Shown: piece by piece, positions 1-64,000 of the stretch
How the letters are laid out: each line of letters begins with the position of its first letter
How positions within the stretch are numbered: position 1 is the stretch's first letter
DNA from: Saccharothrix syringae
Lineage (GTDB): Bacteria > Actinomycetota > Actinomycetes > Mycobacteriales > Pseudonocardiaceae
Length of the DNA stretch: 64,000 nucleotides
Direction: 5' to 3'
Assembly: GCF_009498035.1 (NCBI RefSeq)
Contig: NZ_CP034550.1
Coordinates: 4,278,001-4,342,000 of the forward strand
The notes under the pieces: generated by a model
Databases searched by the model: none
Seen by the model: only the letters and a program-made list of their open reading frames with translations
Told to the model about the DNA's origin: nothing
Made by a program: the position numbers and the translations under genes

Positions 1-263
1 ACGTGCCGCTGGTCCTCGCCCAGGATGTTCAACCCCAGCCTCGGCGCCGTGCGCAGCAGCGGCCACGTCGTGCTGGTGTGGGCCACGCAGAACGCCACCA
101 GCGGCGGGTCCAGGGACACCGAGGTGAACGAGTTGACCGCGATGCCGACCGGTTTCCCGTCGGCGAAGCCGGTGACCGCCACGACGCCCGTGGCGTAGCG
201 GCCGAACAGGTCGCGCAGCCGGCGGGTGCCCAGGTCGGCCGGCGGGTTGTCGAGCCGGGTCAC
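1..263 (-). CDS. Flavin reductase-like protein, 3' part missing (left window edge)
   Basis: This is the N-terminal ~87 residues of a flavin reductase (DIM6/NTAB, FMN-binding split-barrel fold). The translation contains RYATGVVAVTG, then VNSFTSVSLDPPLV and NILGEDQ, the usual order of the flavin-binding core in this family. Such enzymes supply reduced FMN or FAD to two-component monooxygenases. The start is GTG at 263-261, preceded by GAGGAG about 5 nt upstream. It lies 34 nt after the ACP gene and is probably in the same transcript as fkbH-like and ACP genes. A natural partner is the luciferase-like monooxygenase at 45.9-46.9 kb. The C-terminus is outside the window, so completeness cannot be judged. 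Confidence 0.85.
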   Translation of the reverse strand, partial: MTRLDNPPADLGTRRLRDLFGRYATGVVAVTGFADGKPVGIAVNSFTSVSLDPPLVAFCVAHTSTTWPLLRTAPRLGLNILGEDQRH

Positions 264-297
264 CGCTGCTCCTCGTCGAGTGGTGGTGCGCACGCGG

Positions 298-525
298 TCA
301 CGCCCCCACGGCCAGGGCGTAGATGCGCTCCAGGCTGGTCGCCTCCAGCACGTCCGCGAATGGCACCCGCCGCCCCGTCTCCCGCTCCAGCGCGGTCAGC
401 AGGCCCAGCAGCAGCACCGAGTCCCAGCCCGCCACCTCGTCGAGGTGGCGGCCCACGTCCTCGCGGTCGATCACCAAGCCCAGTTCGTCGCCGACCAGGG
501 CCACGAAGTCGTCGATGGTCTTCAC
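298..525 (-). CDS. abyA3: Discrete acyl carrier protein for glyceryl-S-ACP
   Basis: A 75-residue free-standing carrier protein. The phosphopantetheine site is Ser36 in GWDSVLLLGLL, followed by a typical helix-rich end (PFADVLEATSLERIYAL). The GTG start at 525 overlaps the stop of the upstream FkbH-like gene by 4 nt (GTGA), so the two are translationally coupled. In tetronate pathways this ACP receives a glyceryl unit from the FkbH-like enzyme and presents it to the KAS III enzyme for condensation with the finished polyketide. The symbol is assigned by pathway analogy with abyssomicin AbyA3. A methoxymalonyl-ACP role is less likely because no O-methyltransferase or dehydrogenase genes accompany it here. 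Confidence 0.88.
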   Translation of the reverse strand: MKTIDDFVALVGDELGLVIDREDVGRHLDEVAGWDSVLLLGLLTALERETGRRVPFADVLEATSLERIYALAVGA

Positions 526-2378
526 CTGCGGTTCCAATCCACGGTCAGGCCCACGTGCGCGGGTGGCGGGGCGATGTCGGTCAGGTCGTGCCGGAAGGTC
601 ACCACGTCGCCGTCGTCGGCCACGGTGGCGAAGCCGACGCCCGGCAGGAAGTCGCGGACCTTGCCGTTCTTCGCGGTCGGCCGGTACTCGCCGAGCACGG
701 CGGTGGCGCCGGTGTCGCGGGCGTGCGCCAGCAGCGCCGACAGCGCGGCCTGCTCCACGCCCCGGGCGAACACCCGGCAGCTCAGCAGCACGTTGTCCAG
801 CCGCAGCACGTCGGCCTCGCGGCGGCCCAGCAGCACGCCCACCAGCCCGTTGTCGCCGAACCGGTCCGCGGTGTGCACCGCGACCACGTAGCCGTCGGGG
901 TCCTCGGCCAGCGCCCGCACGTCGGCCGGCTGGAGCCGCCGCGTGGTCAGGTTGAACTGGTTGGTGCGCAACGTGACCTGCGAGACCCGCGCCAGCTCCT
1001 CGGGCCGGGCCCGGGCGACGCGCACCCGCACGCCCAGCTCGTCCAGGTAGTCCTGGACGGAGTCGAACGAGCGCAGGAAGTCCTGGCGCCCCAGCTCCTC
1101 CTGGTAGCGCGCGGGCCGGGCCACGTCCTCCGCGGTCAGGTCCGGCACGTCGAACCAGCCCTGCGCCAGCAGGCGGTCCACGTGCAGCGCGGGTTCCTCG
1201 TCGACGGCCACCACCGCCACCCCGGGCAGCTCCCGGCGCACCAGGCCCCGCTCGTAGGGGCTGTCGTCGACGAACACGAAGCTGTCCACGCCCAGGTTGA
1301 GCACGTCGGCCAGCTCGCGGAGGTTGTCGTGCTTGGGCCGCCAGTTCGCGACCACCCGGACGAAGTCCTCCTCGCGCACGGCCAGCCGCGGGTGGCCGCC
1401 CAGCGCCTCGCGCACCGGCCCCGGGTCGTTCTTGCTCAGCGCGGCCAGCAGCACGCCCTGGGAGGCGAGCTGGCGCAGGGTGGCCTGGAAGGCGCGGAAC
1501 GCCTCGCCCCGGTAGGTGTCGGCGACCTCGATGCCCTCCACGCCGTCGTCGCCGAGGATGCCGCCCCACGTGGTGCCGTCCAGGTCGACCGCGAGGACCT
1601 TCTTGGCCCGCCCGGTCGAGGCCCGCGCCAGGTGCGCGACCTCGCGCGCGTAGGCGTGCAGCAGCTCGGGGGACAGGTGGGCCTTGGTGTAGGCGGCGAG
1701 CCGGGGCTCCAGCACGGCGATCCCGTCGGAGAGCAGGGCGTCGCTGTCGAGCACCACGAGTGCCGGGTGGTCCTCGGTCAGCCGCAGCAGCCGCGCGTTC
1801 GCCTCGCGCCACACCGCGCCCAGCCGCGCCCGCGACCGGTGGTCGACCAGCTGCGCCGGGTACCGCCGGGGCAGCGGGACGGTGTTGAGCACCAGCGTGC
1901 CGCGGCCGGCCGAGGTGAACCGGATGACCAGCTTCTCCAGCAGCGCCACCCGCTCCGCCAGCACGGCGGCCACGTCGTCGGCCCGCCACGGCGACGGCGC
2001 CTCGGCGAACACCGACGCCGCGTCCAGCAGGACGAGCGTGAGGTCCGCGGGCGGGCCGGCCGGGTCGGACAGCTCGGTGACGTAGCCGCCGAAGTCGCCG
2101 ACCCGCACCCGGGCCAGCAGCCCGTGCCGGGCCAGCTCGCCGGTCAGCGGCGCGACGATCCCGTCCAGCGTGCCGGTCCCGGTCACCGCCACGCGGAAGC
2201 CGGGTGTGCCGGGGTGGGCGCGCAGCACCTCGTCGGGGTCCAGGCGCGACAGCAGTTGCCCGGCGCGGCGCAGCACGTCGGGGTCGGCGTCGGCCAGCAG
2301 GTCGCGCACCCGCGGGTAGCGCTCGACCAGGGAGCCCGACCGGGCCAGGGCGCGCAGTTCGTCCGCTGCGGTGTCCAT
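522..2378 (-). CDS. abyA2: FkbH-like glyceryl-S-ACP synthase
   Basis: A 618-residue FkbH-family protein of the HAD superfamily. The HAD motif I is seen near residue 262 (VLAVDLDGTTWGGILGDDG), with SKND and VFVDDSPYER further on and a C-terminal GNAT-like part. Family members dephosphorylate 1,3-bisphosphoglycerate and load the glyceryl group on an ACP. This makes either the C3 unit of tetronates or methoxymalonyl-ACP. The ACP gene overlaps its stop, and KAS III, acyltransferase and hydrolase genes occur elsewhere in the cluster, which favours tetronate assembly. No Shine-Dalgarno sequence is visible before the ATG at 2378. Together with SARP-like repeats only ~22 nt upstream, this suggests a leaderless or very short leader transcript. 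Confidence 0.92.
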   Translation of the reverse strand: MDTAADELRALARSGSLVERYPRVRDLLADADPDVLRRAGQLLSRLDPDEVLRAHPGTPGFRVAVTGTGTLDGIVAPLTGELARHGLLARVRVGDFGGYVTELSDPAGPPADLTLVLLDAASVFAEAPSPWRADDVAAVLAERVALLEKLVIRFTSAGRGTLVLNTVPLPRRYPAQLVDHRSRARLGAVWREANARLLRLTEDHPALVVLDSDALLSDGIAVLEPRLAAYTKAHLSPELLHAYAREVAHLARASTGRAKKVLAVDLDGTTWGGILGDDGVEGIEVADTYRGEAFRAFQATLRQLASQGVLLAALSKNDPGPVREALGGHPRLAVREEDFVRVVANWRPKHDNLRELADVLNLGVDSFVFVDDSPYERGLVRRELPGVAVVAVDEEPALHVDRLLAQGWFDVPDLTAEDVARPARYQEELGRQDFLRSFDSVQDYLDELGVRVRVARARPEELARVSQVTLRTNQFNLTTRRLQPADVRALAEDPDGYVVAVHTADRFGDNGLVGVLLGRREADVLRLDNVLLSCRVFARGVEQAALSALLAHARDTGATAVLGEYRPTAKNGKVRDFLPGVGFATVADDGDVVTFRHDLTDIAPPPAHVGLTVDWNRR

Positions 2379-2400
2379 GGGGCGATGGTGTCCGGTTCCG

Positions 2401-2418
2401 CTGAAGCCGCACTAAGCC
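2401..2418 (-). promoter_or_regulatory. Candidate SARP repeat pair before the glyceryl-ACP genes
   Basis: Read on the minus strand, GGCTTAG (2418-2412) and GCTTCAG (2407-2401) are spaced 11 bp apart. This is one helical turn, the spacing SARP regulators use. The pair sits ~22 nt before the fkbH-like ATG in the 177-bp divergent region shared with the SARP gene. Only two repeats match, so this is weaker than the sites at 8.9, 41.5 and 47.0 kb. Confidence 0.4.
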
Positions 2419-2555
2419 CGCTGGTCGGCGGTGCGTCCCGGATCGTGGACGTATGTAGTTCCTCCGATGTGCGCGCCCGGGCCGCCGACCAGACTCCGTG
2501 GCCGGACCGTTCCCGCGCCGGGGCCGGTACCGAGGCCGATCATGGGGGTTTTCCG

Positions 2556-3317
2556 TTGCCGTTCCAGATCCTGGGCACGCTCCGCGTAGTGGGCGACGAC
2601 GTCGCCGACGCGCCGAGCGCCCACAAGGTCAAGACACTGCTGGCCACCCTGCTCATCCGGGCGAACCAGGTCGTCTCGGCGGACCAGTTGCTGGCGGAGC
2701 TCTGGGGCGACGACCCGCCGCGCCGCGCGCTGGCCGGCCTGCACGTCTACGTCTCGCAGCTGCGCAAGTTCCTGGCGGGCGTGCTGCCCGGCCCCGACCG
2801 CGTGGTGACCCGCGCGCCGGGCTACCTGATCAGGGTCGACGCCGACGAGGTCGACCTGCTGGTCTTCCGCAGGCTGGTGCACCAGGGCCGCAACTACGTG
2901 CGGGCGGGGCGGCACGAGGAGGCGGCGGGCGCCTTCGCCGAGGCGCTGGAGCTGTCCCGCGAGTCGGTGCTCGACGACCTGCGCGAGGGTGCCATCGTCA
3001 CCCGCTTCGCCACGTGGGTGGAGGAGCTGCGCCTGGAGTGCACCGAGATGTTCGTGGAGTGCAACTTCACCCTCGGCAGGCACCGGGAGCTGGTCGGGTT
3101 CCTGCACGAGCTGGTGGCCGAGCACCCGCTCCACGAGGCGTTCCACCGGCAGCTGATGCTGGCGCTGTACCGGTCCGACCGCCGGGCCGACGCCCTGGGC
3201 GTCTACCAGGCGGCCCGCGACACCATCACCAGCGAGCTGGGCCTGGAGCCCTGCCGGGCCATGCGCGAGCTGCACCACGCCATCCTGCTCGGCGAGGACG
3301 AGCGGCTGGCGGTCTAG
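2556..3317 (+). CDS. SARP-family pathway regulator
   Basis: A 253-residue Streptomyces antibiotic regulatory protein. The N-terminal winged helix (FQILGTLRVVGDD, then LLATLLIRANQVVSADQLL and LHVYVSQLRKFL, ending APGYLI near residue 95) is followed by a bacterial transcriptional activator domain ending in ELGLEPCRAMRELHHAIL. It is the single-domain size class of ActII-ORF4 and DnrI. I place the start at TTG 2556 because a GGGGG tract lies 7 nt upstream and the protein then begins at the usual family position. In-frame upstream starts would run into the divergent fkbH promoter. It is divergent from the glyceryl-ACP genes and convergent with the LAL regulator. The likely targets are the 11-bp-spaced repeats listed elsewhere. 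Confidence 0.9.
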   Translation: MPFQILGTLRVVGDDVADAPSAHKVKTLLATLLIRANQVVSADQLLAELWGDDPPRRALAGLHVYVSQLRKFLAGVLPGPDRVVTRAPGYLIRVDADEVDLLVFRRLVHQGRNYVRAGRHEEAAGAFAEALELSRESVLDDLREGAIVTRFATWVEELRLECTEMFVECNFTLGRHRELVGFLHELVAEHPLHEAFHRQLMLALYRSDRRADALGVYQAARDTITSELGLEPCRAMRELHHAILLGEDERLAV

Positions 3318-3354
3318 GGCCGAGCAACCCGATCAGCCCGACCACGTCGCGAAA

Positions 3355-3391
3355 CCCGGTCCGTGCCGCAACGGCGCGCCACGGCACCGGG
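3355..3391. terminator. Hairpin between convergent regulators
   Basis: CCCGGTCCGTG (3355-3365) pairs with CACGGCACCGGG (3380-3391) with one bulged base, giving an 11-bp stem and a ~14-nt loop. It lies between the stops of the SARP and LAL genes and could terminate both. No T tract is present, which is common for terminators in GC-rich actinomycetes. The rest of 3318-3504 holds nothing I recognise. Confidence 0.4.
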
Positions 3392-3504
3392 CCAATCCGC
3401 GTCCCGGACCGGCGAAGGGCTGGACCGGGCGAAACCGGCAGTCCACCAAAACCGACAGCCCGTCGAAACCGGAAATCCGTGGAACTCCCGCCCCGGCGCA
3501 CCCC

Positions 3505-6246
3505 TCACCCCAGCGAGGCCAGCAGCCGGACCAGCTCCGCCCGGGAGCTGACCCCCAGCTTGCGGTACACCCGGGTCAGGTGCAGGTCCACCGTCCGCGG
3601 GCTCATCACCAGCTCCTCGGCGATGTCCCGGCTCCGCTTCCCGGTCGCCGCGATCCGCGCGATCTGCGCCTCCCGCCTGGTCAGCACCGACAGGTCCACC
3701 GCGTCCGCCCGCCGCGGCGTGAGCCGGTGGCGCTGCTGGTCGGCGCTCTCGTAGACCACCGTCGCACCCACCTGGCGCGCCAGCTCCCGCGCCAGCAGCA
3801 GGTCGGCGCCCGCCTGCTCGGCCCGCCCGGCCGCCTGGGAGCTGCCCGCCGCGTGGTTGAGGGCCCGGATGCGCGACCCGGTCATCCCCAGCGTCGCGAA
3901 CGACTCCGCCGCCTCCCGGTACAGCTCCGCGGCCTGGCAGTGCTCACCGCCCGCGCGCAGCGCGTGCGCCCGCGCCAGCAGCGCGAACCCCACGTGGTTG
4001 GGCTGCCCGACGAACTCGGCGGCCTCCGCCGCGCGCCGCGCCCACTCCTCCGCGCCCCCGGTGTCGCCGTTGTCCGCCGCGATCGACGACAGCGTCTCGT
4101 AGCACCAGGGCCTGGTCATCGGCGAGACGAACGCCAGGTCCGGCCCGCCGCCCGCGCCGAGGATCACCGCGGTGGCGCGGTCGGTGTCGCCGTCCATGTG
4201 CAGCGCCGAGGCGAGCAGCAGCAGGCCGTTGGTGCCGAACCACCAGTTGCGCGGCAGCTTGGCCCGCGCGGCGCGCTCGGCCCGGTCGACCGCGAGCCTG
4301 CTGCCGCCGCGCCCGTTGGTCCACGCCAGGTAGGCCGCCTCCAGCATCTCCGCCAGGTTGGCCACGTGCGGCGAGCCCAGGCGCTGCGCGACCCGCTTGG
4401 CCTCGGCCGCGCTCTCCCGCGTCTCCTCCAGCCTGGCCACGCAGTGGTGGACCCAGCTCAACCCCATCAGCACGATCGGCAGCAGGCACGAGGTCGGCTG
4501 CCTGCGCAGCAGCGCCAACTGGCGGCCCAGGTGGCGCAGGGCGTCGTCGAACCGGGCCACGATGGTCTCGGCCCAGCCGAGCACGGTCAGGTGGTCGGGG
4601 TGGTCGGCCAGCTCCGCGTCGGGCAGCGCGTCGGCCAGCGCGGCGCACCCGGTGATCAGCTCGTGCGCGGCGTTGACGTCGCCGGTGTGCGCGGCGCGCA
4701 GGGCCTGCACGGCCAGGGCGCCCATCGCCGCCACCCGCTGCCCCGCCCCGCCGGTGTCCACCCCGGCCACGCGCTCGATCTCGGCGTCGTCGGGCAGGTC
4801 GCCGTCGAACAGGCCGACCATCACCCGCCGCGCCACCAGCCGGACCAGGGCGTCCGGGTCGGTGGTGCCCGCCAGCTCCGCGGACAGCAGGTTGCCCGCG
4901 CCCGGGTAGTCGCCCAGGAAGCACTCCAGGAGCGCCTGCTCGGCCACCAGCGCGGCCCGGTCGCCGTTCCCGTCGGCGATCGCGGCGGCCAGCACGTCCC
5001 GTGCCTCGGTGAGCCCGCCGTCGGCGACCAGCGCCCTGGCCAGCAGGTCGGCCGCGGGCGGTAAGCGGTCCGGGGAGACCTCGCCGGCCAGGCGCAGCCA
5101 GCGCACCGCGTCGCCGGGCGCGTCCACGGCGGCCTCGCGGGCGGCGGCCACCAGCAGCGGCACGTCGTCGGGGCGGGGCGCGGACTCGACGTGCGGCACG
5201 CGCTCCCGCGCGGGTCGGTCGGCCAGCACCTCCAGCGCGCGGCGGTGCGCCGCCTCCCGGACGCACCAGTCGATCCGCCGGTACACCACGTCGCGCAGCA
5301 CCTCGTGCCGGAACCGCAGCACACCGGGCTGGGGCACCTCGCGCAGCAGGTCGCGGCGCAGCAGGCCGGCCACGGCCGCGCAGGTCGCGTCGGGTGCCAG
5401 GTCGGCGACGCGCGCGGCGGCGACCGCGACGAAGCTCGTGCCCAGCACCGCGCCCGCGTGCAGCACGGCCGCCTCGTCCGGGGCGAGGCCGGCCAGCTCG
5501 CCGGCGAGCAGCACGCCGAGCCGGTCGCCGACCTCGGCGCGGGACAGGGCCAGCAGGTACAGCGGGTTGCCCTCGGCGCGCCGGTGCAGGTCGAGCAGCG
5601 CCTCGTCGGCCGGGTCGGCGCCGACGAGCAGCGCCGCCTGCGCCGCGGTCAGCGGTGCCAGGGTGAGCCGGTCGCCGGTGCCCGCGTCGACGGCCTGGGT
5701 GATCGCGTTGCGCAGCGCCCGGCACGCCTCGCGGGGCCGCTGGGCGACCACCACGAGCACCGGCGCGGACACCGGGTAGCGGGTCAGGTACTCGACGAAG
5801 CGCGCCGACGCACCGTCGGCCAGGTGGAAGTCGTCCAGCAGGAGCAGCACCGGTTCGGTGGCCAGGGCGGTCAGCGCCGACCGCAGGGCCGGGTGGACCT
5901 GCTCGGGGTCGGCGGCCGGGTCGAGCCCGGCGACCGCACCGGGTCCCAGCGGCTCGGTGACGGCGTGGAACGGGACCTCGCGGTCGGCGCGCCCGCTGCG
6001 ACCGCGCAGCACGCGGATGCCGAGCGCGTGGGCCCGGGCCGCTACGTGGCCCAGCAGCCGGGTCTTGCCGGTGCCCGGGTCGCCTTCGAGCTCGACCACG
6101 CCTCCCCAGCCGCCGGCCAGCGCCTCCAGCGCGGAGTCCAGCCACCGCGCCTCCGCGACGCGTACGACGGGTTCCCGGGGTTCCCGGGGTTCCCGGCCAC
6201 CGGGGTTCGGTCCGCTACGCACGGGAGCCGACGGTACCGTGAACAT
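3505..6246 (-). CDS. LAL-type LuxR-family ATP-binding regulator
   Basis: A 913-residue large ATP-binding LuxR regulator. Walker A is near residue 57 (LEGDPGTGKTRLLGH) and Walker B near 135 (VLLLLDDFHLADG). A long TPR-like middle follows, then a LuxR helix-turn-helix at about 850-912 (LTRREAQIARIAATGKRSRD, then MSPRTVDLHL and RKLGVSSRAEL). Start ATG 6246 is chosen over the longer open frame because GGAAGG lies ~4-5 nt upstream. LAL regulators commonly activate macrolide and spirotetronate clusters, and abyssomicin loci are reported to carry one beside a SARP. The N-terminus carries an Arg-Glu-Pro triple repeat from a 9-bp tandem repeat. It is divergent from the carboxylase gene. Confidence 0.9.
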   Translation of the reverse strand: MFTVPSAPVRSGPNPGGREPREPREPVVRVAEARWLDSALEALAGGWGGVVELEGDPGTGKTRLLGHVAARAHALGIRVLRGRSGRADREVPFHAVTEPLGPGAVAGLDPAADPEQVHPALRSALTALATEPVLLLLDDFHLADGASARFVEYLTRYPVSAPVLVVVAQRPREACRALRNAITQAVDAGTGDRLTLAPLTAAQAALLVGADPADEALLDLHRRAEGNPLYLLALSRAEVGDRLGVLLAGELAGLAPDEAAVLHAGAVLGTSFVAVAAARVADLAPDATCAAVAGLLRRDLLREVPQPGVLRFRHEVLRDVVYRRIDWCVREAAHRRALEVLADRPARERVPHVESAPRPDDVPLLVAAAREAAVDAPGDAVRWLRLAGEVSPDRLPPAADLLARALVADGGLTEARDVLAAAIADGNGDRAALVAEQALLECFLGDYPGAGNLLSAELAGTTDPDALVRLVARRVMVGLFDGDLPDDAEIERVAGVDTGGAGQRVAAMGALAVQALRAAHTGDVNAAHELITGCAALADALPDAELADHPDHLTVLGWAETIVARFDDALRHLGRQLALLRRQPTSCLLPIVLMGLSWVHHCVARLEETRESAAEAKRVAQRLGSPHVANLAEMLEAAYLAWTNGRGGSRLAVDRAERAARAKLPRNWWFGTNGLLLLASALHMDGDTDRATAVILGAGGGPDLAFVSPMTRPWCYETLSSIAADNGDTGGAEEWARRAAEAAEFVGQPNHVGFALLARAHALRAGGEHCQAAELYREAAESFATLGMTGSRIRALNHAAGSSQAAGRAEQAGADLLLARELARQVGATVVYESADQQRHRLTPRRADAVDLSVLTRREAQIARIAATGKRSRDIAEELVMSPRTVDLHLTRVYRKLGVSSRAELVRLLASLG
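6170..6196. repeat. Three 9-bp tandem repeats in the LAL gene 5' end
   Basis: Three perfect head-to-tail copies of GGTTCCCGG. On the coding (minus) strand they encode REPREPREP in the disordered N-terminus of the LAL regulator, ahead of the ATPase core. Confidence 0.85.
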
Positions 6247-6383
6247 TTGCCTTCCCGAGCCCCCTGACCAGTGGGTGGACACCCGCGTCCACGCGCTTGA
6301 CGCGGCACCCGACGGGTTAAGCCGCGCTTTGGCGCCGCCGCGCACGATCGACCGCGTCGCAGCCGCTTCGCAGGGGAGTGCCC

Positions 6384-7760
6384 GTGGACCCGATCTCGCG
6401 CCTGACCCGCTTCGTCGACCACGACTCGCTGACCCCGCTGCACGACCGCGACGGCGTGGCCGCGGTGGTCGCGCGGGCCCGGGTGGACGGTGGCAAGGTC
6501 GTCGTGTTCTGCACCGACGCCACCGTCAAGGGCGGTGCGTTCGGCCGCGCCGAGTGCGAGCGCATCGCCGACGCCATCGACCTCGCGCACGCCGAGGGCA
6601 TCCCGGTCATCGGCCTGTGGCACTCCGGCGGCGCCAAGCTGGGCGACGGCGTGGAGTCGATGGACGGCATCGGCCGCGTCTTCGCCGCCTCGGTCCGCGC
6701 GTCGGGCCGGGTGCCGCAGCTGTCGGTGATCCTGGGCCCGGCGGCGGGTGGCGCGGCCTACGGGCCCGCGCTGACCGACGTCGTGGTGACCGCGCCCGAG
6801 GCCCGGGTGTTCGTCACCGGTCCCGAGGTGGTGCGCAGCGTCACCGGCGAGCGGATCGACATGGCGGGCCTGGGCGGGCCCGAGGCGCACAGCCGCAAGT
6901 CCGGCGTGGTGCACGTGGCGGCCGACTCGGAGGCCGACGCCTTCGCCCGCACCCGCAACCTGGTGCGGCTGCTGGTGTCGCCGGGCGAGTTCGCCGCCGA
7001 CCTGCCCGCCGCCGACCTCGACGACGTGCTGCCCGCCTCGCCGCGGCGCGCCTACGACGTCAAGCCGCTGCTGCACCGGGTGCTCGACCCGGGCTCGTTC
7101 GAGGAGCTGCAGGCCAAGTGGGCGCCCAACGTGGTGGTGGGCCTGGGCCGGCTCGGCGGCGGCGCGGTCGGGGTGGTGGCGAACAACCCGCTGCGCAAGG
7201 GCGGCTGCCTGGACTCGCTGAGCGCGGAGAAGGCTTCGCGGTTCGTGCGGATGTGCGACGCGTTCGGCGTGCCGCTGCTGGTGGTCGTGGACGTGCCCGG
7301 CTACCTGCCCGGGGTCGGCCAGGAGTGGGGCGGTGTGGTGCGGCGCGGCGCGAAGCTGCTGCACGCCTTCGCGGAGGCCGTGGTGCCGCGGGTGACGCTG
7401 GTGACCCGCAAGTCCTACGGTGGCGCGTACATCGCGATGAACTCGCGGTCCCTGGGCGCGACGGCGGTGTTCGCCTGGCCCGGCGCGGAGGTCGCGGTGA
7501 TGGGCGCGGAGGCGGCGGTCGGCGTGCTGCACCGCAAGAAGCTGGCCGCGGTGGAGGACGAGGCGGAGCGCGAGAAGCTGCGCGCGCGGCTGGTGGTGGA
7601 GCAGCAGGCGACGGCGGGCGGGGTGGACCGGGCGCTGGCGCTGGGCGTGGTGGACGAGGTGGTCGAGCGGGCCGACACGCGGGCCCGGCTGGTGCGGGCG
7701 TTCCGGGATGCGGTCTCCGAGCCGCGGCGGCGGGGCGCGCACGGCAACATCCCGCTGTGA
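6384..7760 (+). CDS. Acyl-CoA carboxylase carboxyltransferase (beta) subunit
   Basis: A 458-residue biotin-dependent carboxyltransferase of the propionyl/acetyl-CoA carboxylase beta family. It transfers CO2 from carboxybiotin to acyl-CoA, making malonyl- or methylmalonyl-CoA. Both crotonase-like halves are present: LWHSGGAKLGDGVESM with [15 protein letters not shown] in the N half, and DVPGYLPGVGQEWGGVVRRG with RKSYGGAYIAMNSRSLGA in the C half. It is slightly shorter than the usual ~520 residues. I choose GTG 6384 because AGGGGAG ends 5 nt upstream; GTG 6378 sits inside that tract. No alpha (biotin) subunit is nearby, so it must pair with a housekeeping one. In this cluster it probably raises the supply of methylmalonyl-CoA for modules 4 and 5, or malonyl-CoA. 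Confidence 0.9.
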   Translation: MDPISRLTRFVDHDSLTPLHDRDGVAAVVARARVDGGKVVVFCTDATVKGGAFGRAECERIADAIDLAHAEGIPVIGLWHSGGAKLGDGVESMDGIGRVFAASVRASGRVPQLSVILGPAAGGAAYGPALTDVVVTAPEARVFVTGPEVVRSVTGERIDMAGLGGPEAHSRKSGVVHVAADSEADAFARTRNLVRLLVSPGEFAADLPAADLDDVLPASPRRAYDVKPLLHRVLDPGSFEELQAKWAPNVVVGLGRLGGGAVGVVANNPLRKGGCLDSLSAEKASRFVRMCDAFGVPLLVVVDVPGYLPGVGQEWGGVVRRGAKLLHAFAEAVVPRVTLVTRKSYGGAYIAMNSRSLGATAVFAWPGAEVAVMGAEAAVGVLHRKKLAAVEDEAEREKLRARLVVEQQATAGGVDRALALGVVDEVVERADTRARLVRAFRDAVSEPRRRGAHGNIPL

Positions 7761-7781
7761 GGCGGGGACCTCGCACAGCAG

Positions 7782-7820
7782 GACGACGGCGCCGGCCCAC
7801 GCGGGACCGGCGCCGTCGTC
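7782..7820. terminator. Bidirectional hairpin terminator
   Basis: A perfect 14-bp inverted repeat: GACGACGGCGCCGG (7782-7795) and CCGGCGCCGTCGTC (7807-7820), with an 11-nt loop that can itself pair. It lies between the convergent carboxylase and aldo/keto reductase genes and would serve both. Confidence 0.8.
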
Positions 7821-7832
7821 GTCTTCACGATC

Positions 7833-8825
7833 TCAGCGGTCGACGAACTGGAGGCTGAAGTCGGTCAGCTTCCTGCCGCGCACCTCACCCGCGGGCAACG
7901 CCTCCTCGATGCGCCGGAGGTCCCCTTCGGACAGTTCGACCCCCGCCGCGCCCAGGTTCTCCTCCAGGTGCTCCACCCGCCGGGTGCCCGGGATCGGCAC
8001 CACGTCCGGCCCCTGGTGCAGCAGCCACGCCAGGGCGAGCTGACCGGCGGTCACGCCGAACTCGGCGGCCACCGCCTCGAAGCGGGTCACCAGCGCCAGG
8101 TTGTGGTCGAAGTTCTCCTCGCTCAACCTCGGCTGGGCCACGAACCGGAAGTCCGTCGGGTCGAACACGTCGCGGGAGCGGTACCTGCCGGTCAGGAAAC
8201 CCCGGCCCAGCGGCGCGTTCGGCACCAGCGCGATGCCCAGCTCCCGCGCGGTCGGCGCGATCTCCGGCTCGATCTCGCGCGACCACACCGACCACTCCGT
8301 CTGCAACGCGGTGATCGGGTGCACGGCGTGGGCGCGCCGGATCGTGGCGGCGGACGCCTCGGACAGGCCGAGGTGGCGGACCTTGCCCTCGGCCACCAGC
8401 TCGGCCAGCGCGCCGACGGTCTCCTCGATCGGCACCGAGGTGTCCACCCTGGCCTGGTAGTACAGGTCGACGTGGTCGACGCCGAGCCTGCGCAGCGACG
8501 CCTCCAGCGCCTCCCGCACGTACGCCCGGTCGCCGCGGACCTCCTGGCCGATGCCGTTGTCGGCCCGGCGGACGCCGAACTTGGTGGCGATCAGCACCTC
8601 GTCGCGCCGGTCGGCCAGGGCCTTGCCCAGCAGCTCCTCGCCGGTGCCGTGGCCGTAGACGTCGGCGGTGTCGAACAACGTCACGCCCAGGTCGACGGCA
8701 CGCCTGATGGTGGCGGTGGACTGCGCGTCGTCGGTGGGGCCGTAGAACTCGGCGACGCCGAGCCCGCCCAGGCCCAGCGCGCCGACCTCCGCTCCACCGA
8801 GCGTGCGGGTGGGCAGCTTGCTCAT
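7833..8825 (-). CDS. Aldo/keto reductase lacking the catalytic His
   Basis: A 330-residue NADPH-type aldo/keto reductase closest to the AKR13-like group. Catalytic Asp and Tyr are in [17 protein letters not shown] and Lys in IATKFGVRR. The motif that normally reads LYYQHRVD reads LYYQARVD, so the His of the Asp-Tyr-Lys-His tetrad is Ala. The Ala codon (GCC) is clear in the DNA. The NADP end is normal ([18 protein letters not shown]). The start is ATG 8825, preceded by GGAG at 5 nt; the longer open frame would run into the cyclase promoter. It is divergent from the AbyU-like gene. A role in reducing a ketone or enone of the spirotetronate is possible but is inference from position only. Confidence 0.85.
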
Positions 8826-8877
8826 CGGGACTCCGTTCTCGCGGACCGGGATTCTCGACCGCAGCGTGGCGGTCGCG

Positions 8878-8895
8878 GCTAAAGAGCCGCTGAAC
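8878..8895 (-). promoter_or_regulatory. Second 11-bp-spaced repeat pair, AKR-facing
   Basis: On the minus strand GTTCAGC (8895-8889) and CTTTAGC (8884-8878) are 11 bp apart. They face the aldo/keto reductase gene and lie just outside the cyclase operator. They resemble the other SARP-like heptamers, so the reductase may belong to the same regulon. Confidence 0.35.
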
Positions 8896-8902
8896 GCGAC
8901 CG

Positions 8903-8946
8903 GTTCAGAGCCGCTCAAGGTGCGGTTCAGCCCGCCTGCCTACGGT
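8903..8946 (+). promoter_or_regulatory. SARP operator and -10 of the cyclase gene
   Basis: Three heptamers sit at exact 11-bp periods: GTTCAGA (8903-8909), CTCAAGG (8914-8920) and GTTCAGC (8925-8931). A -10-like TACGGT (8941-8946) begins 9 nt after the last repeat. This is the known architecture of SARP-activated promoters, where repeats on one DNA face end about 8 nt before the -10 and replace the -35. It is the best such site in the window. Confidence 0.65.
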
Positions 8947-8986
8947 CGCGGTGAAGCTTTCACGAAGACCAGCGAGGGGACCGTCG

Positions 8987-9496
8987 ATGTCGGTTAAGAC
9001 CAAGTTGTCCACGTGGGCGATCACCCGGTTCGCGACACCGCCGTTCGCCCCCGACCCCAAGGACCCGAGGGTGGCCGACCCGGGGAACTCGTTGCAGCTG
9101 TTCGACCTGAGCGAGAAGGTGCTCAAGTACGAGTCCAACAACGACGACCCCGAGGGCGAGAACCCCACCCTCGACGACGAGGCGTCCGTGGCCTACGAGC
9201 TGTTCGACGGCGACGGCAGGCGGGTGGGGCGGACCAAGGGCGTCGGCCGGATGCTGTACCAGCGCGAGGACGGCGGTTTCGTCGCCTACTTCTCCGAGGA
9301 GATCACCCTCCACGACGGCACCGTGGTGCGCACCGGCGGCCTGGTGGACGACACCCGGCTCACCAGGGGCGAGCAGGCGACGATCCAGGCGGTCGCGGTC
9401 GCCGGGCCGTTCAAGGGCGCGGTGGGCTTCCGCCAGTTCCGCCCCGTGGTGCCGCACAAGGAGTACCAGTCGAACATCGTGCTCTACCGCCGCTGA
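8987..9496 (+). CDS. abyU: AbyU-like spirotetronate cyclase (Diels-Alderase)
   Basis: A 169-residue soluble protein with no signal peptide. It looks like the small eight-stranded beta-barrel (allene-oxide-cyclase-like) family that includes AbyU. The features I recognise are FVAYFSEEITLHDGTVVRTGG, a barrel strand pair with the ITL-DG motif, and GAVGFRQFRPV near the end, matching the GFRQW element I recall in AbyU. It also has alternating hydrophobic strands throughout. AbyU catalyses the intramolecular [4+2] cycloaddition between the polyketide diene and the exocyclic methylene of the tetronate. The start is ATG 8987, with GAGGGGA about 6 nt upstream. It has its own SARP-type promoter and a strong terminator, so it is a single-gene unit. 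The assignment rests on remembered family similarity and on the cluster context. Confidence 0.82.
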   Translation: MSVKTKLSTWAITRFATPPFAPDPKDPRVADPGNSLQLFDLSEKVLKYESNNDDPEGENPTLDDEASVAYELFDGDGRRVGRTKGVGRMLYQREDGGFVAYFSEEITLHDGTVVRTGGLVDDTRLTRGEQATIQAVAVAGPFKGAVGFRQFRPVVPHKEYQSNIVLYRR

Positions 9497-9510
9497 GCCG
9501 ACACCGAGGA

Positions 9511-9536
9511 GGGGGCGCCGGAATTCCGGCGCCCCC
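9511..9536. terminator. Bidirectional hairpin between cyclase and PKS ends
   Basis: A perfect 26-bp palindrome with GGGGGCGCCGG on the left arm and AATT at the tip, followed by TTCC. It lies 14 nt after the cyclase stop and 5 nt before the PKS stop on the other strand, so it can end both convergent transcripts. Confidence 0.85.
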
Positions 9537-9541
9537 TTCCG

Positions 9542-13513
<3,972 letters not shown>

Positions 13514-13572
13514 GGTGCTTCCTCCCCAGCGTTGTCGTTCAGTGCTCGGTGCCGGTCGGTACTCAGCGTCGG

Positions 13573-16500
13573 TCAGTGCTCGGAGAGCCGTCCCAGCTCG
13601 GTGTCGATGAGGTCGAAGATCTCCTCGGTGCTCGCCGACTCCAGCGGGCGCCCGGGTGCCCAGCGCGCGGCCAGCTCCGCCAGCCGCGCCCCGACCTCGG
13701 CGCGCACCTCCTCGGAGCCCGCCGCGGCCAGCGCCTCCTCCAGCCGGTCGAGCGCGGCCACGTGGTCGCCCGCCGCGGTCACCGGGCCGAGGCCGTCCAC
13801 CAGGTGCCTGGCCAGCGCGGCCGGGGTCGGGAAGTCGAACACCGCGGTCGGGGACAGCCCCAGCCCGGTGTCGGCGGTGAGCCGGTTGCGCAGCTCGACC
13901 GCGGTCAGCGAGTCGAACCCCAGCTCCTTGAACGCCCGGTCGGCCTCCACCGCGTCACGGCCCCGGTGCCCCAGCACGACCGCCGCGTGCGACCGCACCA
14001 GGTCGAGCACCACCAGTTCGCGCTGCTCGTCCGGCAACCCGGCCAGCCGCTGCGCCAGCGACGCCCGCTCGACCGCGCCACCGGCGGTCGGCCGGGCCAC
14101 CGGCCGCCCGACCAGGTCGCGCAGCACCACGGGCACCTCACCGCCGCCCGGTGCCAGGCCGGTGGCCACGAACGCGGCCCGGTCCGCCCGGACCGCCTCG
14201 TCGAACAGGGCCAGCGCCTGCCCGGTGGGCAGCGGCACCAGGCCGCCGCGGGCCAGGCGCGCCCGGTCGGCCGCGCCGAGGTGGTCGGTCATGCCGCTGG
14301 CCCGCTCCCACAGGCCCCAGGCCACGGACGTCGCGACGAGCCCGTGCGACCGCCGGTGCGCGGCCAGCCCGTCGAGGAACGCGTTGGCCGCCGCGTAGGC
14401 GGCCTGGCCCGCACCGCCGAACACGCCGGCCGCGGAGGAGAACAGCACGAACGCGGCCAGGTCGTGCCCGCGCGTCGCCTCGTGCAGCGCCCACGCCGCG
14501 TCGACCTTGGGCCGCAGCACGGCGGCCAGCCGGTCCGGGGTGAGCGAGGCGAGCACGCCGTCGTCCAGCACGCCCGCCGCGTGCACCACGGCGGTCAGCT
14601 CGACGCCCGCCAGCAGCGCGTCCAGCGCGTCCCGGTCGGCCACGTCGGCGGCGACGACCCGCACCGACGCGCCCAGCCCGGTCAGCTCCGCGACCAGCTC
14701 GGCCGCGCCCGGCGCGTCCGGGCCGCGCCTGCTGACCAGCAGCAGGTCCCGCGCGCCGTGGTGGGTGACCAGGCGGCGCGCCACCAGGCCGCCGAGGGTG
14801 CCGGTGCCGCCGGTGACCAGCGCGGTGCGCGCCGGGTCCAGCGCGGTCGGCACGGTGAGCAGCACCTTGCCGACGTGCCGGGCCTGGCCCAGGTGCCGGA
14901 ACGCCTCGGGTGCGCGCCGGACGTCCCACGCGGTGACCGGGGTGGGCCGGGCCGCGCCGCGCTCGAACAGGTCGACGACCGCGGCGAGCATCTCGGCGAT
15001 GCGCGCGTGCCCGGCGTCGAGCAGTTCGAACGCCCGGTAGGTCACGCCGGGCGGCAGCGTCGCCGCGTCGCGCAGGTCCGCCTTGCCCATCTCGACGAAC
15101 CGCCCGCCGCGCGGCAGCAGCCGCAGCGAGGCGTCGATGAACTCGCCGGTGAGCGAGTTGAGCACCACGTCGACGCCCCGGCCGCCGGTCGCGGCGAGGA
15201 ACGCGTCGGCGAAGTCGGTGGTCCGCGACGAGGCGACGTGGTCGGCCGGGAGGCCCTGCGCGCGCAGGACGCCCTGCTTGGCCGGGCTCGCCGTGCCGAA
15301 CACCTCCAGCCCGAGGTGGCGGGCCAGTTGCACGGCGGCGAAGCCGACGCCGCCGGTGGCCGCGTGCACCAGGATCGACTCGCCGGGCCGCACGCGCGCC
15401 AGGTCGACCAGGGCGTGGTAGGCGGTCAGCCACACCGCGGGCACCACCGCGGCCTCCGCGTGCGACCAGCCGCGCGGCGTGCGCGCCACCAGGTCGCGCT
15501 CGGTGACCGCGAGCGGTCCGGCCGAGCCGGGGAACAGGCCGAACACCCGGTCGCCCGGCCGCAGGTCGGTGACCGCCGAACCGACTTCGACGACCACGCC
15601 CGCGCCCTCGCTGCCGATCCGCGCCTCGCCGGGGTACATGCCCAGCGCGTAGAGCACGTCGCGGAAGTTCAGCCCGGCCGCGCGGACCGCGACGCGCACC
15701 TGCGCCGGCTCCAGCGCGGCGGCCGCGTCGCGCGCGGGCACCAGGGCGAGGTGGTCCAGCGTGCCCTGCGCGGTGACGTCGAGCCGCCACGGTTCGCCGT
15801 CGGCCGCCAGGGCGCCGGAAGGCCGGGCCAGCCTGGGCACCCGCAGCGCGCCCGACCGCACCGCCACCTGCGGTTCACCACCGGCCACCGCCACCGGCAG
15901 CAGGGCCGGGTCGTCGACGTCGACCAGGGTGATCCGGCCGGGGTGCTCGGCCTGCGCGGAGCGCACCAGGCCCCACACGGCCGCCGCGCCGAGGTCGGTC
16001 ACGTGGTCGCCGGGCGCCGCGGCCACGGCGTCGCGGGTGACCACGACGAGCCGGGTGCCGGCCAGCCGGTCGTCGGCGGACCAGCGCCGCAGCACGTCGA
16101 GCACCCGCGCGGTGGCCTCGTGCGCGGCCCGCGCGCCCGTCCCGCCCCCGACCGCCAGCACGAGGTGGTCGGCGGGTTCCGGGTCGGGCACCACGCGGGC
16201 CAGCGGCCGCAGCAGGTCCACCAGCTCGCCGTCGCCGTCGAGCAGGGTCAGCGCGGCGGGCGCCGCGTCGGCGGGGGTGGTCGTCGGCCAGGTCAGGTCG
16301 TAGGTGGCGTCACCCGCGCCGGACGCGAGCGCGGCCAGCTCCTCGGCGGCCACCGGCCGGATGGTCAGCGACTCGGCGGTCAGCACGGGCGCGCCCGTCG
16401 GGTCCGCCAGGGTGAGCGAGACCGCGTCCGGCCCGGTGCGCCGCACGTGGGCGCGCACGGCCGTGGCGCCGGTGGCGTGCACCGAGACGCCGGTCCAGGA

Positions 16501-19500
16501 GAACGGCAGGCCGGCGTCGAGCGGGGTCAGCCCGGCGGCCTGGACCACCGCGTCGAGCAGCGCCGGGTGCACCGCGAAGCCCGAGACGTCCAGCTCGCCG
16601 GGCGCCCGCACCTCGGCCAGCACGTCGTCGCCGGACACCCGCGCGGCGGTCAGGCCGGCGAAGGCCGGGCCGTAGCGCAGGCCCGCGGCGTCGAGCCGGG
16701 CGCGCAGGTCGGTCAGGTCGGCGTCGAGCGCGGCGGGCCACGCCGGCAGGCGGGCGGGTGCGACGGGCTCGGTGCCCAGCACGCCGGTCGCGTGCAGGGT
16801 CCACGGGCCGTCCGCGCGGCGCGAGTGGATGGTCACCTCGCGCCCGCCGGTCACCCGGACCTGCACCTCCACCGCGTCCCGCGCGGGCAGCGGCAGCGGG
16901 GCGCGCAGCACCAGCTCCTCCAGCCGCGCCGCGCCGACCTCGTCGCCCGCGCGCACGGCCAGTTCGACGAACGCGGTGCCCGGCAGCAGCGCCGTGCCCG
17001 CCACCACGTGGTCGGCCAGCCAGGGGTGCGTGCGGGTGGACAGCCGGCCGGTCAGCACCACGTCGCCGTCGGCCAGCGGGACCGCCGCGCCGAGCAGCGG
17101 GTGGTCCGCGGCGGCGAGCCCGAGCCCGGCCGGGTCGGTCGAGGGCGCGGGGTCCAGCCAGTAGCGCTCGCGCTGGAACGGGTAGGTGGGCAGGTCGGTG
17201 CGCGGCCGGCCGGCGGTGAAGGCGGCGGCCCAGCGGACCGCCGCGCCGCGGGTGTGCGCGGTGGCCAGCGAGGTGAGGAACCGGGGCCAGCCGCCGTCGT
17301 CGCGGCGCAGCGAGCCGACCGCGACGCCGCCGACCTCGTCCAGCGCCTCCTGCACGCCGAAGGTGAGCACGGGGTGCGCGCTGGACTCGACGAACACCCG
17401 GTGCCCGGCCTCGGCCAGCGCGGCCACCGCCGGTCCGAAGTGGACGGTCTGGCGGAGGTTGCGGTACCAGTACCCGGCGTCCAGCGGCTCGTCCTCGACG
17501 AACGCGTCGGTCACGGTGGACCGGAACGGCAGCTCCGGCCGGCGCGGCGCGAGGTCGGCCAGCGCGGTCAGCACCTCGTCGCGGATGCGCTCGACGTGCG
17601 GCGAGTGCGAGGCGTAGTCGACGGGGACGAGCTTGGCCCGCACCCCCTCGGCCACGTACTGCTCCACCAGCAGGCGCAGGTCCTCCGCGTCGCCGGACAC
17701 CACCGTGGTCGCCGGGCCGTTGACCGCGGCCACGCCCAGCGAGCCGGGCAGCCGGGCGGCGACCTCGTCGGCGGGCAGCGGGATCGAGGCCATGCCGCCG
17801 TCGCCCGCGATGGCGCGGATGGCCTTGCTGCGCAGCGCCACGACCTTGGCGGCGTCCTCCAGGGACAGCGCGCCGGCGACGTGCGCGGCGGCGATCTCGC
17901 CCTGCGAGTGCCCGACCACGGCGGCCGGCCGCACGCCGAACGACTCCCACAGCCGGGTCAGCGACACCATCACCGCGAACAGCGCGGGCTGCACCACGTC
18001 GACCCGGTCGAACGGCGGCGCGCCGGGCGCGCCCTCGACCACGTCGACCAGGGACCAGTCGGTGTGCGGCGCGAGCGCGGCGGCGCACGCCAGCAGCGCC
18101 TCGCGGAACACCGGCGAGTCGCGGAACAGCTCGCGCGCCATGCCGACCCACTGCGAGCCCTGGCCCGGGTAGACGAACACCGGCCCGGCGTGCTCGCCGG
18201 CCGTGCCGACCACCACGTCCGCCGAGGTCACACCGTCCACCAGGTCCGACAGGGCGCGGACGGCGGTCTCCCGGTCGGCGGCGACCACCGCGGCGCGGTG
18301 CTCGAACACCGCGCGCGTGGTGGCCAGCGCGTGACCGACCCCGGCCAGGTCCAGGTCGCCGTCGGCGAGGCGGTCGCGCAGCCGGGCGGCCTGGGCGCGC
18401 AGCGCGTCGGCGGAGCGCGCCGACAGCACCAGCGGCACCACGCCACCGGTCGTGGAACCGGGCGCCGGTGCGGGCGCGACGCGCGGCGCCTCCTCGATGA
18501 TCACGTGGGCGTTGGTGCCGCTGATGCCGAACGCGGACACCCCGGCCCGGCGCGGCCGGTCCCCGGGCCGCCACGGCGCGGGCTCGGTGAGCAGCGAGAT
18601 CGCGCCCGCCGACCAGTCCACCCGCGCGCTCGGCTCGTCCACGTGCAGGGTGCGGGGCAGCTCGCCGTGCTGGAGCGCCAGCACCATTTTGATCACGCCG
18701 CCGACCGCGGCCGCGGCCTGCGCGTGGCCGATGTTGGACTTCAGCGAGCCCAGTCGCAGCGGTTCGGCGCGGTCCTGGCCGTAGGTGGCGAGCAGGGCCT
18801 GGGCCTCGATCGGGTCGCCGAGGCGGGTGCCGGTGCCGTGCGCCTCGACGGCGTCCACGTCGGCGGGCTTGAGGCCCGCGTTGGCCAGCGCCGCCCGGAT
18901 GACGCGCTGCTGGGACGGTCCGTTGGGTGCGGTGAGGCCGTTGGAGGCGCCGTCCTGGTTGACCGCGCTGCCGCGCAGCACCGCCAGGACCGGGTGCCCG
19001 TTGCGGCGGGCGTCGGACAGCCGCTCGACCAGCAGGATGCCCGCGCCCTCGGCGAACCCGGTGCCGTCGGCGCCCTCGGCGAACGCGCGGCACCGCCCGT
19101 CCGGGGACAGGCCGCGCTGCCTGCTGAAGTCCAGCAGCAGGTAGGGGCTGGCCATCACGGTGACGCCGCCGGCCAGCGCGAGGTCGCACTCGCCGTTGCG
19201 CAGCGCCTGCGCGGCCAGGTGCAGCGCCACGATCGACGACGAGCACGCGGTGTCGACCGTGACGGCCGGTCCCTCCAGGCCCAGCGCGTAGGACACCCGG
19301 CCGGAGACGACGCTGGCCGCGTTGCCGGTGCCCAGGTAGCCCTCGAACTCGGCGGGCGCGCCGCTGTGCAGGCGGGCGCCGTAGTCGCCGAGGTTGACCC
19401 CGGCGAACACCCCGGTGCGGCTGCCGCGCAGCGACGTGGCGTCGATGCCGGCCCGCTCCACCGCCTCCCACGCGACCTCCAGCAGCAGCCGCTGCTGCGG

Positions 19501-22500
19501 GTCGGTGGCCAGCGCCTCGCGCGGGCTGATGCCGAAGAACGCCGGGTCGAACAGGTCGGCGTCGTGCAGGAACCCGCCGCCGCGCGCGTACACCGTGCCG
19601 GCGCGCTCCGGGTCGTCGCCGACCAGGCCGTCGAGGTCCCAGCCGCGGTTGGTCGGGAACGGCCCGATGGCGTCGCCGCCGCGCGCCAGCAGGTCCCACA
19701 GCTCCTCGGGCGTGGTCACCCCGCCGGGGTAGCGGCAGGCCATGGCCACGATCGCGATCGGCTCGTCGGACCGGCGCGCGCGCCCGGCGGTCGCCACCGC
19801 GCCCGCCCCGGTCAGCCCGGCGCGCAGGAACTCGGCGAGCCCGGCGGGCGTGGGGTGGTCGAACACCACCGTGGCGGGCAGCTTCACGCCCGTGGCCGCG
19901 GCGAGCCGGTTGCGCAGCTCGACCGAGGTCAGCGAGTCGAAGCCCAGCTCCTTGAACGCCTGGCCGGAGGCGATCGCGGCGGGGGAGGAGTGCTTGAGCA
20001 CGGCCGCCGCCTGCGCCCGGACCAGCTCGACGAGCACGCGCCGCTGGTCCTCCTCGGACCGCCCGGCCAGCCGACCGGCGAGCGGGGAGGCGCCCGACGC
20101 GGCCTTGCGCTCCACCACCTGGCGTTCGACCCCTTCGGCTCGGCGGGGCGCGGGCGCGGTGACCAGGTCGGCCAGGTCGACCGGGCGGGTGGTGACGGCC
20201 TCGGCGGTGAGCACCGGCGCGCCGGTCGGGTCCTCGACGCGGAGCGCGCCGCCGGACAGCCGCACGCGCAGCGTCGTCGCGCCGGTGGCGTGCAGCTCGA
20301 CGCCGGACCAGGAGAACGGCAACCGCACCTCCCGCTCGCCCCGGGCCAGCGCGGCGGCGACCACCGGCCGCACCGCGGCGTCCAGCAGCACCGGGTGCAG
20401 GCCGTGGCCCGCCACGTCCAGCCCGTCCGGGGCGACGACCTCGGCGTGCAGGTCGTCGCCGTCCCGCCACACCGCCCGCAGGCCCAGGTAGCCGCCCCCG
20501 TAACCGACGCCGGTCGCGGCCAGCGCCTCGTCGAAGCCGGTCAGGTCCAGCGGTTCGCCCTCCGGTGGCCAGGTCAGCCCCGGCTCGTCGTCGCCCTCGG
20601 CCTCGGCGAGCCGCGCGGTGGCGTGGTGCACCCACCCGGAGGTGTCGGTGCGGGCGTGCACGGTCACCTCGTCGTCGGCCGCGATGACCTGGAACAGCAC
20701 CGGCCCGGTCACGGCCAGCGGCGCGTGCAGGACCAGTTCCTCGACCCGGCCCCGGCCGAGCCGGTCGGCCGCGGCCAGCACCAGGTCCAGGTGGCCGGTG
20801 CCGGGGAACAGCGGGGTGCCCGCCACGGTGTGCCCGGTGACCCACGGGTGGCTGCGCGGCGTGATCCGGCCGGTCAGCAGCGTGGTGCGGCCGTCGGCCA
20901 GCTCCGTCGCCGCGGTGAGCACGGCGTGGTCGACCGGGGTGCCGCCGGCGCGGTCGCCGGTCCGGGCGGGCGCGTCCAGCCAGTAGCGCTCGCGGGCGAA
21001 CGGGTAGGTCGGCAGGTCGACGGGCGCGGGCCGGCCGGTGCCGAACACGGCCGACCAGTCCACCTCGACGCCGTGGGCGTGCGCCTCGCCCAGCGCGGTG
21101 CGGAACCGGTCGAGCCCGCCGTCGTCGCGGCGCAGCGTGCCCAGCGCGACGGCGGGCGGCTCGGCCTCGTCCAGCGTCTCCCGCAGGCCCGGCACGAGCA
21201 CGGGGTGCGGGCTGGACTCGACGAACACGCGGTGCCCGTCGGCGAGCAGCACCCGCGCGGTCCGGTCGAACAGCACGGTCTGCCGCAGGTTGCGGTACCA
21301 GTACCCGGCGTCCAGCCCGGTCGTGTCGAGCAGGCCGCCGGTGACGGTCGAGTAGAAGGCTACGGAGGAGGCGCGGGGCTCGATGTCGGCCAGCGCGGTC
21401 AGCAGCTCGTCGCGGATGCGCTCGACGTGCGGCGAGTGCGAGGCGTAGTCGACCGGGACGAGCTTGGCCCGCACGCCCTCGGCCTCCAGCGCGGCCACGA
21501 ACGCCCGCAGCTCCCCGGCGTCGCCGGAGACCACGGTGGAGGTCGCGCCGTTGACCGCGGCGACGCCCAGCGAGCCGGGCAGCCGGGCGGCCACCACGTC
21601 GGCGGGCAGCGCCACCGAGGCCATGCCGCCGTCACCCGCGATGGCGCGGATGGCCTTGCTGCGCAACGCGACGACCTTGGCCGCGTCCTCCAGGGACAGC
21701 GCGCCCGCCACGTGCGCGGCGGCGATCTCGCCCTGCGAGTGCCCGATCACCGCGTCCGGGCGCACGCCGTGGGCCCGCCACAGCGCGGCCAGCGACACCA
21801 GCACCGCGAACAGCGCGGGCTGCACCACGTCCACGCGCTCCAGGTCGCCGCCACCGCGCAGCACCTCGGTCAGCGACCAGTCCACGTGCGGCGCCAGCGC
21901 GGCCTCCACCTCCGCGACGCGCTCGGCGAACACGGGGGAGGAGTCCAGCAGCGCGGCGGCCATGCCCGGCCACTGCGAGCCCTGGCCGGGGAACACCAGC
22001 ACGGTGCCGCCCGCGCCCGCCACGCCCTCGACGGCGGAGCGCGCCGGTTCACCGGCGGCCAGCGCGGCGAGCCCGGACAGCAGCTCGTCCCGGTCGCCGA
22101 CGACCACCGCGCGGTGCTCGAAGCGGGTGCGGGTGGCCACCAGCGCGTGGCCCACGGCGGTGGGGTCGTGCCGCGCCACCACCTCGGCCACCCGGCCGGC
22201 CAGCTCGCGCAGCGCGTCGGCGCTGCGGGCGGACAGCACGATCGGGGTGGCGCCGTCCGGGGCCGGGGCCTCTGACACCGGCCCCTCCGGCACCGGGCTC
22301 TCCGGTGCCTGCTCGACGATCACGTGCGCGTTGGTGCCGCTCACGCCGAACGACGACACCGCCGCCCGGCGCGGCCGGTCCACCCCGGGCCACGGCCGCG
22401 CCTCGGTCAGCAGCTCCACCGCGCCCGACGACCAGTCGACCTCGGGCGTGGGCTCGTCCACGTGCAGCGTCTTCGGCAGCAGGCCGTGCCGGATCGCCTC

Positions 22501-23682
22501 GACGACCTTGATCACCCCGCCGACGCCCGCGGCCGCCTGGGTGTGCCCGATGTTGGACTTCAGCGACCCCAGGTACAGCGGTTCGGCGCGGTCGCGGCCG
22601 TAGGCGGCCAGCAGCGCGCCCGCCTCGATCGGGTCGCCGAGCCGGGTGCCGGTGCCGTGCGCCTCCACCAGGTCCACGTCGGACGGCGACAGGCCCGCGG
22701 CGTCCAGCGCGGCGCGGATCACCCGCTGCTGCGACGGCCCGTTGGGCGCGGTCAGCTGGCTGCTGCGCCCGTCCTGGTTGACCGCGCTGCCGCGGATCAC
22801 GGCCAGCACGCGCCTGCCGTCGCGCAGCGCGTCCGACAGCCGCGCCAGCAGCAGCACGCCCGCGCCCTCGGCCCAGCCGGTGCCGTCCGCGGCGGCCGCG
22901 AACGCCTTGCACCGGCCGTCCGCGGCCAGCCCGCGCTGCCTGCTGAACTCCAGGAACGTGTTGGGCGTGGCCATCACGGTCACGCCGCCCGCCAGCGCCA
23001 GGTCGCTCTCGCCGCCGCGCAGCGACCGGGCGGCCAGGTGGATCGCCACCAGCGACGACGAGCACGCGGTGTCCACGCTGACCGCCGGGCCCTCCAGGCC
23101 CAGGGTGTAGGACACCCGGCCGGAGGCGACGCTGCCCGCGCTGCCCGTGCCCAGGTAGCCCTCGAACCCCTCGGGCGTGCGGTCGAGCAGCCGCAGCGCG
23201 TAGTCGTCGTACATCACGCCGGTGAACACGCCGGTGCGGCTGCCGTGCAGCGACGCCGGGTCGATGCCCGCCCGCTCGACCGCCTCCCAGGAGGTCTCCA
23301 GCAGCAGCCGCTGCTGCGGGTCGATCGCCAGCGCCTCGCGCGGGCTGATCCCGAAGAACGCCGGGTCGAACTCGTCGGCGTCGTGCAGGAACCCGCCGCG
23401 GGTGCTGTAGACCGTGCCCGGCCGGTCCGGGTCGGGGTCGAACAGGCCGTCGAGGTCCCAGCCGCGGTTGACCGGGAACTCCGAGACGGCGTCGCCGCCG
23501 GACTCCACCAGCCGCCACAGGTCCTCGGGCGTGCGCACCCCGCCGGGGTAGCGGCAGGCCATGCCGACGACCGCGATCGGCTCGTGGAGGCCCGATTCGA
23601 CCTCCTCCAGCCGCGCACGGGTCCGGCGCAGGTCTTCGGTCACCTTCTTGAGGTAGTGCCGGAGCTTGTCTTCGTTCGCCAC
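13573..23682 (-). CDS. abyB2: Type I PKS, modules 4 and 5
   Basis: A 3369-residue bimodular synthase. It begins with an N-terminal coiled-coil docking segment ([20 protein letters not shown]). Module 4 is KS (~30-455), AT (~555-855; GHSQGE and YASH, methylmalonyl), DH (~910-1190) and ACP (Ser near 1248), with no KR. Its DH looks dead: the second motif reads LLDAAVRP where Gln or His is expected, and YGGGY replaces YGPAF. The beta-ketone should persist. Module 5 is KS (from ~1309), AT (GHSQGE and YASH, methylmalonyl), DH (~2190-2480; intact), ER (~2620-2930; [14 protein letters not shown]) and KR (~2950-3130; GGTGTLG, YAAAN, B-type LDD), then ACP (~3257). It makes a fully reduced methyl-branched unit. 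A C-terminal docking domain follows. The start is GTG 23682, 20 nt after the preceding stop. Confidence 0.95.
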
Positions 23683-23702
23683 GCGTCGCGCCCCTTGCCC
23701 GG

Positions 23703-26700
23703 TCAGGAGATGCCCAGCTCGTTGTCGATGATCGAGAAGATGTCCTCGTCGGAGGCCACCCCGAGGTCGTCGTCCGCCGCGCCGTCGACCTCGCGCAGCA
23801 GCTCCCGCAATCGTGCGGCGACGAGCTTGCGCGCCTCTTGGCTGCCGTTAAGGCCGGCCACCGAGGCGGCCACCCGGTCCAGCTCCGCCAGCACCGGCGG
23901 CGGCGCGGCGGCGGTGCGCGCGGCCAGCTCCGACCGCAGGTGCTCGGCCAGCGCGCCGGGCGTCGGGTGGTCGAACACCACCGTGCTCGGCAGCTTCAGG
24001 CCGGTGTCCGCGCCGAGCCGGTTGCGCAGCTCCACCGCGGTCAGCGAGTCCAGGCCCAGCTCCAGCAGCCCGCGCCGCGGGTCCAGCGGCGTGCCGGGTC
24101 GGTGGTTGAGCACCTCGGCGACCCGGCCGCGCACCAGCTCCCACGTGGCGGTGGCCCGCTCCTCCTCCGGCAGCTCGGCGAACCGCTCCGCGAAGCCCCG
24201 CCCGGTCGGCCGGTCGGGTGCGGCCTGCGGCGCGGGCACCAGGTCCCGCAGCACCGCCGGTGCCCGCTCGCCCAGCGCCCGCAGGGCGGCGGTGTCGAAC
24301 GCGGCGGGCACCAGCACCGGCCGGTCCGACCGCAGCGCCGCGTCGAACAGCGCCAGGCCGTCGGCCTCGGACAGCGCGGCCACGCCGGTGTTCGCGCGGG
24401 TCCGGTCGGCGTCGACCTCGCCGCCCATGCCGTCGCCCGCCCACAGGCCCCACGCCAGCGAGGTGGCCGGCAGGCCCAGGGCGCGCCGGTGCTCGGCCAG
24501 CGCGTCCAGGGCGGTGTTGGCCGCCGCGTAGTTGGCCTGCCCGGCGTTGCCGATGAGCCCGGCGACGCTGGAGAACAGCACGAACGCGGCCAGGTCGGCG
24601 TCACGGGTGGCCTCGTGCAGCGCCCGCGCGGTGTCGGCCTTGACCCGCAGCACCGCGTCGAACCGCTCCGGGGTCAGGCTCTCCAGCACCCCGTCGTCGA
24701 GCACGCCCGCCGAGTGCACCACGGCGGTCAGCGGGTGCTCCGCCGGGACCGCCGCCAGGGCCTCGGCCACGCCGTCGGGCAGCTCGGCCCGCACGAACAC
24801 CGCCTCCGCGCCCAGCCCGGCCAGCTCGGCGCGCAGCGCGTCGGCGTCGCGCCTGCCGACCAGCACCAGGTGCCGCACGCCGTGCTCCACCACCAGCCGG
24901 CGGGCCACCAGCGCGCCCAGCCGCCCGGTCGCGCCGGTGACCAGGACCGTGCCGTCGGGGTCCAGGGTGCGGCCGGCGTCCGGGGTGCGGCCGGGGTCCG
25001 GGGGCGCGATCCGCACGACCCGGGGCGCGTACGCCCGGTCGCCGCGCACCGCGACCTCCGGCAGGCCGGCGGACAGGCCCCGGCCCGGGTCGCCCTCGAC
25101 CAGCCGGAACCGGCCCGGGTGCTCGGTCCGCGCGGTGCGCACCAGCCCGCGCACCGCGGCGTGCTCCAGGCCGTCGTCGATCGCCACGGCCAGCACCACG
25201 TCGTCGAACCGGTCGTCCGCCGCCCACTCGCGCAGCGCGGCCGCGGTGGCGTGCACCGCGTCGGCGGCCGGGGCCCGGAACACCACGGTGTCGCCGGGCA
25301 GGGCGCGGTCGCGCTCCTCGTGCGGCAGCCACGCCACCGGCGCGCCCGTCGGCACCTCGGCCCACTCCAGCGCGTGCAGCGGGGGAGCGGCGGCGGTGAA
25401 CGGCCGCACCGCCAGCGACCCGACCGACAGCACGACCTCGCCCGCGTCGTCCACGGCGGTCAGCTCGTAGGACTCCGGACCCACCGGGGCGAGCCGGGCC
25501 CGCAGCCGCGTGGCGCCCGAGGCGCGGCGGCGCACGTCGGACCAGGTGAACGGCAGCCGCACCGGGCCGCCGTCGAGCAGCAGCGCGTGCAGCAGCGAGT
25601 CCACCAGCGGCGGGAAGCCGCCGTCCAGCTCCACCTCGGCGTGCACCACGTCCCCGTCGACCCAGGCGGCCCGCAGGCCCCGGAACGCCGGTCCGTAGCC
25701 GTACCCCGCGTCGGTCAGCCGGTCGTACAGGCCGGTCAGGTCCACCGGGTCGCCCGCGGGCGGCCACGGCAGCGGGTCGCCGGTGCCGGTGTCCTCGGCG
25801 AGGGTGCCCGAGGCGTGCAGGTGCCAGCCGTCGTCGGTGCGGCTGTGCACCTCCACCCGCCCGTCGGCGACCCGGACCTGCACCGCCACCCCGCCCGGCG
25901 GCACCGGCAGCGGCGCGGACAGCACCAGCTCCGCCACCGCGGGCAGGCCCGCGCGGGCACCGGCGTGCAGCGCCAGGTCGAGCAGCGCGGTGCCGGGCAC
26001 GACCGGCGTGCCGTGCAGGGCGTGGTCGGCCAGCCACGGGTGCGACCGGGCGGACAGCGTGCCGGTGAGCACCAGGCCGCCGTCGGGCAGCTCGACCTCG
26101 GCGGCCAGCAGCGGGTGCCCGGCCTCGGCCAGGCCCGCCGCGCGCACGTCGCCGCCGACCGGCGCGTCCAGCCAGAACCGCTCCCGCTGGAACGGGTAGG
26201 TCGGCAGCACCACCCGGTTGCGCCGGGCGCCCAGCAGCGGCGCCCAGTCCACGCCGTCGAGCCCGGCCAGCGCGGTGACGAACGCCCGCGGTTCCGGCCG
26301 GTCGCGCCGCAGCACCGGCACCGCGCCCTCCACCAGCGCGGACAGCGCGCCGTCCGGGCCGACCTCGACGAACCTGGTCGCGCCGAGCCCGCGGGCCGCG
26401 GTCACCGCGTCGGCGAACCGGACGGTGGCCGCCACGTGCCGCACCCAGTACTCGGCGGTGGGCGCCTCGGTCAGCGGCTCACCGGTCACCGTGGACACGA
26501 CGGTCAGCCGCGGTTCGTGGAACTCCAGGCGTTCCACCACGGCGCGGAACTCGTCGAGCACCGGCTCCACCAGCGGCGAGTGGAACGCGTGGCTCACCCG
26601 CAGCCGGGTCGCCTTCACGCCGAGCGCGGCCACGACCGCCTCCACCGCGTCCGCCGCTCCGGACAGCACCACCGAGCCCGGCCCGTTGACCGCGGCGATG

Positions 26701-29700
26701 CCCACCGGGCCGGACAGCAGCGGCGCCACGTCGGCCTCGTCGGCCCGCACCGCCACCATCACCCCGCCCGGCGGCAGCGCCTGCATGAGCCTGCCCCGCG
26801 CGGCCACCAGGGTGGCGGCGTCGGCCAGGGACAGCACCCCGGCGACGTGCGCGGCGGCGATCTCGCCGATCGAGTGGCCCACCAGCAGGTCCGGCCGCAC
26901 GCCGAAGGACTCCAGCAACCGGAACAGCGCGACCTCGACCGCGAACAGCGCGGGCTGCGTCCACTCGGTGCGCGCCAGCGCCTCCGCGTCGTCGAACAGC
27001 CCCTCGGGGAGGTCGAACGCGGCGACGGCCTCGGCGAAGGCGTCCGCGAACACCGGGAACGCCGCGGCCAGCTCCCGGCCCATGCCCGCGCGCTGGCTGC
27101 CCTGCCCGGAGAACAACAACGCCAGGGCACCGGGTTCGGCGCGGTCGGTGGCGCCGCCCCCGGCGAGCTTCGCCAGCCCGGCCAGCAGCTCGTCGCGGTC
27201 GCCGCCCACCACGGTCGCCCGGTGCTCGAACCGGGCCCGGTCCAGGAGGGCCCACGCCACGTCCGCGGGGTCGGCGTCGGCCACCGCGCCCAGCAGCCGC
27301 CGCGCCTGCTCGCGCACCGCCTCCGCGGTGCGCGCCGAGAGCGTCCACGGCACCACCGCGGGAGCCGGGCCGGAGACCGGCGCCGGTTCCCCGACGCCCT
27401 CGATGATCACGTGGGCGTTGGTGCCGCTGATGCCGAAGGACGACACGGCGGCACGGCGGGGTCGGCCCACCGCGGGCCACTCGCGCTGTTCGGTGAGCAG
27501 CTCCACCGCGCCCGCCGACCAGTCCACCTCGGGCGTGGGCTCGTCCACGTGCAGCGTGCGCGGCAGCACCCCGGCGCGGATGGCCTGCACCACCTTGATC
27601 ACGCCCGCCACCCCGGCGGCGGCCTGGGTGTGCCCGATGTTGGACTTGATCGAGCCCAGCCGCAGCGGTTCGGCGCGGTCCTGGCCGTAGGTGGCCAGCA
27701 GGGCCTGCGCCTCGATCGGGTCGCCGAGGCGGGTGCCCGTGCCGTGCGCCTCCACCAGGTCCACTTCGGACGGTCGCAGGCCCGCGACCGCCAGCGCCTG
27801 CCGGATCACCCGCTGCTGGGACGGTCCGTTGGGTGCGGTGAGGCCGTTGGAGGCGCCGTCCTGGTTGACCGCGCTGCCGCGCAGCACCGCCAGGACCGGG
27901 TGGCCGTTGCGGCGGGCGTCGGACAGCCGCTCGACCAGCAGCACGCCCGCGCCCTCGGCCCAGCCGGTGCCGTCGGCGGCCGCCGCGAAGGACTTGCACC
28001 GGCCGTCCGGCGAGAGCCCGCGCTGGCGGCTGAACTCCACGAACGTCGCCGGGCTGGCCATCACGGTCACGCCGCCGGCCACGGCCAGGTCGCACTCGCC
28101 GTTGCGCAGCGCCTGCGCGGCCAGGTGCAGCGCGACCAGCGACGAGGAGCACGCCGTGTCCACGGTGACCGCCGGGCCCTCGAAGCCGAGGGTGTAGGCG
28201 ACCCGACCGGAGGCCACGCTGCCCGCGCTGCCGCTGACCAGGTACCCCTCCACCCCCGCCGGCGCGGAGGGCGCCTGGTGCACGCGGGCGCCGTAGTCGT
28301 TGTACATCACCCCGGCGAACACCCCGGTGCGGCTGCCGCGCAGCGACGCCGGGTCGATGCCCGCCCGCTCCAGGCCCTCCCAGGTGGTCTCCAGCAGCAG
28401 GCGGTGCTGCGGGTCGGTGGTCAGCGCCTCGCGCGGCGAGAGCCCGAAGAACTCCGGGTCGAAGTCGGCGGCGTCGTGCAGGAAGCCGCCGTGCCGGGCG
28501 TAGGAGGTGCCGGGCCGGTCCGGGTCGGGGTCGTGCAGCCGGTCGAGGTCCCAGCCGCGGTCGGTCGGGAACCCGGTGATCGCGTCCCGGCCCTCCACCA
28601 CGAGCCGCCACAGCTCCTCGGGGGTGGTCACGCCGCCGGGGTAGCGGCAGGCCATCGCCACGATCGCGATCGGCTCGTCGGCGCGGGCGGCGGCCACCGG
28701 CTCGTCGGGCGCGACGTCGTCCTGCCCGAACAGCTCGGTGCGCAGCAGCTCCGCGACGGCGGCCGGGCTCGGGTGGTCGAACACCAGCGTGGCGGGCAGC
28801 CGGACGCCGGTGGCCGCGGTGAGCCGGTTGCGCAGCTCCACCCCGGTCAACGAGTCGAACCCGAGGTCGTTGAACGTGCGCGCGGGGTCGACCGCGGCGG
28901 CCGAGGAGTGCCCGAGCACGTCCGCCACGGCGGCGCGGACCAGGCCGGCCAGCGCCGCCGGGTCCACCGCCCGCGGCTCGGTCACGGCCGTCGCCGCCCG
29001 CCGCTTCGGGCGCACCAGGCCGCGCAGCACCGCGGGCGGGTCCCGCAGCTCGGCCAGGTCGAGCCGGGCGGGCACCAGCACGGCGTGCTCACCGGCCAGC
29101 GCGGCGTCGAACAGCGCCAGCCCCGCGTCCACCGCCAGCGGTGCCACGCCGGTCCGCGCCAGCCGGGCCCGGTCGGTGTCGCCCAGCGCGTCGCCCATGC
29201 CCTCGCCGGCCCACAGGCCCCAGGCCAGCGAGGTGGCGGGCAGGCCGAGGGAGCGCCGGTGCCCGGCCAGCGCGTCGAGGAAGGCGTTGGCGGCCGCGTA
29301 GTTGGCCTGCCCCGCCGTGCCGAGCAGGCCGGTGATCGAGGAGAACAGCACGAACGCGGCCAGGTCCCGGTCGCGGGTCAGCTCGTGCAGCACCCACGCC
29401 GCGTCGACCTTGGGCCGCAGCACGGCGGCCAGCCGCTCGGGCGTCAGCGACTCCACCGTGCCGTCGTCCAGCACACCCGCCGTGTGCACGACCGCGCCCA
29501 GGTCCACGTCGGCCAGCAGCGCCGCCACGGCCTCCCGGTCGGCCACGTCGGCGGCGACCAGCTCGACCTCCGCACCCGCCCCGCGCAGCTCGGCGACCAG
29601 CTCGGCGGCGCCCGCCGCGGCCGGTCCGCGCCTGCTCACCAGCAGCAGACTGCGCACGCCGTGGTGGGTCACCAGGCGGCGGGCCACCAGCGCGCCGAGC

Positions 29701-32700
29701 ACCCCGGTCGCGCCGGTCACCAGCACCGTCCCGGTCAGCGCGACCGGGTCGCCCGCGGTCGTGCGCACCAGCCGGGGCGCCAGCGCGGCCCCGTCGCGCA
29801 GCAGCACCTGCGGTTCGTCGGTGTCCGGCAGCTCGTCGCCGTCGACCAGCAGGAACCGGCCGGGGTGCTCCTGCTGCGCGGTGCGCACCAGGCCCCAGGC
29901 GGTCGCCACCGCCGGGTCGTCCGGGCCGCCGCGGGTGCGGAACGCCAGCCGCGCGCCCACCGGGGCCTCCGCGACCCACCGCCGCACCAGCCGCAGGGCG
30001 TCGCGGGCGGCGGCGTGCGCTGCGGCCACCACGTCGTCGCCACCGCCGGTGAAGTCCACGACGGCGTCGCCGCCGGGCAGCTCGTCGGCCGCCCGGTCGA
30101 GCACCGGCCAGTTCCGCCTGCCGGTCACCGGCACCGGCGTCCACGCGAGCCGGAACAGCGAGTCGGCGGGCAGGGCGGACACCTCGCCCACCGGCCGCAG
30201 CGCCAGCGACGCCACCGAGGCGACCGGCGCGCCGGTCGAGTCGGCCAGCTCCAGCGACACCGCGCCCGGCCCGGCCGGGGTGATGCGCACCCGCAGCTCC
30301 CGCGCCCCGGTCGCGTGCAGCCGCACCCCGCTCCACGCGAACGGCAGCTCGACGCCGGTCGCGGCCAGCGCCAGCGGGTGCAGCGCGGCGTCCAGCAGCG
30401 CCGGGTGCAGCGCGAAACCGGCCGGGTCGTCGGGGAGGCGGACCACGGCGAACAGCTCCTCGCCGGACCGCCACAGCGCGGTCAGCCCCCGGAACAGCGG
30501 CCCGTAGCCGTACCCGGCGTCGGCCAGCCGCTCGTAGGCGCCGGCCAGGTCGACCGGTTCACCGGCGGGCGGCCACTCGGTCAGCGGCGTGCCCGGCGCG
30601 GTGCCGGCGGCCAGCGCGCCGGAGGCGTTGCGGGTCCACGTCCCGCCGCCCTGGCGCGAGTGGACGGTGAACGGCCGGACGCCGGAGGCGTCCGGCGCGG
30701 CGACCGCCACCTGGAGGTCCACCGACCCGCTGCCCGGCACGGCCAGCGGCGCGTGCAGGGTCAGCTCGGCCAGGGTGTCCGCGCCGACCTCGTCGCCCGC
30801 GGCCAGGGCCAGCTCGACCAGCGCCGCGGCCGGCACCAGCGCGGTGCCCCGGACGGCGTGGTCGACCAGCCACGGGTGGGTCGCGGCGGAGAACCGGCCG
30901 GTGAAGGTGACCTCGTCCCGGTCGGCGTGCTCCACCGCCCGCCCCAGCAGCGACCGGCCGCCGGCGGCCAGCCAGTACCGGCTGCGGCGGAACTCGTAGG
31001 GCGGCAGCTCCACCGGCGCCGCGCCGGGGAACACCCGCTCCCAGGCCAGGGCCGTGCCGCGGACGTGCCGCAGCGCCAGCGCCGCCGCCACCGATTCCGG
31101 CTCCGGGCGGTCCGCGCGCAGCAGCGGCGCCGCCGACCGGCCGTCCACCAGGGCGGTGAGCACGCCGTCCGGGCCCAGCTCCAGGAACTCGGTGACGCCC
31201 GCCTCCGCCAGGTGCCGCACGCCGTCGAGGAAGCGGACCGCGCCGCGCAGGTGGTCGACCCAGTAGTCGGGCGAGGTCAGCTGCTCCGGGGTCGCCTCGA
31301 CCCCGGTCACGTTCGACACCACCGGGATGGCCGGCGCGCGGAGGTCCAGGCCGGCCGCGACCGCGCGGAACTCGTCGAGCACGGGGTCCATGTGGGCGGA
31401 GTGGAAGGCGTGGCCGACCTTGAGCCGGGTGGCCCGCCGCCCGGCGGCCTTCCAGTGCGCCACGGCGGCGTCCACGCCCGCCTCGTCACCGGACACCACG
31501 GTCGAGCGCGGCCCGTTCACGCCCGCGACCTCGACGCCCGCGGGCAGCGCCGCGCGCACCTCGTCCTCGGTCGCCTCGACCGCGGCCATCGCGCCGCCGG
31601 AGCGGGCGGCCTGCATGAGCCTGCCGCGCGCGGTGACCAGCACGGCGGCGTCGGGCAGCGACAGCACCCCGGCGACGTGCGCGGCGGCCAGCTCGCCGAC
31701 CGAGTGCCCGAGCAGCGCGTCCGGTCGCACGCCGTGGTGCTCCAGCAGCCGGAACAGCGCCACTTCCAGCGCGAACAGCGCGGGCTGGGCGTACTCGGTG
31801 CGTGCCAGGGCGTCCGCGCCGTGCTCGCCCGCGACCACCTCGCGCAGCGGCAGGGCCAGGTGCCGGTCCAGTTCGCCGGCCACCTCGTCGTACGCGGCGG
31901 CGAACACCGGGTCGGCGGCGCGCAGCTCCAGGCCCATGCCGACGCGCTGGCTGCCCTGGCCGGTGAACAGGAACGCGAGCCGGCCCGCGCCCTCGGCGGT
32001 GCCGTGGACGGCCGGGCCGCCCGCGCCGAACGCGGTCAGGTTGGCCAGCAGCTCGTCCCGGTCGCGGCCGGTCACCGCGGCCCGGTGCGGCAGCGCCGCC
32101 CGCGTGGTGGCCAGCGAGAAGCCGATGTCGCCCGCGCCCAGCTCCGGGTGCGCGGCGACGAACCCGGCCAGCCTGCGGGCCTGCGCGCGGGTGGCCTCCT
32201 CGTCCCGCCCGGACAGCACCCACGGGCCGGTGCCCGCGGCGGGTTCCCGGGCCGGCTCGGGTTCGGGCTGCTCGATGATGACGTGGGCGTTGGTGCCGCT
32301 GATGCCGAAGGAGGACACGGCGGCGCGGCGGGGTCGGTCGAGGGTGGGCCACTCGCGCTGCTCGGTGAGCAGTTCGACGGCGCCGGAGGTCCAGTCGACG
32401 TGGGGGGAGGGTTCGTCGACGTGGAGGGTGCGGGGCATGACGCCGTGGCGCATGGCCTCGATCACCTTGATCACGCCGCCGACGCCGGCCGCCGCCTGCG
32501 CGTGGCCGATGTTGGACTTCAGCGAGCCCAGCCGCAGCGGCTCCGACCGGTCCTGGCCGTAGGTGGCCAGCACCGCCTGCGCCTCGATCGGGTCACCGAG
32601 GGTGGTGCCGGTGCCGTGCGCCTCGACCAGGTCCACGTCGGACGGTCGCAGGCCCGCGTTGGCCAGTGCCTGCCGGATCACCCGCTCCTGCGCCGGCCCG

Positions 32701-35700
32701 TTGGGCGCGGTGAGGCCGTTGGACGCGCCGTCCTGGTTGACCGCGCTGCCCCGCACCACGGCGAGCACCCGGTGCCCGTTGCGGCGCGCGTCGGACAGCC
32801 GCTCCACCAGCAGCAGGCCCACGCCCTCGCTCCAGCCGGTGCCGTTCGCGGACGCCGCGAAGGACTTGCACCGGCCGTCCGGGGACAGCCCGCGCTGGCG
32901 GCTGAACTCCACGAACGTGGACGGGCCGGACATGACCGTCACGCCGCCCGCCAGCGCCAGGTCGCACTCGCCGCCGCGCAGCGCCTGCGCGGCCAGGTGC
33001 AGGGCGACCAGCGACGAGGAGCAGGCCGTGTCGACGGTGACCGCCGGGCCCTCCAGCCCGAAGGTGTAGGCCAGCCGGCCGGACACCACGCTGGAGGTGT
33101 TGCCGGTCAGCACGTGCCCCTCCACCTCGGTGGGCACCGCGGCCAGCCGGGAGACGTAGTCGTCGTACATGACGCCGACGAACGTGCCGGTCGCGCTGCC
33201 CCGCACCGACGACGGGTCGATCGAGGCGTGCTCGAAGACCTGCCAGGCGGTCTCCAGCAGCAGCCGCTGCTGCGGGTCGGTCGCGGTCGCCTCGCGCGGC
33301 GACATGCCGAAGAAGTCCGCGTCGAACAGGTCGGCGTCGTGCAGGAAGCCGCCCTCGCGGGTGTAGGACGTGCCGGTGTGCGCCGGGTCGGGGTGGTAGA
33401 GCGCGTCGAGGTCCCAGCCGCGGTTGACCGGGAAGCCGCCGACCGCGTCGACCCCGCCCGCCACCAGCTCCCACAGGTCCTCGGGCGAGGCGACGCCGCC
33501 GGGGTAGCGGCAGGCCACGCCGATGATCGCGATGGGCTCGTCGTCGGCGCGGTGCGCCGCGACCGCCTTGGCCGTCGACGTGCCCGCGGCCAGGCCGACC
33601 AGGAACTCCGCCAGCGCGAGCGGGGTCGGGTGGTCGAACACGGCCGTCGCGGGCAGCCGCAGCCCGGTGGCCGCGCCGAGCCGGTTGCGCAGCTCCACGC
33701 TCGCCAGCGAGTCGAAGCCCTGCTCCCGGAACGCCCGGTCGGGCGCGACGGCGGCCGCGTCCTCGTGGCCCAGGGCCGCCGCGGCCGTGGCCCGCACCAG
33801 CGCCAGCAGCGCCTCCGGCGAGGTGTCGAGGCGGGGCGCGGCGGCGCGCTTGCGCGGCGCGGCCCGCCGGTGCGCGGGCACCACCAGCGCCTGGTCGGCG
33901 GCGGTGGCCGCGTCGAACAGCGCCAGGCCCTCGGCGGGGGCGATCGGGCGGAACCCGGCGCGGGCCCACCGCTCGACGTCGGCCTCCGCCAGCGTCGCGC
34001 CCATGCCCGCGTCCCACAGGCCCCACGCCAGCGACACGGCGGGCAGCCCGGCCGCGCGGCGGTGCGCGGCGAGCGCGTCGAGGAAGCTGTTCGCGGCGGC
34101 GTAGCCGGCCTGCCCGGCGGTGCCGACGACCCCGGACACCGAGGAGAACAGCACGAACGCGGCCAGGTCGCCGGTCAGCTCGTGCAGGTGCCAGGCGGCG
34201 TCGACCTTGGGCCGCAGCACCGCCGCCAACCGCTCTTCGGTGAGCGACTGCACGGTGGCGTCGGCCAGCACGCCCGCCGCGTGGACCACGGCGGTCAGGT
34301 CGGGGATGCCGGCCACCAGGTCGGCCACCGCGGCGCGGTCGGCGACGTCGCACGCCGCCACCCGGACCCGGGCACCCAGCCCGGTCAGCCGCTCCGCCAG
34401 CTCCGGCGCGTGACCCCGCCTGCTCACCAGCACCAGGTCCCGCACGCCGTGCGCGGTGACCAGGTGCTCGGCCACCAGCGCGCCCAGCCCCGAGGTGCCG
34501 CCGGTGACGAGCGCGGTGCCCGTGCCGAACGACGGCGCGCCGACCGGGACGGCCAGCGGCGCGAGCGCGGGCGTGAGCGCCACGCCACCGCGCACCGCGA
34601 CCTGCGGTTCGCCCAGGTCGAGCAGCGCGGCCGGCACGTCCTCGCCGTCCAGGTCGAGCACGGCGACCCGGCCCGGGTGCTCGGACTCGACCGTGCGGAC
34701 CAGGCCCCACACGGCGGCGTTCGCCAGGTCGGGTACGGGATCGCCCGGCGCGGCCGCGACCGCGCCGCGGGTCAGGAACACCAGCCGCGAGGCGGCGAAC
34801 CGCTCGTCGGCCAGCCACCGCTGCACCAGCCCGAGCGCGCGGCGGGTCGCCGCGTGCACGGCCTCGGGTCCCGTGCCGTCCCAGGGGGAGACGACCACGA
34901 CGTCGGCCGGTTCGGCGGGCAGGTCGTCGACCAGCTCCCACACCGGTTCGGCCGCCGGTCGGACCGGCGACCACCGCACCTCGTGCAGCGACCGGGGTCC
35001 GCCGCCGATCGCACCGCGCGCCACCGGGCGCAGCACCAGCGAGTCCACCGACAGCACGGTCTCGCCCGCGTCGTCGGAGACCAGCAGGGACACCGAGTCG
35101 GTGCCGGTGGCGCGCAGCCGCGCCCGCAGCCCGCCCGCCCCGGCGCGGTGCAGCCGGGCACCGGACCAGCCGAACGGCAGCCGGACGCGGGCCGGGTCGT
35201 CGGCCAGGGCGAGCACCAGCGGGTGCAGCACCGCGTCCAGCAGCGCCGGGTGCACGCCCCAGCCGGTGACGTCGTGGTCGAGCGACACCTCGGCGTACAG
35301 GTCGTCGCCGGACCGCCAGGCCGCGACCAGGCCCTGGAACGCGGGACCGTACTCGTAGCCGAGGTCGGCCAGCCGGTCGTAGGCGTCGGCCAGGTCCACC
35401 GGTTCGCCCGGCGGCGGCCACGGCAGCCGCTCGGGCGGGACCCCAGGGCCGTCGTGGAGCCGGCCGTCGTCGAGCTGGCCGGAGGCGTGCCGGGTCCACT
35501 CGCCGTCGCGCCGCGCGTACAGGGCGAACGACCCGCCGTCCACGCGCAGCTGCACGGGCAGCGGCTGGTCGCCCACGGGCAGCGGCGCCTCCAGCGCCAG
35601 CTCCGCCACCGGCCCGGCGCTCAGCGCGAGGTCCAGCACGGCGGTCGCGGGCGCGATCACCGCGCCGGCGATGGCGTGGTCGGCCAGCCACGGGTGGGTC

Positions 35701-38700
35701 CGCGCCGACAGCACGCCGGTCAGCACGGTGCCCGCGTCGCCCGCCAGGTCGACCGCCGCGCCCAGCAGCGGGTGCGCGGCGGGCTCCAGGCCCAGGCCGC
35801 GCGCGTCGCCCGCGGCGGCGGGCTCGGCCAGCCAGAAGTGCCCGCGCCGGAACGGGTAGGTCGGCAGGTCGACCCGCCGCCCGCCCGCGGCCAGCGGCGA
35901 GAAGTCGACCTCCACCCCGGCGACGTGCGCGGCGGCCAGGCCGGCGGTGAACGCCTCCACCTCGGACCGGCCCCGGCGCTGCAACGCGGTGGTCGCCGCG
36001 TCCCCGCCCAGGGTCTCGGCGGCCATGCCGGCGAGCACCGCGTCGGGCCCGACCTCCAGGAAGGCCGTCACGCCCAGCGCGGTCAGGCGGGTCACGGCGT
36101 CGGCGAAGCGCACGGCCGCGCGCACGTGGCGGGTCCAGTGGTCGGCGTCCGGGCGGCCCAGCGGCTCACCGGTCAGCGCCGACACGATGGGGATTCCCGG
36201 TTCGCGGTGGTCGAGCCCTTCGGCGACCGCGCGGAACTCGTCCAGCACGTCGTCCATGTGCGCCGAGTGGAACGCGTGGCTGACCACCAGGCGCCGGGTG
36301 CGCCGGTCGCGCCAGCGCTCGGCCACCGCGTCGACCGCGTCCCGGTCCCCGGCGACCACGACCGACGACGGCCCGTTGACCGCGGCGACCTCCACGCCGT
36401 CGGGCAGGGTGGGCAGGACCTCGGCCTCGGTCGCCTGGATCGCCAGCATCGCGCCGCCGGGGCGGGCGGCCTGCATGAGCCTGCCGCGCGCGGTGACCAG
36501 GGTGGCGGCGTCGGCCAGGGACAGCGCGCCGGCGACGTGCGCGGCGGTGATCTCGCCGATCGAGTGGCCCGCGACGAAGTCGGGGCGCACGCCGAAGGAC
36601 TCCAGCAGCCGGAACAGCGCGACCTCGACCGCGAACAGGGCCGGTTGCGTGTAGCGGGTCTCGTCCAGGCCGGGCACCGCGCCGCCGACCACGTCGGCCA
36701 GCGGCACGTCCAGGTGCCGGTCCAGCTCGGCGGCGACCTCGTCGAACGCGGCGGCGAACACCGGGAACGCCGCGCGCAGCTCCACGCCCATGCCCACCCG
36801 CTGCGCGCCCTGGCCGGTGAACAGCGCGGCCGTGCGGCGGGGACGGGCGACACCGGTGGTGCCGCGCCCGGCGGCGACCGCGTCCAGCCCGGCCAGCAGG
36901 GCGTCCCGGTCGCCGCCGAGCACGACGGCCCGGTGGTCGTGCCGGGAGCGCGCGACCAGCGAGGCGGCGACGTCGAGCGGGGCGAGGTCGGCGGCGTGCC
37001 GGCGCAGGTCGCCGGCCAGGTCGCGCAGCGCCTCGTCGTCGCGCGCGGACAGCACCCACGGCACCACGGCGTGCGGCGCGTCCACCGGCGTTGGCTCGGG
37101 CTCGGGTTCGGCCTGCTCGACGATGACGTGGGCGTTGGTGCCGCTGATGCCGAAGGAGGACACGGCGGCGCGGCGGGGTCGGTCGAGGGCGGGCCACTCC
37201 TGGGCCTCGGTGAGCAGTTCGACGGCGCCGGAGGCCCAGTCGACGTGCGGGGAGGGCGCATCGACGTGGAGGGTGCGGGGCATGACGCCGTGGCGCATGG
37301 CCTCGATCACCTTGATCACGCCGCCCACGCCCGCGGCGGCCTGCGCGTGGCCGATGTTCGACTTGAGCGACCCCAACCGCACCGGCTCGACGCGGTCACG
37401 GCCGTAGGTGGCCAGGATCGCCCCGGCCTCGATCGGGTCACCGAGCGCCGTGCCGGTGCCGTGCGCCTCGACCAGGTCCACGTCGGACGGTCGCAGGCCC
37501 GCGTCGGCCAGCGCCTGCCGGATCACCCGCTCCTGGGCGGGGCCGTTGGGCGCGGTCAGGCCGTTGGACGCGCCGTCGGAGTTGATCGCCGAGCCGCGCA
37601 GCACGGCGAGCACCCGGTGCCCGTTGCGGCGCGCGTCGGACAGCCGCTCCAGCACCAGCACGCCGACGCCCTCGGCCCAGGCGGTGCCGTCGGCCCCGGC
37701 GGCGAACGCCTTGCAGCGCCCGTCCGGCGACAGCCCGCGCTGGCGGCTGAACTCGATGAACATGCCGGGCGTCGCCATCACCGCCGCGCCGCCCGCCAGG
37801 GCCAGCCCGCTCTCGCCGCTGCGCAGCGACCGGATGGCCAGGTGCAGCGCGACCAGGGAGGACGAGCACGCGGTGTCCACGGTGACCGCCGGGCCGCGCA
37901 GCCCGAGCGTGTAGGCGATGCGGCCGGACGCCACGCTGATCGTGCCGCCGGTGAGCAGGTAGCCCTCCGCGCCGTCGGCGGGCTGGTGCAGCCGCGGGCC
38001 GTAGTCCTGGGCGGTCAGGCCGACGAACACGCCGGTGGCGCTGCCGTGCAGCCCGGCCGGGTCGACGCCCGCGCGTTCCAGGGCCTCCCACGAGGTCTCC
38101 AGCAGCAGCCGCTGCTGCGGGTCCATCGCGGTCGCCTCGCGCGGGCCGACGCCGAAGAACGCCGCGTCGAACTCGCCCGCGCCGGTCAGGAAGCCGCCCC
38201 GCCGCGCGTACGTGCGGCCGGGCGTGCCGGGGGTCGGGTCGTAGAGCGCGTCGAGGTCCCAGCCGCGGTCGGTGGGGAACTCGCCCACCGCGTCGCCGCC
38301 GGTCGCCACCAGCCGCCACAGGTCCTCGGGGGAGCGGACGTCGCCGGGGTAGCGGCAGGCCATGCCGACCACCGCGATCGGCTCGGTCGGGTCGGTGGTG
38401 GTGGCGATCGGCTCGTGGTCGGTGTCGGCGAGCAGGTGCGCGACCAGGGCGTCCGGCGTGGGGTGGTCGTAGGTCAGGCCGCCGGCCAGGGGCAGGCCGG
38501 TGGCGTCGGCGAGGAGGTCGCGGAACTCGACCGCGGTCAGGGAGTCGAAGCCCAGGTCCTTGAAGGTGCGCCGGGTGTCGACGGTGGCCGGGTCGGCGTG
38601 GCCCTGGACGGCCGCGACGGTGGTGCGCACGAGGTCGAGCAGGGCCGCGCGGTCGAGTGCGGGACGGCGCGGGGCGGCCGAACCCGCCCCGGCTTCACTT

Positions 38701-41420
38701 GCCGCGCCTTGGCCTGCCGCGCTTTGCACTGCCGCGCCCTGTCCCGTCGGGCCTTGGCCGGCCGAGCCTTGGCTGGCCGAGCCCTGCCCCGCCAGCCCGC
38801 CTCCCGCGCCCGCGGCAACCCGCCGGGCAGCGGTCGGCTCGGCCGGCCAGTAGCGCTGCCTCTGGAAGGCGTAGGTCGGCAGCTCGACCGTCCCCACCCC
38901 GGGGAACACCGCGTCCCAGTCCACCGCCACCCCGGCCGTGAACGCGGCACCCAGCGCCGCGGCCACCGAGACCGGCTCGGCCCGGTCCCGCCGCAGCACC
39001 GGCACCAGCCGCGCGTCCGGCGCGACCTCCCGGGCCATCGCGGTCAGCACCGCGTCCGGCCCGACCTCCACGAACACCCCGGCACCCAGCCCGACCGCGG
39101 CCCGCACCCCGTCGGCGAACCGCACGGCGGCGCGCACGTGCTCGACCCAGTAGTCGGCCGAGGCGACGTCCGCCAGGGCACCGGTCACGTTGGACACCAC
39201 CGGGATCACCGGCGCGGCGTAGGCCAGCCCCCGCGCCACCTCGGCGAACTCCGCCAGCATCGGCTCCATCCGGGCCGAGTGGAACGCGTGGCTCACCGCC
39301 AGCCGGCGGGTCCGGCGCCCGGCGAAGCCCGCCGCGTACGCCACCACCGCGTCCTCGTCCCCGGACAGCACGACCGCGCGCGGCCCGTTGACCGCGGCCA
39401 GGTCCACCCCGGCCGGCCGGTCCCGCACCTCCTCCTCCGTCGCCTCGACCGCGACCATGGCCCCGCCCGCGGGCAGCGCCTGCATCAGCCGCCCGCGCGC
39501 GGCCACGAGCCTGGCGGCGTCGGGCAGCGACAGCACCCCGGCGACGTGCGCGGCGGCCAGCTCGCCGACCGAGTGCCCGAGCAGCACGTCCGGTCGCACG
39601 CCCCGGTGCTCCAGCAGCCGGAACAGCGCCACCTCCAGCGCGAACAGCGCGGGCTGGGTGAACTCGGTGCGGTCCAGGTCGCCGGGGGAACCGGAGAACA
39701 CCAGGTCCCGCAGCGACCGGCCCAGCAGCGGGTCCAGGTGGGCGGCCACCTCGTCGAAGGCCGCCGCGAACACCGGCTCGGCCGCGTGCAGCCCGCGCCC
39801 CATGCCGACGCGCTGGCTGCCCTGCCCGGTGAACAGGAACGCGACCCGCCCGCCGGTCGGCGTGCCCCGCACCACGGCGGGGGAGGGGGTGCCGTCGGCG
39901 AGCGCGCGCAGCCCGCGCCGGAACCCCTCGACGTCCTCGGCCACCACGGCGGCCCGGTCCTCGAAGGCGGTGCGGGTGGTGGCCAGCGACCGGCCCAGCT
40001 CGGCCGGGTGCGCGGAGCCCAGCAGCGGCAGCAGGCGTTCGGCCTGGGCGCGCAGGGCGTCCTCGCCGCGGGCGGAGAGCACCAGCGGCAGCGGGCCGGT
40101 GACCCGCGGTGCGGCGTGAGGTGCGGGCGCGGGCGCGTCGGTGACCACGACGTGGCAGTTGGTGCCGCCCATGCCGAAGGAGCTGACGCCGGCCACGAAC
40201 GCGCCCTCGGGCAGCGGCGACCGACCGGTCTGCACCCGCAACCGCAGCTCGTCGAGCGGGATGGCGGGGTTGGGGGTGCTGAAGTTGAGGCTGGGCGGCA
40301 GTTCGCGGTGCCGCAGGCTCAGCGCGACCTTGATCAGGCCGACGATCCCGGCCGCGCCCTCCAGGTGGCCGACGTTGGTCTTGGCCGACCCGACCGGCAG
40401 CGGGGTGTCCCGGACCGCGCCCAGCACCGCGCCCAGCGCGGCCGCCTCCACCGGGTCGCCCACCCGGGTGCCGGTGCCGTGCAGCTCGACGTAGCCGACC
40501 CGGGCCGGGTCGACGCCGGCGCGCTCGTAGGCGGCGCGCAGCACGGCTTCCTGGCCCTCGCGGCCGGGCACGGTCAGCCCGTCGGTGGTGCCGTCGTTGG
40601 TGACCGCGCTGCCCCGGATCACGCAGTACACCGGGTCGCCGTCGGCCAGCGCGGCGGCCAGCGGCTTGAGCACCACCACGCCGCCGCCCTCGCCGCGCAC
40701 GTACCCGTCGGCCCGCGCGTCGAAGGTGTGGCACCGCCCGGTGGGCGACAGGCCGCCGAACCGGGCCGCCGCGATGGTGGACTCGCCGATCAGGTTCAGG
40801 TTGACGCCGCCCGCCAGGGCCACCGCCGACTCGCCGCGCCGCAGGCTCTCCACCGCGGCGTGCACGGCGACCAGCGCCGAGGACTGCCCGGAGTCCACCG
40901 CGAGGCTCGGGCCGCGCAGCCCCAGCAGGTAGGACACCCGGTTTGCCAGGACGCCGCGGTTGGTGCCGGTCAGGGTCGCCGGGCCGATGGCCCCCGGGCC
41001 GCCGCGCGCGAGCAGTGCCGCGTAGTCGTCCCAGATGGCGCCGATGAACACGCCGGTGTCGCTGTCCCGGAGGGAGGCGGGGAGGATGCGCGCGTCCTCC
41101 AGCGCCTCCCACGCCAGCTCCAGCACCAGCCGCTGCTGCGGGTCCACCGCGACCGCCTCGCGCGGCGAGATCCCGAAGAACGCCGGGTCGAAGGCGTCCA
41201 CCCGGTCCAGGAAGCCGCCGCGGGTGATGCCGTGCGCCCGCGGGTCGGCCGCGCCGCCCAGGTCCCAGCGGTCGTCGGGCACCTCCGTGACGGCGTCCAC
41301 GCCGTCACGGAGCAGTGCCCAGAACGCCGCCGGGTCGGGCGCCTGCGGCAGTCGGCACGCCAGGCCGACCACCGCGATCGCGTTCGCTTCTTCGTCCCGG
41401 GTCTGCCGCTCGTTGGCCAT
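23703..41420 (-). CDS. abyB1: Type I PKS, loading module and modules 1-3
   Basis: A 5905-residue synthase. Loading: KSQ ([10 protein letters not shown] near residue 180, active Cys replaced by Gln), AT (GHSVGE/HAFH, malonyl) and ACP (~958). This should decarboxylate malonyl to an acetyl starter. Modules 1, 2 and 3 are each KS-AT-DH-KR-ACP, starting near 1010, 2630 and 4250. All KS have DTACSSS. All three AT carry HAFH with GHSIGE or GHSVGE, so malonyl. DHs keep the HxxxGxxxxP and D-x3-H motifs. KRs keep the Rossmann motif and YAAAN, with LDD (LAD in module 1), which is B-type. The product at this stage is an acetyl-primed triene. A repetitive Gly/Gln linker separates AT0 from ACP0, and a docking domain ends the protein. 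ATG 41420 is chosen; a GTG lies directly before it. Confidence 0.95.
38701..38790. repeat. Six 15-bp tandem repeats in the loading-module linker
   Basis: Six imperfect copies of a 15-bp unit (for example GCCGAGCCTTGGCTG) are read in frame as a Gly/Gln/Ala/Ser-rich pentapeptide series ([10 protein letters not shown] and similar). They form the linker between the loading AT and ACP of the first synthase. In-frame copy-number change would alter linker length without disrupting the gene. Confidence 0.85.
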
Positions 41421-41496
41421 CACGCTGCTCGACTGCCCTTCTGGGGTGGAGAACTCTCAGGGAGTGCGCCGACTCCACCCAGCCTGCCGAGCAGGT

Positions 41497-41525
41497 CTAA
41501 CCACGGACTTGCCGCGCGCTAAAGC
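41497..41525 (-). promoter_or_regulatory. SARP operator before the PKS operon
   Basis: On the minus strand GCTTTAG (41525-41519), CGGCAAG (41514-41508) and TGGTTAG (41503-41497) are spaced exactly 11 bp and each end in AG. The first overlaps the stop codon (TAG) of the upstream hydrolase gene. The site lies 77 nt before the synthase ATG in the 98-bp gap. It would allow the PKS genes to be driven separately from the upstream tetronate genes. Confidence 0.55.
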
Positions 41526-42538
41526 GGAACCTCCACAGAGGACCGGACGGCGTCGATCAGCCACTCGCGCGTCCGCGCCGCGTGCCGGGGCGCGCCGTGC
41601 ACGTCGTCGTGCGCCAGCACGTCCAGGTCGCGCACGTGCTCGCGCAGCAGCGCCAGGTCGCCCGGGGCGATGATCTCGTCCCGCAGGCTCGCCACGTACC
41701 GCACCGGGATGTCCAGCGCCCGCAGGTGGTCCGCGGACAGCGCCCACGTCGGCAGCACCGACGGCAGGGCGCCCGGCGGCACGCCGACCAAGTGCGCCAG
41801 CGTGTCCGCGGTGACCTTGGGCAGCCCGGACACCCAGTCGGCGTCGGCGAAGGTGTGCCGGATCGGCGCGCCCGCCGTGGCCACGGTCCGGATGCGCCGG
41901 TCCTCGACGGCGGCGCGCAGCGCGGCGTGCCCGCTGAAGCTCAGCGCCAGCGCCGCGGTCCGGGTCACGTCCGCCCGGTCGGCCAGCGCGTCCAGGATCG
42001 CGGGGATGAGCCGCCAGCTCTCCGCGTTGTAGCGCAACGTGTTCTCGCCGACGCCGGGCAGCTCGGTGACCACGGCCGCGAACCCCAGCCGCGCACCCGC
42101 GAGCAGCACCGGTGCCCACTGCTCCTTGGTGCTGACGATGCCGCCGCTGATCAGCAGCAGCGGCTTGGGGTCCGAAGTGGACAGGCCGTGGGTCCAGAAG
42201 CCGACCTCGCCGCCGAGCAGCGGCAGGTCCAGCCGCTCGATGCCCGGCACGGTGACCCGCCACTCGTCGGTGACGCGCACCGAGTTCTCCAGGGCGTCCA
42301 GCCGGGCGTTGCCGTCCACGAACGGGAAGCGCGCGAAGTTGTAGCGCTGGGCGGCGGCGAGCAGCTCGCCCTCGGCCTCCAGCTCCTCCGCGCGCCGCGA
42401 CCACTCGTAGACCCACGAACCCGGCCCGACGCCGTCGTGGGTGACGCGGTCGAGCACCGCCCGGTAGTCCTCGGGCGGTATCGCCAGCGACTCCGCGTGC
42501 GCGGCGACGTACCGCTTCAGCTCCTCGACGTCGTTCAC
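41519..42538 (-). CDS. abyA5: Alpha/beta-hydrolase for tetronate methylene formation
   Basis: A 339-residue alpha/beta-hydrolase of the FrsA-like type, with an N-terminal helical cap segment (~1-100). The nucleophile elbow reads ALSFSGHAAL, so GxSxG is altered at both glycines while the central Ser stays. A candidate acid is in LRDEIIAP and the His is in VHGAPRH. In agglomerin and abyssomicin pathways the equivalent enzyme (Agg5, AbyA5) eliminates acetate from the acetylated tetronate, giving the exocyclic double bond. The GTG start at 42538 overlaps the acyltransferase stop (GTGA). It is the last gene of the chain of overlapping genes that begins at 46911. The role is inferred from the neighbouring acyltransferase and KAS III. 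Confidence 0.85.
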   Translation of the reverse strand: MNDVEELKRYVAAHAESLAIPPEDYRAVLDRVTHDGVGPGSWVYEWSRRAEELEAEGELLAAAQRYNFARFPFVDGNARLDALENSVRVTDEWRVTVPGIERLDLPLLGGEVGFWTHGLSTSDPKPLLLISGGIVSTKEQWAPVLLAGARLGFAAVVTELPGVGENTLRYNAESWRLIPAILDALADRADVTRTAALALSFSGHAALRAAVEDRRIRTVATAGAPIRHTFADADWVSGLPKVTADTLAHLVGVPPGALPSVLPTWALSADHLRALDIPVRYVASLRDEIIAPGDLALLREHVRDLDVLAHDDVHGAPRHAARTREWLIDAVRSSVEVPL

Positions 42539-43305
42539 GGCTCCTCCTCGACGGTTTCCAGCGCTTCCTTGACCTCGGTCAGCACGTCGGCCGCCTCGGC
42601 GCCGTCGATCACGCGGTGGTCGAAGGCGAGGCTGAGCCGCATCACCGGCGCGACCACGACCCGGCCGGCGCGCACCACGGGCCGGTCCACGACCCGGCCC
42701 AGGCCGAGGGTGATCGTGGTGCCGCCGACGGAGTGGAACGAGTCGACCGCCCGGTGGCCCAGCGAGGTGACCGCGAACGTGCCCCACACCGCCGAGCGGG
42801 TCGCCAGCGGCTTGACCACGTCCCGGAACGCGCGGGCGGCGACCCGCCACGACGGCTCGGCGTGCAGCCTGCGCACGCCCTCGAACTCGGGCGCGGTGGC
42901 CGGGTCGGCGTCCCGCAGGTGCTCGACGCGGTCCTGCACCTCGTGCAGGCTCGCCCGGTCCAGGTCGCGCAGCACGCCCGCGAGCACCACCCGGTGCCCG
43001 TCGACCACCTTGTCCAGGGTGACCTTGCCGTGCACGCCCGCGTGCCGGGCGACGCGGGGCACGATGCCGTCCAGGATCGCGGAGTTGGCCTCGGGGTGCT
43101 CGGCCAGCACGCGCGCGGCGGCGTGCAGGACGTGCGTGACGGGGGACACGCGCCTGCCCCGGAACGCCCGGACGGCGGTCATGTCGACCTCGGTGTCCAG
43201 GAAGACCGGGGCGAAGTCGCGGGTGGCGCGCAGGAAGAACAGCGTGTGCCTGCGCTGCCGGGGGATGTCGACGACCTCCGGCTCGTGGCCGGCGGTGCCG
43301 CTCAC
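42535..43305 (-). CDS. abyA4: E2-type acyltransferase (tetronate O-acetyltransferase)
   Basis: A 256-residue protein that is only the catalytic domain of a 2-oxoacid dehydrogenase E2 acyltransferase, with no lipoyl or peripheral-subunit-binding domain. The catalytic HxxxDG is in SLAFDHRVIDGAEAADV near residue 229. In spirotetronate and agglomerin pathways such stand-alone domains acetylate the primary alcohol of the glycerol-derived tetronate, preparing it for elimination. The GTG start overlaps the KAS III stop by 4 nt and its own stop overlaps the hydrolase start. This gives the acetylate-then-eliminate gene pair found in known clusters. Confidence 0.9.
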   Translation of the reverse strand: MSGTAGHEPEVVDIPRQRRHTLFFLRATRDFAPVFLDTEVDMTAVRAFRGRRVSPVTHVLHAAARVLAEHPEANSAILDGIVPRVARHAGVHGKVTLDKVVDGHRVVLAGVLRDLDRASLHEVQDRVEHLRDADPATAPEFEGVRRLHAEPSWRVAARAFRDVVKPLATRSAVWGTFAVTSLGHRAVDSFHSVGGTTITLGLGRVVDRPVVRAGRVVVAPVMRLSLAFDHRVIDGAEAADVLTEVKEALETVEEEP

Positions 43306-44339
43306 ACCCGCTCCAGCGCGAACCCGGCCTTGATCCACTTGCTGGACTCGACCGCGATGCCCAGCACCCGGTCGCCGTCCTCCAGCAGCGGCAGCACCCG
43401 TTCCAACTGCTGGAACGGCAGCGCGTTGGCGTTGTTGCCGGTCTCGGTGACGCAGGTGACCTCGCGCATGGTCGGCACGTCCAGCTCGCGCATGATCCGC
43501 GCGGTCATCCGCTGCGACAGCTGCGGCGGCAGGATGTAGTCGACCTCGGTGTCGGTCCAGTTGAGCCCGTCCAGCAGCTCCTTGAGGATCTCCACCGACA
43601 TGGCCGGCACGGACTCCTCGATGGCCTTGTAGTCCTCGCGCGAGCCGGTGCGCCCCGGCACGTGGTCGACCGGGCCGAACCACTCCAGGACCTGACCGGG
43701 CTCGCGGCCCAGGCCGGTCAGCCGGGTGAGCACCTTGCGCAGCACCGGGCCCTCCCGGTCGGGGTCGGTGGTCAGCACCGCCGCGCCCGCGCCGTCGCCG
43801 AACAGCGCCACGTTGACCATCTCGCCGGGCGGCAGCGACCGCAGGTCCAGGCCCAGGTCGTAGTGCTTGGCGATGACGTCGCCGCCGACCACCAGGGCGT
43901 GCCGGTAGCGGCCGGTCAGCAGCATCTGCTGGGCGACGTCGAGCGCCTGGAACGCCCCGGCGCAGCCGGACTGGAGCTGGTAGGTGGGCACGTTGTCGAT
44001 GCCGAGCCGGTCGGCGACGACGTTGACGGTGGCGGGCATCAGCCGGTCCGGCGTGGCGGTGCCCATGACCAGCAGGTCGACCTCGTCGGCCCGCACGCCG
44101 GCGGCGTCGAGCGCCCTGCGGCCGGCGGCCTCGCCCAGGTCGGCCAGGGAGTACCGGACCTCGCCGGAGTCGAGGTCGACGGCGAGGTGGCGGGTGCGGG
44201 TGCCGATGAACGCGTCGACCCACTGCACCCACAGCTCGTCCATGCCGAACCGGCGGGCCAGGTCGGCGTTGCTGACCGGCGGGCCGGGCAGGGCCGTGCC
44301 GACCGACAGCAGGCGGATCTCAGGCGGGGGCGTGCTCAT
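43302..44339 (-). CDS. abyA1: KAS III-like enzyme joining glyceryl-ACP and polyketide
   Basis: A 345-residue FabH-like ketosynthase III. The nucleophile Cys is near residue 126 (LQSGCAGAFQAL), the C-terminal Asn is in ETGNNANALP near 303, and LFGDGAGAAVL is conserved. Where FabH has the catalytic His (VPHQAN), this protein has LPPQLSQ near 273, so the His is replaced by Pro. In tetronate pathways this class forms the C-C and C-O bonds between glyceryl-ACP and the beta-ketoacyl chain, releasing it from the PKS and replacing a thioesterase. The start ATG overlaps the stop of the FAD monooxygenase (ATGA). Confidence 0.92.
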   Translation of the reverse strand: MSTPPPEIRLLSVGTALPGPPVSNADLARRFGMDELWVQWVDAFIGTRTRHLAVDLDSGEVRYSLADLGEAAGRRALDAAGVRADEVDLLVMGTATPDRLMPATVNVVADRLGIDNVPTYQLQSGCAGAFQALDVAQQMLLTGRYRHALVVGGDVIAKHYDLGLDLRSLPPGEMVNVALFGDGAGAAVLTTDPDREGPVLRKVLTRLTGLGREPGQVLEWFGPVDHVPGRTGSREDYKAIEESVPAMSVEILKELLDGLNWTDTEVDYILPPQLSQRMTARIMRELDVPTMREVTCVTETGNNANALPFQQLERVLPLLEDGDRVLGIAVESSKWIKAGFALERV

Positions 44340-45853
44340 CGGGCTCCTTCGGTGGCGACCGCCCGGGACGGGGCGGTGCGGTCGGTCAGCGGCGGTCCGG
44401 TCAGCGGCTCGCCGAACCAGCGCCGCAGCGCCCGCTCGGGGCTGCCCGCGCCGGCCCAGGCGACGTGCCCGTCCGGGCGCAGCAGCAACGCCGGCGCGCC
44501 CTCGACGGCGCCCCGGGCGGCAACGGTGTCCACGCGGTCGCGCCACGGCGCCGCGGCGTCGGCGTGCCGCCCGTCGAGGTCGACCAGCACGCCGCGGCCG
44601 CGGCGCAGCAGCGCGGAGGTGGTGGTCGGCGTCCCGTCGGGCGCGGTCAGCTCGCGGTGCGGGACCAGCCGGCCCGGCAGCGGGCCGTCCTCGCCGACGT
44701 CGTGGCGCAGGGTCAGGCCGGTCACCTCGGCGGCCAGCCGCCGGTTCGCCTCGGGCAGCGCGGCCAGGTCGGCGACGAAGTCCCGCAGGCTGGCCACGCC
44801 CGCGCCGCCCTGCATCAGCGCGTCCTGGGCCCGGGTCAGCGCCAGCACCCGGGCCGCGGCGGGCCCGCGCTCGGCGTCGTAGCTGTTCAGCAGGTCCGGC
44901 GGCGCCCAGCCGCGCACCCGCGCGGCCAGCTTCCAGCCGAGGTTCACCGCGTCGGCGATGCCCAGCCCGATGCCCTGCCCGCCGAACGGCGGGTGCACGT
45001 GCGCCGCGTCGCCCGCGAGCAGCACGCGGCCCCGCCGCAGGGCGTCGACCTGGCGGGTGGTGTTGCCGAACCGGCTCACCCACAGCGGCGTGCCGGCCGA
45101 GATGTCCACCCCGGACAGGTCGCGCACGGCGGCGGCGACCTCGGCGAAGCTCGGCGGGCCGGCGCCGCGCACCGGCGGCCGGGCGAAGTCGCAGGCGAAC
45201 AGCCGCACGCTGCCCGGCGCCACCACCGACAGGCCCACCCAGCCGCGCTCGGTGCGCAGGAACGGGAACGGGTCGCGCGGCAGCGGCACGTCCTCCGGGG
45301 CCAGGCCGGCCACGTCGGCCAGCAGCACGTCCACCGTGGCGGGCGTGCCGGGGAAGGCGAACCCGGCCAGGTCGCGGACCGCGCTGCGCCCGCCGTCGCA
45401 CCCGACCACGTGGGAGGCGCGCAGGGCGTACGGGCCGTCCGGGCCGGACACGGCCAGCTCCACGCCGTCCGGGCCGGCGTCGAGGCCGGTGACCTCGTGG
45501 CCGCGCCGCACCACCGCGCCCAGGTCGCGCGCCCACCGCAGCAGCACCTCCTCCACGGTGGCCTGCGGCACCAGCGCCGCCGCCCGGGGCGTGTCGAGCA
45601 CGCCCAGGTCCAGGCCGCCGGGCAGCAGGGCGAAGTGGCCGTGGGCGCCGACCCGCAGGCGGTCGCCGAAGCGGCGCAGCAGGTCGCGCTGGTCCCAGTA
45701 GCGCAGGGTGCCCGCGTACACGCCGGGTGCGCGGGACTGCCCGGTGGGCTCGGGCAGCCGCTCCAGCACGGTCACCCCGACCCCGGCCAGCGCCAGCTCA
45801 CCGGCGAGCATCAGGCCGGTCGGGCCGGCCCCGACCACGACGACCGGGGTCAC
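44336..45853 (-). CDS. FAD-dependent aromatic/polyketide hydroxylase-type monooxygenase
   Basis: A 505-residue class A flavin monooxygenase. The N-terminal dinucleotide motif is VVVVGAGPTGLMLAGELALAG. A DG motif occurs in HVVGCDGGRSAVRDLAG and the GD motif in VLLAGDAAHVHPPFGGQGIG, followed by LGWKLAA and a thioredoxin-like C-terminal third. This is the PgaE/RdmE/MhpA size and layout. It uses NAD(P)H itself and needs no separate reductase. GTG 45853 overlaps the stop of the luciferase-like gene (GTGA), and its stop overlaps KAS III. I do not recall such a gene in the reference abyssomicin set, so it may add an extra oxidation. The substrate cannot be told from sequence. Confidence 0.9.
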   Translation of the reverse strand: MTPVVVVGAGPTGLMLAGELALAGVGVTVLERLPEPTGQSRAPGVYAGTLRYWDQRDLLRRFGDRLRVGAHGHFALLPGGLDLGVLDTPRAAALVPQATVEEVLLRWARDLGAVVRRGHEVTGLDAGPDGVELAVSGPDGPYALRASHVVGCDGGRSAVRDLAGFAFPGTPATVDVLLADVAGLAPEDVPLPRDPFPFLRTERGWVGLSVVAPGSVRLFACDFARPPVRGAGPPSFAEVAAAVRDLSGVDISAGTPLWVSRFGNTTRQVDALRRGRVLLAGDAAHVHPPFGGQGIGLGIADAVNLGWKLAARVRGWAPPDLLNSYDAERGPAAARVLALTRAQDALMQGGAGVASLRDFVADLAALPEANRRLAAEVTGLTLRHDVGEDGPLPGRLVPHRELTAPDGTPTTTSALLRRGRGVLVDLDGRHADAAAPWRDRVDTVAARGAVEGAPALLLRPDGHVAWAGAGSPERALRRWFGEPLTGPPLTDRTAPSRAVATEGAR

Positions 45854-46911
45854 GGTGCCGCGACGGTGGCGACCCGGCCGCCCAGCTCCGCGACGGCGGG
45901 CAGCACGTGGTCGGCGAACAGCCGCGCAGACGCGTTCGCCACGTCGTCGGGCAGCGCGCCGTACTGGAACCCGGCGTTGACGTGGGTGACGCCCGCGTCG
46001 GCGATCTCGTGCAGCTGCTCGACGATCTCGTCCGGCGTGCCGGCCAGCAGCCGCTGGTAGGCCAGCTCCTCGTCGGCGGGGTCGATCGCGGCCGGGTGGG
46101 GCGCGATGCCCAGCACCGGCTCGGTGCCCTGCGCCAGGGTGCGGGAGAGCTGGATCTGGCGGGCCACCTCGCGCGCGGCCGCGCGCCGCCCCTCCGGGTC
46201 GGTGGAGCAGTAGACGAACCGGTTGGCGCCGAACTCGACGCCCTCGGTGGAGCGGCCGACCTCCGCGCCCAGCTCCCCGATGCGCCGCCACTGGGCGGCC
46301 AGCTCGGCGGGCGTGGACAGGGCCAGGCCGAGGTGGTGGAACCCGCGCTCGACCGCGAACCTGGTGGACTCCTCGCTGACCGCGGCCAGCCAGATCGGCG
46401 GGTGCGGGGTCTGCACGGGCCGCGGCAGCACGGTCACCGGCGCGTCCACCGAGTAGAACTCGCCCCGGAAGGTGGTGTCGGTCTCGGTGAACAGCCTGGT
46501 GATCAGGTCCACGTGCTCGGTGAACGCGGCCCGGCTGTCGGCCAGCTCCCGGCCGAAGCCCAGGAACTCGTGCGGCTGGTAGCCGCGGCCGATGCCGAGG
46601 TCGAAGCGGCCTTCCGAGAGCACGTCGAGCGTGCTCACGTCGGCCACGAGCCGGCGCGGGTCCCACAGCGGCAGGACCAGGATGCCGGTGCCGATGCGCA
46701 GGTCCGGCGCGATGGCGGCGGCCTTGGCCAGCAGCACCAGCGGCGACGCGCTCAGGCTGTAGGTGGAGAAGTGGTGCTCGGTGATCCAGATGCCGGAGAA
46801 GCCGCGGCCGTTGGCCCACTCGACCTGGTCGAAGAAGTCGCGGTACTTCGCCGCCGTCGTGGCGCGGTCGACGTCCGAGGACGGGCTGAGGTAGGTGATC
46901 CCGACGCGCAC
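45850..46911 (-). CDS. Luciferase-like (LLM) flavin-dependent monooxygenase
   Basis: A 353-residue bacterial luciferase-like oxidoreductase with a TIM-barrel fold: MRVGITYL start, GIWITEHHF, RIGTGILVLPLWDPRRLVAD, DLGIGRGYQPHEFLGFG and PPIWLAAVSEES. These enzymes use reduced FMN from a partner reductase; the truncated flavin reductase at the left edge is a candidate. An LLM monooxygenase (AbyE) is also part of the abyssomicin set as I recall it. It is the first gene of a run of overlapping genes (LLM, FAD monooxygenase, KAS III, acyltransferase, hydrolase). It diverges from the P450 across a 198-bp region with SARP-like repeats. Confidence 0.9.
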   Translation of the reverse strand: MRVGITYLSPSSDVDRATTAAKYRDFFDQVEWANGRGFSGIWITEHHFSTYSLSASPLVLLAKAAAIAPDLRIGTGILVLPLWDPRRLVADVSTLDVLSEGRFDLGIGRGYQPHEFLGFGRELADSRAAFTEHVDLITRLFTETDTTFRGEFYSVDAPVTVLPRPVQTPHPPIWLAAVSEESTRFAVERGFHHLGLALSTPAELAAQWRRIGELGAEVGRSTEGVEFGANRFVYCSTDPEGRRAAAREVARQIQLSRTLAQGTEPVLGIAPHPAAIDPADEELAYQRLLAGTPDEIVEQLHEIADAGVTHVNAGFQYGALPDDVANASARLFADHVLPAVAELGGRVATVAAP

Positions 46912-46988
46912 TGGTCTGTCCCCTGTTCACTCCGGCGATGCTGGCGTCCCCGGACTCTGACAACGGCGGCTAGCGCGCCGCTTGTCGG

Positions 46989-47038
46989 CTTCTAAAGCAC
47001 TTGGGCGGTGCTAAAGCCCTGGTGAAGGCAGGGTTTTG
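46989..47038. promoter_or_regulatory. Bidirectional SARP-like repeats between LLM and P450 genes
   Basis: Toward the P450: GCTAAAG (47010-47016), GGTGAAG (47021-47027) and GGTTTTG (47032-47038), each 11 bp apart. Toward the LLM gene on the minus strand: GCTTTAG (47017-47011), GCCCAAG (47006-47000) and TTAGAAG (46995-46989), again 11 bp apart. The two arrays share the central CTAAAGC. An extra CTAGCGC at 46970 is less well phased. No clear -10 follows either array. Confidence 0.5.
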
Positions 47039-47109
47039 GGCCATTGTCAGGCCGTCGGGCGTGGCTCTACCTTCGGGCTCTCCCAAGGCATTCCCTCCCA
47101 GGAGGTCCC

Positions 47110-48309
47110 GTGTCGCCCGACCTCGCCGAGGCTCCGTCCTTTCCGGAGCGTCGCACCTGCCCGTACCACCCGCCGGAGTCCTACAAGCAGATCGCCGAGC
47201 GCGGACCGCTCAACAAGGTCACGCTGTGGAACGGCCGCCAGGTGTGGCTCGTCACCGGCTACGCCGAGGGCCGCAAGCTGCTCGCCGACCCGCGGCTGTC
47301 CGCCGACCGGCAGCAGGAGCAGTACCCGACGATGGCGCGGCACCTCCAGGCGCAGGCCGCGCGCAAGCTGGTGCTCGTCGGCGAGGACCCGCCGCTGCAC
47401 GACAAGCACCGGCGGCTGCTCAACCCCGAGTTCAGCCTCAAGCGCGCCCGCGCCATGCACGAGGGCATCCAGGCGATCATCGACGAGCTGATCGACAACA
47501 TCCTGGCCATCGGTCCCGGCGCGGACCTGGTCACCGAGTACGCGCTGCCCATCCCGTCCCGGGTGATGTCGCAGCTCGTGGGCGTGCCCTACGAGGACCG
47601 CGAGTTCTTCCAGTCCGCCACCGCGGGCGTGATGCAGGCCCGCGACGAGCACCAGTCGCAGCAGGCGGGCACGGAACTCGCGCAGTACCTCGCCAAGCTC
47701 GTGGACGTCAACCTGGTGCGGCCCGGCGAGGGGGTGATCGGCAGGCTCGCCGAGCACGTCCACTCGGGCGAGCTGACCCGCGACGAGCTGGCGCAGCTGG
47801 CCATGGTGCTCATGATCGCGGGACTGGAGACCACCTCGTCGATGATCCCGCTCGGCGTGATCACGCTGCTGGAGCACCCCGACCAGCTGGAGGCGCTGAC
47901 CTCGGGCGCGGTGCCGGTGCCGACGGCGGTGGAGGAGCTGCTGAGGTTCCTGGCGGTCACCGACTTCGCCGCGGTGCGGTGGGTGACCGACGACATCGAG
48001 ATCGCCGGCCACACGATCCGGGCGAAGGACGGCATCGTGGTGTCGTCCACGATGGTCAACCGCGACCCGGCGGTGCACGACGACCCGCACGCCTTCGACA
48101 TCGCCCGCGGCAACCGCCAGCACCTGACGTTCGGCTACGGCATCCACCAGTGCCTGGGCCAGAACCTGGCGCGCCTCCAGCTGCAACTGGCGTACCAGAC
48201 GCTGTTCCGCCGCATCCCGGGGTTGGGGTTGGGCATCCCCAGCGAGGAGATCCGGATGCGCACCACGGGCACCATGCAGGGCGTCGAGCGACTTCCGGTG
48301 GTGTGGTGA
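47110..48309 (+). CDS. Cytochrome P450
   Basis: A 399-residue class I bacterial P450, soluble, without a membrane anchor. The I-helix motif is MIAGLETTSS, the K-helix ExxR is EELLR, and the heme loop FGYGIHQCLGQNLA carries the axial Cys. The start is GTG 47110, preceded by a near-perfect GGAGGT at 3-4 nt; the longer frame would consume the promoter. It is co-transcribed with a ferredoxin whose start overlaps its stop. In abyssomicin biosynthesis a P450 (AbyV) epoxidises the cyclohexene made by the cycloaddition, which then allows ring closure. That role fits here but cannot be proven from sequence. Confidence 0.93.
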   Translation: MSPDLAEAPSFPERRTCPYHPPESYKQIAERGPLNKVTLWNGRQVWLVTGYAEGRKLLADPRLSADRQQEQYPTMARHLQAQAARKLVLVGEDPPLHDKHRRLLNPEFSLKRARAMHEGIQAIIDELIDNILAIGPGADLVTEYALPIPSRVMSQLVGVPYEDREFFQSATAGVMQARDEHQSQQAGTELAQYLAKLVDVNLVRPGEGVIGRLAEHVHSGELTRDELAQLAMVLMIAGLETTSSMIPLGVITLLEHPDQLEALTSGAVPVPTAVEELLRFLAVTDFAAVRWVTDDIEIAGHTIRAKDGIVVSSTMVNRDPAVHDDPHAFDIARGNRQHLTFGYGIHQCLGQNLARLQLQLAYQTLFRRIPGLGLGIPSEEIRMRTTGTMQGVERLPVVW

Positions 48310-48515
48310 TGGGCCTCCACGTGTCCGCCGAGCGCGGCCGGTGCATCGGTGCGGGGCTGTGCGTGCTGACCGCGCCCGACGTGTTCGAGCACGACGACGA
48401 CGAGGGCCTGGTCAGCGTCCTGGACGCCACCCCGCCCGCCGAGCACCACGAGGACGTGCGGCTGGCGCAGGAGCTGTGCCCGGCCAACGCGATCGCCCTC
48501 GCGGTGCCCCGGTGA
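48309..48515 (+). CDS. [3Fe-4S] ferredoxin, P450 redox partner
   Basis: A 68-residue ferredoxin with three cysteines placed as in 3Fe-4S P450 partners: Cys13 and Cys18 in RCIGAGLCVL, and a third in ELCPANAI. The fourth Cys position is Ala/Gly. The protein is acidic in the middle (EHDDDEG), as expected for P450 docking. The ATG shares one base with the P450 stop (TGATG). It delivers electrons from a ferredoxin reductase, which is not encoded in this window. Confidence 0.92.
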   Translation: MGLHVSAERGRCIGAGLCVLTAPDVFEHDDDEGLVSVLDATPPAEHHEDVRLAQELCPANAIALAVPR

Positions 48516-48584
48516 CCGGTCCGGCCACCGCCGGGTTTCCGGGAACGAGTGCCCGGGCGTGGTGTTGATCGGCATACTGGCCCG

Positions 48585-49526
48585 ATGGGGGAACAGACGC
48601 ACGACATCACCTTCCCGGGTGCCGGGGTGACCCTGGCGGGTTCGCTCACCGTGCCCGACCGCGACGGCCCGGTGCCCGGCGTGCTCCTGGTCGGCGGGTC
48701 GGGACCGTCGGACCGGCACAACGACACGCACTTCCCGCCGATCCGCGCGCACCTGGTGGCCGCCGGGTTCGCGGTGCTGTCCTACGACAAGCGCGGCGTG
48801 GGCGGCTCGTCGGGGGCCTGGCAGGACGGCGGCCTGGACGACCTGGCCGCCGACGCCCTCGCCGCCTGGGAGCACCTGCGCGCGCGGCCCGGCGTGCTGG
48901 CCGGGGCGACCGGGCTGTTCGGCCACAGCGAGGGCGGCTGGGTGGTGCTGCGCGCCGCGACCGGCCGGGACGACGTGCCCTGGCTGGTGGTCAACGGGTG
49001 CCCCGGCATGACACCCGCCGAGCAGGACCGGTACGCCTTCGAGAACTTCACCCGCCGCGCCGGTGGTGACGTCGAGGCCGTGCTGGCGGTGTACGACCGG
49101 GTGGTCGAGGCCGCGCGCCGCGGCGCGGACTTCGCCGAGGCGACCCGCCTGGCCACCGCTCCCGGGGTGCCGCCGGAGTTCACCGAGAACTGGGACGACG
49201 TGGACGAGCGCCTCTGGGGGTTCCTGAAGCGCAAGCAGGACCACGACCCGGTGCCCGACATCGCCGGCCTGCGCTGCCCGCTGCTGGCGGTGTTCGGCGG
49301 TGCGGACGAGCTGGTGCCGGTGGTCGACAGCGCCCGGCTGTTCACCGCCGCCGCCACCCGCCCCGACCGGCCGCGGGGGGCGACCCTGGCCACGGCGGTG
49401 TTCCCGGGGGCGAACCACCGCGTGCAGGTCGACGGGCCCGACCACCTGGCGCCCGGCTACCTGGACGCCCTGACCGCCTGGATACGAGACCGCGCGGAGT
49501 CGTTTCACGGCGGCGTCCCCGGGTAG
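48585..49526 (+). CDS. Alpha/beta-hydrolase, dienelactone hydrolase-like
   Basis: A 313-residue cytoplasmic alpha/beta-hydrolase. The oxyanion region is VLLVGGSGPSDRHND, the nucleophile elbow GLFGHSEGGWVVLR, the acid in VFGGADELVPV and the His in FPGANHRVQ. The closest class I recognise is the YqkD/EstD-type serine esterase. ATG 48585 is the likely start. No Shine-Dalgarno is seen, but CATACT (48572-48577) sits 7 nt before it, so a leaderless mRNA is possible. It follows the ferredoxin by 69 nt on the same strand. It may be the cluster edge gene or unrelated; I cannot tell. Confidence 0.85.
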   Translation: MGEQTHDITFPGAGVTLAGSLTVPDRDGPVPGVLLVGGSGPSDRHNDTHFPPIRAHLVAAGFAVLSYDKRGVGGSSGAWQDGGLDDLAADALAAWEHLRARPGVLAGATGLFGHSEGGWVVLRAATGRDDVPWLVVNGCPGMTPAEQDRYAFENFTRRAGGDVEAVLAVYDRVVEAARRGADFAEATRLATAPGVPPEFTENWDDVDERLWGFLKRKQDHDPVPDIAGLRCPLLAVFGGADELVPVVDSARLFTAAATRPDRPRGATLATAVFPGANHRVQVDGPDHLAPGYLDALTAWIRDRAESFHGGVPG

Positions 49527-49573
49527 TCGTCGGGCGACCGGTCCTGGAAGGGGCCGGTTCTGGAAGGGGAACG

Positions 49574-49783
49574 ATGAGCGACACCACCACCGTGGACCGC
49601 CTGCGCACCGCCCTGTCGGACGTGGCGTACCCGGCGGCCCAGGAGCAGTTGGCCGACCACGCCTCGCGCAACAACGCCGACGAGGACACGCTGCACGCGG
49701 TGCGGTCGATCCCGAAGGGCGTCTACGAGTCCTTCGACCAGGTCGTCGACTCGGTCCAGCTCGACGAGAGCCGCGACGCCTGA
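49574..49783 (+). CDS. DUF2795 domain protein
   Basis: A 69-residue acidic, helix-rich protein. The segment LRTALSDVAYPAAQEQLADH followed by IPKGVYESFDQVVDSV matches the DUF2795 pattern common in actinobacteria. AGGGGAA lies ~5 nt before the ATG. Function is unknown; some relatives have been linked to stress or bound near regulators, but nothing in the sequence defines a role here. Confidence 0.8.
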   Translation: MSDTTTVDRLRTALSDVAYPAAQEQLADHASRNNADEDTLHAVRSIPKGVYESFDQVVDSVQLDESRDA

Positions 49784-49905
49784 CAGTGATGATGTGCGTG
49801 GTGACGTCGTTGGCGGGGCTGACCCATCGCTGACTGACGCCCGGGCTGTCCTGTCCGGGATTTGTCGGCCTGTCGGCGGCGTCACCACGCCCTCGGCCGG
49901 GCACC

Positions 49906-50371
49906 TGGCCGACCGACCGCACCGGCGCCTACGGCGCCGCCACCGCCGTGCTGTCCGGTCGGGCCACTGGAACCCCCAAAAGCCACGACGGCCTGGTCGA
50001 GGCCGTCCGGGTACTGCGCATCGCCCGCCGCGGCGCGGTCAAGGCCCGCACCCAGACCGTCAACCAGATCCACGCCCTGCCGGTCACCGCGCCCGCGCCG
50101 CTGCGCGAGCGGTTCACCGGCCTGGACCGGTCCGCCCTGGCCACGACGCCGGCCAGAACCCGTCCCGGCTACTGACCTCGGCCGGGGACAACCCCGAGCG
50201 GATGCGCTCGGAAACGGCGTTCGCCCACCTGGCCGGAGTCGCCCCGATCCCGGCCTCCTCCGGCCGCACCCACCGCCACCGGCTCAACCCCGGCGGCGAC
50301 CGCGCCGCCGACAACGCCCTGCACACCATCGCCCTGGTCCGCATGCGCCACGACCCACGCACCCGTGCCTA
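49906..50371 (+). pseudogene. Degenerate IS110-family transposase remnant
   Basis: Two fragments of an IS110/IS116/IS902 transposase in different frames. The first (to ~50175) reads GAYGAATAVLSGRATG, then HDGLVEAVRVLRIARRG and TQTVNQIHAL. The second (to 50371) reads TSAGDNPERMRSETAFAHL, then GVAPIPASSGRTHRHRLNP and HTIALVRMRHDPRTRA, the C-terminal transposase_20 signature. The N-terminal DEDD catalytic part, the middle and the extreme end are missing, and no inverted repeats are visible. It is therefore dead. Bases 49784-49905 and 50372-50412 hold no other gene I can see. It marks past insertion near the right edge of the biosynthetic cluster. Confidence 0.85.
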
Positions 50372-50412
50372 AGTCCACCCCGATCGGGACGCCTGATCGG
50401 GCACCGCTCGCG

Positions 50413-51066
50413 TCAGGGGTCGACCAGCCCGGCCTCGTAGCCCGCGATCACCAGTTGGGCCCGGTCGCGGGCGGCCAGCTTGGCCATCAGGTGACCGATG
50501 TGCGTCTTGACCGTGTGCTGGCTCAGGTGCAGCCGCTCCTGGATCTCGGCGTTGGACAGGCCCCGGGTGACCAGGGTCAGCACCTCCCGTTCGCGCGCGG
50601 TCACCCCGTGCAGCGGTCGTGGGCCCGTACGCGGTGCGCGGACGAGGGTGTCGATGAGGCGCCGCGTCACGCTGGGTGCCAGCAGGGGGTCGCCGGCGGC
50701 GATCGTGCGGACCGCCTCGACCAGCCGGGTCGGCGGGACGTCCTTCAGCAGGAAGCCGCCGGCGCCCGCGCGCAGGGTCTCGTGGACGGCCTCGTCCAGG
50801 TCGAAGGTGGTCAGGACCAGCACCTTCGGCGCGTGCGGCAGCGCGGTGAGGTGCCTGGTGGCGGCCACGCCGTCCAGGTCGGGCATCCGCACGTCGACCA
50901 CCGCGACGTCGACCGGCGACCGCCTGGCCAGCGCGCACGCCTCCCGGCCCGTGCCCGCCTCGGCCACCACCTCCAGGTCGGGTTCCGCGTCCAGCAGCGC
51001 CCGTACGGTGCCGCGGTACAGCGGTTCGTCGTCGGCGAGCAGGATGCGGGTCGGCTCGGCTGTCAC
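50413..51066 (-). CDS. NarL/FixJ-type response regulator
   Basis: A 217-residue response regulator. The receiver has the acidic pair in LLADDEP, phospho-acceptor Asp58 in VAVVDVRMPDLDG, a Thr in VLVLTTFD and Lys in GGFLLKDVPP. A LuxR-type HTH occupies ~150-212 (LSNAEIQERLHLSQHTVKTH). The GTG start at 51066 overlaps the sensor kinase stop by 4 nt, giving a coupled two-component pair. Its ribosome-binding region falls inside the 15-bp repeats ending the kinase gene. The likely target is the paired palindrome upstream of the kinase. Confidence 0.93.
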   Translation of the reverse strand: MTAEPTRILLADDEPLYRGTVRALLDAEPDLEVVAEAGTGREACALARRSPVDVAVVDVRMPDLDGVAATRHLTALPHAPKVLVLTTFDLDEAVHETLRAGAGGFLLKDVPPTRLVEAVRTIAAGDPLLAPSVTRRLIDTLVRAPRTGPRPLHGVTAREREVLTLVTRGLSNAEIQERLHLSQHTVKTHIGHLMAKLAARDRAQLVIAGYEAGLVDP

Positions 51067-52352
51067 GGCGCACCGCCGGAGGGCGCACCGCCGGAGGGCG
51101 CACCGCCGGAGGGCGGGGTGCTTGACGGCGGGGTGCCGAACGGCAGCGTGGCGTGCACGGCGAACCCACCGCCGGGAGCCGCGCCGGCGTGCAGCGCGCC
51201 ACCGTGCAGGGCGACGCGTTCCCGCATGCCGAGCAGGCCGTACCCGGGTAAGCCGTGCTGGGGTGAGCCGTGCTGGGATGAGCCGTACTGGGGTGAGCCG
51301 GGCGGTGCCGTGCCCTCGTCCACCACGGAGACCACCAACCGGTCGGGTTCGACGGTCGTGCTCAGGCTGCAGCGGGGCGGGTCGCTGTGGCGCCGCACGT
51401 TGGTCAGCGCCTCCTGGACGATGCGGTAGGCCGAGACGCGCACCGCCGCCGGCACCTCCGCCAGGTCGATCCGGTCGGCGACGACGGTGACACCGGCGGT
51501 TCGGGCCTGGTCGACCAGCACGTCCAGGCCGCCGCGGGCTGCGGGATCGGCCGGCGGCTCGGGGAGTGGGGGCGGTCCGAGGTCGGTCGTGGGGGTGCGC
51601 AGCTCGCCCAGCACGGTTCGGACGTCGGCCAGGGCGGCTCGGCTGACCTGTTCGATGGTCCGCAGGGCCGACTCGCGCTCCTCGGGCCGGTTCGCGGCCA
51701 GGTGGTTGGCCACGGCGGCCTTCATGGCGATCAGGCCGAGGTTGTGCCCGACCACGTCGTGGATGTCGCGCGCGATGCGCAACCGCTCCTCGGCCACGGC
51801 CCGCCCCGTGCGCGCCTCGGCCAGTTCGGCGGCCTGGTGCCGGCGGTGGCGGACCACTGTGGACGCCACCCAGGAGCCGGCGATCAGCACCGCGCTGAAC
51901 AGCAGGGCGCTCACCGGTGTCGTGTCGAACGACTCGCCCTCCGGGGCCGGCACCACCGGCAGCCCGGGGACGGCCGCCACCGCCGAACCCGCCGCCGCGA
52001 CGACAGCCAGCGAGCCGACCGCTCCGGCAACCCCCGACCGGCCGGAGGACAGCCCGACCGGGTAGAGCGCCCACGCCACCGCGACCGGCACCACCTCCTG
52101 CCCGCTGCCGAGGACGACGGCCACCGCGCCCACCACCGCCACGGCGACCAGGACGGCCACCGGCCGGTACCGGCGCACCGCCAGCGGCCCGCCCAGCGCC
52201 GCGGCGGAGAACCAGGCGAGCACACCCGCGTCGGGTGCCCGGAGCACGGTCAGCACGGCCACCGCGAGCGCCACCAGCACGTCGCCCGCGAACAGCCACC
52301 TCGGTCCGAGTTCCACGGGCTCCAAGGTATTTGCCCGGACGGGTCGGGGCAT
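51063..52352 (-). CDS. NarL-type sensor histidine kinase
   Basis: A 429-residue HisKA_3 sensor kinase. The N-terminal half has about five hydrophobic membrane segments (20-165). The dimerisation helix has the phosphorylated His near 199 (RIARDIHDVVGHNLGLIAMKA), and the ATPase domain has YRIVQEALTNVRRHS and GYGLLGMRERV. Two repeat insertions are notable: a GSPQY-like pentapeptide series inside the ATP-lid region before GYGLLGM, and three PSGGA units at the very C-terminus. The ATG lies at the edge of a palindromic operator. It pairs with the overlapping response regulator. The stimulus is unknown; envelope stress is a reasonable guess given the divergent beta-lactamase-like membrane protein. 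Confidence 0.92.
   Translation of the reverse strand: MPRPVRANTLEPVELGPRWLFAGDVLVALAVAVLTVLRAPDAGVLAWFSAAALGGPLAVRRYRPVAVLVAVAVVGAVAVVLGSGQEVVPVAVAWALYPVGLSSGRSGVAGAVGSLAVVAAAGSAVAAVPGLPVVPAPEGESFDTTPVSALLFSAVLIAGSWVASTVVRHRRHQAAELAEARTGRAVAEERLRIARDIHDVVGHNLGLIAMKAAVANHLAANRPEERESALRTIEQVSRAALADVRTVLGELRTPTTDLGPPPLPEPPADPAARGGLDVLVDQARTAGVTVVADRIDLAEVPAAVRVSAYRIVQEALTNVRRHSDPPRCSLSTTVEPDRLVVSVVDEGTAPPGSPQYGSSQHGSPQHGLPGYGLLGMRERVALHGGALHAGAAPGGGFAVHATLPFGTPPSSTPPSGGAPSGGAPSGGAP
51067..51111. repeat. Three perfect 15-bp repeats at kinase C-terminus
   Basis: Three identical copies of GGCGCACCGCCGGAG, encoding PSGGA three times on the minus strand. They directly precede the response regulator start, so copy-number change would also move that gene's ribosome-binding context. 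Confidence 0.9.
51246..51301. repeat. Four 15-bp repeats in the kinase ATP-lid
   Basis: Imperfect 15-bp units such as GGTGAGCCGTGCTGG. On the minus strand they encode the GSPQY, GSSQH, GSPQH and GLPGY series inserted between the N box and the GYGLLGM motif of the kinase ATPase domain. Confidence 0.85.
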
Positions 52353-52353
52353 C

Positions 52354-52404
52354 GGACCGCGGTCCTATTTTCGAGCGCTCCGAACATCGGACCACGGTCC
52401 GATG
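52354..52404. promoter_or_regulatory. Paired palindromic operator between kinase and hydrolase
   Basis: Two related palindromes. GGACCGCGGTCC (52354-52365) directly abuts the kinase start. CATCGGACC-AC-GGTCCGATG (52385-52404) overlaps the ATG of the divergent hydrolase. Their centres are ~35 bp apart. Between them lies a quasi-palindrome TTCGAGCGCTCCGAA (52370-52384). Both share the core TCGGACC/GGTCC. The overlap with both start codons suggests a repressor or autoregulating response regulator acting on both genes. Confidence 0.7.
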
Positions 52405-53844
52405 CCCACCCCGTTGGGGCGTCACAGACTTCGAGCCGTGCTCAGCGTGATCCTCTCTGGCCTGCTCGTACTCCCCGCCGCCCCCACCACCACCCCCACC
52501 CCTGCCACGATCGACGCCGTGGTCGAGCAGTACCGGGAGCGGACCGGCCTGCCGGGGGTCGCGGTGGCCGTCACCCGCGGCACCACCGTGGTGCACGCCG
52601 CCGGCTACGGCCACGCGCCCGGCGGCGAGCCGATCTCGGCGCACACCCCCATGGCCGTCGCGTCGGTGAGCAAGTCCTTCACCGCCCTGGCCGTGATGCA
52701 ACTGGTGGAACGCGGCCGCATCCGGCTCGACGACCCGGTCCGGGCGCACCTGCCCGAGTTCACCATGGCCGACCCGCGCGCCGACCGGATCACGATCCGC
52801 CGGCTGCTCGACCAGACCTCCGGCATGTCGGACACCACCCACCGCTCGTTCAGCGGCCCGCGGGTCCACACCCTGCGAGAAGCCGTGGCGGCGATGCGCG
52901 GTTCGACCCTCGCCGCCGACCCCGGCACCCGCTGGGAGTACCACAACCCGAACTTCCAGCTCGCCGCGCGCCTGGTCGAGGTCGTCGGCGGCGTCCCGTT
53001 CGCCGAGCACCTGCGGCGGGAGGTGTTCGCGCCGCTCGGCATGCGCGACAGCAGCACCGCCGACACCGAGCGCGACCTCCCGCCGACCGCCCGGGGCCAC
53101 CTGGTGGTCCTCGGCGTGCCCGTCGCGCTGCCCGAACCACCCGCGTTCGGCAACGGCTCCGGCGGCGTGCTCAGCTCCGCCCACGACATGGCGGCGTGGC
53201 TGGTCATGCAGAACAGCGGCGGCACGCCGGTCGCCACCCCGGAGACCATCGCGGCGACCCACTCCGCCGCGCCCGGCTCGTACGCCCTGGGCTGGTTCGT
53301 GGGCACGACACCCGCCGGTGCCCGGCTGGTCGACCACGGCGGCGACCTGTTCACCTCGACCGCGTACCAGGCGCTGCTGCCGGAATCCGGCCACGGCATC
53401 GCGGTCATGGCCAACACCGGCACGCGGCACGGCGACGCCGAAGCCCTCGGCCGACGCCTCGTCGACCTGCTGGAGGGCAGGCAGCCGGCACCCGCGAACG
53501 ACCCGTACCGCGTCGTGGACGCGGTGCTGCTCGGCTCGGCGGTCGCCGTCGCGGTGCTCTCGGTCCGGGGCGTGGCGCGGGCCCGGCGCTGGGCGGCCCG
53601 CCGACCGAGGTGGGCCACCGCCCGCCTGCTCCTCCTGCCGCTGCCGCTGGTGCTCGCCGCGACCGTTCACCGGGTCGTGGGCTACCTCTACCGGGGGCGT
53701 GACGTGGCGTGGCTCCAGGTCGCCTACCTCTACCCGACGTTCGTGGTCGCGCTGCTGGTGGCGGCCGTCGGTGGCGTCGCCGTGCTCGCCGCCCGGCTGC
53801 TCGCGCGCCGGGGTCAGCGCGGTGCGTCGACCACCACCGAGTGA
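52402..53844 (+). CDS. Serine beta-lactamase-like hydrolase with C-terminal membrane segments
   Basis: A 480-residue class C beta-lactamase/penicillin-binding-like protein. It has a signal-type N-terminus (AVLSVILSGLLVLPAA), the SxxK nucleophile motif in SVSKS near 90, the YxN motif as YHNPN near 180, and DHGGD near 312 as the KTG equivalent. The catalytic domain (~35-360) faces outside and is followed by three hydrophobic helices (~375-470). Such proteins act as D-amino acid esterases, peptidases or carboxypeptidases; true beta-lactamase activity is not implied. ATG 52402 lies inside the operator, and GTG 52438 is an alternative; neither has a Shine-Dalgarno sequence. Its 3' end overlaps the convergent neighbour by 31 bp. 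Confidence 0.87.
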   Translation: MPTPLGRHRLRAVLSVILSGLLVLPAAPTTTPTPATIDAVVEQYRERTGLPGVAVAVTRGTTVVHAAGYGHAPGGEPISAHTPMAVASVSKSFTALAVMQLVERGRIRLDDPVRAHLPEFTMADPRADRITIRRLLDQTSGMSDTTHRSFSGPRVHTLREAVAAMRGSTLAADPGTRWEYHNPNFQLAARLVEVVGGVPFAEHLRREVFAPLGMRDSSTADTERDLPPTARGHLVVLGVPVALPEPPAFGNGSGGVLSSAHDMAAWLVMQNSGGTPVATPETIAATHSAAPGSYALGWFVGTTPAGARLVDHGGDLFTSTAYQALLPESGHGIAVMANTGTRHGDAEALGRRLVDLLEGRQPAPANDPYRVVDAVLLGSAVAVAVLSVRGVARARRWAARRPRWATARLLLLPLPLVLAATVHRVVGYLYRGRDVAWLQVAYLYPTFVVALLVAAVGGVAVLAARLLARRGQRGASTTTE

Positions 53845-54956
53845 ACCGTCCAGGCGCGGGCCTGCTCGCTCAGCGCGATGCCCAGGCCGGGGCGGTCGGA
53901 CAGGTGCACGCGGCCGCCGCTGATCTCCAGGCGCTCGTTGAACAGCGGGTGCAGCCAGTCGAAGTGCTCGACCCACGGCTCGCGCGGGTAGGCGGCGGCC
54001 AGGTGGACGTGGACCTCCATGGCGAAGTGGGGCGCGAGCTGGAGGTGGTGGTGGTCGGCCAGGGTGGCGAGCTTCAGGAACTGGGTGATCCCGCCGACGC
54101 GGGGCGCGTCGGGCTGGAGGACGTCGACCGCGCCCGCGCGGATCAGCTCCCAGTGCTCGGCGACGCTGGTCAGCATCTCCCCGGAGGCCACCGGGGTGGC
54201 CAGCGCGCGGGCCAGCTCGGCGTGGCCCTCCGCGTCGTGGGCGTCCAGCGGCTCCTCGACCCAGACCAGGTCGAACTCCTCCAGGGCCCGGCAGGCGCGC
54301 GTGGCGGTGGGCCGGTCCCACTGCTGGTTGGCGTCCACCATCAGCGGCACGCCGTCGCCCAGGTGCTCGCGGACGGCGGCCACGCGGCGCAGGTCCTCGG
54401 CGGTGTCGGGCAGGCCGACCTTGACCTTGACGCCGCCCACGCCCGACTCCAGCGCGCGCGTGGCGTTGTCGCGGATCCGCTCGACCGGCTCGTGCAGGAA
54501 CCCGCCGGACGTGTCGTAGCAGCGCACCGAGTCGCGGTGGGCGCCGAGCAGCTTGGCCAGCGGCAGGCCCGCGCGCTTGGCCTTGAGATCCCACAGGGCC
54601 ACGTCGAACGCGGCCAGCGCCTGGGTCGCCGCCCCGCTCCGGCCGACCGACGCGCCCGCCCAGACCAGCTTGGTCCACAGCCTGCCGATGTCGCTGGGGT
54701 CCTCGCCGACCAGGTCGGGCGCCACCTCGCGGGCGTGCGCGAACTGCGCCGGCCCGCCCGCGCGCTTCGAGTAGGAGAACCCGATCCCCGCCAGTCCGGC
54801 CTCGGTGCGGATCTCGGCGAACAGCACCGCCACCTCGGTCATCGGCCGCTGCCTGCCGGTGAACACCTTGGCGTCGCTGATGCCGGTCGGCAGCGGCAGG
54901 GTGACCGAGGACAGGGCCACCGAGGAGATCCGGTCGAGGACGGCTGGACTGGTCAT
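53814..54956 (-). CDS. Mandelate racemase/muconate lactonizing (enolase superfamily) enzyme
   Basis: A 380-residue enolase-superfamily protein. The KxK base motif is in GGVKVKVGLP (~175-177). Metal ligands are Asp in LMVDANQQW (~205), Glu in VWVEEPLD (~232) and Glu in VASGEML (~256). His near 309 (LAPHFAMEVHVH) is on the other face. This is the acid-sugar dehydratase/racemase layout; the substrate cannot be fixed by eye. ATG 54956 has a strong GGAGGAG 4 nt upstream. The stop is 31 bp inside the convergent hydrolase gene. An AT-rich palindrome lies just upstream, consistent with a substrate-responsive repressor. Confidence 0.9.
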   Translation of the reverse strand: MTSPAVLDRISSVALSSVTLPLPTGISDAKVFTGRQRPMTEVAVLFAEIRTEAGLAGIGFSYSKRAGGPAQFAHAREVAPDLVGEDPSDIGRLWTKLVWAGASVGRSGAATQALAAFDVALWDLKAKRAGLPLAKLLGAHRDSVRCYDTSGGFLHEPVERIRDNATRALESGVGGVKVKVGLPDTAEDLRRVAAVREHLGDGVPLMVDANQQWDRPTATRACRALEEFDLVWVEEPLDAHDAEGHAELARALATPVASGEMLTSVAEHWELIRAGAVDVLQPDAPRVGGITQFLKLATLADHHHLQLAPHFAMEVHVHLAAAYPREPWVEHFDWLHPLFNERLEISGGRVHLSDRPGLGIALSEQARAWTVHSVVVDAPR

Positions 54957-54974
54957 CGGGCTCCTCCGCAACGG

Positions 54975-54990
54975 ATTCACATATGCGAAT
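54975..54990. promoter_or_regulatory. AT-rich operator-like palindrome before the enolase-family gene
   Basis: ATTCACATATGCGAAT is a 16-bp palindrome with one mismatched pair around CATATG. It sits 19 nt upstream of the gene start and is strikingly AT-rich for this window. It resembles operators of GntR- or LacI-type sugar-acid regulators, but no regulator gene is next to it. Confidence 0.5.
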
Positions 54991-55002
54991 ACACGTGACC
55001 GC

Positions 55003-55020
55003 GATCTTCCGGAGAAGATC
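55003..55020. terminator. Small hairpin after the DUF6069 gene
   Basis: GATCTTC-CGGA-GAAGATC is a perfect 7-bp stem with a 4-nt loop, 57 nt past the DUF6069 stop. It could end that transcript before it enters the enolase-family promoter, or be another operator. Confidence 0.4.
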
Positions 55021-55076
55021 GGAAACCGGTTGCCGGAGACCCTAGCACGCGGGTTGACCAGGCCGGATACCGGAAG

Positions 55077-55613
55077 TCAACGCCGGGCGCCGACCGCCAC
55101 CCCGCGCACCAGCACCGTGATGGCCACGCCGATCAGCAGGTTCAGCACCGCGGTGAACACCTTGCCCTCGGTGCTGACGTCCAGGCTGAGCGGCAGCACC
55201 ACGGCGATCGCGGTGAGCAGGGCCATGATCCAGCCGAAGAACCTCGTCGCGCTGGGCGTGGTGGCCAGCAGCAACTGCGCCATGCCCGTCGCGAGCAACG
55301 CGCACGCCGCCGAGACCAGCGCGTAGGTGAGCGTGTTCGCGTTGCCCCAGGCGCCCTCGCCCTTGGGCGCCAGCACGGCCACGCCGAGCAGGCCGCGGGC
55401 CACCAGGATGCCGACCACCGCCAGCAGGCCCGCCACCAGCGCGGTGGCCGCACCACCCGCCCACAGCCGGGCGGCGTCGAAGCGGCGCCCGGTCCCGTCG
55501 ACGGCGTTCCCGGCGGCGTCGAACCGCAGCCCGGACCGGCCCTCCGGCCAGGCGAGGGTCTCCTCGGGGTCCCGGCGCACCGGGTCGATCCGGGTCTTGC
55601 GCACGTCGGCCAT
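55077..55613 (-). CDS. DUF6069 family membrane protein
   Basis: A 178-residue protein with a ~45-residue polar N-terminus and four hydrophobic helices. The segments ARGLLGVAVLAPKGEGAWG, MAQLLLATTPSATRFFGWI and VFTAVLNLLIGVAI match the pattern I recall for DUF6069. Function is unknown. GGAGGAGG lies ~7-9 nt before the ATG. It is 24 nt downstream of the PrsW-like gene and probably in the same operon. Confidence 0.75.
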   Translation of the reverse strand: MADVRKTRIDPVRRDPEETLAWPEGRSGLRFDAAGNAVDGTGRRFDAARLWAGGAATALVAGLLAVVGILVARGLLGVAVLAPKGEGAWGNANTLTYALVSAACALLATGMAQLLLATTPSATRFFGWIMALLTAIAVVLPLSLDVSTEGKVFTAVLNLLIGVAITVLVRGVAVGARR

Positions 55614-55637
55614 TGCCGCGCCTCCTCCAGCTCTGGG

Positions 55638-56561
55638 CTACCGGTCCGCCCTGACGGGTACCCGGTAACCGCGCACCGCCACCGGTCCGGGCGAACGTCG
55701 CGAGGAGCGCACCAGGACCGCCAGCCACAGCAGCCCGACCAGCGAGATCAGCGCGAGGCCCAGCCAGGTGAACGCGGTGAACAGGCGCACCTGGGCCGCG
55801 GTCGGCTGCGGCAGGTACCCGACCTCCAGCAGGCGCTGCTGCCACGGCTGGTCGGTCAGCACCAGCGTGATCAGGACCGCGATGCTGTTCATCGAGTCCC
55901 ACAGCGCGTGCAGCAGCGAGATGCCCAGGTACGCGGCCAGCAGCCGGCCGGTGAGCACGAAGTGGTCGCGGGTGCTGCGGGAGAACAGCACGCCGCCCAG
56001 CACCGCCGTCCACAGGCCGTGGCCGAACGGGGCCATCAGGCCGCGCAGCAGCTCGGTGCTCACCAGGTCCACCAGCGACAGGCCGTTCGCGGTGATCATC
56101 GCGGTCAGCGCGTAGCCGGCGGACTCGAAGGCGGCGAACCCGAACCCGACGCTCGCGCCGAGCACCAGCCCGTCCCGGGTGGACTTGGCCACCAGGTGCC
56201 GGGTGAGCAGCGCCAGCGCGCCGAGCTTGACGGCCTCCTCGATCAACCCGACGCCGACGAACAGCAGCGGCGACGGGTGCAGCAGGTAGGTCTCCAGCAG
56301 CGAGGCCGCGAGCACACCCAGCACGCCGCCCACGGTGAAGGTCCGGAACACCAGCTCGGCGGTCACCTCGCCGGAGTGGCGGTGCCCGAACGCCCAGGAG
56401 ACGAACGTGGCCGGCACCAGGAAGCTGCCCAGCAGCACCAGGGTCGGCACCAGGTTGGCGTTCCCGGTGACGTAGGTGATCACCACCGCGGCCACCCACA
56501 GCGCCAACCCGGTCAGGAACACCCGCGGCCACGGCCGCCCGGCCCGTCCCGCCACGACCAT
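55638..56561 (-). CDS. PrsW-family intramembrane metalloprotease
   Basis: A 307-residue multi-pass membrane protein (about eight helices) of the PrsW/CPBP-like group. Metal-site motifs are GLIEEAVKLGAL, FAAFESAGYALT, APFGHGLWTAVLGG and LLHALWDSMNS, in the standard order (EExxK, FxxxE, HxxW, HxxxD). PrsW proteins can cleave membrane anti-sigma factors; no anti-sigma gene is adjacent here. ATG 56561 has GGAGGG 5 nt upstream; the longer frame would cross the Hsp20 regulatory palindrome. Confidence 0.87.
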   Translation of the reverse strand: MVVAGRAGRPWPRVFLTGLALWVAAVVITYVTGNANLVPTLVLLGSFLVPATFVSWAFGHRHSGEVTAELVFRTFTVGGVLGVLAASLLETYLLHPSPLLFVGVGLIEEAVKLGALALLTRHLVAKSTRDGLVLGASVGFGFAAFESAGYALTAMITANGLSLVDLVSTELLRGLMAPFGHGLWTAVLGGVLFSRSTRDHFVLTGRLLAAYLGISLLHALWDSMNSIAVLITLVLTDQPWQQRLLEVGYLPQPTAAQVRLFTAFTWLGLALISLVGLLWLAVLVRSSRRSPGPVAVRGYRVPVRADR

Positions 56562-56627
56562 CGACGCCCTCCGCTCCGCCCGGGTCCGCCCCGGCTTCCC
56601 GATCCGGCGCGCCCTAACCCCGGTACC

Positions 56628-56665
56628 ACCCCGATGGGGGTGTCCGCGCACGCCCCCATCGGGGT
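56628..56665. promoter_or_regulatory. Long inverted repeat upstream of hsp20
   Basis: Perfect 13-bp arms ACCCCGATGGGGG (56628-56640) and CCCCCATCGGGGT (56653-56665) separated by 12 nt. It sits ~58 nt before the Hsp20 start and ~67 nt before the divergent PrsW start. It does not match the HspR (HAIR), CIRCE or RheA operators I know. It could be an operator or an mRNA hairpin. Confidence 0.65.
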
Positions 56666-56722
56666 AACTCCCGGGGTGTTCGGGAGGAGTGACGCACGTC
56701 GACACGCGAGGAGGACGCGCCC

Positions 56723-57154
56723 ATGCTGATGCGCACCGACCCGTTCCGCCAGCTGGAGCGGTTGACCCAGCAGTTGTTCGGCAGCGAGGGCACGACCGCG
56801 CGCCCCGCGCCCATGCCGATGGACGCCTACCGCAGGGGTGACGAGCTGGTGGTCAGCTTCGACCTGCCGGGCGTCGCGCCCGACTCGATCGACCTCAACG
56901 TCGAGCGCAACGTGCTCACCGTCAGCGCCGAGCGCGCCGCCGAGACGGACGAGCAGGTGCAGTGGCAGGTCACCGAGCGGCCGCGCGGGGTCTTCTCCCG
57001 CCAGGTGTTCCTGGGCGACACCCTCGACACCGACCGCATCGAGGCGACCTACGACGCCGGGGTGCTCACGGTCCGCGTCCCGGTCGCCGAGAAGGCGCAA
57101 CCCCGCCGGATCACGGTCAACCCCGGCGGCCAGGCCCGGACGATCGACACCTGA
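56723..57154 (+). CDS. Hsp20/alpha-crystallin small heat shock protein
   Basis: A 143-residue small heat shock protein. An N-terminal arm ([15 protein letters not shown]) leads to an alpha-crystallin domain (~32-125: [54 protein letters not shown]) and an IxV-type tail RRITV. These are ATP-independent holdases that form oligomers. AGGAGGA lies ~7 nt before the ATG. It is monocistronic, with an inverted repeat upstream and a hairpin after it. Confidence 0.95.
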
Positions 57155-57168
57155 GCGCAGGAGGGGCC

Positions 57169-57200
57169 GGTGCGGCGGCCGGTCCGCCGACCGCCGCACC
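57169..57200 (+). terminator. Hairpin terminator of hsp20
   Basis: GGTGCGGCGG (57169-57178) pairs perfectly with CCGCCGCACC (57191-57200) over a 12-nt loop, 14 nt after the stop. Flanking AGGGG and CCCCT may extend it. Confidence 0.7.
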
Positions 57201-57274
57201 CCTCGCGCCGACGCGTCCGGCGGCCCCGGTGGTACTAGACTCGGCCATCCCTGATGGTGGCGCCCGCCTGGACC

Positions 57275-57304
57275 GTCCGGGACCGCCTCGTCCGGGACCG
57301 CCTC
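57275..57304. repeat. Two perfect 15-bp repeats in the phosphatase leader
   Basis: GTCCGGGACCGCCTC occurs twice head to tail just before the ribosome-binding site of the phosphatase at 57320. If translation began at ATG 57254 instead, it would encode VRDRL twice. Confidence 0.85.
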
Positions 57305-57319
57305 GTGGGGGAGCGCAGC

Positions 57320-59584
57320 ATGACGGCTCGGCAGGACCAGCACCGGATCCCCGGCCAGCGCACCGAGCCGGACCCGCCGGCGCGCACCGAGCCGGACCTG
57401 CCCGCGCCTACGCGCACCGAGCCGGACCTCCCCGCGCGCACCGCCGTGCTGTTCGCGTCCCTGTCCGGCCCCGCGCACCTGCTGGAGGCGGTCAACCCCG
57501 CGTTCGCCGAGGTCGTCGGCGGCCCGGAGCGCGCCCGGCCCGGGACACCGCTGGCCGCCGCCGCGCCCGACCTGGTCGAGCAGGGCGTGGTGGCGCTCCT
57601 GGACCGCGTCCACCGCACCGGCGAACCCCACGTCGCCCGCGACACCAGGCTGTCGCCGGGGTGGCCGGGCGCCCGCCGCGAGGCGTTGTTCGACATCACC
57701 TGCGAACCGCGGTGCGACGGGGACGGCGCCGTGGTCGGGGTGCGCCTGATCGGCGTGGAGACCGCCCGGCTCCGGCACACCCGGCGGCTGGCCGCCCAGC
57801 AGCGGGCCCTGCTGGAGCAGGTCGCCCGCGAGGCACCGCTGGAGCAGGTGCTCGACGGCATGGTCCGCGCCATCGAGGAGCTGGCGCCGGGCGTCGTGGC
57901 CTCGGTGCTGCTGGCCGACGAGGACGGCGGGCACCTGCGGCACGGCGCGGCACCCGGCCTGCCCGACTTCTACAACGAGGCCGTCGACGGCATCGCCACC
58001 GGCGAGGGCGTCGGCTCCTGCGGCACCGCGGCGCACCGGCGGCGGCCCGTGGTCGTCACCGACATCGCCGGCCACCCGTACTGGGACGACTTCCGCGACC
58101 TGGCGCGGCGGGCGTCGCTGGCGGCCTGCTGGTCCACCCCGATCCTGGCGGGCGACGGCCGGCTGCTGGGCACCTTCGCCCTGTACCACCGCACGCCGTG
58201 CGCGCCGCGCGAGAGCGACCTGGCGCTGTGCGGGCTGTTCGCCGGGATCGCCGCGCTGGCCATCGAGCGCCACCGGAAGGAGCAGGCCCACCGCGAGGCC
58301 GAGGCCCGCGCCCGGGCGGCCCGCGACGACCTGGCCTTCCTGCTGGAGGCGGGCACCGCGCTGGCCGAGCGCCTGGACCACACGAGCACGCTGCGCCGGC
58401 TGGCCGAGCTGTGCGCGCCCGCCCTGGCCCCGCTGTGCGCGGTGGACGTGCTGGAGCACGGCGTGGTCCGGCGCGTCGCCACGGCCGCGCCCACCGCGGC
58501 GCAGCGGCGGCTGCTGGCCGACCACCTGCCCGACCCCGACGACCCCGACGACGCGGTCGCCCGGGTGCTGGCGTCCGGGCTGACCGAGGCCGCCCGCCGC
58601 GCGCCCGCCCGGCCGGGGCCGTGGGCCGAGCTGGGCGTGACCGGCTACCTCTGCGTGCCGCTGGTCGACGAGGGCCGGGCGTTCGCCACCGTCACCCTGC
58701 TCGGCACCGGCGACCACGCCTTCGACGGCCGTGGCGTGGCCCTGGCCGAGGAGCTGGCCCGCCGCGCCGCCTCCGCGGCCCGCAACGCCCACCAGTACAC
58801 CCAGCGCGTCGCGCTGGCCCGCGACCTCCAGGCCGGGCTGCTGCTGCCCGACCCGCCCGACGTGCCCGGCGCCGCGCTGGCCACCTACTACCGCCCGGCG
58901 GGCGAGGGGCTGGACGTCGGCGGCGACTTCTACGACGTCTTCCCGCTGCCCGGCGGCGAGTGGGCGTTCCTGGTGGGCGACGTCTGCGGCCGCGGCGCGC
59001 GGGCCGCGGGCAGCACCGCCCTGGTCCGCCACACCGCCCGCGCGGTGGCGCGCCTGCTGCCCGACCCGGTCTCGGTCGTCCACGCGGTCAACCGGGCCCT
59101 GCTGGAGCGCCCCGACAGCCACGGCACCGGCTTCGTCACCCTGGTCTACGGCCACCTCCGCCGCACCGGCACCGGGCTGACCGCCGACCTGGTCCGCGCC
59201 GGGCACACCACGCCGCTGCTGCTCGCCGGCGCCGGCCGGGTCGAGCCCGTGCACGCCAACGGCACCCTGCTGGGCGTCTTCCCGGACCACGAGCTGGCCC
59301 TGGAGCCCCGGCGGCTGCACCTGGCGCCGGGGCAGGGCCTGGTCCTGGTCACCGACGGCATCACCGAGGCCCGCGACGCGGCCGGCGACCAGTTCGGCGA
59401 GGAGCGCCTGACCGGGGCGCTGACCCGGCTCCCACCGCACCCCTCGCCGCGGGCCGTGGTGGACGCCGTGGCCGGGGCGGTGCGCGCGTTCACCGGCAAC
59501 GCCGACAACGACGACGACCGGGCCGCCCTCGTCCTCATCGCGACCGACACGGCGACCGACACGGCGACCGACACCGACGGGTGA
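57320..59584 (+). CDS. PAS/GAF-GAF-SpoIIE (PP2C) phosphatase
   Basis: A 754-residue cytoplasmic multidomain phosphatase. The N-terminus has repeats of RTEPDLPA (DNA 57360-57437). A PAS-like segment (~40-145), GAF1 (~150-300; GEGVGSCGTAAHRRRPVVVTD), GAF2 (~315-480) and a SpoIIE domain (~500-740) follow. All metal-binding Asp motifs are present: VGGDFYDVFP, VGDVCGRG, LVTDGITEA and NDDDRAALV. These enzymes dephosphorylate anti-sigma antagonists in partner switching. ATG 57320 follows GGGGGAG at ~6 nt. A TAGACT at 57236 may be its -10. The C-terminus ends in TAT-D repeats from a 12-bp tandem repeat (59548-59580). The DUF3040 gene follows on the same strand. Confidence 0.93.
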   Translation: MTARQDQHRIPGQRTEPDPPARTEPDLPAPTRTEPDLPARTAVLFASLSGPAHLLEAVNPAFAEVVGGPERARPGTPLAAAAPDLVEQGVVALLDRVHRTGEPHVARDTRLSPGWPGARREALFDITCEPRCDGDGAVVGVRLIGVETARLRHTRRLAAQQRALLEQVAREAPLEQVLDGMVRAIEELAPGVVASVLLADEDGGHLRHGAAPGLPDFYNEAVDGIATGEGVGSCGTAAHRRRPVVVTDIAGHPYWDDFRDLARRASLAACWSTPILAGDGRLLGTFALYHRTPCAPRESDLALCGLFAGIAALAIERHRKEQAHREAEARARAARDDLAFLLEAGTALAERLDHTSTLRRLAELCAPALAPLCAVDVLEHGVVRRVATAAPTAAQRRLLADHLPDPDDPDDAVARVLASGLTEAARRAPARPGPWAELGVTGYLCVPLVDEGRAFATVTLLGTGDHAFDGRGVALAEELARRAASAARNAHQYTQRVALARDLQAGLLLPDPPDVPGAALATYYRPAGEGLDVGGDFYDVFPLPGGEWAFLVGDVCGRGARAAGSTALVRHTARAVARLLPDPVSVVHAVNRALLERPDSHGTGFVTLVYGHLRRTGTGLTADLVRAGHTTPLLLAGAGRVEPVHANGTLLGVFPDHELALEPRRLHLAPGQGLVLVTDGITEARDAAGDQFGEERLTGALTRLPPHPSPRAVVDAVAGAVRAFTGNADNDDDRAALVLIATDTATDTATDTDG

Positions 59585-59702
59585 CCGGCTCGCCGGATCG
59601 GGTGACGGCCGGGTTGGCGCCGGCGCCGCGGGGAACCTCGCGGACGGCGCCCGCGAGCCGGCGCGCAGCACGGCAACCAGGGCGAAGGTCGGTGACGCCG
59701 CG

Positions 59703-59996
59703 GTGGACCTCAACCGGTACGAGCGGCGACAGCTCAGGAGGATCCGGCGCTGGTTCGAGCGCACCGACCCGGTGCTGGTCGCGGTGCTGTCCGGCCGCCC
59801 GCCCGGTCACCGCGGCGCCCGGCGCAAGTGCCTCCGGCTCCTCGTGGACGCGGTCGGCGCGGCCTGCCTGGTCGCCGGGGTGCTGGTCCACCTCCCGCTG
59901 CTGCCGGTCGGCTTCCTGCTGGTGATGGCGGGTGCCTGCCTGCACACGGCGGCCTGCCGGCACGACGCGCTGCTGCGGCGGGCACCGGACGACTGA
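59703..59996 (+). CDS. DUF3040-like two-helix membrane protein
   Basis: A 97-residue protein beginning NRYERRQLRRIRRWFERTDP, the typical basic N-terminus of DUF3040, followed by two hydrophobic helices (~47-62 and ~65-82). The family is found across actinobacteria and has no known function. GTG 59703 is the likely start; the ribosome-binding site is weak. It lies 118 nt after the phosphatase. Confidence 0.75.
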   Translation: MDLNRYERRQLRRIRRWFERTDPVLVAVLSGRPPGHRGARRKCLRLLVDAVGAACLVAGVLVHLPLLPVGFLLVMAGACLHTAACRHDALLRRAPDD

Positions 59997-59997
59997 A

Positions 59998-60024
59998 ATT
60001 CCCGACATTCCCAAAATTCCCGAA
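59998..60024. repeat. Three AT-rich 9-bp repeats after the DUF3040 gene
   Basis: ATTCCCGAC, ATTCCCAAA and ATTCCCGAA run head to tail from the base after the stop codon. They are unusually AT-rich for this DNA. The rest of 60025-60202 holds the palindrome at 60034-60049 and a possible -10 (TACGAT, 60085-60090) for the next gene. Confidence 0.8.
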
Positions 60025-60033
60025 AAAACCGTC

Positions 60034-60049
60034 GGTCACCGAGGTGACC
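60034..60049. promoter_or_regulatory. 16-bp palindrome upstream of phosphatase operon
   Basis: GGTCACC-GA-GGTGACC is a perfect 7-bp-arm palindrome ~154 nt before the second SpoIIE gene and 38 nt after DUF3040. It may be an operator for the operon or a terminator of the gene before it. Confidence 0.45.
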
Positions 60050-60202
60050 TGCGGTGATGGCCCTTTTAACACCCCCGGGGGTCGTACGATCACCGCAAGT
60101 CTGGCAGGCTGGGGTGCGGACCGTGTCGGTGTTGCGGTGCGCCGCAGGACTGGCGCCTGATGCGACCGGTGGCGATTGTCGAGGTGAAGGGCCCCGGAAC
60201 GG

Positions 60203-61861
60203 GTGCCCGTGCGTGTGGAGCAGAGCGGCCGCGTGGTGCAGCAGATCGGTGTCGACGACGGCACCGGTTGGTTGAGCGCGCCCACGCCCGCCCTGGTGGC
60301 CGAGGCCGACGGTTCGGTCCGGGCCCTCAACGACGCCGCCCGCTCCCTGTTCCCCACCGCCGCCGTCGGCGGGTCGCTGGCCGCGGGCTTCCCCTCCTGG
60401 CTGGCCCACGCGCACACCGAGTTCACCGTGCGGTCGGGCCCGGCCGCCCAGCCGGTGCAGGGCCCGGTGGAGCGGCGCTCCTTCGAGGCGCACCCGGTCG
60501 GCCGCGACCGCGGCGCGGTGATGTGGTGGCTGGTCGAGGACACCGACGTGCGGGTGGCCCGCGAGGCGCTGGGCGTGGAGCGGGAGCGCACGGCGCTGCT
60601 GGCCCGGATGTCCTCGGCGCTGTCGACCTCGCTGCACCCCGAGCGCTGCATGGAGGTCACCGCGCGGCTGGCCGCCGACCACCTGGCCGACGCCGCGGTG
60701 GTCATCGCGCCCGGCAGGCAGGACGAGTACCCCGTGGCGCACTGCGTGCGCGACGGCGCGGTGGCGCACGCGCGGCTGGCCTTCGACCCGTACGACGTGC
60801 CGGGGCTGGGCGAGGCGTTGCAGGGCTTCCCGCCGGTGCCGTCGCACTGGCTCGACCCGTCCTCCGCGCCCACCTGGCTGCTGCCCGCCGACTTCGGCGA
60901 GGTGGCGTCGATCGTGGTGACCCCGCTGCCCGGGCACGGCGTCCCGGCCGGCGCGCTGGTGCTGCTGCGCGGTCCCGGGCGGCAGAGCTTCACCGAGCAC
61001 GAGGAGACCTTCGCGCGGCTGTTCGCGGCCCGCGCGGGCGCGGCGATCTCGGCGGCGCGGATGTTCGCCCAGCAGGGCGCGATCACCGACGTGCTGGTCC
61101 GCGACCTGCTGCCGCCGACGCTGCGCCAGTTGGGCGGGGTCGAGTACGCGGGCCGCTACCGGGCGTCGGTGGACACCGAGCGGATCGGCGGCGACTTCTA
61201 CGACGTCCACCCCGTGCCCGGCGGGGAGGACGAGGCGCTGGCCGTGCTCGGCGACGTGTGCGGCAAGGGCCTGGAGGCGGCCGTGCTGACCGGCAAGGTG
61301 CGCACCACCCTCCAGGCGCTGCTGCCGCTGGCCGCCGACCACCAGCGGGTGCTGCGCCTGCTCAACAACGCGCTGCTGTCCACCCACGACAGCCGGTTCG
61401 TGACCCTGGTGCTGGCGTCGGTCCGGCGGGTCGGTGCCCACGTGCGGCTGCGGCTGACCAGCGGTGGCCACCTGCCGCCGCTGGTGGTCCGGGCGACCGG
61501 CGAGGTGCACGAGGTGGCCACGTCCGGCACCCTGGTGGGGGTGCTGCCCGAGATCACCTCGACCACGGCGGAGGTCGTCCTGGCACCCGGTGAGACGTGC
61601 CTGCTCTACACCGACGGGATCACCGAGGCGCTGGGGGGCCCGATGGGCGACGAGATGTTCGGCGAGGAGCGGCTGCGCGCCGCGCTGGCCGACTGCGCGG
61701 GCATGCCCGCCGACGCGATCGTCGAGCACGTGCACATGCTCGCCTCGCAGTGGGTCGGCTCGGGCGAGCACGACGACATCGCCGTGCTGGCCGTCACCGC
61801 GCCGCGCGGCAGGCACCTGACCGCGGTGGACGGCCACGGCCGGGGCCGGTACACGGCATGA
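60203..61861 (+). CDS. PAS-GAF-SpoIIE phosphatase, first gene of the B12/STAS operon
   Basis: A 552-residue protein with a degenerate PAS (~25-115), GAF-like (~125-295) and SpoIIE/PP2C (~325-535) domains. Metal motifs are complete: RIGGDFYDVHP, VLGDVCGKGLEAA, LYTDGITEA and GEHDDIAVLAV. It should dephosphorylate a STAS antagonist, most simply the one two genes downstream. The start is GTG 60203 with GAAGGG upstream; other GTGs 6 and 12 nt later are possible. Its stop overlaps the next ATG (ATGA), giving strict coupling with the cobalamin-binding protein. Confidence 0.92.
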   Translation: MPVRVEQSGRVVQQIGVDDGTGWLSAPTPALVAEADGSVRALNDAARSLFPTAAVGGSLAAGFPSWLAHAHTEFTVRSGPAAQPVQGPVERRSFEAHPVGRDRGAVMWWLVEDTDVRVAREALGVERERTALLARMSSALSTSLHPERCMEVTARLAADHLADAAVVIAPGRQDEYPVAHCVRDGAVAHARLAFDPYDVPGLGEALQGFPPVPSHWLDPSSAPTWLLPADFGEVASIVVTPLPGHGVPAGALVLLRGPGRQSFTEHEETFARLFAARAGAAISAARMFAQQGAITDVLVRDLLPPTLRQLGGVEYAGRYRASVDTERIGGDFYDVHPVPGGEDEALAVLGDVCGKGLEAAVLTGKVRTTLQALLPLAADHQRVLRLLNNALLSTHDSRFVTLVLASVRRVGAHVRLRLTSGGHLPPLVVRATGEVHEVATSGTLVGVLPEITSTTAEVVLAPGETCLLYTDGITEALGGPMGDEMFGEERLRAALADCAGMPADAIVEHVHMLASQWVGSGEHDDIAVLAVTAPRGRHLTAVDGHGRGRYTA

Positions 61862-62931
61862 CGACCGCGGAGCTGACCGACGCCTCGTGCGCCGACCTGC
61901 TGTGGCAGGCGGTGCGCGTCGGCGACGAGCAGGCCGCGGTGGAGCTGGTGCTGGACGCCTTCGCCCGCGGCCTCGACCCCGAGGTGCTGCTGCTGGACGT
62001 CATCGGCGGGGTGCAGCGCAAGGTCGGCGTCGAGTGGGCCGCCAACCGCCTCAGCGTCGCCGACGAGCACGCGGCCACCGCGATCGACGAGCGCGCCGTC
62101 GCGGCCCTGACCCGCGTGCTGCCGCGCCGGGAACCGCACCGCCACCGGGTCGTGGTGGCGTGCGTGGACGGCGAGTGGCACGGCCTGCCCGCGCGGCTGC
62201 TGGCCGAGGTGCTGCGGCTGCGCGGCTTCCGCGTCGACTACCTGGGCGCCCAGGTGCCCACCCCGCACCTGATCACGCACCTGCACCGCACCGGCCCGGA
62301 CGCGGTGGCGCTGTCCGGTTCGATCGCCACGCGGCTGCCGACCGCGCACGCCACCATCACCGCCTGCCAGGCGGCCGGCGTGCCCGTCCTGGTCGGCGGC
62401 AGCGCCTTCGGCCCCGACGGCCGCTACGCGCGCATGCTCGGCGCCGACCTGTGGGCACCCGACGCCCGCACCGCCGCCGACCTGCTCGGCGACGCGCCCC
62501 TGCCGCGCCCGCGCGACGTCCACCAGCCCATCGACGACCTGCCGCACCTGGGCGACCAGGAGTACACGATGGTGTCGCGCACCAGCAGGCAGCTGGTCAA
62601 GGCCGTCTACACCGGCCTGGAGGAGCTGCTGCCGGTCATGCGCACCTACACCGACGCGCAGCGCCACCACACCGCCGAGGACCTGGCGCACATCGTCGAC
62701 TTCCTGGCCACCGCCCTCTACACCGACGACCGCGCCCTGTTCACCGGCTTCACCGCGTGGACGGCCGACGTGCTGCGGGCCCGCGGCGTCCCGGCCCGCT
62801 TCCTGGTGCCCGCCCTGGACCTGCTGGCCGGTGAGCTGCGCGACTTCCCCCGCGCCACCGACCTGCTCGGGGCGGCCCGCGCCGAACTCCTCGCCACGTC
62901 CGACAACCCCGATCCCGGATCGACCACATGA
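61858..62931 (+). CDS. Cobalamin-binding, CarH-like sensor protein
   Basis: A 357-residue soluble protein. Residues ~10-90 resemble the helical cap of CarH-type photoreceptors and contain the W-x9-EH signature exactly (Trp60, Glu70-His71), which covers adenosylcobalamin. Residues ~95-215 are a Rossmann-like B12 domain: RVVVACVDGEWHGLPARLL with candidate axial His108 (E-x-H-x2-P where CarH has E-x-H-x2-G), then LSGSIATRL and VLVGGSAFG. The C-terminal ~130 residues are helical and unlike the MerR DNA-binding domain; no HTH is seen. Known family members sense light by Co-C bond breakage. ATGA overlaps at both ends tie it to a SpoIIE phosphatase and a STAS antagonist. Confidence 0.85.
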   Translation: MTTAELTDASCADLLWQAVRVGDEQAAVELVLDAFARGLDPEVLLLDVIGGVQRKVGVEWAANRLSVADEHAATAIDERAVAALTRVLPRREPHRHRVVVACVDGEWHGLPARLLAEVLRLRGFRVDYLGAQVPTPHLITHLHRTGPDAVALSGSIATRLPTAHATITACQAAGVPVLVGGSAFGPDGRYARMLGADLWAPDARTAADLLGDAPLPRPRDVHQPIDDLPHLGDQEYTMVSRTSRQLVKAVYTGLEELLPVMRTYTDAQRHHTAEDLAHIVDFLATALYTDDRALFTGFTAWTADVLRARGVPARFLVPALDLLAGELRDFPRATDLLGAARAELLATSDNPDPGSTT

Positions 62932-63284
62932 ACCCAGCGCGCACCCTGACCTGCACCACGACCGTCGACGGGGACACCGCCCGCATCGAGGTCGACGGGG
63001 ACATCACCTACACCAACGGAGACCGGCTGCCCACCGCGGTCGGCGAGCTGTTCGCCGCGCACCCCGTGCGGCGCCTGCACCTCGACCTGGCCGGCCTCGG
63101 GTTCTGCGACTCCTCGGGCCTGGGCGCGCTGCTCGGCGTGCTGCGCATCGCCACCGCCACCGGCGCGGAGCTGCACCTGGAGAACCGGCCGCCGTCGCTG
63201 GACCGGCTGCTGCGGCGCACGCGGACCTTCGACCACCTGACCCGCTCGGCGGACCGCGAGCGCAAGGAGCGGCTGGACCACTGA
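62928..63284 (+). CDS. STAS-domain anti-sigma factor antagonist
   Basis: A 118-residue single STAS domain of the SpoIIAA/RsbV class. The phosphorylation loop is LAGLGFCDSSGLGALLG with Ser63 (second Ser) as the likely site. A basic, charged C-terminal tail follows. In the unphosphorylated state such proteins bind an anti-sigma kinase and free the sigma factor. The ATG overlaps the stop of the B12 protein. No anti-sigma kinase or sigma gene is in the window. Its phosphorylation is expected to be reversed by the first gene of this operon. Confidence 0.93.
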   Translation: MNPARTLTCTTTVDGDTARIEVDGDITYTNGDRLPTAVGELFAAHPVRRLHLDLAGLGFCDSSGLGALLGVLRIATATGAELHLENRPPSLDRLLRRTRTFDHLTRSADRERKERLDH

Positions 63285-63302
63285 GGTCCGGGCCCGCGCC
63301 AG

Positions 63303-63427
63303 GGCTCGGACGACCGGGGCCCGAATCGCCGGGGGCCGGGGCGCCGGGGCCTGGACCGCCGAAGCCTGAACCGCCGGGGCTCGAACGACCGGGGCCCGAA
63401 CCGCCGGGGCCCGAACCGCCGGGGCGC
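63303..63427. repeat. Intergenic 15-bp tandem repeat array
   Basis: About eight to nine degenerate copies of a 15-bp unit close to GCCCGAACCGCCGGG fill the whole gap between the STAS gene and the next stop codon. Two central copies are identical. The array has no spacers and is not a CRISPR. No gene or clean terminator hairpin is seen in it. Confidence 0.88.
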
Positions 63428-63429
63428 GG

Positions 63430-64000
63430 TCACGACCCGCGCGCCTGCCGGTCCTCCGGCCGCGCCCACCGGCTGTCGCGGCGGTCGACCAGCACCCGCA
63501 GGCGCCCGGCCAGGTCCACCAGGGCGGGGTGGTGCCGCTGCTCGCACTCGCGCAGCAGGGGGCGCATCCGGTCCGCGACCCGGGTGGAGGTCAGCTCCTC
63601 GGCCAGGTGCACGGCCCGCACGCCGACGCGGGCGCCGCGCACCGGGTCCCCGTCGAGCACGTGGTCCAGCGCCAGGGCGGTCAGCGAGAACGCCGCGCTG
63701 CGGCGCATCCCGGCGCCGTAGCCCTCCACGGCGGCGGTCAGCGCGGGGATCGCGAAGCGCGTGCACATCCGGTCGCCGGCCGCGGCGAGTTCGGTGTGGA
63801 CGGTGCCGGTCATCGCCTGGAGGTCGGTGGGGTCGAAGAACGCCGACCACGGCCGCGGCGCGCCACCACCGGCGGCGGCCAGCTCCTCCTCGCCGCGGGC
63901 CAGCAGCGACAGCGCCTCCACCCGATCGCCGCGCATGGCGTGGGCCCACGCCTGGTTCACCGAGATGATCGCCGAGGTGCGGGCGGAGGCGCCGCGGTCG
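63430..64000 (-). CDS. TPR-like C-terminal part of a regulator, 5' end missing
   Basis: The frame is open from the right window edge to a stop at 63430, giving at least 190 residues. The sequence is alpha-helical with repeat-like helix pairs (MRRSAAFSLTALALDHVLDG, RGARVGVRAVHLAEEL, RVADRMRPLLRECEQRH). This is typical of the tetratricopeptide C-terminal half of actinobacterial XRE-type regulators that begin with a small HTH. That HTH, if present, is outside the window. An internal GTG at 63960 is an unlikely start because the helical frame continues upstream. Confidence 0.65.
   Translation of the reverse strand, partial: DRGASARTSAIISVNQAWAHAMRGDRVEALSLLARGEEELAAAGGGAPRPWSAFFDPTDLQAMTGTVHTELAAAGDRMCTRFAIPALTAAVEGYGAGMRRSAAFSLTALALDHVLDGDPVRGARVGVRAVHLAEELTSTRVADRMRPLLRECEQRHHPALVDLAGRLRVLVDRRDSRWARPEDRQARGS

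Follow-up and report, generated by a model that had tools for sequence, protein, structure and literature searches.

A predicted abyssomicin-type spirotetronate cluster with a PgaE-like FAD enzyme, and a candidate releasing-ACP signature, in Saccharothrix syringae

Genes in the window (the whole 64,000-nucleotide stretch of Saccharothrix syringae analysed) were called with a codon-usage script and differed in detail from the raw open reading frames (ORF); raw ORF 298-2412 was resolved into an ACP and an FkbH gene. Domains of the polyketide synthase (PKS) were read from motifs and visual inspection of the translation. The elements named in an earlier note on this DNA (PKS modules, tetronate genes, AbyU-like protein and FAD monooxygenase) were all present by motif reading and by family or structure matches (Table 1), for which chance is no concern. 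The core genes lay inside positions 298 to 48,515, to which the note had assigned the cluster; that interval was too short, with the cluster continuing left of base 1 to a border at about genome position 4266761, and 11 kb beyond the left edge belonging to it. Genes beyond the edge (L009:3761-13504 and 14757-15263; Pfam) encoded a transporter, a pump, two luciferase-like oxygenases and a flavin reductase; an oligopeptide-type ABC quartet (F1-F4) and an MFS/TetR pair were present there, and homologues of C, D, E, F1-F4 and Z were found left of the window.

Table 1. Features of the locus in window coordinates, with the evidence for each.
Feature	Position	Strand	Evidence or remark
Flavin reductase, N-terminal part, AbyZ/AbmZ-like	3..263	-	whole gene L009:14757-15263; Flavin_Reduct PF01613 138.8 bits (whole gene)
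Discrete ACP for glyceryl, AbyA3-like	298..525	-	PP-binding PF00550 32.6 bits; 4-bp overlap with FkbH gene
FkbH-like glyceryl-ACP synthase, AbyA2-like	522..2378	-	TIGR01686 FkbH 271.3 bits, above cut-off
SARP activator, AbyI-like	2589..3317	+	BTAD 146.9 bits, Trans_reg_C
LuxR/LAL regulator, AbyH-like	3505..6345	-	GerE, AAA_16; start possibly 6099
Carboxyltransferase	6378..7760	+	PF01039 419.8 bits
Aldo/keto reductase (AKR), AbmJ family	7833..8825	-	PF00248 255.7 bits
AbyU-family [4+2] cyclase candidate	8987..9496	+	AOC_like PF18678 140.5 bits
PKS B3, releasing module 6: KS-AT(HAFH)-dead KR remnant-ACP	9542..13513	-	Pfam and motif reading
Releasing ACP	9590..9790	-	PP-binding at residues 1242-1308 of B3; motif
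PKS B2 module 5: KS-AT(YASH)-DH-ER-KR-ACP	13573..19755	-	motif reading; border approximate
PKS B2 module 4: KS-AT(YASH)-DH-ACP, without KR	19753..23682	-	motif reading; border approximate
PKS B1 modules 3, 2, 1, each KS-AT(HAFH)-DH-KR-ACP	23703..38393	-	motif reading; border approximate
PKS B1 loading module: KSQ-AT(HAFH)-ACP	38391..41420	-	motif reading; border approximate
Alpha/beta hydrolase, AbyA5-like	41519..42538	-	FrsA-like; AbyA5 structure 5no5 E 1.5e-104
E2-type acyltransferase, AbyA4-like	42535..43305	-	2-oxoacid_dh PF00198 76.2 bits
KAS III-like tetronate former, AbyA1-like	43302..44339	-	PF08545, PF08541
FAD monooxygenase	44336..45853	-	4x4j 428.7 bits, PgaE 399.9; tree; GxGxxG, DG, GD motifs
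Luciferase-like monooxygenase, LLM3	45850..46911	-	PF00296 206.2 bits
Cytochrome P450, AbyV/AbmV-type candidate epoxidase	47044..48309	+	P450-SU1 390.7 bits; 7qan 302.8 bits, E 3.5e-89
Ferredoxin	48303..48515	+	Fer4_13 48.2 bits; 7-bp overlap with P450 gene

Seven modules were read on three PKS genes, in the order KSQ-malonyl loading, three malonyl DH-KR, methylmalonyl DH, methylmalonyl DH-ER-KR, and malonyl with a decayed KR. The AT code was HAFH in the loading module and modules 1, 2, 3 and 6, and YASH with GHSQGE in modules 4 and 5. Motifs of DH and KR were intact in modules 1-3 and 5, with ER in module 5; module 4 kept its DH motifs and lacked KR, and the KR remnant of module 6 had no nucleotide motif, Ser or Tyr. 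Motif reading of the translated PKS genes detected no TE after the last module. These motifs bore out the loading, AT types, reduction pattern and absence of a TE read earlier. B3 had just 29 residues ahead of its KS and no docking coil, so that the hand-over from B2 to B3 rests on gene order; related clusters occurred also in genomes G132 and G192, in which the B3 counterparts start with coil-like stretches.

The abyssomicin C PKS (aby) of Micromonospora (Verrucosispora) maris AB-18-032 shared module number, module order, AT choice, reduction pattern including the missing reductions, and a TE-less last module with the window, the comparison being against the published table in the available part of PMC3625739 and not against aby DNA. 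The comparison with reference clusters advised in the earlier note pointed to the aby plan and not to that of the neoabyssomicin cluster (abm), within the accessible parts of PMC3625739 and PMC5819245. From the module match follows the order of groups that the note had predicted: keto C3, methyl C4, methylene C5, methyl C6, keto C7 and a C8-C13 triene. Counterparts of aby A1-A5, U, V, C, D, E, F1-F4, H, I and Z were present. In contrast to aby as described there, A2/A3 stood apart from A1/A4/A5, and the KR of the first methylmalonyl module was absent rather than mutated, and the DH of this module retained its His and Asp. The published aby set (PMC3625739, as available) lacks the ferredoxin, AKR, FAD hydroxylase and carboxyltransferase seen here and has two LLMs fewer. 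A second P450 (AbyX), an AbyK-like protein and a type II TE (PF00975-type; AbyT) had no match among the cluster genes run through Pfam.

The abm cluster of Streptomyces koyangensis shared AKR (AbmJ), ferredoxin (AbmG), P450 (AbmV), transporters and regulators with the window by family, and LLM and flavin reductase also have abm counterparts (PMC5819245), as would be expected for a product of neoabyssomicin/abyssomicin 2-type skeleton. Such a skeleton is nevertheless very improbable, and was rejected on the disagreement of AT codes: methylmalonyl ATs are in modules 2 and 5 of the neoabyssomicin PKS (1 and 4 in the present numbering; PMC5819245), whereas methylmalonyl codes were in modules 4 and 5 here, with a malonyl code in module 1. 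The abm cluster differed too in methyl positions and gene order, and its Table 1 has neither FAD hydroxylase nor carboxyltransferase (PMC5819245).

The tetronate cassette A1-A5 was complete and split into A1-A4-A5 and A2-A3 blocks; roles of these genes have been published for abyssomicin clusters (PMC3625739, PMC5819245, each as far as available). In the pathway proposed, the PKS would assemble acetyl, three malonyl, two methylmalonyl and one malonyl unit, and FkbH would charge the discrete ACP with glyceryl. The KAS III enzyme would accept the chain carried by the final ACP of the PKS and then close the tetronate, and the E2-type and hydrolase-type enzymes would acetylate and eliminate to give an exocyclic methylene. 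The AbyU-like protein would catalyse the [4+2] reaction between this methylene and the triene, the P450/ferredoxin pair would epoxidise the cyclohexene, and a tetronate oxygen would then open the epoxide. The FAD hydroxylase, LLM3 and AKR would add or adjust oxygen at some stage, giving a C19 abyssomicin C congener. Computed [M+H]+ values were 331.154 for the adduct, 347.149 at the abyssomicin C level and 363.144 with one more O. The carboxyltransferase (59-63% identity on the Protofrankia contig below, 70% in a Pseudofrankia tetronate locus, L089) probably serves malonyl/methylmalonyl-CoA supply.

The AbyU-like protein of the earlier note was confirmed at family level by AOC_like and by its solved relatives (9uuv, E 7.2e-12; AbmU 6le0, E 7.6e-11; 5dyv, E 9.5e-11), and is a candidate AbyU-family [4+2] cyclase, with predicted activity. 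It was distant (30-35%) from the proteins of aby-like Streptomyces and Micromonospora loci, and its gene starts near 8987, provided that the 169-aa database protein is right. The one other strong AOC_like gene of the genome (C1:3594911-3595285) sits within another large PKS cluster, which was considered as a second tetronate cluster and rejected as related; its called genes contained a single A1-A5 match, a distant KAS III (30% over 190 residues). The P450 matched 7QAN, which is AbyV (PMC10107801, as available), yet its P450-SU1 score was higher.

The FAD enzyme scored 400-429 bits with PgaE and 4x4j, 275 with ChlE3 and 247 with PyrE3. In a 42-row tree that held no characterised cyclase and no PgaE row, it grouped with a Protofrankia FAD enzyme and was set apart (split 100/99) from 18 FAD enzymes of tetronate loci, that of Actinomadura kijaniata included, whose cyclase nature is inferred. 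PgaE-type hydroxylases are nearer to the enzyme than are the tetronate decalin cyclases, and the enzyme's best-scoring solved relatives and GxGxxG, DG and GD motifs characterise it as a PgaE-like hydroxylase, predicted to oxygenate the polyketide. A PyrE3/ChlE3/KijA-type Diels-Alderase of the same superfamily, forming a decalin-bearing spirotetronate, is hardly credible given these scores and the tree, and was rejected; the predicted chain, moreover, offers a single triene and lacks a second dienophile.

Exactly abyssomicin C/atrop-abyssomicin C as product, with the FAD enzyme and LLM3 as passengers or self-protection, is unlikely, even with a PKS plan identical to that of aby. The FAD enzyme does resemble rifampin monooxygenases (NCBIfam rif_monoox 399.6 bits, far under the cut-off of 800). 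Going by called starts, however, 4-bp overlaps ran throughout LLM3-FAD-A1-A4-A5 and linked FAD and LLM3 genes to the core tetronate genes; the FAD gene start, and with it the overlap with LLM3, is uncertain (the 491-aa database copy would cut the GxGxxG motif). The same gene order was preserved in Protofrankia, and in Actinosynnema sp. NPDC051121 an FAD relative (78%) and an AbyU relative (91%) shared a 140,823-base contig. As abyssomicin C binds PabB (PMC3625739, as available), a target-duplicate self-resistance gene was sought; the genome had seven chorismate-binding matches, none of them inside the cluster, as even the closest lay about 0.56 Mb from it.

Protofrankia coriariae BMG5.1 (L139-L143) had the LLM3-FAD-A1-A4-A5-B1 order of the window, with FAD, LLM3, P450, ferredoxin, AKR (75%), SARP, carboxyltransferase, A1-A5 (A1 78%) and U on one contig. 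Its A2, A3 and U were about 40 kb from A1 on a draft scaffold, and about 27 kb of this interval consisted of unmatched genes; its transporter genes were only 26-48% alike, and no D, E or Z matches were listed. Its PKS was cut by the contig end, which made module comparison impossible, and nothing on abyssomicin in Protofrankia was found in the open-licence literature. The abyssomicin-like cluster of Kutzneria buriramensis DSM 45791 (L149-L155; PMC11812412) was similar in A1 (about 79-80%), A4 (68%), A5 (66%), U (70%) and LLM3 (70%), in its A1-A4-A5-B1 order, in a module 4 without KR motif and in a GFSSF releasing ACP; unlike the window, its module 5 AT was HAFH. A search of its contig C29 (97 kb) and of the initial 40 kb of C13 detected neither an FAD hydroxylase nor an AKR nor a carboxyltransferase.

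As judged from sequence comparison, the probability is about 0.88 that the cluster is of abyssomicin spirotetronate type and makes a C19 congener of abyssomicin C by the proposed pathway. It is read as a new member of the known family, with an oxidised abyssomicin C congener as its probable product. That the product would be a congener and not an exact copy, as anticipated in the earlier note, agreed with the FAD hydroxylase beside A1, three luciferase-like oxygenases, AKR and ferredoxin, and with the unmatched second P450, AbyK-like protein and PF00975-type thioesterase among the Pfam-searched genes.

The releasing ACP in the window read G-x-S/T-S-F instead of G-x-D-S-L. Among six tetronate genomes that were not part of the training set, the three readable multi-module PKSs had S/T, two single-module PKSs had D and one was unreadable. 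L118, L119, G014 and G495 carry releasing ACPs of D type. Best match alone gave D-type for 4 of 29 tetronate genomes and for 4 of the 7 in the family sample, including G132 despite its T-type releasing ACP, and the best-match criterion alone often misses the S/T sign. Only 11 of 25 S-type best matches were on a contig equal in length to that of a known AbyA5 locus in the same genome. The pattern-based motif surveys were blind to ACPs outside the pattern, and one of them selected S/T only. Profile A3, built solely from S/T rows, was positive in two genomes of the genus (the window's and probably that of L108), both of which gave rows to it, so that its 1-in-300 figure is not independent. Genes of this kind are rare in the genus, a strong AbyA5 match occurring in 2 of its 25 genomes. 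No tetronate releasing-ACP motif was among the open-licence literature matches listed, and a prior report is possible.

It is proposed, tentatively and at somewhat less than even odds, that multi-module tetronate PKSs mark the releasing ACP with G-x-[S/T]-S-F where other ACPs have G-x-D-S-L, so that the chain would pass to the KAS III tetronate former rather than to a KS, and that the PgaE-like FAD hydroxylase encoded next to this enzyme makes a new, more oxidised abyssomicin in the lineage of the window. The cluster is a contiguous one of abyssomicin C type in a single-contig genome, and its FAD hydroxylase beside A1 is a clear knock-out target for testing new abyssomicin chemistry; it also carries a P450-ferredoxin gene pair, where the AbyV study relied on spinach partners (PMC10107801, as available). 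If the signature holds, it would allow multi-module tetronate PKSs to be flagged cheaply in fragmented genomes and would offer an entry point to how KAS III-type release selects its ACP.

The three PKS genes of the window, B1, B2 and B3, lay head to tail, separated by 20 and 59 bases. Gene borders were taken from a codon-usage gene call, and module contents were assigned by reading the PKS translation, in which no TE was found. HAFH denotes a malonyl AT code, and YASH with GHSQGE a methylmalonyl code.

Positions and contents of the features discussed (window positions unless stated; protein sizes from the gene call)
Feature	Position	Strand	Content
Window	contig bases 4278001-4342000	+	part of a single 10,929,570-base contig
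B1		-	5905 aa
B2		-	3369 aa
B3		-	1323 aa
Loading module		-	KSQ (VDSGQSSA), HAFH AT, ACP
Modules 1-3		-	HAFH ATs; DH with HxxxGxxxxP and second Asp motif; KR with nucleotide motif, Lys, Ser and Tyr
Module 4		-	GHSQGE/YASH; DH with His and Asp; KR absent
Module 5		-	YASH, DH, ER, intact KR
Module 6		-	HAFH; KR remnant lacking nucleotide motif, Ser and Tyr
Releasing ACP	9590..9790	-	last ACP of B3
FAD monooxygenase	44336..45853	-	
LLM3	45850..46911		luciferase-like monooxygenase
Right flank	50413-63999		two-component pair, beta-lactamase-family protein, enolase-superfamily enzyme, PrsW-like protease, HSP20, SpoIIE phosphatases, B12-binding protein
Second PKS cluster	G000:C1:3535001-3596000 (L120-L123)		same genome; large; unrelated to the window cluster
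AOC_like gene of second cluster	3594911-3595285		strong match; between P450-like and SDR-like genes

By standard PKS logic, this module reading predicts a C16 chain with a C3 keto group, a C4 methyl, a C5 methylene, a C6 methyl, a C7 keto group and a C8-C13 triene; the glyceryl unit would add three carbons. All elements of the earlier note's module list were present in the translation (KSQ loading, three DH/KR malonyl modules, a KR-less and a fully reducing methylmalonyl module, a dead-KR malonyl module, no TE). The abyssomicin PKS (aby, Micromonospora maris), as set out in the available part of PMC3625739, has a KSQ-bearing loading part and three acetate DH-KR modules, followed by two propionate modules, the first with DH and KR both inactive and the second with ER, and lastly an acetate module. 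The plan of the window PKS is identical, as the note had proposed for abyssomicin C, but the first methylmalonyl module, whose KR is inactive in aby, has no KR at all in the window.

The KS-to-KS spacing of this module was 1273 aa in the window, 1310 aa in Kutzneria buriramensis, and 1237 and 1258 aa in the Pseudonocardiaceae genomes G192 and G132; no KR motif was found in this module in the latter three, and spacing and missing motif together suggest that they share the KR loss. The B3 counterparts of G132 and G192 have an N-terminal docking coil, whereas B3 of the window has none. In Kutzneria (C13, L154), the ER-bearing module has the malonyl code HAFH, predicting an abyssomicin one methyl short of the window's predicted product. 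In G192 and G132 (L156-L162), methylmalonyl-like GHSQGE occurs in module 1 as well as modules 4 and 5, and their products are perhaps three-methyl congeners.

The FkbH-like protein (271 bits), ACP, KAS III, E2-type acyltransferase and alpha/beta hydrolase named in the note were each matched by family or solved structure, AbyA5 being the best solved relative of the hydrolase (E 1.5e-104). Its AbyU-like protein also held: it scored 140.5 bits against AOC_like and had 14 solved relatives, headed by 9uuv (E 7.2e-12) and including AbmU and 5dyv (both about 1e-10); among its nearest named relatives, it was 91% identical to that of Actinosynnema sp. NPDC051121. The roles of A4 (acyltransferase) and A5 (hydrolase) would be those assigned from deletion mutants of the neoabyssomicin cluster (abm; available part of PMC5819245). 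The window P450 matched AbyV (7QAN) at E 3.5e-89, below P450-SU1, and its gene overlaps a ferredoxin gene.

The interval 298..48515, earlier given as the whole cluster, was too short, as family genes extend a further 11 kb beyond the window's left end (L009). L009 carries TetR and MFS pump genes, four genes for an ABC system of the oligopeptide type, and two luciferase-like oxygenases, one NtaA-type and one MsnO8-type; its flavin reductase gene overhangs the window start. With L009, the window holds family counterparts of aby C, D, E, F1-F4, H, I, U, V, Z, A1-A5 and B1-B3. No clearly biosynthetic gene was found in the right flank; cluster borders are those drawn from homology.

The best solved relatives of the FAD monooxygenase were 4x4j ('putative oxygenase', presumably BexE; 429 bits) and PgaE (400 bits), and the tetronate cyclases ChlE3 (275 bits) and PyrE3 (247 bits) scored lower. 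It carries all three flavin-hydroxylase motifs, and its gene overlaps LLM3 and A1 (KAS III) by 4 bp each by called starts, its own start being uncertain. Among its nearest named relatives, it was 78% identical to that of Actinosynnema sp. NPDC051121. In a 42-row tree containing no characterised cyclase or PgaE row, it grouped with this Actinosynnema enzyme, a metagenomic protein and that of Protofrankia (100/99), apart from 18 of 19 tetronate-locus FAD enzymes (100/99), the 19th being Protofrankia's. The tetronate cluster of Streptomyces monomycini (L182-L186) has KSQ loading, and a PgaE-like FAD gene (55% identity) lies 16 kb from its A5; the 100 kb covered there gave no match to AbyU at E 1e-10. 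Kutzneria showed no FAD gene on contig C29 or the first 40 kb of C13, and its best genome-wide match (46%) was on another contig. The FAD enzyme of the window is read as a probable member of the pathway in the window's lineage.

The releasing ACP has Ser before the pantetheine Ser, where Asp is usual, and Phe after it. By pattern, ORF-terminal PKS ACPs numbered 21 with S or T and 22 with D across the window, Kutzneria, G132, G192, S. monomycini, the second PKS cluster and 77 of 80 AbyA5 loci (L040, L041 and L064 left out). All 21 S/T proteins end within 33-65 residues of the ACP; among D-type ACPs, tails were at least 95 residues in 18/22, acidic and of 58-66 residues in two (upstream subunits of G132 and G192), and of 42 residues in two (L118, L119). 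Across L042-L119, L154, L182-L186, L188-L215 and L274-L292, and in the window, the releasing ACPs of multi-module tetronate PKSs seem to read G-x-(S/T)-S, in most cases with F next, not G-x-D-S-L, and single-module tetronate PKSs retain D there. An internal ACP of the second PKS cluster reads LGFSSL.

When the pattern was loosened but restricted to S/T, 24 cases were found; 19 of them were used to build profile A3, which favours S/T. Of 29 tetronate-bearing genomes, 25 had as their best match to A3 an S-type ACP at the protein end, and four a D-type ACP. Within the window's genus, the best match was S-type in 2/25 genomes, the two in which AbyA5 matched strongly, and D- or E-type in the other 23; since both S-type genomes gave rows to the profile, only the 0/23 is informative. 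AbyA5 was matched in 9 genomes of a 120-genome sample of the family. Among 30 of these with the best ACP match fetched, protein-terminal S/T was found in none of 23 without AbyA5 (in one, a T-type ACP is followed by 116 residues), and terminal S in 3/7 with it. AbyA5 surroundings were also read in the six AbyA5-bearing genomes of this sample without rows in the profile. Multi-module PKSs end LGFSSF (G486, G510) or IGMTSF (G481), and the PKSs with a single KS (about 1000-1100 aa) end LGFDSI (G014, G495), like L118 and L119; in G509 the PKS is incomplete. With three multi-module PKSs bearing S/T against two single-KS PKSs with D, the S/T signature seems to be a feature of multi-module tetronate lines. 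The ACP that faces the KAS III tetronate former is best read as specialised, with relaxed selection at the last step of the line as a rival explanation.

Protofrankia coriariae has the same LLM3-FAD-A1-A4-A5-B1 order as the window, with a carboxyltransferase, AKR (75%), SARP, P450 (73%) and ferredoxin on the same contig; A2 (FkbH), A3 (discrete ACP) and the AbyU-like gene are also on this contig, some 40 kb away. An alignment search of genome contigs with AbyA5 gave 148 relatives; among the best 80 of 148, which were kept, many Streptomyces loci have the AbyU-like gene adjoining A1-A5, Z, D, E and F1-F4. The available part of PMC7176366 gives 74 cyclase homologues and seven cluster types, and the window gene order matches none of types 1-4 as described there. 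The window cluster itself is thus new, within a kind that is already well populated.
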